29,342 nucleotides of DNA from a virus, in IMG/VR virus record IMGVR_UViG_3300029286_000190, positions 1-29,342 of that record, one strand, 5' to 3'. Below, one piece after another: positions 1 to 29,342 of the stretch. Within the stretch, counting starts at the first letter, position 1, and the number at the start of each line of letters is the position of its first letter. The notes under the pieces are model-generated. The model searched no databases. It was not told the origin of the DNA and worked only from the letters and a program-made list of their open reading frames with translations. Made by a program: the position numbers and the translations under genes.

Positions 1-845
1 CCAGCGATGCAGTAACGCATATCTCCCCCCAGCAGGTATCTCCGGTGCTTTTAAATGACTTACAGGACACAAAGACCGAGATAGACAGCACAATGGGAGC
101 GCACGGCACTACCAGAGGGGAAAGAGGAGCGCAGGAAACAGCCACAGGCAGAAACATTTTAAGGGAAGGAGATTTGGGGCGCATAGACCTTTCTGTCCGG
201 CGCATAGACAAGAAACTGGAGCTTTTATACGGCTGGATGTTGCAGATGGCCAAGGTTTTCTATGATGACACGCATTACATCAAGCTCTTAGGAAAGGAGG
301 GAGCGGCTGATTACTTAGAGTTTAGCTCTGATGATATTGAGGACGGAATTGAGATTATGGTCAAGAGCGAGATGACCGCTTTCAAGGCTACGCAAAGGCT
401 GGAAGCGCAAGAGAGAATGGCCGCCAGATTGCTTGACCCTTTGAGCTATATGGAGGCTTTCGAGGTATCAAACCCCAAAGAAGCGGCCCGGAGAATGGTG
501 ATGTACAACCTGGACCCGAAGCTATACCTTACCACCTTCTTAATGGACGAAAACACGCCCGGAGCGGAAACAACCAGCATAGGCAAGGCACAGGAGGAGC
601 AGGAAGCAATGATGGACGGCGAGATCGTTGGACCATTTCAGGCAGCAGACAAAGCCCACATAGATGAACACGCCGCATTTATGAAAAAGCCCTTGTTCAA
701 GAGATTGGAAGATGTGCAGATACAGCAAAACTTTATGGAGCATATACGCCAAGAGGTCGAGCAACTTAAATCATTAACCCAATCTGTCGGACCAAGACCA
801 ACGGCACAGCCACAAGCCCAGCCAATGGCACAACCGCAGATGTAA
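1..845 (+). CDS. Phage portal protein, C-terminal part (5' truncated by window edge)
   Basis: The reading frame is open from base 3 to the stop at 843-845, with no stop upstream, so the gene begins outside the window. A GTG at 45 could be read as a start, but the frame is coding before it. The text 'LLNDLQDTKTEIDSTMG', followed by a G/E/T-rich segment (ERGAQETATGRN) and a long helical region, is typical of the wing/stem C-terminal region of portal (head-tail connector) proteins, where the ETATGR-type turn recurs. The last 30 residues are a Q/P/A-rich low-complexity tail (repeated PQAQPMAQP). A portal forms the dodecameric DNA entry and exit channel at one capsid vertex. Its place directly before scaffold-like and capsid genes supports the call. 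No profile search was possible, so P22-like versus T7-like type is open. Confidence 0.75.
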   Translation, partial: SDAVTHISPQQVSPVLLNDLQDTKTEIDSTMGAHGTTRGERGAQETATGRNILREGDLGRIDLSVRRIDKKLELLYGWMLQMAKVFYDDTHYIKLLGKEGAADYLEFSSDDIEDGIEIMVKSEMTAFKATQRLEAQERMAARLLDPLSYMEAFEVSNPKEAARRMVMYNLDPKLYLTTFLMDENTPGAETTSIGKAQEEQEAMMDGEIVGPFQAADKAHIDEHAAFMKKPLFKRLEDVQIQQNFMEHIRQEVEQLKSLTQSVGPRPTAQPQAQPMAQPQM

Positions 846-847
846 TT

Positions 848-1030
848 ATGGCAACAAAACAAGCAAGAAAATTAGCGGCTAAAAAGATGTTGAAGAACCC
901 GGAAGGAGGAAACGCCAATGAAAATATGAAGGGAGTTTGGGAAGAGTCTAGGAAGGCGGACATCTTAAAAGAACAAAAAATTAGAATAAAGAGAGAGCAA
1001 GACAAGAAAAATAAAAGATTTTACGCATAA
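848..1030 (+). CDS. Small basic protein between portal and scaffold
   Basis: A 60-aa, strongly charged Lys/Arg/Glu-rich protein (starts MATKQARKLAAKKML) starting two bases after the portal stop, so it is probably translated from the same message. I see no transmembrane segment, signal peptide or known motif; the C-terminal half reads as a single charged helix (KADILKEQKIRIKREQDKK). Its place between portal and scaffold suggests a minor head component or assembly factor, but nothing in the sequence proves that. The start is chosen because ATG follows the preceding stop immediately; there is no ribosome binding site. I do not recognise the family. Confidence 0.6.
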   Translation: MATKQARKLAAKKMLKNPEGGNANENMKGVWEESRKADILKEQKIRIKREQDKKNKRFYA

Positions 1031-1040
1031 AAATAGTAAA

Positions 1041-1090
1041 TAAATAATCCCAAGGTTTGGAAAACCTTGTAAAACACCGTTAATTATTTA
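1041..1090 (+). promoter_or_regulatory. Hairpin plus A/T outer stem in the leader of the scaffold gene
   Basis: CAAGGTTT (1051-1058) pairs with AAACCTTG (1062-1069) as an 8-bp hairpin with a GGA loop. An outer 8-bp A/T stem, TAAATAAT (1041-1048) with ATTATTTA (1083-1090), would enclose it and include the first base of the scaffold start codon. No T-tract follows, so it is not a standard terminator. The outer stem is A/T only and could be chance; the inner hairpin is firmer. Confidence 0.35.
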
Positions 1091-1659
1091 TGTCAACAGA
1101 AAAAGGCGACCAGACCGTCCAGCCAACGGAAACAAAAGAGCAACAGATCCCCTACGAGAGGTTTAAGGAAGTCGTCGAGGAAAGAAACCAAGACAGACAG
1201 ACCTTAGCCCAACTCAAAGAGGAAATTGAAACTCTTAAAACTTCTTTACCAAAAGAGCCGGAAACAGAACCGGCAGATTGGAAAGAAGTAAAAGCAAGAG
1301 CTGTCAAAGAGGCAACAACCTTGATGGAGCAAAAGCTCTTAAAAGAAAGGCATGAACAAGAACAACAGGAGCAGACCATTGAAGCAGGATTTGAAAAACT
1401 AACCGCTTTAGGGCAAAAAATCACTCCCGAAGTTCGCAAAGCCGTACTGACCGAGATGGTCAAGACCGGTGATGATGTTTATGACACCTACCTGAAAATC
1501 AAGGAAAAAGCCGATAAGTCTGAAAAGACGCAACAGCTCAAAGAAGGAACGCTCCCCGAAGGAAAGGGGACGGATAATACGCAAGTCGGGCTTACGTATA
1601 AACAGCTACACTCAATGAGCATAGATGACATTATTGCGAAGTCCGAAAATAAAAAATAA
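1090..1659 (+). CDS. Scaffolding-like capsid assembly protein
   Basis: A 189-aa protein, highly charged and mostly helical. Near residues 20-30 it reads PYERFKEVVEERN, a pattern typical of the N-terminal region of many phage scaffold proteins, followed by a predicted coiled coil (about 30-60) and a second helical region (about 70-110). The C-terminus ends YKQLHSMSIDDIIAKS. Scaffold proteins organise coat subunits into the procapsid and leave or are cleaved before maturation. The position, between portal and major capsid genes, is the classical one. It ends six bases before the capsid start, so the two are probably co-translated. No protease gene is visible between portal and capsid, so if cleavage occurs the protease lies elsewhere. 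A general coiled-coil head protein is the alternative. Confidence 0.7.
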   Translation: MSTEKGDQTVQPTETKEQQIPYERFKEVVEERNQDRQTLAQLKEEIETLKTSLPKEPETEPADWKEVKARAVKEATTLMEQKLLKERHEQEQQEQTIEAGFEKLTALGQKITPEVRKAVLTEMVKTGDDVYDTYLKIKEKADKSEKTQQLKEGTLPEGKGTDNTQVGLTYKQLHSMSIDDIIAKSENKK

Positions 1660-1665
1660 AAACTT

Positions 1666-2715
1666 ATGTCTAGAACAATCGATACAGAAACAACTTATCT
1701 GACAAGAGATGTAGTCGCCGCTAAAGTGGTTGACGGCATCCTTGACGGACAACTTATTAACTCGTTGATATTTTCAAACGCCAAGCCGTTCAGACCGAAT
1801 GGCCACAAGGTGAATATGAAATATCAGAAATCAACCGCGATGGGTTGGTATACAGGTATGGGCAACTTTGATGTTACCCAGCAAAAGAACCTGGTCCAGA
1901 TGACTTGGACACCGGCCAGCGTGTACGGATCGGTTACCCTTCCTTACTTTGAACTTTCGGTCAACAAAGCCGAACCGGTTATCCAACAGGAAAGGTTTGC
2001 AATGGAAAGTGCCGCGCAAGACTTGCTCGACAACATTGCTGACGCTTTTTACGGAAGTGGAACTTCTAACCAGTGCGATGGATTGGACAATATCGTTGAT
2101 GACGGTACTGTTGCTTCGACTTACGCCGGACTTTCCAGACCAACTTACGCCGCTTTGAACTCTGATGTGGACAGCTCTGTCGGGAGCATTACTCTCGATA
2201 CCATTGGTTCTTCATTAGATGACGCAACCGTTGGCTCTGAAAGCCCTGATATAGTTTTGACTACCACTACTTTGTGGAGAGCTTTGGAAGATTTGCTATT
2301 TCCTTCTATCACGGCCACTTATGGAGCCGCCGGTAGCAAGAGAGGAACTATCAACAGGCTTGGAGACGCAGGAGCCGGACAATCTAACACAGGCTTGGCC
2401 GGATATACAGCGATGTATTACAGGGGAGTGCCAATCGTCAAAGATGAAAAATGTTCTTCTGGCGATATTTACTACCTGAACAGAAAGAAACTGTATTGGG
2501 CTGGTTTGCCTCACTTTAAACACGGAACTGTCAACTTGGGCGGAAGCATTATTGAAGGACCGGACAATGAAGTACCTCGCAATCACGGTATTGCTTGGAC
2601 CGGAATGAAAGAGCCTATCAACCAAGACGGCGAAACTGGACAGTTTATTCTTTATGGCCAGTTGATTTGCGAAAGCCCGAGACATATGGCTAAAGATGAA
2701 GGATGCACCGCCTAG
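1666..2715 (+). CDS. Major capsid protein (HK97-fold type expected)
   Basis: A 349-aa protein immediately after the scaffold gene. The N-terminal region (MSRTIDTETTYLTRDVVAAKV, then LINSLIFSNAKPF), the middle motif on placing a defined charge-free beta sheet (WTPASVYGSVTLPYFELSVN, about 85-105) and the C-terminal ILYGQLICESPRHMA match the pattern of phage coat proteins in this genome position. Length fits a single-domain HK97-fold subunit without a large insertion. It assembles the icosahedral shell. The start ATG at 1666 has only A/T-rich sequence upstream and no ribosome binding site, although this should be one of the most highly expressed genes. Family assignment is by context and general sequence pattern, not by profile search. 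Confidence 0.8.
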   Translation: MSRTIDTETTYLTRDVVAAKVVDGILDGQLINSLIFSNAKPFRPNGHKVNMKYQKSTAMGWYTGMGNFDVTQQKNLVQMTWTPASVYGSVTLPYFELSVNKAEPVIQQERFAMESAAQDLLDNIADAFYGSGTSNQCDGLDNIVDDGTVASTYAGLSRPTYAALNSDVDSSVGSITLDTIGSSLDDATVGSESPDIVLTTTTLWRALEDLLFPSITATYGAAGSKRGTINRLGDAGAGQSNTGLAGYTAMYYRGVPIVKDEKCSSGDIYYLNRKKLYWAGLPHFKHGTVNLGGSIIEGPDNEVPRNHGIAWTGMKEPINQDGETGQFILYGQLICESPRHMAKDEGCTA

Positions 2716-2730
2716 TTTAACAATTTAACT

Positions 2731-2793
2731 ATTAACTTATCGGCGCAGTGTTATTTATAACGCTGGGGTGAAAATCCCCGCCGATAAGTTGAT
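2731..2793 (+). promoter_or_regulatory. Three-way-junction RNA candidate between capsid and 910-aa virion gene
   Basis: P1: AACTTATCGGCG (2734-2745) pairs perfectly with CGCCGATAAGTT (2779-2790), and extends to 2731/2793 through one G-U pair. P2: 2746-2753 pairs with 2758-2765 (eight pairs, one G-U; loop TTTA). P3: GGG (2766-2768) with CCC (2776-2778), plus a T-A pair closing a GAAA tetraloop. P1, P2 and P3 abut with no unpaired junction base. The structure ends 8 bases before the next ATG. No T-tract follows, so it is not a standard terminator. Function is unknown; processing site, translation element or ligand-binding RNA are all possible. Confidence 0.6.
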
Positions 2794-2801
2794 TAAGTAT
2801 T

Positions 2802-5534
2802 ATGGCATTAAAAAATATTAAGAATTATGTTTCTGCTGTTCGGCAGAACAAAGGCATACTTGCTACCGATCAAGTTCAGATCGTAACAAGAGTGGCAGTT
2901 CCAACAGACTCTGATTTGGCCAATGGCCGGTTAGTGTATGTTACTGGAACAGGTTTGCAAGCCTATATTGAAAGTGCTTGGGTAACCCTTGGCGCAGGAG
3001 GAGCAAGTTCCGCTACTTGGAACAGTTTGTATGATGGAAGCAAAACATTCACCGTTGATGAAACAACGATGACCATTGCAGGTGCGGCAGCTTTGGTGGC
3101 CGGTGATGTATTGACTATCACTGCGGCAGGAGCTGTAACCGGAGATTGTTTGCAATTCACTAATTCCGGTACAGGAAGCGATGTCAAAGGAACTTCCAGC
3201 ACTTGGAGCGTTTCCAAAGCTGGTGCGGCGGTATTCGCAAGCGTAACAGCCACGAGCATTACTTCCAGTGCTAACTTGGCCTTAAATGGTACAGGCGCAG
3301 GAACTATCGCTATCGGAGATGTTTCTACTGGTGCGGTTACCATTACCCCAGCTTTAGTTGCTGTGGCTTCGGTTACCATTACCGGTGCGGCTGATACCGA
3401 TGTCTTGACAGTTACCGATGGAGATGTGCTGATGTCTAACGGCATTTTGCAGATCACTTCTGATGACACAACCACAGGTTCAATTATAGCTGTTTCGGCG
3501 GCTACAACCGGCCATATGGTTCGGATAACAGCTGACGCTGCAACAGAGGGTTCTATCCTTTATATTGATAACGGCGGAGCTTCACTGACAACCGGTTTCT
3601 ACATCAACTGTAATGATGATGGAGTTTCCGATTTCTCGGTAGGAGCTGACGGAGCGACTGTTATAACAACTGCGGTTAATTCTACTGTTGCTTTGAGCGT
3701 TACCGGAGTACAGACCAATGAGGATATGGTCCGGTTTGCTTCCAATGGCGTAACTGCTACTGGACAGTCAACTTTGCAGGTTACTGCGGCTGGAGCGACT
3801 GCGGCTGGTTCTGCGGTGTTGTTGGTTAATCATACCGGCACTCCGGCTCATTCCACTTCTTACTTGGCGGTGTTCGATTATGAAACTGCCACGGAGCAGA
3901 CCAATGACCCAATCACTGTTGAGATCAGAAGCGGAGTATCAGTTGGTGCGGCTTTGAATATCATTGCTAAAGGCACAACGGTTACAGGTGGAGTATTGAA
4001 CTTCACGGTTGCCGAATTGACCTCTGGTGTTGGTATCAATATGACATCGTTGGCGGCCCTTGATACTGGTCAAGCGATAAATATTGCACACGCTACCTCG
4101 GTTATCGCCGACACTGGTTCGCTTATAAGAGCGACTTCAAGCGGTATCAATACCGGCGGCGCAACCAATGGAACAGTATTAGACCTTAAAACGACAGGAC
4201 AGTTGGCTGGAACGATGTGCAGGGTTGATTCAATTCAAACCACAGGCACGGTGATGAGCATTATCTCAAGCGGGATAATGACGACAACCGGAAACCTTTT
4301 GACTTTGACAGCCAATTCAGCAACGACTGCGGCTGGCTTGTTAAGGGTTAATTGTAACGGTATCTCTTCCGGTAATGGAGTGGTAATTGCTTCGTCTAGC
4401 ACGGCGGTTACTTCAGGGTCAATGTTCTTGGTCAATCACACTGGTACATCAACGACCACGGCTCTTGCTCCATTATCAGTATTCCAGACAGCGGCTACCG
4501 ACAATACTACCGTTGTGCAGATAATTGACGCGGCAGACTTAGCGGGTGGTGTTGGGTTAGATATATCTTTGGCGGCGACCACAACGGGAACCGGCATTGA
4601 CATGGGGAACTTTAGCGCGGTAACGAGTGGCAAGGGTATTTTCATCGACAACGATGTTTCTACTCTTACAAGCGGGTATTTGATCCACTTGGATTCTGCC
4701 TCTACCGCGATGACCACCGGCAGACTGTTGTTAGTTGACCATACGGGGAACGCGACCGCGACCGCTCTTTGCTCGGTTGTTGAGTTTAAGACAGCTGCCG
4801 CGGAAAATACTGTGTTGCTGTCTTTGACCGCTTCGGCGGCTTTGGCCGGGGGTGTCGGATTGGACATCTCGGTAGCGGCAATGACTACTGGCACGGCTTT
4901 GGATATTGGCGGAATGGCAGCAATCACGACTGGAAACGGTATCGTGGTGGCGGCTTCCGGCACTACCAGAACTGACGGTATGCTGTTGAGCTTGTCTTGC
5001 GCTTCAACTGCGGCTACTTCAACGGGCAGGATGTTGCTGGTTAACCACACTGGAGCAACTGGAGTTGACACTGTTATCGCGGAAGTTAAAACTGCGGCAA
5101 CCGATGAAACTGTAGCTTTCCAAGTTGTTGCTTCGGGAGCGTTAGCGGCTGGTAAAGCAGTCAATATCTCTTGCGCGGCGATGACAACTGGTACTGCTCT
5201 TAACTTTGTAAGCGCTGACGCTTTGACGACTGGTGTGATGATAAATGTTCACTCCAATTCAGCGGAAACAGACGCCAGAAGTCTTGTTCATATTCACAAT
5301 GATAATGCGGCTGCTGTTGGGACAACTCCTTTGGAAATAGTCCAGGATAGCCCGGCTACTGCTCACTTCTACGCATTTATGAAGGTAAATAGCAATAAGT
5401 TGTGGATGGGAGATGGAACGACACCTAATGCTGCTTTGGCGGCTACCACCGGAGATGTGTTATTTAATGGCGATAGCCAGAAAATTTACATTTGTACTAA
5501 TGGGGCCGGATCAGTTTGGAGTGCGACTAGCTAA
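2802..5534 (+). CDS. Large Ala/Thr/Gly-rich repetitive virion protein (fibre or head-decoration type)
   Basis: A 910-aa protein with very low Lys/Arg content, made of diverged repeats of about 40-70 residues carrying recurring phrases such as LLVNHTG, TTGTALDI, LAGGVGLDISVAA and TTGNGIVV. The alternation of small and beta-branched residues suggests a beta-solenoid or beta-helix. The N-terminus (MALKNIKNYVSAVRQNKG) is a short unique head and may be the attachment part. The C-terminal 70 residues are non-repetitive and end GDVLFNGDSQKIYICTNGAGSVW, like the tip of phage fibre proteins. It follows the capsid gene directly, so it may be a capsid-associated fibre rather than a tail fibre. Repeats differ at DNA level, so they are old or under diversifying pressure. 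Exact role unknown; a structural virion role is likely. Confidence 0.6.
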   Translation: MALKNIKNYVSAVRQNKGILATDQVQIVTRVAVPTDSDLANGRLVYVTGTGLQAYIESAWVTLGAGGASSATWNSLYDGSKTFTVDETTMTIAGAAALVAGDVLTITAAGAVTGDCLQFTNSGTGSDVKGTSSTWSVSKAGAAVFASVTATSITSSANLALNGTGAGTIAIGDVSTGAVTITPALVAVASVTITGAADTDVLTVTDGDVLMSNGILQITSDDTTTGSIIAVSAATTGHMVRITADAATEGSILYIDNGGASLTTGFYINCNDDGVSDFSVGADGATVITTAVNSTVALSVTGVQTNEDMVRFASNGVTATGQSTLQVTAAGATAAGSAVLLVNHTGTPAHSTSYLAVFDYETATEQTNDPITVEIRSGVSVGAALNIIAKGTTVTGGVLNFTVAELTSGVGINMTSLAALDTGQAINIAHATSVIADTGSLIRATSSGINTGGATNGTVLDLKTTGQLAGTMCRVDSIQTTGTVMSIISSGIMTTTGNLLTLTANSATTAAGLLRVNCNGISSGNGVVIASSSTAVTSGSMFLVNHTGTSTTTALAPLSVFQTAATDNTTVVQIIDAADLAGGVGLDISLAATTTGTGIDMGNFSAVTSGKGIFIDNDVSTLTSGYLIHLDSASTAMTTGRLLLVDHTGNATATALCSVVEFKTAAAENTVLLSLTASAALAGGVGLDISVAAMTTGTALDIGGMAAITTGNGIVVAASGTTRTDGMLLSLSCASTAATSTGRMLLVNHTGATGVDTVIAEVKTAATDETVAFQVVASGALAAGKAVNISCAAMTTGTALNFVSADALTTGVMINVHSNSAETDARSLVHIHNDNAAAVGTTPLEIVQDSPATAHFYAFMKVNSNKLWMGDGTTPNAALAATTGDVLFNGDSQKIYICTNGAGSVWSATS

Positions 5535-5545
5535 TTAGTTTTAAA

Positions 5546-5577
5546 CACAGTTGGCGGTCTGTGATTACAAAACCGCC
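5546..5577 (+). promoter_or_regulatory. Compact H-type pseudoknot candidate
   Basis: Stem 1: CACAG (5546-5550) with CTGTG (5559-5563), loop TTGGCGGT. Stem 2: loop bases GGCGGT (5553-5558) pair with ACCGCC (5572-5577). The connecting segments are TT, zero bases, and A-rich ATTACAAA, which is the spacing of compact H-type pseudoknots with an A-rich third loop. The alternative is a simple hairpin using only stem 2 with a 13-base loop. It lies 44 bases before the 5622 start, too far to cover it directly. No T-tract follows. Confidence 0.45.
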
Positions 5578-5621
5578 GTTAATACCCGAACCAAAATTAA
5601 TAATGGCGAGGGAAAAGAAGA

Positions 5622-6341
5622 ATGGCTTATCAAGAAACAACGAGGCAGACTATTTTCAACACAAAGTTGACTGCCAATGACTCTACGGCTAAAGAAGCTC
5701 TCGGAGTTATTAGAGAATTAGAGGACGGACGGGCGTTTCGCTATGTCAAGATGACCGGCGGAACTTCTGCTTTGGGGCAGGTTAATACCATCGGGGCTAA
5801 GGTAGCGGTTACAAATGCCACTTCCGCTTCCGGAACCGGTCCGGACGGAGCGACAACCACTATCATTACCGATAGCGATGCCGCTTGGACAGCTGCCGCT
5901 TATGTCGGTTGGTATTATGTAACCCTTACTGCGATGACAGGTTCAACAGACCCGATCAAGATCGTGGGGAATACTGCTACCACTTTGACGCTTGAGAGAA
6001 GCATTACTACCGCTTTAACTTCGGCTGGAACTGACGATGGCGAGATAATCGCTCCTTTGGGAGTGGCTTTGATTGCCGCCGCCAATAATCTGGTCCAACC
6101 AGTTAGCGGTGTCGGTATCGGTACTTTGACCGAGAATTACTATGGCTGGCTTCAAATCAGAGGCTATGCCGGAGTGATCGGCGATACCCTTACGGAAGGT
6201 TATGCGATCTGTCCTGGAGGAAATGCTGCCGGACAGGCTTTAATTGCAACAACCAATAACTTTGAAAATGTTATCGGTTACTGCGTGGCAGCTGCGGGAA
6301 ATAATGAATTGAACTTCTGCAACTTAACCATAGCGGCTTAG
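5622..6341 (+). CDS. Virion structural protein, probable capsid-associated
   Basis: A 239-aa protein of small polar and hydrophobic residues with few charges, beta-rich by appearance. It starts MAYQETTRQTIFN, then has an Ala/Thr/Gly-rich middle (about 60-145) containing DSDAAWTAAAYVGWYY and TATTLTLERSI, resembling a small inserted beta barrel of the kind also seen in the protein at 11929. The C-terminal third (YYGWLQIRGYAGVIGDTLTEG) recurs in phage head proteins. A GAGGG stretch about 13-17 bases upstream is the only Shine-Dalgarno-like candidate I found in the window, and its spacing is long. Likely a decoration or other high-copy virion component; the exact role cannot be read from the sequence. 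Confidence 0.6.
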   Translation: MAYQETTRQTIFNTKLTANDSTAKEALGVIRELEDGRAFRYVKMTGGTSALGQVNTIGAKVAVTNATSASGTGPDGATTTIITDSDAAWTAAAYVGWYYVTLTAMTGSTDPIKIVGNTATTLTLERSITTALTSAGTDDGEIIAPLGVALIAAANNLVQPVSGVGIGTLTENYYGWLQIRGYAGVIGDTLTEGYAICPGGNAAGQALIATTNNFENVIGYCVAAAGNNELNFCNLTIAA

Positions 6342-6344
6342 AAA

Positions 6345-6426
6345 ATAACCCGTTCTTGTTTGGGGCGGGTTATGGGGTTTGACGGACGCAAGTGGGGGAA
6401 AGGTTATCTCTTTCCCCCAGCCCCAA
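6345..6426 (+). promoter_or_regulatory. Structured leader before HNH gene: hairpin with loop-downstream pairing
   Basis: Stem 1: ATAACCCG (6345-6352) with CGGGTTAT (6366-6373). The 3' half of its loop, TTGGGG (6360-6365), can pair with CCCCAA (6421-6426), directly abutting stem 1 in a pseudoknot geometry. Between lies a strong 10-bp hairpin (6393-6402 with 6410-6419, loop GTTATCT). GGGG at 6374-6377 competes for the same CCCC, which would give a nested structure instead. The shared 9-mer TTGATTAAG lies downstream (6431-6439) before the ATG, as it does before the 2802 start. Confidence 0.45.
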
Positions 6427-6449
6427 TAATTTGATTAAGATAACTAATT

Positions 6450-6983
6450 ATGAGAATATTTACAGACGAACATAAGCAAAAACTTAGAGAACATCAACAT
6501 AATAAAGGAAAACATTTATCGGACGAAGTAAGAAGGAAAATTAGCGAAGCTAAAAAAGGTAAAAAATTTACTGAAGAGCATAAAAAGAAATTAAAAGATT
6601 TAATACCTTGGAACAAAGGTTTGAGAGTAATTTATACGAAGGAAGCAAAAGAAAAGATGAGATTGAGTGGTTTAAAAAATTGGAAAAATAATTTTAATAA
6701 TTTTAAAGGAAAAGAAAGTCCATATTGGAAAGGAGATAACGCTTCTTATGTTACTCAGCATAAATGGGTTTATGACAATAAAGGAAGACCTAAAGTTTGT
6801 GAGCATTGTGGAATTACTTGCGAAGAAAAAAAGTTAAATTGGGCAAATATAGACCACGAATATAGAAGAAATGTCGATGACTATATTTCGTTATGTATAT
6901 TTTGCCATAGAAAACACGACAAAAAAAATGATAATAAGATAAATAAATTTTATGGTAGAAACACCAAAATATGGAAACAGTAA
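6450..6983 (+). CDS. Free-standing homing endonuclease, NUMOD3 repeats plus HNH domain
   Basis: A 177-aa protein. Residues 1-75 contain NUMOD3-type DNA-binding repeats (FTDEHKQKLREHQ, LSDEVRRKISEAKKGKKF, TKEAKEKMRLSG). The HNH nuclease region follows: C117-x2-C120, WANIDHEYRR (131-140) with D135/H136, and C149-x2-C152-H153. Such proteins cut DNA of phages lacking the insertion and so spread their own gene. The gene is far more A/T-rich than its neighbours (for example 12 G/C in the 60 bases from 6661), which supports recent entry. Its last 13 bases overlap the start of the next gene, so it has become part of the structural operon. It is related to the antisense gene at 14244-14750. Confidence 0.88.
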   Translation: MRIFTDEHKQKLREHQHNKGKHLSDEVRRKISEAKKGKKFTEEHKKKLKDLIPWNKGLRVIYTKEAKEKMRLSGLKNWKNNFNNFKGKESPYWKGDNASYVTQHKWVYDNKGRPKVCEHCGITCEEKKLNWANIDHEYRRNVDDYISLCIFCHRKHDKKNDNKINKFYGRNTKIWKQ

Positions 6984-7408
6984 ATAAACCGATTGAGTTT
7001 AAGAAACTTTATAACAACACCCCTGAAGATTTTACTTTCTTTTGGGATAAGGCTCCTTACACGATTAAGGCCGGGGAAGCAAAAGAATTTGTTGATTATA
7101 TTGCTTGCCACGGTGCGAAAAAACTGGCCGATAAATATGCCAAGACCGCCAACAAAGACGAAAAGAAAGTCTTGATGATGGCCTTTTTGGAGAATGTGGA
7201 TTTTGATGTAATGGCTAGGAAAATGAACATTGACCTTGCCAAGATCAGGGCAGATGTTCTGACCAAGGAAAAAGAGAAAGCCAGAGTCATAAACTTGGAA
7301 TCGCAGGTGGCTGATTTAAACAGAAAGCTCGAGGCGGTGTTGGCCAAGGTAGAAACCAAAGAGCCGGAAAAGAAACCGGAAAATAAGAAACCTAAAGAAG
7401 ATAAATAA
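6971..7408 (+). CDS. Phage structural-region protein with N-terminal 'PYTIKAGEAKEF' domain
   Basis: A 145-aa protein. Residues 10-60 (TPEDFTFFWDKAPYTIKAGEAKEFVDYIACHGAKKLADK) show a pattern I know from uncharacterised phage proteins encoded among head and tail genes, where a beta hairpin is followed by a 'his-Gly-Ala-Lys-x-Leu-Ala' helix. The C-terminal half is a coiled coil (ESQVADLNRKLEAVLAKVE) ending in a Lys/Glu/Pro tail. The ATG at 6971 overlaps the end of the HNH gene by 13 bases; no other in-frame start keeps the N-terminal domain intact. Function is unknown; the context suggests a minor virion or assembly protein. Confidence 0.6.
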   Translation: METVNKPIEFKKLYNNTPEDFTFFWDKAPYTIKAGEAKEFVDYIACHGAKKLADKYAKTANKDEKKVLMMAFLENVDFDVMARKMNIDLAKIRADVLTKEKEKARVINLESQVADLNRKLEAVLAKVETKEPEKKPENKKPKEDK

Positions 7409-7410
7409 AT

Positions 7411-7758
7411 ATGACTAAAGTAACAAGTTACGGAAAAACACCCATTTCCGTTTGCCACCCAGATGGAAGTTGGTTTTCCGGTCCAGTTAATACCGTTTAC
7501 GACAATATTGAGTTCAATACCGGCATTGTCGCAGACTACGATCTGGAAGCAAACCAAGCAACGGCCTTTTCTAATGTGCCGACGGCGAGGTTTGTTTCTA
7601 TAAGAACAGACGCGGCAATTAGCGTGAAGTTCAACGCCGCTACTAATCACTCAATCACGATTGCAGCCAATACTTCCTTCAATAGCGACACGCTGGAGGT
7701 AACAAATATTTTTATTACTGCGGTGGCTTCGGCCAATGTTAAAATACTTTTAACCTAA
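7411..7758 (+). CDS. Small beta-rich structural protein
   Basis: A 115-aa protein beginning two bases after the previous stop. It reads as alternating beta strands (FVSIRTDAAISVKFNAATN, then HSITIAANTSFNSDTLEVTNIFITAVASANVKILL) and lacks cysteines apart from one near the N-terminus. The C-terminal part resembles the small beta-sandwich proteins that phages use to anchor fibres or to decorate the head, judged by pattern only. It is in the middle of an uninterrupted structural operon, with 1-4 base gaps on both sides. Function not identified. Confidence 0.55.
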   Translation: MTKVTSYGKTPISVCHPDGSWFSGPVNTVYDNIEFNTGIVADYDLEANQATAFSNVPTARFVSIRTDAAISVKFNAATNHSITIAANTSFNSDTLEVTNIFITAVASANVKILLT

Positions 7759-7759
7759 T

Positions 7760-8623
7760 ATGTCACACGGCTTCAAATCCTTAGAAGAAACGCAACAAGA
7801 CATCGGCTCTTTGCAACAGGAGCTTGTAGCCTTGGACCGCTTTAAACAGGAAAAGGCGACGGAGAAAACCAAGATAGAGGAGGTTATGGCCGCCCTTTTA
7901 AAGCAGAAAGATGACTTGATACGGCAGAAAGAAGCCGTGTTGTTTGAATTAGGCGAGAAGCAGAGGGCTTTGGTGGCTGAAAATACAAGGTTAGATGGCA
8001 CTCTAACCCTTGCCCGGGCTGAAATTAAGGCTTTAAGAGTTGAACAGGAGAAGATAATCGCTGATCGGGGAGAAATAGACAGTTTTATTGTTGAAAAAGA
8101 GGCAAATTTGGCAAGAAAAGAGAAGGAATTTATTGCTAAAACAGTTGAACTGGCCGAAAAAGGCAAGGAAATCAGAAAAGAGATGGAAACTTTAGAGGAT
8201 AAGAAGGCTTTTGTCGAGTCTTTAAAGGTCCAATCCGAGCAGGAAAGGAATAAAGCCGACAAAGCAATAAACGAATTGTATCTTATGACTAAAGCAATGG
8301 AGGAAACTCAAAAGAAAATAGACAAAAACAAAGAATTTTTAAACTTAAAAGATGAGCAACTACGCTTGGCCGAACAGAGTTTTGTTATCAAGAACGATGA
8401 ACTGATAAACAGGTTCAATAAATTGGAAGTTAAAAGGACAGAACTGGACCAGCGCGCGGACCTTATAAACAAAAAAGAAGCTGAGCTGGCCGTTCGGGAA
8501 AAGAACATCCAAGACAGGGAAACAGGCATAACCGCCCAAGAAAGAGAGGTGCGTATCAGGGAGGGACTTTGTTCTGAACGGGAACGGCTCGGAATTTTAA
8601 AAGCAAAAGGTGTGAATTTATAA
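7760..8623 (+). CDS. Long coiled-coil structural protein
   Basis: A 287-aa protein that is an almost continuous heptad-rich coiled coil from about residue 5 to 275, dominated by Glu, Lys, Leu, Ala and Gln with no proline in the core. This would form a rod roughly 40 nm long if uninterrupted. It starts one base after the preceding stop and ends four bases before the next start. In phages, such rods serve as fibre shafts, tape measures or assembly chaperones; at under 300 residues it is short for a tape measure, and the region otherwise looks short-tailed. A linker between the beta-rich proteins on each side is plausible. Similarity to generic coiled-coil proteins would make database matches misleading. 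Confidence 0.55.
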   Translation: MSHGFKSLEETQQDIGSLQQELVALDRFKQEKATEKTKIEEVMAALLKQKDDLIRQKEAVLFELGEKQRALVAENTRLDGTLTLARAEIKALRVEQEKIIADRGEIDSFIVEKEANLARKEKEFIAKTVELAEKGKEIRKEMETLEDKKAFVESLKVQSEQERNKADKAINELYLMTKAMEETQKKIDKNKEFLNLKDEQLRLAEQSFVIKNDELINRFNKLEVKRTELDQRADLINKKEAELAVREKNIQDRETGITAQEREVRIREGLCSERERLGILKAKGVNL

Positions 8624-8627
8624 AAAA

Positions 8628-10796
8628 ATGAGTGATATAAAAGACCAAAAAGTACAAATTTGCGACATAGACTCCACAGTGATCGGGCTGAATGTTGTTC
8701 AGCTTGGTGCTGTTGGAGCAATGCCAGTAAGATTGGTTGATTCGGTTGGCGCGGGAATAGACACTTTGCCTATAAGCGGAAGCATTACGGCTACGGTTGA
8801 TACTACCGGCCTTGCTTTGGCCGCTAACCAGTTGCCTGACGGACACAATGTTACTGTTGATAACGCTTCCATAGCCGTTACTGGCACATTCTGGCAAGCC
8901 ACTCAACCAGTTAGTGGGACTTTCTGGCAAGCAACACAACCTGTATCAGGAACTTTTTGGCAAGCTACCCAGCCGGTAAGCATAGCCGGAACAGTAACCG
9001 TGGATTGTAATTCTTCAAATGTAACGGTGGATAACGCTTCAATAGCGGTAACAGGGACATTTTGGCAGGCGACACAGCCCATTTCCATAGCTTCAACTGT
9101 GGCGACAATCATCAAAGACGCAAACGGCGACTCTTGTATGGACGAGGGAAACAACGCTTTGAATGTCAATGTGGTGGCCGGAGGTGCAGGTAACGGAGCT
9201 ATTTTGGACGGGGCAGACGCGGCAATTAAGGCAACTGTTCTTGACTATGCCAATTCCAATCCTTTAGCGGTGCGCCTGACCAATGCTGATGGAGATTATG
9301 TGGCCGCCGGAGCAGGAACGCAATACACCGAGGGGGACACGGACGCTACCATTACAGGAACGGCTATTTTACACGAGATCGCCGCAAACACTCTTGCGAC
9401 AATATCCACTACCAATCCTTTGCCTATTTCAGACAATGGAGGAGCGATAACCGTTGATGGAACAGTTGCCGTTACGAACGCCGACATTACTTCTTGCAAA
9501 ACAGCTTTGGAACTTTTAGACAATTCGGTGGACGGCAATTACTTGAATGTTAATTTGAACGCCGCAGGAACAGACCTTTCAATGAACGCAGGCGTGCTGA
9601 CGGCGCAGACATTAAGAGTAACGATTGCTACCGATGATGAGGTTAATAATTTACTTGGCACGATAGACGCTGACACTTCAAGCATTGCCACGGATGCTTC
9701 TACGATCGCTGGAGATACCACTTCCATTGATGGAAAGATAACCGCTTGCAACACGGGAGCCGTGGTTATTTCATCGGGAACAATAACGACCATCACTAAT
9801 GCCGTGGCCGTTACTAATGCGGACATAACGTCTTGTAAGACAGCCTTAGAGCTTTTAGATAATTCCGTTGATGGGGCTTATCTTAATGTTAATTGCAACA
9901 TCGCCGGAACTGATTTTGTCGGCGGTGCAGGTGCTGTGGCCGCAGGAGTGCAAAGGGTTACTCTGGCTAGCGATGACCCAGCCGTAACAGATTTGGCCGC
10001 CATAGAGGTTTTGCTTACAGGAATTGATGTTGATACTGACGCAATTAAAACTGCAACACAACTTATAGACAACGCCATTTCTGGTGTAGGATTTAATATA
10101 ACTCAATTTGCTGGTGCCGCTGTTCCTATTGGAGCTGGAACTGAAGCCGCCGCATTAAGAGTTACTGTTGCCACAGACTCAACTGGCGTGCTTTCGATAG
10201 ATGACAATGGTGGTGCTTTGACTGTTGATGGTACTGTAACCGCTAACTTATCTGCTACCGATAATGCGGTTTTAGATAGCATACAGACCGCTGTAGAGGT
10301 GATTGATAACTCTGTTTATGTTGATGACGCTGACTGGACAGCAGACACTTCCAGCCATACTTTAGCTGGGGCGGTTACACAGGTTCTTGCTACTGTCAAT
10401 ACTGACGGCGATACAACTCCGCTTACTACCAATGCTTTCAGAGAATTGAGAACCGCCATACCTGAAAGCGATTTGGCCACGGCAGGAACAGCACACGTCA
10501 AGAAATACTACACAAACGCCGGAGCTGTTACTGACGGCATTATTTGGAGTCCAGCCGCAGGTAAGAGGTGGTATGTAACCGATATTTATATCCAAGTATC
10601 GGCAGCGGCTACTGTTACTTTAGAGGACGACTTGGCAGGTGGAGATAGTGCAATATGGAAAGCAGAACTGGCTGCCAATGGCGGTTGGTCTCATAGTTTT
10701 AATACTCCACTTTTCTCTTCAGAAGATGCGGCGGATTTAATAATTACTACCAGTGCCGGTAATGTATACGTAACCGTTACGGGTTGGGAACTGTAA
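8628..10796 (+). CDS. Tail/fibre protein with FWQATQPV repeats
   Basis: A 722-aa beta-rich protein. GTFWQATQPVS is repeated in tandem three times (starts 8883, 8916, 8949; period 33 bases) and once more at 9054. Such FWQATQPV repeats are common in phage tail-associated proteins. A second, longer duplication of about 55 residues begins AVTNADITSCKTALELLDNSVDG, near residues 282 and 395. The last 130 residues (KKYYTNAGAVTDGIIWSPAAGKRWYVTDIYIQVSAAATVTLEDD) look like a folded C-terminal beta domain. Copies of the repeats differ by many silent changes, so selection acts on the protein. Probably a virion surface or tail-associated fibre; the receptor is unknown. Confidence 0.6.
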   Translation: MSDIKDQKVQICDIDSTVIGLNVVQLGAVGAMPVRLVDSVGAGIDTLPISGSITATVDTTGLALAANQLPDGHNVTVDNASIAVTGTFWQATQPVSGTFWQATQPVSGTFWQATQPVSIAGTVTVDCNSSNVTVDNASIAVTGTFWQATQPISIASTVATIIKDANGDSCMDEGNNALNVNVVAGGAGNGAILDGADAAIKATVLDYANSNPLAVRLTNADGDYVAAGAGTQYTEGDTDATITGTAILHEIAANTLATISTTNPLPISDNGGAITVDGTVAVTNADITSCKTALELLDNSVDGNYLNVNLNAAGTDLSMNAGVLTAQTLRVTIATDDEVNNLLGTIDADTSSIATDASTIAGDTTSIDGKITACNTGAVVISSGTITTITNAVAVTNADITSCKTALELLDNSVDGAYLNVNCNIAGTDFVGGAGAVAAGVQRVTLASDDPAVTDLAAIEVLLTGIDVDTDAIKTATQLIDNAISGVGFNITQFAGAAVPIGAGTEAAALRVTVATDSTGVLSIDDNGGALTVDGTVTANLSATDNAVLDSIQTAVEVIDNSVYVDDADWTADTSSHTLAGAVTQVLATVNTDGDTTPLTTNAFRELRTAIPESDLATAGTAHVKKYYTNAGAVTDGIIWSPAAGKRWYVTDIYIQVSAAATVTLEDDLAGGDSAIWKAELAANGGWSHSFNTPLFSSEDAADLIITTSAGNVYVTVTGWEL
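8847..9083 (+). repeat. Coding tandem repeats encoding FWQATQPV units
   Basis: Three 33-base units start at 8883, 8916 and 8949, and a fourth copy starts at 9054. The flanking phrase NVTVDNASIAVTG precedes the first (from 8847) and the fourth (from 9018), so a larger block was duplicated. Third codon positions differ in most codons between copies (for example CAAGCCACTCAACCA versus CAGGCGACACAGCCC), so the repeats are conserved as protein, not DNA. Confidence 0.8.
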
Positions 10797-10810
10797 ATTT
10801 AATATAATAT

Positions 10811-11926
10811 ATGGCTTGGTTAGGAACTTGGGCAAAAAGAATAAAATTAGATATTGACTATACTAACAAGATAGGTGCTTCAGTTACACAATTTCCAGTA
10901 ACTATTCATTTAAAAGCCGCCAATGGAGATACTGAAAATATTTTTTCCGAAGTTGGTGCAAATAGCCAGAAAATAGCTATTACCCAATCAGATGGAACCA
11001 CCCAGCTTTATGCCGAGGTGGAACTTTGGGACAATACAAATTCCGTGGCTATAATCCATACTTCTCTTTCCACTTGGACAATATCCGCCGACACTTCAAT
11101 TTATCTTTATTACGACAATACCCAAGCAGACAATACAACTTACATAGGAGATACCCCGGGATCTTCTCCGGCAAGTAATGTTTGGGACTCTAATTTTGTG
11201 ATGGTCCAGCATATGAACGATGCCACGACCTCAAGTGTTTTAGACAGCACAGGAAATAACAACGATGGGACAAAAGGAAGTGCTAATAATCCATTGCAAG
11301 CTGACGGTAAAATAGGAAAGGGACAAAACTTTTCTGCTGATTATATTACTCTACCAAATAATGCTTCTCTTTTAGATAATGACTACATTACCATAGAACA
11401 ATGGGTTTATTATGTCCCAGTTTCCGCTAATCCAAGATTCGTTGCTTTTGACCACGACCCAAATAGCGGATATGGATATGTGCAAACAATGTGTCTTGAT
11501 AACGGATACGCGAATGTAGCTTATTCGGAAATGAAGATATCTGGTACGGGAAGGGGTTGTTTATCTGCCAATAATACTATTGCAGAAAATGCCTGGACTA
11601 ATTTTGTAATGACCTATGATGGAAGTTATATAAGGCATTATATAAATGGTGCGCTCGTTACCACTTCTTCGCTTTATTCAGGGACTCTTGACCCGCTTCA
11701 ACCGAGATACGAGTTAGTATTGGGTAGGAGCAATGGAATGGATTATATGTCTGGGACAATGGACGAAATTCGTATTTCTAATATTGCCCGTTCCGCTGCT
11801 TGGTCCAAAGCCTCTTATAACTCTGGGAATGATAGTTTATTGACTTATGGAGAGGAAGAGGGAGGAACGACTACTGTCGTCAAAGACATAATTTGCAGTA
11901 ACGGTTTAATAGTTTTTCCAAGATAA
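10811..11926 (+). CDS. DUF2341 plus LamG-like (concanavalin A-fold) domain protein
   Basis: A 371-aa protein. Residues 1-110 (WAKRIKLDIDYTNKIGASVTQFPVTIHL ... SIYLYYDN) match the DUF2341 pattern, and the rest (DSTGNNNDGTKGS, GQNFSADYITLP, ITIEQWVYY, NAWTNFVMTYDGSYIRHYINGALV, MDEIRISNIARSAAWSKASYN) is a typical LamG/concanavalin A-like jelly roll. This pair of domains binds carbohydrate or protein on surfaces; on a phage it would fit receptor recognition. DUF2341-LamG proteins are frequent in Candidate Phyla Radiation genomes, which is one weak hint about the host. The last 15 residues (KDIICSNGLIVFPR) appear to be a separate tail-end motif. No signal peptide is present, as expected for a virion protein. 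Confidence 0.8.
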   Translation: MAWLGTWAKRIKLDIDYTNKIGASVTQFPVTIHLKAANGDTENIFSEVGANSQKIAITQSDGTTQLYAEVELWDNTNSVAIIHTSLSTWTISADTSIYLYYDNTQADNTTYIGDTPGSSPASNVWDSNFVMVQHMNDATTSSVLDSTGNNNDGTKGSANNPLQADGKIGKGQNFSADYITLPNNASLLDNDYITIEQWVYYVPVSANPRFVAFDHDPNSGYGYVQTMCLDNGYANVAYSEMKISGTGRGCLSANNTIAENAWTNFVMTYDGSYIRHYINGALVTTSSLYSGTLDPLQPRYELVLGRSNGMDYMSGTMDEIRISNIARSAAWSKASYNSGNDSLLTYGEEEGGTTTVVKDIICSNGLIVFPR

Positions 11927-11928
11927 AT

Positions 11929-12846
11929 ATGGCATACCTTTCTTTCCAGTCCCAATACGAACGTTGCCAGAGTTTAAGCTCTGACGACAATTCAACAACC
12001 TTAACGCTTTTTAAGGCGTTACTAAACGAGGGGACGCACAAGTGTTACAGCGTTTTAAACGCTGAATACTTTTATTCTTCGGCCACAGACCTGACCGTGG
12101 ACGGCACTTCTTCCTATCCGTTGCCTTACAACTGTTCAAAACTTCACTCTGTCAAGGTAACCGTGGGCGATACCGACTATGTTGCCAAGGAGTTTCCAGC
12201 CGATGAGAACCAATGGAACGCTTTAAGGGGGAGTTCGCTCACTTCGGAAAATACCTATCCGACTTACTTCTTTGTAAAAAAGAACACTTTTGAAATATGG
12301 CCTACCAGCTCCACAAGCGGATATACCATCACCGAACGCTACAAAGTAACGACCAAAGACTTGTCGTCTGATGATTATACTACTGGCACGATATTGACTG
12401 CGACAAACGGAAGCACAGCGATAGTTGGCAATGCTCCTTCTTGGACCAGCGCAATGGTAGGAAGATATTTAAAAATTACGGGAGATGAATATTGGTATGA
12501 AATTTCAGCAGTTCCGACTTCTTCCACGATCACTCTGGCCAGAGAATACGGCGGAACTTCCATTGTGGCAGGGACAACGGCCTACACAATCGGGAATATG
12601 AGTTTGATACCGGAACCGCACCAGGACGCTCCGGTGGATTATGCTCTTTGGATTTATTATTTAAAGAAAGAAAATACGACTTTAGCTGACCGATACAAAG
12701 ATAATTTCCAAGGTCTTGATGACAAGGAATTAGGCGGAAAACTTTTACAAATAAAACGATACGGGAGCAATCTGACGACTTCTGGGGTTTTAGAGGAGGA
12801 CATAAGAGTTGTTAATCCAAATAATTACCCGCAAAATTTATCGTAA
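11929..12846 (+). CDS. Head-to-tail adaptor-like protein
   Basis: A 305-aa protein. The N-terminal 80 residues are helical with a short beta part, and the C-terminal portion reads LIPEPHQDAPVDYALWIYYLKKENTTLADRYKDNFQ, the type of sequence at the end of adaptor proteins that bind below the portal in short-tailed phages (P22 gp4/T7 gp11-like role). An inserted small barrel (about 148-220: GTILTATNGSTAIVGNAPSWTSAMVGRYLKITGDEYWYEI) is widespread in this protein class. It starts two bases after the preceding stop; the following gene starts one base after its own stop. Assignment rests on pattern, length and neighbours and should be tested by structure prediction. Confidence 0.6.
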   Translation: MAYLSFQSQYERCQSLSSDDNSTTLTLFKALLNEGTHKCYSVLNAEYFYSSATDLTVDGTSSYPLPYNCSKLHSVKVTVGDTDYVAKEFPADENQWNALRGSSLTSENTYPTYFFVKKNTFEIWPTSSTSGYTITERYKVTTKDLSSDDYTTGTILTATNGSTAIVGNAPSWTSAMVGRYLKITGDEYWYEISAVPTSSTITLAREYGGTSIVAGTTAYTIGNMSLIPEPHQDAPVDYALWIYYLKKENTTLADRYKDNFQGLDDKELGGKLLQIKRYGSNLTTSGVLEEDIRVVNPNNYPQNLS

Positions 12847-12847
12847 A

Positions 12848-14272
12848 ATGGCAATTTTGTTAATCAATAATTTCAATGGTGGATTGAGTAGTGGTGAAAA
12901 GATAGGGTTATCTGGGAGTTTTCGTTTTGGATCGGGGATAAATATCCATTCAAATCCTGATGTTTTAAAGGTTTCTCCTAAAAGCACTAAAGATAGCGGG
13001 ACAGTCGTGGTTGATCTTCCAATGTTTTCAACGACTAATACAGTAAATAGCAACATTTACTTTTTAGGAGATGCTGGAAAATTATATTGTAAATCTTCCG
13101 GAGTTTATTCTGTCCTTAATACTTATACTAATGCTCAAGGAATGGGATTTTTTACGGGAACGAATAAAGTTGTTTTTTGTTCAGGAGATAAAGAATATAA
13201 AATTGATCCTTCTACAAATTCAATTTCTACCGGTCGGACACTTGATTCAGCTGATTTTCATCCGGTTGAAGCGTTTTTGGATAAAGTATTTGTAGGAAAT
13301 GGGCGTGAACTTATAAGCACAGATGGATCAGCGATAGATTATAATAGCTCAACTGTTGGTGGCGGATTGACAGTAGAATTTGGGCAAAAAATCAAATGTT
13401 TAAAGAACATCGGTGATTGGTTGTTTATTGGTTGCGTGTCTGATAATTCTTCTTTGGCCGCTTATTATCTATGGGACGGAGTTTCGGAAGATGCAAATTA
13501 TCTAAAAAAATTAAAAGGAGAAGATGGTGTTAATTCCTGTGATGTTTCCGATGATGGAACAGTAATAATTTCAGCAGGAAAAAAAGGACATTTATATCAA
13601 CTTACTGGACTTGATACGACATTAAACAATATTAAAACAATTCCTCTTATAGAAATTGATAAAACTATTGAAGTTTATCCTGGAGCAATGACTAATTATC
13701 AAGGCAGGTTAATGGTGGGATTATCTGACGGAACTTCCCTGACCGCCGAGAGAGGAGTTTATAGTTGGGCTTCTCATTCTAATCAATATTCTAAGACTTT
13801 AAATTTAGAATACAAAATTTCTACTGGAACAACGACAGGAACGACTACTCAAGTAGGACTTGTTTATTCGGCTAATACTACCGATCTGTATATGGGTTGG
13901 GCTGACAACGGAGTATACGGCATAGACAAGATTGACGGAAGTGGGGTGCAAGGTACAGCTGTCTATCAATCGCTAATACACGATGCGGGGAAGCCTTTTA
14001 AGAGGAAACATTACAAGAATTTTAAGATTACTTTAGCGAAAGCATTAGCAAGCGGAGAAACGATTGAGTTGTCTTATAAAAAAGATAGGGGAAGTTGGGC
14101 AAGCATCGGAACAATGGACTTTGCGGTCGACGGAGCCATTTTAGAAAAGAATTTCAAACCAGATATAAAGGCAAGGGAGTTAGAAATTCAGTTGGAATTT
14201 ACGAATACTGGAAGCACAGGAGCAGAGATTGATTCTATTGCTATTATTTATGAGGAGGAAGATTTGATTTAA
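12848..14272 (+). CDS. Tail nozzle/DNA-stabilisation-like beta-propeller protein
   Basis: A 474-aa protein starting at the ATG just after the preceding stop (MAILLINNFNGGLSSGEKI). An in-frame ATG at 12809 would add 13 residues that overlap the previous gene; I rejected it because the N-terminus 'INNFNGGL' is where homologous proteins begin. The body consists of repeated beta-blade phrases (GKLYCKSSGVYSVL, FFTGTNKVVFCSGDKEYKID, DGTVIISAGKKGHLYQLTG, ADNGVYGIDKIDG), as expected for the propeller of phage nozzle proteins (T7 gp12 or P22 gp10 role). It would extend the tail tube below the adaptor. Codon use is more A/T-rich than the adaptor gene. Its last 29 bases overlap the antisense HNH gene tail to tail. 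Confidence 0.6.
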   Translation: MAILLINNFNGGLSSGEKIGLSGSFRFGSGINIHSNPDVLKVSPKSTKDSGTVVVDLPMFSTTNTVNSNIYFLGDAGKLYCKSSGVYSVLNTYTNAQGMGFFTGTNKVVFCSGDKEYKIDPSTNSISTGRTLDSADFHPVEAFLDKVFVGNGRELISTDGSAIDYNSSTVGGGLTVEFGQKIKCLKNIGDWLFIGCVSDNSSLAAYYLWDGVSEDANYLKKLKGEDGVNSCDVSDDGTVIISAGKKGHLYQLTGLDTTLNNIKTIPLIEIDKTIEVYPGAMTNYQGRLMVGLSDGTSLTAERGVYSWASHSNQYSKTLNLEYKISTGTTTGTTTQVGLVYSANTTDLYMGWADNGVYGIDKIDGSGVQGTAVYQSLIHDAGKPFKRKHYKNFKITLAKALASGETIELSYKKDRGSWASIGTMDFAVDGAILEKNFKPDIKARELEIQLEFTNTGSTGAEIDSIAIIYEEEDLI

Positions 14273-14750
14273 TGTCATATTGTCTATGGCATTTACCACA
14301 TAATCTTAACCAATCATTTAAATCTCGTTTGTACTCACCACTTTTATTTGCCCAACCAATTCTATGCCCAGTAAAATTTTTACCACAATGTTCACAAGTT
14401 GTAGGCTTCCCGAGATAACGATTAACCCAATTATGCAAACCGACATAACCTACATCATCACCTTTCCAGTTTTGATTTTTTTCACCAGCAAATTGAGGTC
14501 TTTTCTTTCCTTTATTACAAGAAGTCTTGCCTTTCATCCACAATCCGAATCCTTTATTTTTCGCTATTTCTTTCATTTTTTTCTTCCATTCTTCAGTATG
14601 TTCCCACAATCCTTTTTTCCCTTTGTTCCAAGGAATATGTCTAAGATGAGAATTTCTCAATTTCTCACAATGCAAAGATGATAATTTTTTACCAGTCCAA
14701 TATGATTCACTACCTTTTACAAATTGACCTTTAGAATTTCTTTTAATCAT
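14244..14750 (-). CDS. Antisense NUMOD3/HNH homing endonuclease
   Basis: The only leftward gene in the window, 168 aa. The N-terminal half has NUMOD3-like helices and WNKGKKG/WMKGKT-type turns. The nuclease half has C119-x2-C122, WANKSGEYKRDLNDW (133-147) and C151-x2-C154-H155. Compared with the HNH gene at 6450, the residues aligned with D135/H136 are Ser-Gly here; I recall SG variants elsewhere in this family, so this may not mean inactivity. A free-standing homing endonuclease inserted between the nozzle and fibre genes is the best reading. It ends inside the 3' end of the nozzle gene (29-base overlap). A terminator-like hairpin lies just before its start, and its promoter is unclear. Confidence 0.85.
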   Translation of the reverse strand: MIKRNSKGQFVKGSESYWTGKKLSSLHCEKLRNSHLRHIPWNKGKKGLWEHTEEWKKKMKEIAKNKGFGLWMKGKTSCNKGKKRPQFAGEKNQNWKGDDVGYVGLHNWVNRYLGKPTTCEHCGKNFTGHRIGWANKSGEYKRDLNDWLRLCGKCHRQYDIKSNLPPHK

Positions 14751-14759
14751 AAATTTAAT

Positions 14760-14792
14760 AAAAACCCCTCTTACCTTGGCGGGTTAGAGGGG
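14760..14792 (-). terminator. Terminator-like hairpin with T5 on the minus strand, upstream of the antisense HNH gene
   Basis: On the minus strand CCCCTCT (14792-14786) pairs with AGAGGGG (14771-14765), with further pairing inside, followed by TTTTT (14764-14760) and ATT. This is a standard intrinsic terminator shape, but it lies 10 bases before the HNH start, not after the gene. It would stop leftward transcription before HNH, or act as an attenuator. On the + strand the same hairpin is followed by an A-run and is not a terminator. Confidence 0.5.
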
Positions 14793-14825
14793 CAAAAAGA
14801 ATTATATCATATTTTCCCGCCAAGG
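14765..14825 (+). promoter_or_regulatory. Pseudoknot or switching-structure candidate in the tail-fibre leader
   Basis: Stem 1: CCCCTCT (14765-14771) with AGAGGGG (14786-14792). The loop segment CCTTGGCGGG (14774-14783) is perfectly complementary to CCCGCCAAGG (14816-14825). The two pairings can coexist as an H-type pseudoknot or act as alternatives. The linker (14793-14815) is A/T-rich. The structure ends 39 bases before the fibre ATG. Because inverted repeats work on both strands, it also lies in the leader of the leftward HNH gene. Confidence 0.5.
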
Positions 14826-14864
14826 ATAATACATAAATAATAACACAAGTTTAAACGAAAAACA

Positions 14865-17645
14865 ATGGCCGAAAGAATAGAGACATTCCCAATATTGCAA
14901 CCTATAAACACTATGAACAATGGATCGGTTTTTAGTCCGACAGGAGTTGGCGGAGGTGTTGATAATGCAAATAACACGGGAATGTATTCTGGCTTTAAGG
15001 GAGATATTTTTTGTAATTTTGGCCGCTTCGGCAACGGAAATGACTATGTGGACATAAGCGCAACGGATATGCACAGCGCAAATTTTGTATCCGGCACTTC
15101 GGGCTGGAGGCTTACTTATGCCGGAGAATTGGAAGCGGAAACTGGGTATTTCAGGGGAGATATTACAGGAGCAAGCGGAACTTTCAGCGGATCGCTGACC
15201 GTTGGCACTTCCCCTAATTGGTTTAGAACTGACGCTGACGGAAATTCTTGGTGGGGAGGGGCTACCTTGGCAACGGCTCCGGCCAGCATAACCAACGCAG
15301 GGGCAGGGACTTTCTCAAGTATTACGATCACAGGCGGAACTGTAGGAGGTTGGACAACAAGTGCTACTTCTTTTGTTTTCGGCACCGGAGCGAATACAGT
15401 CGGATTGGACAGCGGAGGAACGAATCCAGCCATTTATGCTGGTTCTGCTACTCCTGGGTCCGCACCTTTTATGGTAACTAAGGCCGGAGCATTGACCGCT
15501 ACTTCTGCCACTATCACAGGAGCAATAACGGCTACATCAGGGACGATAGGATCTTTTACTATTGGAACTTATCTTTATACAGGTTCTAAAACAGCTTACA
15601 ACGATACAAACGCAGGCGTTCACTTGGGAAGCGATGGGATTGGGATAGGGAATAATCTTTTTACAGTTTCGGGGGCTGGAGTGTTAAACGCAGTTTCTGG
15701 AACGGTAGGAGGGTGTGCATTAGCTACTACCTCAATCGGCTCAACTACTTTCACTTCCGGCCCATTAGGAACAGGCTGGAACATCTCCAACACAGGCACG
15801 GCGGAGTTTCAAGACATAACGGCAAGAGGCGTTTTCAGGACTTCGGTGTTTGAAAAAGACACCATTTCCGCTGTTAATGGAATGGTCTTGGTTTCTTCGG
15901 CAGATGTTTTAGAGGATGATATGACGGCTTTGGACAGTTCTACTTTAGTTATTAAAGGCGAAACGACCTTTTCGGCTAATGAGGTGGTAAGAATTAAAGA
16001 CGGGACTGATGATGAGTGGATGTTAGTGAACGATTCAAATGTTATTTTAGACAGTTATTCCGAAAGCAATAAAAATGGTAATTCTGGTTTTTATTTAGGT
16101 TCGCAAAACAGCCAAGGTCAATCTTTTCATAACACTAATTCTATAAAATTAACTAAGTGTAAATTTTACTTAAATAGTTTTTCTTCTCCGACAGGAAATG
16201 CAACAGCAACTATTTATGCTCATAGCGGAACTTTTGGAGTTGATGGAGTGCCAACTGGACCAGTTTTAGCCACTTCCGATCCAGTCGATGTTTCTGGTAT
16301 TTCCGGTTCGTTCGAGTTGGTAGAATTTACTTTCAGCGGAGCTAACCAAATAGCTTTATCTGCTAATACTAATTATTTTCTTATTCTAAATTATTCCAAT
16401 GGAGATGCTTTTGGAAGCGGGATAGGATTTGGGTTGGATAATTCTTCCCCTAGTGCTGATGGAAATTCTGCTATTCTTACTGGCGTTAATTGGGTAGTAC
16501 AAGATACCCAAGATTATTGTTTTTATATTTATGGTTCTTTACCAACTGGTTCATATTCTGTTACTCGTGATCTGGCCGGAAGTTATGGAGCCAATGCAAA
16601 CCCTGCTTGGACAAAAGGCACAGCCGTTGTTTCAATGGGCGTAGGGACAGGCACAAAGACAGGCTATGTCTTAATGGACAGCTCGTCTTCCAACAGCCCT
16701 TACATTGATGTTTACGGCAGGAACTCGAATACCTACACTGATGTTACTTTGCACGGCAGGTTCGGCTGGCTTAAAGGCATAACTGACGCTGATGTGGGGC
16801 TGGCTTCAACCGATGTGTGGGGGTTATACACCGATAATGCTTATATTAAAGGGACGATAGTGGCGACTTCGGGAAAATTCGGAAACTGGACGATAAGTGG
16901 TAATTCTTTTTCAACATCTTTAAATAATATTTTTGTGGGAGCAAGTGCTGGAAGTGCTATCACTGATGGAGAATACAATATCTGTGTTGGATATTGGGCT
17001 GGAAAAGCATTAACAGAAGGGGATGGTAATGTTTTTATCGGTCAACAAGCAGGTTCAGCAACTACAGCTCAAGGAGGAAATGTGTTTATCGGTCAAAGTT
17101 CTGGGGCTAATAATATTACTGGATACTCTAATGTTTATCTGGGAAGTGCTGCTGGAGGGAATAATACTGATGGAATAGGAAATACTTTCGTTGGTGCAAG
17201 TTCTGGTATAGGTAATCTTAGCGGAGATTATAATATATTCATAGGAAATGGTGCTGGTTATTATGAAACAGGGAATAATAAACTTTTTATTGATAGCTTA
17301 GGAAGGGCCAGTGAAGTAGATGCTAGAGTTAAGGCTTTGATTTATGGAGTATTCGCCTCTACAACTGCCGCCCAAACTTTAACTTTCAATTCTAATGTAG
17401 GTATTTTGACTTCCACTTTCGGGGCAAATTCTGACGCTGTTTTGGGTATTGCCAACGGAACGGCTCCTGTCGCCCACGTTGATAACGAAATTCAGATTTA
17501 CTCGGTTGATTCTAGCGATAGCACAGCGACTTTGGGATTGATGTTAGAACAGGCAGTGGAGGATATTGGGACATTTACGGCTACTAAAAAAATAAAAGTT
17601 AAAATAAATGGGGTCGAATACTGGTTAGAATTAGACCCAGTTTAA
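14865..17645 (+). CDS. Modular tail fibre protein
   Basis: A 926-aa protein built from recognisable modules. The N-terminal part (about 1-320) has repeated TITGGTVGGWTTSATSF and FSGSLTVGTSPNWF phrases, typical of phage fibre shafts in which each unit says 'GTIGGW...'. A choice-of-anchor-like beta domain (about 390-562, GQSFHNTNSIKLTKCKFYLN to DYCFYIYG) interrupts an otherwise common segment. A later region (about 685-810) has N-x-F-x-G-x-x-x-G repeats (NIFVGASAGS, NVFIGQQAGS, NVYLGSAAGG), a YadA-head-like beta roll. The C-terminus ends KIKVKINGVEYWLELDPV, a frequent fibre ending. It probably binds the host receptor. A/T-rich stretches correspond to the inserted modules. The start is the first ATG after the structured leader. 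Confidence 0.75.
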   Translation: MAERIETFPILQPINTMNNGSVFSPTGVGGGVDNANNTGMYSGFKGDIFCNFGRFGNGNDYVDISATDMHSANFVSGTSGWRLTYAGELEAETGYFRGDITGASGTFSGSLTVGTSPNWFRTDADGNSWWGGATLATAPASITNAGAGTFSSITITGGTVGGWTTSATSFVFGTGANTVGLDSGGTNPAIYAGSATPGSAPFMVTKAGALTATSATITGAITATSGTIGSFTIGTYLYTGSKTAYNDTNAGVHLGSDGIGIGNNLFTVSGAGVLNAVSGTVGGCALATTSIGSTTFTSGPLGTGWNISNTGTAEFQDITARGVFRTSVFEKDTISAVNGMVLVSSADVLEDDMTALDSSTLVIKGETTFSANEVVRIKDGTDDEWMLVNDSNVILDSYSESNKNGNSGFYLGSQNSQGQSFHNTNSIKLTKCKFYLNSFSSPTGNATATIYAHSGTFGVDGVPTGPVLATSDPVDVSGISGSFELVEFTFSGANQIALSANTNYFLILNYSNGDAFGSGIGFGLDNSSPSADGNSAILTGVNWVVQDTQDYCFYIYGSLPTGSYSVTRDLAGSYGANANPAWTKGTAVVSMGVGTGTKTGYVLMDSSSSNSPYIDVYGRNSNTYTDVTLHGRFGWLKGITDADVGLASTDVWGLYTDNAYIKGTIVATSGKFGNWTISGNSFSTSLNNIFVGASAGSAITDGEYNICVGYWAGKALTEGDGNVFIGQQAGSATTAQGGNVFIGQSSGANNITGYSNVYLGSAAGGNNTDGIGNTFVGASSGIGNLSGDYNIFIGNGAGYYETGNNKLFIDSLGRASEVDARVKALIYGVFASTTAAQTLTFNSNVGILTSTFGANSDAVLGIANGTAPVAHVDNEIQIYSVDSSDSTATLGLMLEQAVEDIGTFTATKKIKVKINGVEYWLELDPV

Positions 17646-17661
17646 GAAATAATTAAAAATT

Positions 17662-19797
17662 ATGGCATACACAGGAGCAAGTGTTGTTGACTATCTTAAT
17701 AGCGTTGGGCAGGATAGCAGTTACGCTAACAGAACAAAATTAGCCCAGCAATACGGAATAAGTAATTATGTGGGAAGTGGCGATCAGAACACCCAGCTTT
17801 TAGGGTTGCTTAATAAGAAAACCGCTACTCCTTCGGCTGGAAATTTGGCAGTGGCCAGCACTGGAAGTGATGTTTCTGGAACTAAAGTTAATTATACGGG
17901 AACGAGTGTTGTTGATTATTTAAACACGCAAGGAAAAGCCTCTGATTATAATTCAAGGTCTGCTTTAGCCCAGCAATACGGCATTTCAAATTATATGGGA
18001 ACAGCTGACCAAAATACCCAGCTTTTAAATTTACTTAAATCCGGTTCAGGGACAACTAGCACTACCAATACGACCAGCCAATATATTCAAGACCCGAACA
18101 ATCCAACTGCCAGCATCCTTAATCCTAACTACAAAGCCGGAACAAACGCTTTAGGAGCCAACACCAGTACGCAAAACTTGCAGAATTTTGTTGATACAGC
18201 CAATACTTCTGCCAATTCTACTCAAGCAAAGTATTTCATTTCTACCTCTCCGACAGGAAAAGTTTATAAACAGGAATTGCCTCAAGGTTCTGATTATCAA
18301 TCTACTTTACAGTTTCTTATCAACGAAGCGAACAGCAAAGGGAACAAAATTTCTTATGAGTATCCGCAAGCCACTACCAATCCTTTAGGAAATACCAGCG
18401 AACAAAACTTGAAAACTTTTGTAGATACAGCACAAAATGCCGATACAACTAGCCAGTATATTGACGATCCGAACAACCCCGATGCTTCTATACCTAATCC
18501 GAGTTATAAAACAGCAACAGCTGAAACAACCACTCCGCCGTCAACAGGTGGAACTCCAGCTCAAACTTACACTCCGGCACCGGACCAAAACACGACCGGA
18601 GCCAATCCCAATGCCAACTTAGTGCAGAAAGACGCTTCCGGTAATTATATCGCACCTACTTCTGATACCACTTCTAAAGACCAGATAAATACCGATTTGG
18701 AAGCAAAATTTAAGGAATTTACCGACAGCGTTACTAAAAATCAGGAAACATCGCAAAAAGCTCAAGAGGACATTATCAAGAAAATGGGGGAAACGGCCAC
18801 TTCCGATCTGTTGAAAAAGTACGAAGAAACCCAAAAGACCATTTCCGACTCATACAACCAATACTTTACACAGCAACAGGACTATCTTAACCAGCTTCAA
18901 AGCCAGCCTAGTGTTGTTGACCAGTTGAATAAGTTTAGGGAACAGCAAGGACTTCCGCAGATGGAGAAGGAGCTGACAGGCATTGACCAGACCATTTTGA
19001 CCACAGAGGGGCTTTTAAACAACATTGAGGCCGATATACGCAAAAGAATCGAAGGACTGCCCGTGAGCGAAGCAGCAGCGCGCAGGCTTACTTCTATGGA
19101 GCAAGCACCCCTGTCTAAACAACTGTCCGAACAACTGACGGCTCGCCAGAGGGTTGCCGCCGGATTAGAGGCCAAGCAAAACACAGTCAACCAGTATATG
19201 ACCTCCGCACAAGCTGATTTGTCCACACAGAAAGAGATCGCCCAGGCTAAGTTAGGCGTTGCCAAAGAGCAAGTAGGCGTAAAAGCGGACATAGCCAATT
19301 CAGGTTTAGAGGCTTTTCAGACCGTCCAAAGCCAGATGAACGATGTTTATAAGATACAACTAAGTGCAACGCAAGACGAAGCCACTTACAAGAACGAGTT
19401 AGCAAAGTTAGGGTTTGATTACTATACCCAGCAACAGGCGACCAAGCTGGCTGACATAAACGACAAAGAGGCGTTTGAACAGGAGTTGTTTAAGATCAAG
19501 CTCCAAAATACCCTGAATACGACCAACCCGAACTACACGACCGAGATAGTTTCGGACGCTAACGGCACAATGTACCAAATATCCATTAACAAGAACGACC
19601 CGACTGACAGGATAGTGAAGAATTTGGGGGTGCAGGGGTCGGTAAAAACAACAGGAAGCGGATCATTGCCAACCAGCTATGAAGAATGGACTTTGGCCGG
19701 AGGACAGGATGGAACAGGAAAAAGTTATGCGGATTATTTGAACAGTAAATCAGGCGATGATTGGTCGTCTTTAATGCAAGCTTTAGGAGCAGATTAG
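17662..19797 (+). CDS. Internal virion-like protein with duplicated N-terminal module and long coiled coil
   Basis: A 711-aa protein. Two copies of a ~55-residue module open it (MAYTGASVVDYLNSVGQ... and VNYTGTSVVDYLNTQGK..., each ending QNTQLL-LL). A Q/N/T-rich region (about 135-340) contains two YIxDPNNPxASI motifs (141-152, 266-277) and two copies of a QNL-FVDTA phrase. Residues 345-620 are mostly coiled coil (QYFTQQQDYLNQLQ, LTARQRVAAGLEAKQN). The end, SYEEWTLAGGQDGTGKSYADYLN, is a common phage protein ending. A large Gln-rich helical protein after the fibre gene fits an ejected or internal virion protein of a short-tailed phage. It shares the DPNN motif with the next protein, suggesting they work together. 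Confidence 0.6.
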   Translation: MAYTGASVVDYLNSVGQDSSYANRTKLAQQYGISNYVGSGDQNTQLLGLLNKKTATPSAGNLAVASTGSDVSGTKVNYTGTSVVDYLNTQGKASDYNSRSALAQQYGISNYMGTADQNTQLLNLLKSGSGTTSTTNTTSQYIQDPNNPTASILNPNYKAGTNALGANTSTQNLQNFVDTANTSANSTQAKYFISTSPTGKVYKQELPQGSDYQSTLQFLINEANSKGNKISYEYPQATTNPLGNTSEQNLKTFVDTAQNADTTSQYIDDPNNPDASIPNPSYKTATAETTTPPSTGGTPAQTYTPAPDQNTTGANPNANLVQKDASGNYIAPTSDTTSKDQINTDLEAKFKEFTDSVTKNQETSQKAQEDIIKKMGETATSDLLKKYEETQKTISDSYNQYFTQQQDYLNQLQSQPSVVDQLNKFREQQGLPQMEKELTGIDQTILTTEGLLNNIEADIRKRIEGLPVSEAAARRLTSMEQAPLSKQLSEQLTARQRVAAGLEAKQNTVNQYMTSAQADLSTQKEIAQAKLGVAKEQVGVKADIANSGLEAFQTVQSQMNDVYKIQLSATQDEATYKNELAKLGFDYYTQQQATKLADINDKEAFEQELFKIKLQNTLNTTNPNYTTEIVSDANGTMYQISINKNDPTDRIVKNLGVQGSVKTTGSGSLPTSYEEWTLAGGQDGTGKSYADYLNSKSGDDWSSLMQALGAD

Positions 19798-19800
19798 TCT

Positions 19801-22800
19801 ATGGCAATAAAATATATCCAAGACCCGAATAACAAAAACGCTTCGATACCTGTTTCCATAAAGAAAAAGGCTTCTTCGATTGCCAATTTTTTAAATACAA
19901 ACAAGACAGTAAGGGCGATCAATTCTACCGTAAGCAAAATGCCTACTCCGGCTGAATTTGGGAAAGGCGTATCAAAAGAAATATCGAAAGAAGCGGGGAT
20001 AGTTTTTAATTTCGGAAAATCTATTTTGCAAGGAACGGCCAGAAGCGGAGGAACTGTTGCGGCAACCATAATGGACAAGACAATGGACAATCCGGCCGAC
20101 ACTGCTGCCGGAAAAGTACAGAAATTTTTTTATGGAGAAGGAGCAATCAAACCATTGGGGGAACAGTCGGTGGAATATGCAAAGGCATTGCAAGAGAAAG
20201 GAGTCAACAAATATGTGGCCGCGCCGTGGGGTTTGTTAATGGCCGGAGGTATGGCAGGCTTAGACTTTACCGGAGTCGGAGGAGAAAAAAAAGCCTTAGA
20301 AGCCATCATTAAAGTTTCTAAATTAGACGATGCAGTTAAGATAGGAAAAAATATAGGAATTGCCGATGATCTGGTACAGGACTTTGCTAAGGCTGCGGTC
20401 AAGGTGAAAGACGAAAAAACAGCCAAGTCTTTGGTTGATAGCTTTGCGGAGATACAGAAGCAAACAAAAACAGCTGTTAAGGCTGTTCCATCCACTCGTT
20501 TAGGTCCGCAGGGGGAAAATCTAGCTCGGATAGAAGTGCCGTCCCAATCCATAAAGAAAAGCAAAGATATAGGAATAGAACTACAATCGCCAAAGAATAT
20601 TTCTTCCACGAAAAGCCCCACTCTTCTTCAACAAACCATCCAAGAACAAAAAGGAAAAATATCAGGCCAAAAATTGCTCCAAGAGAATCGTTTATCATTA
20701 CCAACAAAATACAATAAAACCTTACTAAAAGTCAAGACTTCTTTAGAAGAAGCTAAGACTAAAGCCATTGAGTATGTTCAAAATACCGATGAAAGAGTAA
20801 GACAGTTGGTTAATAGGAAAGATGTAAAAGTAAGCGATATTTCTGATCCTTACTTAAAAATGACGCTTTATCCAGGGCGCGTAGCTTCTAAAGTTGAAAA
20901 CGCTAAAGCTGAAGTAGCCTCGATAATTCAGGAAGCACAAAAAGAAAAGATAAACAGAAAAGAAATATCTGATTATATGATCGCTAAACACGCGCCGGAG
21001 CGCAATGTTGCTTTGGGTGAAAAAGCGTCCGGTATTACTACCGAAGAAGCTAACGCTTCATTAAAAGCAATAGAGGCTTCGGCTAATGGAAAGAAAATAA
21101 AAGAATTGTCTGATAGGTTGCAAAAATTGAATAACCAAACTCTAGATACCTTAAAAGAAAGCGGTGTTATTTCAGATGAACTTTATACCAAACTAAGGAC
21201 AAAATACAAAAACCACATTCCTTTAAATAGGATTTTTGAGAATACCGATGACATCGGACAGGCTTTATCCGGCAAAGGATATAATGTAAAATCCACCGGT
21301 ATTAAAAAAGCCGTAGGAAGTGAAAGGGAAGTGTCGGATATAACGGAAAACATAGTCTTGAATTATGAGCAGGCTGTTTTAAGATCAGAAAAGAATATTG
21401 TTGACCAAGCAACGCTGGCTTTTACAAGAGAAAATAAAGACATCTTAAAAGGATTGATGGAAGAAATACATCCGCAAGCTGTTGGACAGACTTTTGACGG
21501 TAAAATGATAATGGAAAAAACCAATGATCCGACAATCCTTCAAATGTTTGAGAACGGCAAGCCGGTATGGATAAAGATACAAGATAAGAATTTGGCCATT
21601 GCTTTACAGGGGGTAGGCAAAGAAAAGTTAGGAGTATTATTAAATACGGTTGCAAAAATCACTCGTTTTTATTCAACTCTTGCCACTCGTTTTAATCCTG
21701 AATTTGCCTTACCCAATAAGATTAGAGATTTACAGGAAACAGCCGTATATTTGGCGGCACAAAACAAGGTTGGATTTAGAGGCGCGACTAAAGCGGTCGC
21801 AAGAGATTCAGCTAGTGTTATTGATATAACGGCGGCTTTGGCCGGTAAAAATACCCCGGGAGCTAAATTATATCTGGAAATGAAAGAATTAGGTGGAACT
21901 ACTGGTGGATTTGGACTTTCAACAAGGAAAGAGGTTAATTTGAGTTTGGAAAAAATAGAAAGTCTGATGAAAAATCCAACCAAGAAAATAGCTAATAATC
22001 TCGTCCAATATATTGATGATTGGAATACAATTTTTGAAGATAGCACCCGTCTTTCAGTTTATAAAACAGCTTTAGATAAAGGGTTAAGTAAAGAGCGAGC
22101 GGCGGCAATGGCAAAAGAAGCGTCAATCAACTTTAATCGAATGGGAAAGGGTGGTCCAGTAATTAATGCTCTCTATATGTTTTCTAATGCTTCTATCCAG
22201 GGATCGGCTAAAATGATTAAGTCTTTAAAAAATCCTAAAGTATTAGGTGCTACTGTCTTAGCCGTAGGGGGAAGCGTTGCGACGGTTAATTCTTTTAATA
22301 ATAAAGCTGATCCTGAATGGCGCGATAAAGTTTCTAAATGGGATAGACTTAATGGTTTGCCAGTTGTGATTCCTTCAACTGATGGAAATTTTAGATATTT
22401 TACAATTCCAGTATCTTGGGGAATTAAACCAATTAAAGTTATGGCTGATTATGCAGATGACGCAATTAGCGGACAAAAATTTGATGCTAAAGAAATGATT
22501 GAAAAAACAGTTTCAGCTATCGCAGACGCTTATAACCCAGTTGGAGGAACAGATTTTACTTCTGCCATTACTCCGACAGCTTTAGATCTTCCTATTGATA
22601 TAGCAAAAAATAAATCTTGGAGTGGAAGTCAAATAAGACCGACATTGTATGATAAAAATACTCCTGCTGATGTTCAATATTTCTCATCTTTAAAAGAAAC
22701 AGAAACAGGTAGAATGGCAATTAGTATATCCCAATTACTACAACAAAAAGCAGGAATTGCTTGGTCTCCGGCCGATATTAAATATGCTTACGATCAAGTA

Positions 22801-23340
22801 GTCGGCGGAGCTGGAAGAACAGCCAGTAAGGTAATCAATCTTATTTCTGGACTTGCTACCGGTAAAGAACTTCCGGCGGATGAATATCCTTTATTATCCC
22901 GATTTTATAGAGAACGGACAGAAGAAGAAATAGGATCTGGAGCTGGCGGAGAAACGGAGGAAATTAAAAAGATACTGACTGAACAAAGCCGAGAGCGTTT
23001 TAATATCGAAATGAATGCCGAAGACCTGTTTGAGTCAATTAAAAACAATCCCGACAAAGCGGAAAAGAAAAGATTGCTTGCGGAAACAATAAAAAACAAC
23101 CCAGAAGTTGCTAAAAAAATGGTGGAGATTGCCAAAGACGAAGCCAAGGGTTTGACTTACACCAACCGGCTTATCAAACAGCTTGGCGTAGAAAACGGAG
23201 AGCGCGGCAGATACATTGTTGAAAAAGTAAAAACTTTAAAAACCAAGGAAGAAAAAAGAGTTTATCTTGCCGATCTTATTAAAAAAGGATTACTGACCAA
23301 AGATGTGGCAAAATCAATATTAAATGAAGTTAAAAAATAA
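19801..23340 (+). CDS. Large polyvalent/ejection-type virion protein with LPD38-like region
   Basis: A 1179-aa protein, the largest in the window. It opens MAIKYIQDPNNKNASIPV, the same motif found twice in the preceding protein. Residues about 75-110 may form an amphipathic or membrane-active segment (YVAAPWGLLMAGGMAGLDFTGVGG at ~140-160). The stretch about 635-870 (PNKIRDLQETAVYLA, IDDWNTIFEDSTRLSVYKTALDKGLSKERAAAMAKEASINFNRMGKGGP, ALYMFSNASIQGSAK) matches the large polyvalent protein-associated domain 38 pattern found in phage proteins that are ejected with DNA. A hydrophobic segment follows (VLGATVLAVGGSVATV). The gene changes from about 50% G/C at its start to about 33% in sampled lines near 22600. 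Likely injected into the host; enzymatic activity, if any, is not visible. Confidence 0.6.
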   Translation: MAIKYIQDPNNKNASIPVSIKKKASSIANFLNTNKTVRAINSTVSKMPTPAEFGKGVSKEISKEAGIVFNFGKSILQGTARSGGTVAATIMDKTMDNPADTAAGKVQKFFYGEGAIKPLGEQSVEYAKALQEKGVNKYVAAPWGLLMAGGMAGLDFTGVGGEKKALEAIIKVSKLDDAVKIGKNIGIADDLVQDFAKAAVKVKDEKTAKSLVDSFAEIQKQTKTAVKAVPSTRLGPQGENLARIEVPSQSIKKSKDIGIELQSPKNISSTKSPTLLQQTIQEQKGKISGQKLLQENRLSLPTKYNKTLLKVKTSLEEAKTKAIEYVQNTDERVRQLVNRKDVKVSDISDPYLKMTLYPGRVASKVENAKAEVASIIQEAQKEKINRKEISDYMIAKHAPERNVALGEKASGITTEEANASLKAIEASANGKKIKELSDRLQKLNNQTLDTLKESGVISDELYTKLRTKYKNHIPLNRIFENTDDIGQALSGKGYNVKSTGIKKAVGSEREVSDITENIVLNYEQAVLRSEKNIVDQATLAFTRENKDILKGLMEEIHPQAVGQTFDGKMIMEKTNDPTILQMFENGKPVWIKIQDKNLAIALQGVGKEKLGVLLNTVAKITRFYSTLATRFNPEFALPNKIRDLQETAVYLAAQNKVGFRGATKAVARDSASVIDITAALAGKNTPGAKLYLEMKELGGTTGGFGLSTRKEVNLSLEKIESLMKNPTKKIANNLVQYIDDWNTIFEDSTRLSVYKTALDKGLSKERAAAMAKEASINFNRMGKGGPVINALYMFSNASIQGSAKMIKSLKNPKVLGATVLAVGGSVATVNSFNNKADPEWRDKVSKWDRLNGLPVVIPSTDGNFRYFTIPVSWGIKPIKVMADYADDAISGQKFDAKEMIEKTVSAIADAYNPVGGTDFTSAITPTALDLPIDIAKNKSWSGSQIRPTLYDKNTPADVQYFSSLKETETGRMAISISQLLQQKAGIAWSPADIKYAYDQVVGGAGRTASKVINLISGLATGKELPADEYPLLSRFYRERTEEEIGSGAGGETEEIKKILTEQSRERFNIEMNAEDLFESIKNNPDKAEKKRLLAETIKNNPEVAKKMVEIAKDEAKGLTYTNRLIKQLGVENGERGRYIVEKVKTLKTKEEKRVYLADLIKKGLLTKDVAKSILNEVKK

Positions 23341-23343
23341 TGT

Positions 23344-23616
23344 ATGGAAACCGAAAAATCAAAATTCATCACGCAACAGGACATCAAATTTATCATCGCC
23401 ATAATCGTCTTTTTAATCCCTATAATGGCTTGTTACTACCAGCTTAGAGAGGATTTGGCCTTGATAAAGCAAGATTTGAACACGATCAGAAACAACGATC
23501 TGGCCCACATAGAATTATCTTTGGCGGCGATGAAATCACGCAACGACTTGCAAGATTCGCGAACTATTGAACTTGGGCTGGAAGTAGAGAGATTATTAAC
23601 TTTACACGAGAAGTAA
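23344..23616 (+). CDS. Small membrane-anchored coiled-coil protein of the lysis cassette
   Basis: A 90-aa protein: a short polar N-terminus, one transmembrane helix (about 15-32, IKFIIAIIVFLIPIMACYY) and then a coiled coil (LREDLALIKQDLNTI ... LGLEVERLLTLHE). This N-in, single-span plus periplasmic coiled coil is the layout of inner-membrane spanin subunits, but also of XhlA-like or other small phage membrane proteins. I found no outer-membrane lipoprotein partner. It starts three bases after the previous stop and sits next to the M23 peptidase and holin-like genes, which makes a role in lysis likely. Confidence 0.5.
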   Translation: METEKSKFITQQDIKFIIAIIVFLIPIMACYYQLREDLALIKQDLNTIRNNDLAHIELSLAAMKSRNDLQDSRTIELGLEVERLLTLHEK

Positions 23617-23621
23617 AACAC

Positions 23622-23737
23622 GGCAGGGGGCTTGTAATGGAAGCCAGGACGCTTTTTAAAGCATATATTGGGCTTTGCCCGCAATAATACGCTGGCCACT
23701 TTCCACCAACAAACTGTGATCCGGCCCGGACCTTGCC
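23622..23737 (+). promoter_or_regulatory. Multibranched RNA candidate before the endolysin gene
   Basis: Closing stem GGCAGGG (23622-23628) with CCTTGCC (23731-23737; one G-U). Inside, TGGAA (23638-23642) pairs with TTCCA (23701-23705) and GCCAG (23643-23647) with CTGGC (23692-23696). This stem encloses two hairpins, GCTT...AAGC (23651-23662) and GGGC-TTT-GCCC (23670-23680, extended by TATT/AATA across a bulge). The 143-base gap has no reading frame of note and no T-tract. It is not a tRNA: I found no T-loop sequence or clover pattern. Function unknown. Confidence 0.45.
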
Positions 23738-23759
23738 ATCATAATTAGTAAATAAATTT

Positions 23760-24326
23760 ATGAAAATATACAGAGCAATCAAGACAGACTACCAGACGCA
23801 AGGGTTTGAAGCCCATCCTTCTATGGTAGAGTTTTATAAAAAGTACGGTATGACGAATCACGGAGGGATGGACTGGGCCGCTAAGACAGGGGAAGGAGTT
23901 TATTGGGACTGCGATCTGCCGGGGATAGTGGATTATTGCGAAACTGATAGTTCGGGAGGATTAGGGGTAAATGTGATAACAGAATCAGAAGGTCGTGTTT
24001 ATAAGCACCGTTTTTGGCATTTAAAGGGCTTTGTGGCTTGCGCCGGTGATAAAGTTGTTCCTGGTACCTTGCTTGGCTGGGCGGACAATACAGGGGCTTC
24101 TACGGGGACGCATTTACACCGAGATTGCAAGGAAATGACCAAAGACCAATGGGGAAATTACCATACAAAATATCCGGATAACGGGACATACGGAACAATG
24201 GATTTTAAAGACATTTTTGAAAATAAATTTGTGCTTGATACGCCGGAAGGGAAAAAGAACAATGACGGGCTTATCCGTAAAATACTTTTAATGATTATCG
24301 AAAGGTTTTTAAAAGGTCGAAAATAA
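23760..24326 (+). CDS. M23 family metallopeptidase (endolysin or virion peptidoglycan hydrolase)
   Basis: A 188-aa protein with the M23/LytM zinc site: H34-x3-D38 in NHGGMDWAA, H87 in the YKHRFWHLKG strand and H118-x-H120 in STGTHLHRD. M23 enzymes cleave peptide cross-bridges in bacterial peptidoglycan. There is no signal peptide, so export would need the holin-like protein downstream. The C-terminal 20 residues (NDGLIRKILLMIIERFLKGR) form a basic amphipathic helix likely to bind membrane. Between a membrane coiled coil and a holin-like gene, this is the lysis enzyme. A 143-base structured leader precedes it, which is unusual in this compact genome. Confidence 0.85.
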   Translation: MKIYRAIKTDYQTQGFEAHPSMVEFYKKYGMTNHGGMDWAAKTGEGVYWDCDLPGIVDYCETDSSGGLGVNVITESEGRVYKHRFWHLKGFVACAGDKVVPGTLLGWADNTGASTGTHLHRDCKEMTKDQWGNYHTKYPDNGTYGTMDFKDIFENKFVLDTPEGKKNNDGLIRKILLMIIERFLKGRK

Positions 24327-24349
24327 TTTGAGTTAAAAGTTTTTAAATT

Positions 24350-24592
24350 ATGGATATTATAAACATTGCGATATTAGGCACGGCTGCTTCCTTTTTAATG
24401 GAAGTGATACAAAACAAGTGGGGGACAGGGACGATCTTGTCCAAAGCAATAATAACCGCCCTCTCGCTGGTTATAGGAACATTCTATTTTTTTGCTTCCC
24501 AAACCGACTGGTGGGTTAGCTTTTTAGGGGTGCTGGCGACCGCTTCGACAGTGTATGCTTTCTTCTTTAAGAAAGAACCTGTGCAAAACTAA
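24350..24592 (+). CDS. Holin-like small membrane protein
   Basis: An 80-aa protein with three predicted membrane spans: about 3-20 (IINIAILGTAASFLMEVI), 29-50 (ILSKAIITALSLVIGTFYFF) and 54-73 (WWVSFLGVLATASTVYAFFF), ending with a short charged tail. Length, topology and position right after the M23 peptidase suit a holin that lets the lysin reach the wall. It is the last gene of the late block; an intrinsic terminator starts 20 bases after its stop. The start ATG has only A/T-rich sequence before it. Confidence 0.65.
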   Translation: MDIINIAILGTAASFLMEVIQNKWGTGTILSKAIITALSLVIGTFYFFASQTDWWVSFLGVLATASTVYAFFFKKEPVQN

Positions 24593-24611
24593 TTAGAAAT
24601 TTCTGCTTGAC

Positions 24612-24640
24612 AAAGGCCCGCTATAATTGGCGGGCCTTTT
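24612..24640 (+). terminator. Intrinsic terminator after the late operon
   Basis: AAAGGCCCGC (24612-24621) pairs over 10 bp with GCGGGCCTTT (24630-24639), loop TATAATTG, running into TTTT and TTTGCTT. The A-run on the 5' side makes it potentially bidirectional. It lies 20 bases after the holin-like stop. TTGACA (24607-24612) and TATAAT (24622-24627) also occur here but only 9 bases apart, so not as one promoter. Confidence 0.8.
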
Positions 24641-24661
24641 GCTTGTGGACAGACTAAGTTA

Positions 24662-24689
24662 TTGACAAGGTTATGGATAAGAATATAAT
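24662..24689 (+). promoter_or_regulatory. Consensus sigma-70 promoter, near-leaderless
   Basis: TTGACA (24662-24667) and TATAAT (24684-24689) with a 16-base spacer; both hexamers are perfect. The expected transcription start, about 7 bases after the -10, falls on or next to the ATG at 24696, so the HNH transcript would be leaderless or nearly so. It directly follows the late terminator and is placed to drive the recombination/replication genes to the right. Confidence 0.75.
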
Positions 24690-24695
24690 AAAGCT

Positions 24696-25058
24696 ATGCC
24701 GAATGCAGATCAATTCAAAAACAGGGAAGAATACAATAAATATTTCCGAAAATACAGAGAAAGAAACAGGGAAAAGATGAGGGATTATAACAGAGAATAT
24801 AATCGTAAATATCGCAAAGAACACGGATACTGGAACGAAATAAATTGGAAGAAAAAAAATATAGTCAAGGTGAATGTTAATAGAATTTTGCAAAATGCCA
24901 TTAAAAGCGGAAAAATAAAGAGAAAACCTTGCGTATTTTGCGGAAAAGAAAAAACAGTTGCTCATCACATAGATTACAGAAAACCATTGAAAGTAATTTT
25001 TCTCTGCCACGCCTGCCATTATAAAATCCACCACAAGCGAAAAAAAGGCACTTCCTAG
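24696..25058 (+). CDS. HNH endonuclease, small type
   Basis: A 120-aa basic protein. The N-terminal 45 residues are a repeated Arg/Tyr/Asn-rich helix (YFRKYRERNREKMRDYNREYNRKYRKEH), probably DNA-binding. The HNH part has C79-x2-C82, HHID (90-93) and C104-x2-C107-H108. It differs from the NUMOD3-type enzymes at 6450 and 14244, so it was acquired separately. It may be a homing endonuclease or have a role in packaging or replication, but no terminase is nearby. It is the first gene after the strong promoter, so it may be expressed early. Confidence 0.85.
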   Translation: MPNADQFKNREEYNKYFRKYRERNREKMRDYNREYNRKYRKEHGYWNEINWKKKNIVKVNVNRILQNAIKSGKIKRKPCVFCGKEKTVAHHIDYRKPLKVIFLCHACHYKIHHKRKKGTS

Positions 25059-25108
25059 GCGTTCTACCCAGCAAAAGGTAATAATTACCGTTTCAAAATA
25101 TAAACGCC
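25058..25108 (+). promoter_or_regulatory. Weak stem-loop candidate after HNH gene
   Basis: GGCGTT (25058-25063) can pair with AACGCC (25103-25108), enclosing hairpin GGTAA-TAA-TTACC (25077-25089). A competing hairpin GCCC/GGGC (25106-25118) shares bases. The rest of the gap up to 25160 is A-rich and I see nothing further in it. Confidence 0.25.
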
Positions 25109-25160
25109 CCACAAGGGCAATAAAGGCCGAATAATAACAAATCGTAAAATTAACAAAACA

Positions 25161-25301
25161 ATGTTCATCACACGCAGACAAGTAGAGGAAGAATTGAGGA
25201 GCGTAAAAGCGCAGAGAAACATTTTATTCATCTGCACGGTCCTCTTAATAATCAGCGTTCTAACTCTTGGCCAAGGAATAGAAAAACTGGCCGGGTTCTA
25301 A
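25161..25301 (+). CDS. Small single-span membrane protein
   Basis: A 46-aa frame starting ATG at 25161 and ending TAA at 25299-25301, just before the next gene (start 25305). It has a charged N-terminal helix (MFITRRQVEEELRSVKAQRN) and one transmembrane segment (ILFICTVLLIISVLTLG, about 21-37). The reading frame fits the packed + strand arrangement and the gap would otherwise be empty. Function unknown; small membrane proteins in early phage regions often act in superinfection exclusion or host takeover, but nothing here shows it. Confidence 0.5.
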   Translation: MFITRRQVEEELRSVKAQRNILFICTVLLIISVLTLGQGIEKLAGF

Positions 25302-25304
25302 AAA

Positions 25305-25505
25305 ATGAAAATCTACCGAGTATCAATCACCGGCGACAAGTATCCTACCGAATACACCGTCCAAGCCTCCGGGTGGGGAACGGCAGCGAACAGGGCGATC
25401 AAGGAATGGAAGAAAAGATTTAAGGGAAGCAAGACGGACAAATTGGTAGTTAAACTTTTCAAAGGTGGAGAATTATTAGTCGATAACAACAAAGAAAATG
25501 ACTAA
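25305..25505 (+). CDS. Small hypothetical protein
   Basis: A 66-aa, basic, probably beta-alpha-beta protein (MKIYRVSITGDKYPTEYTVQ, then a helix WGTAANRAIKEWKKRFKG, then strand KLVVKLFKGGELLV). The layout resembles small double-stranded RNA- or nucleic acid-binding folds, but no diagnostic motif is present. It starts three bases after the previous stop and overlaps the next small gene by 8 bases. I do not recognise the family. Confidence 0.55.
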   Translation: MKIYRVSITGDKYPTEYTVQASGWGTAANRAIKEWKKRFKGSKTDKLVVKLFKGGELLVDNNKEND

Positions 25506-25659
25506 AAAAGAATTTGTCGAAATGTTCGGCGAAGACCCGGAGGACATTCTTGGACCAGACTGGAAAAATCTGGCTGACGAATATGCCGAGGAAGCTGAAC
25601 AAGGAGAGCAAGCCAAAGAGCAAGCGTTGGAAGAAGCTCAGAGGCCAAGAATAATTTAA
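25498..25659 (+). CDS. Very small acidic protein
   Basis: A 53-aa frame starting ATG at 25498 inside the end of the preceding gene (8-base overlap) and ending TAA at 25657-25659. The protein is strongly acidic (KEFVEMFGEDPEDILGPDW, then an Ala/Glu/Gln-rich helix AEEAEQGEQAKEQALEEAQ). Tight overlap, regular codon use and absence of any other frame here support it as a gene. Small acidic phage proteins can be DNA mimics or protein inhibitors, but that is speculation. Function unknown. Confidence 0.5.
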   Translation: MTKKEFVEMFGEDPEDILGPDWKNLADEYAEEAEQGEQAKEQALEEAQRPRII

Positions 25660-25667
25660 TGGTGATC

Positions 25668-25741
25668 TTTCAATGGGTGCGGTATTGACGGACGGGGGAG
25701 CTGATCAGCATTTCCGATCCTAAGATACTGCGCCATTGAAA
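25668..25741 (+). promoter_or_regulatory. Long imperfect stem before the ERF gene
   Basis: TTTCAATGG (25668-25676) pairs with CCATTGAAA (25733-25741), then after a small internal loop GCGGTAT (25679-25685) pairs with ATACTGC (25725-25731; one G-U). The enclosed 39 bases hold CGGA/TCCG and the palindrome GCTGATCAGC (25700-25709). The base of the stem lies 12 bases before the ATG at 25754. No T-tract. A regulatory RNA or a DNA cruciform/protein site are both possible. Confidence 0.5.
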
Positions 25742-25753
25742 CCTAATAAAAAA

Positions 25754-26530
25754 ATGACAGGGAAAAAATATCCAGTTTCGAAGGTTGAACCTTCAAAAGA
25801 AATAATCAAAACGGATCAGAGCGAAACAGCAAATTTCATATCCCAAGCAATCGCAAACAATTTGCCGGTGGAGACAATGGAAAAACTGTTTTCACTTCAC
25901 GAGAAAGTAAAAGCGGAAAAAGCCAGAGAAGCGTATGTTATGGCCTTAGCTATTTTTCAAGGCCAATGCCCGGTAGTCCAGAAGTTGAAAAAAGTAATGA
26001 ACAAAGACGGCCGGACAGTCCGTTATCAATACGCCCCACTCGATTCGATTGTTGAACAGGTGAAGGGATTATTGGCAAATAACGGATTATCTTACAGGTG
26101 GGAAGTAGAAAACAAACCAGGGATCATCAAAGCAACAGTAATTATAACTCATAAGCTGGGCCATTCGGAATTAAGCTCATTTGAGATCCCGATTGACACT
26201 GAGGGCTATATGACCGCGCCGCAGAAAGTCGCTTCGGCCCTGACCTTTGCCAAGAGATACACCTTTTGCAACGCCTTGGGGATCTCAACCGGCGATGAGG
26301 ACACCGACGCAACCGATGTGAATAAGGAGCCGACTGCAAAATCTCCTAAGGCAAAGATCGTGCTGGCTTTAAGAACCTTGGGACACGAACCGAAAGGAAC
26401 TGAAGAATACGCGGCAATTATTCTCAAGATGACACAGTTGCCGCTCGAGAACAAAAACCTGCCGGGGATAGTCGCCCGGCTGGAAACCTTAGTCGATGAG
26501 AAACAGCAATATGAAAACTCTAACATTTGA
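25754..26530 (+). CDS. erf: ERF family single-strand DNA annealing protein
   Basis: A 258-aa protein from the ATG at 25754; a TTG at 25736 would add six residues but overlaps the stem upstream, so the ATG is preferred. The ERF domain covers about 40-190: FSLHEKVKAEKAREAYVMALAIFQGQCP, YQYAPLDSIVEQVKGLLANNGLSY, KLGHSELSSFEIPI and the QKVASALTFAKRYTFCNALGIS-type core, with a GDEDTDA segment after it. ERF proteins anneal complementary single strands in phage recombination and end-joining. It is paired with the YqaJ-type exonuclease that overlaps its 3' end, the standard SynExo two-gene recombination unit. The C-terminal helical part is less conserved. Confidence 0.88.
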   Translation: MTGKKYPVSKVEPSKEIIKTDQSETANFISQAIANNLPVETMEKLFSLHEKVKAEKAREAYVMALAIFQGQCPVVQKLKKVMNKDGRTVRYQYAPLDSIVEQVKGLLANNGLSYRWEVENKPGIIKATVIITHKLGHSELSSFEIPIDTEGYMTAPQKVASALTFAKRYTFCNALGISTGDEDTDATDVNKEPTAKSPKAKIVLALRTLGHEPKGTEEYAAIILKMTQLPLENKNLPGIVARLETLVDEKQQYENSNI

Positions 26531-27107
26531 AACAGAGCAGGAATGGCTGGACGCAAGGCGCGGCAAGATCACCGGCACAAGGCTGAAAGACCTTATCTCC
26601 CGTAACGGAGCCAAGAAGATCGGCTATTACGAGATCATTGCCGAGAAGATAGCGATACCGGCCAGCGATGAGAATGTGATGGACCGAGGCCATAGGCTTG
26701 AAACTGACGCTCTCGAAAGGTTCGCCAAAGAAACAGGTAAGAAAGTTGATGGCTCATTGCTGATGTGGACCAGAGATGATGACGACAATATTGCTATCTC
26801 TCCCGATGGCGTTATAGGCAAGACGGAAGCGGTGGAATGTAAATGCCTTTCATCGGCCCGGCACATCGAAGCCTTGCTGACCAAAGAGGTTCCTTCCGAA
26901 TACGAATATCAGGTTATCCAGTATTTCATTGTCAACGATAAGCTGAAAACCCTGTATTTCGTCTTTTACGACCCGCGAATGCCAAAAGACTTTTTCTACC
27001 TGACGGTCAATCGAAAAGATGTTCAGAGCAAAGTGGAAGAATACTTGGAGCTGGAAAAGAAAGTGCTTGCGGAGATCGAGGAGATCGAAAAGCAATTGAC
27101 ATTTTAA
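26511..27107 (+). CDS. YqaJ-type (lambda exonuclease-like) recombinase nuclease
   Basis: A 198-aa protein. Catalytic features of the PD-(D/E)XK YqaJ fold are visible: EWLDARRGKITGTRL (11-25), RGHRLETDAL (59-68, E64), SPDG (97-100, D99), AVECK (107-111, E109-x-K111) and YQVIQY (133-138). The enzyme digests one strand from double-strand ends and loads the ERF annealing protein on the exposed strand. It overlaps the ERF gene end by 20 bases; an alternative ATG at 26496 would add five residues. Size is typical. A GC-rich hairpin follows the stop. Confidence 0.88.
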   Translation: MKTLTFETEQEWLDARRGKITGTRLKDLISRNGAKKIGYYEIIAEKIAIPASDENVMDRGHRLETDALERFAKETGKKVDGSLLMWTRDDDDNIAISPDGVIGKTEAVECKCLSSARHIEALLTKEVPSEYEYQVIQYFIVNDKLKTLYFVFYDPRMPKDFFYLTVNRKDVQSKVEEYLELEKKVLAEIEEIEKQLTF

Positions 27108-27113
27108 CAATCA

Positions 27114-27144
27114 CTCGGGCCGCTGACTTGTGCGGCGGCCCGGG
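27114..27144 (+). promoter_or_regulatory. GC-rich hairpin between exonuclease and replication initiator
   Basis: CGGGCCGC (27116-27123) pairs with GCGGCCCG (27135-27142), extended by two pairs (27114-27115/27143-27144, one G-U), loop of 11 bases. It follows the exonuclease stop by six bases but no T-tract follows (GATAACC), so it is not a canonical terminator; it may be an RNA 3'-end protector or processing site. Confidence 0.45.
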
Positions 27145-27172
27145 ATAACCAAAAGTTTAATAGGCAAAACTG

Positions 27173-27973
27173 ATGGAAACCGAAAACATTTCAATAACGA
27201 ATGATAGCGGAGATCACAAGTATTTTACTTTAATCCCTAATTTCATTCTCAATCATTCAACGGCAATCGCTCAAGCATTATATCTCCAACTAAAAAGACT
27301 GGCCGGGGATAATGGGACGGCTTATCCGGGAAACCAATACTTAATGGACAAACTGGGAATAAGCAGGAACACACTTAAAAAAGAATTTGGATATTTGTTG
27401 GAAAAAAGATGGATAAAATTTGTAGGCGAAAAAGAAATCCAGACAGACGGCGGAAAGCAAAAAGTTAAGGCTTATAAGATCGTTGATCTTTGGCAATTAA
27501 ATAACGAATTTTACCAAACCAAAGGGGGGTCAAAAAAAGACATACCTTTGCAAAGGGGGGTCAAAATAGACGACAAAGGGGGGTCAACAAGGGGGGTCAA
27601 AATAGACGACAAAGAAGAACCACTTAAACAAGAACCACTCTTAGAAGAAGAGGACGCAACTGCGGTTGCTACACCTCAAACAATCGCTAAAGATTTTTTT
27701 AAAGGAGTAAGCGATCTTATCGAAGGTAAAAGTTCACCGGCCCTGCAAGAACAACTAAACAAGATCGCCGATGACAGATTGGTTCCGAAAGAGATCCTCT
27801 GGGCCGAGATAAAGAAATTCCATTACTTTTGGACAGAGCTGAACGGAACAGGAAAAAAGCAACGCTGGCAAATGGAAAAGACTTTTGAGGTAAACCGCCG
27901 CTTGATTACTTGGTTCAGCAGGTGCAAAGACTTCAAGAACAAAAAAGACAGACCTAATTGCGTAAGCGTATGA
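27173..27973 (+). CDS. Replication initiator with winged-helix domain and internal origin
   Basis: A 266-aa protein. Residues 18-108 form a winged-helix/HTH_36-like domain (FTLIPNFILNHSTAIAQALYL, GTAYPGNQYLMDKLGISRNTLKKEFGYLLEKRWI). A linker (about 115-160) has KGGS and RGVKIDD repeats, followed by a helical C-terminal part (IAKDFFKGVSDLIEGK, KIADDRLVPKEILWAEIKKFHYFW) of the kind that contacts the host or phage helicase in DnaD/O-like initiators. The linker DNA carries four G6TCAA repeats, reminiscent of lambda, where the O gene contains its own origin. It ends in an ATGA overlap with the next gene. No helicase gene is visible in the window, so one may lie to the right or come from the host. 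Confidence 0.78.
   Translation: METENISITNDSGDHKYFTLIPNFILNHSTAIAQALYLQLKRLAGDNGTAYPGNQYLMDKLGISRNTLKKEFGYLLEKRWIKFVGEKEIQTDGGKQKVKAYKIVDLWQLNNEFYQTKGGSKKDIPLQRGVKIDDKGGSTRGVKIDDKEEPLKQEPLLEEEDATAVATPQTIAKDFFKGVSDLIEGKSSPALQEQLNKIADDRLVPKEILWAEIKKFHYFWTELNGTGKKQRWQMEKTFEVNRRLITWFSRCKDFKNKKDRPNCVSV
27521..27614 (+). repeat. Four-copy iteron array, candidate replication origin
   Basis: The motif AAGGGGGGTCAA or close to it occurs four times; the G6 runs begin at 27524, 27555, 27578 and 27591. Copies 2 and 4 are identical over 26 bases (from AAGGGGGGTCAAAATAGA on). Copies 1 and 3 are read in one frame (GGG GGG TCA, Gly-Gly-Ser), copies 2 and 4 in another (AGG GGG GTC, Arg-Gly-Val). The DNA is therefore conserved across frames, as expected for protein-binding iterons at an origin inside the initiator gene. 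Confidence 0.65.
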
Positions 27974-28266
27974 GCGAGATAGAACTTTACGAGATCAAGA
28001 CCTTCGGCGACAAAGACGAGCCAAGCTACATAGTCAATCAGATCACAGGCCAAAAAATATCGCTGTTGCTTAGAAGCCATAACTGCCCAAAATTCATCTT
28101 CATCAAAGAATACAAAGCAACGCTCAATGTCAATCAAATCGTCCATTGCCAGCCCTACCGGAAACAAAGGGATTGCGAAAAAAGGGAAATGACACTGGAA
28201 GAATCAAAAATAAATAACTTATTTTTAGAAAACAACAATGGAAGAATCAACCCTCCAAGAGAATAA
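27970..28266 (+). CDS. Hypothetical protein after replication initiator
   Basis: A 98-aa protein starting at the ATG in an ATGA overlap with the initiator stop (27970-27973); a TTG twelve bases earlier would be less likely. It is beta-rich at the start (IELYEIKTFGDKDEPSYIVNQITGQ) with two cysteines (CPKF, QIVHCQPYR, RDCEK) and a charged C-terminus. No family recognised. Overlaps at both ends indicate translational coupling within the replication operon. Confidence 0.5.
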   Translation: MSEIELYEIKTFGDKDEPSYIVNQITGQKISLLLRSHNCPKFIFIKEYKATLNVNQIVHCQPYRKQRDCEKREMTLEESKINNLFLENNNGRINPPRE

Positions 28267-28612
28267 ATCGTTTATCCAGGGATTAGAGGACGCAAAAAAA
28301 GGCTTTGCTATCCCTTCCGAAAAAATAATCTGGGCGGAGAAAAACTTTTTGAAAGACGAGTGGAACAACTTTTACAAATTCAATTCCAGTTATTGCAAAA
28401 TCGAAGATGTGCAGATGGGTAACACGATAGTAAAAGTTTTGGCCGGATTCTGTATGCGCCTCAAAGATTTTGAAGAAGAAAACAAAAATTTCAATTCCGG
28501 TCTTTACGAAATGAGCGATGAACACAAAAGAATAGTCGACAATTATCGCAGAGCCAATCATATTTATCCGACCCCTTTTCAAGACCTATGCAAACCCAAC
28601 TTCAACGCATAA
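28238..28612 (+). CDS. Hypothetical protein, helical
   Basis: A 124-aa protein that overlaps the previous gene by 29 bases and the next by 25. It is largely helical and charged (FIQGLEDAKKGFAIPSEKIIWAEKNFLKDEWNNFY, then VLAGFCMRLKDFEEENKNF). I found no enzyme motif, and no CxxC or HxH site. The heavy overlap with both neighbours supports a real gene in an operon rather than a chance frame. Function unknown; context suggests an accessory replication or early gene. Confidence 0.5.
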   Translation: MEESTLQENKSFIQGLEDAKKGFAIPSEKIIWAEKNFLKDEWNNFYKFNSSYCKIEDVQMGNTIVKVLAGFCMRLKDFEEENKNFNSGLYEMSDEHKRIVDNYRRANHIYPTPFQDLCKPNFNA

Positions 28613-28800
28613 CCGCCATTCTAACCGCCGAAGGAAAAATCGATAATTACCGCTCAATCCGCCAGAAAATATCAATCCGTCTTGGAGCGAGAATTAGCGA
28701 CCTCAAGGACCAAGACTGGAAGTTCAAAGGCTATTACGAAAAACCGTCCAGCAAGAATTATGTTTATGAGGTAATTAAAAAACCTAATTTAAAAAAATGA
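28588..28800 (+). CDS. Small winged-helix DNA-binding protein
   Basis: A 70-aa protein with the layout of the small HTH_39-like family: helix (TQLQRITAILTAEGKI), second helix (NYRSIRQKISIRLGARISDLKDQ) with the conserved 'RLGARI-DL' recognition region, then a beta wing (WKFKGYYEKPSSKNYVYEVIKK). Proteins of this type are common in phage early regions and are thought to bind DNA, but targets are not known. It overlaps the preceding gene by 25 bases, and the next gene begins within its stop codon context (ATGA at 28797). Confidence 0.68.
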   Translation: MQTQLQRITAILTAEGKIDNYRSIRQKISIRLGARISDLKDQDWKFKGYYEKPSSKNYVYEVIKKPNLKK

Positions 28801-29129
28801 ACACACTAAAATCATATAGGCACGGCGATCTGGCCTTAAAGGGGATAAACAACCTTCCCGAAGGTCTTAAAGCCTCAAAGTCAAAAGTAATAATGCAGGG
28901 AAGCGGAGGACACGACCATAGCTTCAACAACGGAACATTGTATTTAAAAAAGGAAAATGATTTTGTCATCGGATACTTAGAGGCCAAAGACACAAAACTT
29001 TTCCATCTTGAACACGGAAAAAAGGTCGAAGGAAAAACCTTGAAGGAGGCCAAAATCAAAGACGGTTATTACCAACTTTTAAAACAGAACGAGGCAAGAA
29101 ACGGTGAATTAAGACCCGTTGTTGATTAA
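28797..29129 (+). CDS. Protein of the GHxH/HxEH family, function unknown
   Basis: A 110-aa protein. Its pattern matches a widespread uncharacterised family: a start resembling 'YRHGDLALKGINNLPEG', then GHDH (38-41), a LYLKK beta strand, FHLEH (69-73), a DGYYQLLKQNEA strand/helix and a final LRPVVD. Homologues I recall read 'GEATGHAH', 'LRHEEH', 'G.YRV..QREY.P...R.V.D' at the same places. The conserved histidines and glutamate suggest a metal-binding cupin-like fold, but no activity is established. The start overlaps the upstream stop in ATGA. In other genomes I recall such genes beside leucine-rich-repeat-like genes, as here. Confidence 0.6.
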   Translation: MNTLKSYRHGDLALKGINNLPEGLKASKSKVIMQGSGGHDHSFNNGTLYLKKENDFVIGYLEAKDTKLFHLEHGKKVEGKTLKEAKIKDGYYQLLKQNEARNGELRPVVD

Positions 29130-29145
29130 AAATTAATTTAAACCT

Positions 29146-29342
29146 ATGTCTAAAATCTTTAAAGGAAATTTAGAAATAAGAAGCGAGGAGGACGCTAAAA
29201 AATTGGAAGGTTATGACGGAATTAGCGGTGACCTTTACATCTACTCCCAAGCCAAGCTGGACGCTCTCAAGTCCGTAGGCGGTTACCTTTACATCCACTC
29301 CCAAGCCAAGCTGGACACTCCAAACCTCAAGTCCGTAGGCGC
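29146..29342 (+). CDS. Leucine-rich-like repeat protein, N-terminal part (cut by window edge)
   Basis: From ATG at 29146 the frame stays open to the end of the window (65 codons). After a short unique head (MSKIFKGNLEIRSEEDAKKLEGYDG) come repeats of the form L-x-SVGG-x-LYIxSQAKLD. Two copies are visible and are nearly identical at DNA level (from 29231 and 29285), differing mainly by a few substitutions and one short insertion. This repeat type builds a solenoid resembling leucine-rich or pentapeptide repeats and can change length by recombination. The gene lies directly after the GHxH/HxEH gene. Its total length and end are outside the window. Confidence 0.65.
   Translation, partial: MSKIFKGNLEIRSEEDAKKLEGYDGISGDLYIYSQAKLDALKSVGGYLYIHSQAKLDTPNLKSVG
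29231..29342 (+). repeat. Near-identical tandem repeat in the leucine-rich-like gene
   Basis: ACCTTTACATCTACTCCCAA at 29231 recurs with one change at 29285, and the following CTGGAC and CTCAAGTCCGTAGGC also recur. The period is 54 bases, with a short insertion in the second copy. High DNA identity, in contrast to the silent divergence of the FWQATQPV repeats, points to recent duplication or gene conversion. Confidence 0.75.

Follow-up and report, generated by a model that had tools for sequence, protein, structure and literature searches.

The DNA analysed here (the window; 29,342 nucleotides of the IMG/VR virus record IMGVR_UViG_3300029286_000190) comes from the genome of a tailed phage, and nearly all of its genes lie on the + strand (Table 1). 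An IMG/VR contig of 7962 bases (L001) is identical to the start of the window and reaches further 5'. The nearest named phages by capsid and portal were TM7 phage DolZOral124_53_65 and cthkR962 (26-29%), and a Patescibacteria host is therefore possible for the window's phage. On the question of the host, a terminase search of genome contigs returned mixed and distant matches, and alignment of the capsid protein against genome contigs returned no match. No named family was found for the protein of gene 5622, and one of its homologues was a weak match to a virion structural PHROG. This gene is regarded as head-associated mainly because of its position behind the capsid gene.

Table 1. Genes and candidate RNA elements of the window.
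Feature	Position	Strand	Evidence or remark
Portal gene	starts 45		
Scaffold-like gene	starts 1090		assigned by place
Major capsid protein gene	1666-2715		PHROG 9953
HNH genes	6450-6983 and 14244-14750		each adjoins one of the gaps
LPD38 protein gene	starts 19801		
M23-type peptidase gene	starts 23760		
ERF gene	start ATG 25754		
YqaJ exonuclease gene	starts 26511		
HTH_36 protein gene	starts 27173		
Weak hairpin before scaffold-like gene	1041-1089	+	z -1.6, p 0.067; unsupported in the window
Three-way junction RNA, capsid gene to gene 2802	2734-2790	+	fold energy, L003 topology; P1 2734-2745/2779-2790, P2 2746-2753/2758-2765, P3 2766-2768/2776-2778
H-type pseudoknot before gene 5622	5546-5578	+	S1 5546-5550/5559-5563, S2 5552-5558/5572-5578
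Hairpin just 5' of gene 5622, loop AAATTAATAA	5585-5612	+	stem 5585-5587, 5591-5593 / 5604-5606, 5610-5612
Two stacked hairpins behind gene 5622, before inserted HNH gene	6345-6426	+	z -3.7 to -3.9
H-type pseudoknot before gene 14865	14765-14825	+	S1 14765-14771/14786-14792, S2 14774-14783/14816-14825
Site listed in the initial annotation	23622-23737	+	no above-chance structure
Long interrupted stem before ERF gene	25669-25741	+	z -5.2 to -5.6
G+C-rich hairpin between YqaJ and HTH_36 genes	27114-27144	+	z -4.3 to -4.5

Folding of ten gaps of at least 40 nt was compared with that of their dinucleotide shuffles, and 250 coding windows of matched length served as controls. The gaps had lower folding energies overall (mean z -3.07, n = 10) than the coding controls (-0.23), and z fell below -2 in 6 of 10 gaps compared with 7.6% of the controls (Mann-Whitney p = 7e-6, or 3e-5 when the terminator gap was left out). 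The initial annotation, which saw stable folds in nearly every gap, was thus borne out in part: six of its eight elements stood, whereas those at 1041-1090 and 23622-23737 failed, and the structured gaps numbered 6 of 10 by nested folding, or 7 of 10 when the gene 5622 pseudoknot was added. Its further remark on the absence of folds from gaps shorter than 30 nt is close to trivial. It had also described the elements as lacking T-tracts, which was correct, as no terminator-like match on the + strand lies within any of them; intrinsic terminator identity was therefore rejected for these elements, and the terminator pattern was found only at 24593-24640.

The gap before the scaffold-like gene was weakly folded in the relatives L002, L003, L006, and L004 as well. 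The gap at 14751-14864 had a nested z of about -2.5, and its H-type pseudoknot reached a score that was unmatched in 200 shuffles (0/200); a search by gene 11929 for relatives with this gap found none. At 23622-23737, the nested z was -0.4 and 188 of 200 shuffles were as good in the pseudoknot scan, and a search by the peptidase gene for relatives with the gap at 23617-23759 likewise found none. Two further gaps had been missed in the initial annotation: that at 24593-24695 contains an intrinsic terminator (24593-24640) and a sigma-70 promoter with a 12/12 consensus, and that at 25059-25160 (102 nt) showed no structure (z about -1). Above-chance folding was observed in the gap before the ERF gene (25660-25756, z about -5), where L017 carries a stem of different sequence at the same place (z -3.7); the ERF gap of L018 is unstructured, which counts against a cis-acting RNA function. 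The gap at 27108-27172 was also above chance (z about -4.4), and the hairpin behind YqaJ recurs in L017 with a different sequence (z -4.5).

The elements share no sequence, as had been stated before, and their topologies differ too; a single RNA family covering all of them was rejected on both grounds. At least three kinds can be told apart, namely three-way junctions, H-type pseudoknots, and long hairpins. A common design, in which a stem ends just before the start codon, proved to be loose, as the last main stem lies about 11 to 44 nt from the start and a distance of 0 was found only at the unsupported 1031-1089. With at least three kinds, two of eight elements failing the test against shuffles, and an inconstant distance to the start codon, a uniform regulatory layer is not supported, although the word undescribed is fair for two leader families found in relatives (classes I and II, below), which are not in Rfam. 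The earlier interpretation therefore stands as regards real folds in homologous gaps, but not as regards a shared design.

Conserved pseudoknots, three-way junctions, and hairpins occur in the corresponding gaps of related phages, mainly in those that flank gene 5622. The capsid-gene gap at 2716-2801 folded with z -5.9 to -6.6, and none of 300 shuffles was as good. L003 also forms a three-way junction in this gap (z -4.8): an A+T-rich helix closes it, it also has a G+C helix and two hairpins, and its sequence is unrelated to that of the window. A similar drawing is possible by eye in L002 and L006, which share the short motifs GGGGAATGAAATAT and AGAACCC, but their z values of only -1.7 and -1.4 are not significant by energy, and this counts against the cis-acting explanation. 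The folds of the same gap were stable in L015 (z -5.6), L004 (-7.0), and L005 (-5.3). In more distant relatives, alignment of gene 5622 homologues yielded 80 loci, mostly with 27-37% identity, and a second alignment yielded 80 more; many IMG/VR loci are near-duplicates, and the counts given here use distinct sequences only. Two leader families, class I and class II, were found upstream of these homologues. Class I leaders form a three-way junction in the gap that leads from a major capsid gene (identified by hmmsearch) to the gene 5622 homologue. Its P2 hairpin has an invariant loop, AAGCCAAT, and in 19 sequences 100% of the P2 cells were paired, with 43 double-changed cells compared with 13 in shuffles, and pairing in slid registers was never above 58%; P1 and P3 were drawn sequence by sequence with a small script. 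The window shares with class I the junction topology and the position behind the capsid gene, and it gave no match to the class I covariance model (R3) and is not a member by the AAGCCAAT loop.

For the leader of gene 5622 in the window (gap 5535-5621), nested folding gave no significant result (z -1.1), so the element reported earlier at 5546-5577 stands only as an H-type pseudoknot, which no shuffle matched (0/200). In L003, by a reading of the alignment by eye, the GGCGGT/ACCGCC helix of this pseudoknot is kept and S1 changes from CAG/CTG to CTG/CAG. The hairpin that follows has the loop (A/G)AAT(T/C)AATAA in the window, L003, and L006, on stems that differ. In class II leaders, too, a hairpin comes after an H-type pseudoknot, and the letters TGTAA precede the second stem. 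In 29 class II sequences, 92% of the cells were paired and 18 of 22 pairs had changes on both sides; double-changed cells numbered 123 compared with 36 in shuffles (0/500), and slid registers reached at most 40% paired. For both classes, the shuffle control does not correct for relatedness among the sequences, although the slid-register control preserves it. Covariance models of both classes found one copy per contig, only at the leader of gene 5622. At E <= 1, the window was not matched by the class II model (R2), and it is not a member by the TGTAA motif; it shares with class II the order of pseudoknot and hairpin and the same downstream gene. The window thus shares place and topology with both classes, not membership. 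As neither family model matches it, covariation of its own elements is limited to two or three close relatives, which counts against the cis-acting explanation, and the compensatory changes sought in homologous gaps are strong in the class I and II leaders, from both of which the window stands apart. What was observed at the homologous place is folding, conservation of position, and covariation within the leader families, and the gaps of relatives stay folded at fixed positions despite sequence turnover.

These data also bear on the possibility that the repeats act as DNA, as protein-binding palindromes or insertion scars of homing endonucleases, with the RNA fold as a by-product. The - strand of the gaps is structured too (mean z -2.4), and two gaps adjoin HNH genes. 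However, in 6 of 10 gaps, among them the five strongest, it was the + strand that gave the better fold, and RNA is indicated by the pseudoknots, the G-U pairs, and the covarying stems of relatives, whose single-stranded loops are conserved, which makes an action as DNA highly improbable.

Behind gene 5622, the gap at 6342-6449 was above chance (z about -3.8), and hairpins lie in the corresponding gap of L003 (z -2.6), L006 (-6.0), and L015 (-6.1). Significant folding downstream of gene 5622 was observed in 30 of 33 non-redundant relatives; the 33 gaps had a mean z of -3.6, and z was below -2 in 91% of them compared with 17% of controls (p 3e-16). A run of at least five T residues after a stem occurred in only 3 of the 33, and plain T-tract terminators lie behind gene 5622 in four relatives (L010, L024, L034, and L047). 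Because some relatives carry terminators at the same place, the trailers suggest formation or protection of mRNA 3' ends. They could act as terminators or attenuators for which these hosts require no long T-tract, and so grade the output of the late operon, as does Tphi of T7, which lies directly behind the T7 capsid gene (gene 10). This alternative is unlikely, since no T-run is present in the window or in 30 of the 33 relatives, the window's phage has an ordinary terminator elsewhere (24593-24640), and the leaders before gene 5622 are of another form. Head genes are normally highly expressed, and the trailer hairpins behind them would most likely act as a barrier to exonucleases or as a point of processing or partial termination; protection of the kind known from Xrn1-resistant RNAs was also considered.

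As noted before for the window, Shine-Dalgarno (SD) sites are absent, the core tetramer occurring at -20 to -5 in just 2 of 30 leaders, and start codons come after A-rich stretches. Start regions of gap genes and other genes were equally open (0.58 vs 0.575 unpaired); direct occlusion of start codons is therefore not supported for the window, which counts against the cis-acting explanation. In relatives, in which gene starts were picked by a simple rule, SD sites beside class I leaders were less accessible than those of other genes on the same contigs (0.33 vs 0.42, p 0.03), as were those beside class II leaders (0.30 vs 0.47, p 0.002), a modest effect from folds computed without pseudoknots. 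Moreover, L093-like leaders carry an upstream CCTCCTT that is able to pair with the SD AAGGAGG. The lower accessibility, this pairing, and the invariant loops together favor control of translation by class I and II leaders in SD-using relatives, perhaps via a bound protein.

It is also conceivable that all elements are sites of RNase processing and mRNA stability with no translational regulation, as in T7, where the intercistronic sites are hairpins cut by host RNase III and each message is then shielded by its folded ends. The gaps of T7 are about as structured as those of the window (mean z -2.4, with 65% at z < -2, compared with 18% in the TM7 phage and 17% in cthkR962), so structured intercistronic gaps are already a known phage feature; in T7 they are explained by processing sites, promoters, and one terminator. 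The hairpins behind gene 5622 also lack T-tracts and are free in sequence, as a barrier or cleavage site would be. On the other hand, class I and II leaders keep invariant letters in loop or junction (AAGCCAAT; TGTAA) that a plain duplex barrier would not need, they adjoin the less accessible SD sites, and T7 sites are not known to be pseudoknots or three-way junctions. Processing and stability as the sole function thus appear rather unlikely.

With some reserve, we consider it probable that the gaps contain cis-acting RNA structures of polycistronic phage messages of at least two working kinds, leaders and trailers, and for both kinds we infer every functional step. These RNAs probably tune the output of neighboring virion proteins, and they may plausibly act on translation, processing, or stability. 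Leaders that precede a cistron (the pseudoknot and hairpin of gene 5622, the junction that follows the capsid gene and precedes gene 2802, and the long stems before the ERF and HTH_36 genes) would most likely set translation. They could do so as a folded platform that the ribosome or a phage protein recognizes, or by keeping the initiation region from being used. More tentatively, and with a rather low probability, tailed phages of a wide group might use RNA operators to balance their head proteins, the conserved pseudoknot or three-way junction of the leader being bound by the gene 5622 protein or another virion protein that stops translation of gene 5622, by analogy with the MS2 coat protein and T4 gp32, and in the window's phage without SD sites.

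The novelty lies in the leader families, which covary and are consistently linked to a single head-associated gene. Outside a handful of model phages, little is known about how tailed phages adjust virion protein ratios when messages are long, and control of translation is known for few viral pseudoknots; the two covarying families adjoining this gene are frequent among metagenomic phages and have no Rfam entry. The window suggests that structure persists at these places even where SD sites are gone, which bears on the choice of start codons in such hosts.

Searches against known RNA families gave no match in Rfam 15 at gathering thresholds for the window, and none for the class I and II leaders (24 loci scanned). 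When the window and relatives were tested against 4227 Rfam families, at relaxed thresholds too, nothing above chance was found but one tRNA. A metabolite riboswitch is unlikely, as no Rfam riboswitch matched and the virion-gene context speaks against it, and a self-cleaving ribozyme had no Rfam support. Among known systems, the RNase III sites of T7 are similar in placing folded RNA without T-tracts in many gaps of a long phage message; in contrast to these hairpins, the leaders here have conserved loops and take the form of pseudoknots and three-way junctions. The T7 terminator Tphi likewise places a stable hairpin immediately after the region of the capsid gene, but it has the T-tract that the window and 30 of 33 relatives lack. 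Mu-gpT-DE RNA, which lies behind the Mu-type capsid gene, is comparable as a structured RNA directly 3' of the major capsid gene, although it had no above-chance match in the window or the relatives tested. This RNA is the Rfam family RF03012 (named in PMC7657543). The leader pseudoknot of gene 32 in T4, T2, and RB69 is an autogenous translational operator (PMC3014915). Like it, the leader at 5546-5578 forms an H-type pseudoknot with two stacked stems, tens of bases before the start codon. In those phages gene 32 encodes a single-stranded DNA-binding protein that binds the pseudoknot, whereas the gene here is head-associated, and class II differs from the gene 32 leader in its second hairpin domain and its conserved TGTAA loop.

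Two apparently new RNA families of metagenomic phages are located immediately 5' of homologues of gene 5622, a gene behind the major capsid gene, in the related phage loci L027, L045, L069, L093, L119, and others. The first forms a three-way junction with an invariant loop, AAGCCAAT, and the second consists of a pseudoknot that contains TGTAA, followed by a hairpin.

In the gap at 24593-24695, an intrinsic terminator (AAAGGCCCGC...GCGGGCCTTTT) precedes a sigma-70 promoter that matched the consensus at 12/12 positions; the ATG at 24696 lies only a few bases downstream, and the transcript is probably leaderless. The last ORF of the window (29163-29342) is open and harbors the direct repeats TACATCYACTCCCAAGCCAAGCTGGAC and CTCAAGTCCGTAGGCG, which were spotted by reading the sequence only.

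HNH-type genes were located within or adjoining structured gaps, and the one in L006 is a relative of the first in the window. The capsid gene of L015 (5242-7156) is in two pieces, 5242-5778 and 6548-7156, with an ORF in between. This interruption is an insertion, intron or intein-like; a search of Rfam gave no intron match for it.

Features associated with HNH-type and portal genes
Feature	Locus	Position	Strand	Remark
HNH-type gene	Window	6450-6983
HNH-type gene	Window	14244-14750	(-)
HNH-type gene	L006	9567-10202		Between capsid gene and gene 2802
Portal upstream region	L001	1797-2020
Portal upstream region	L003	4294-4395
Portal upstream region	L009	6382-6563
Portal upstream region	L002	304-448

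Upstream of the portal gene, four related phages share the order sigma-70 promoter, leader, and terminator-like hairpin, with a T-run that ends directly at, or shortly 5' of, the ATG; the L002 hairpin has a loop too long for the terminator scan to pick up. This arrangement resembles a late-operon leader that works by attenuation or antitermination.
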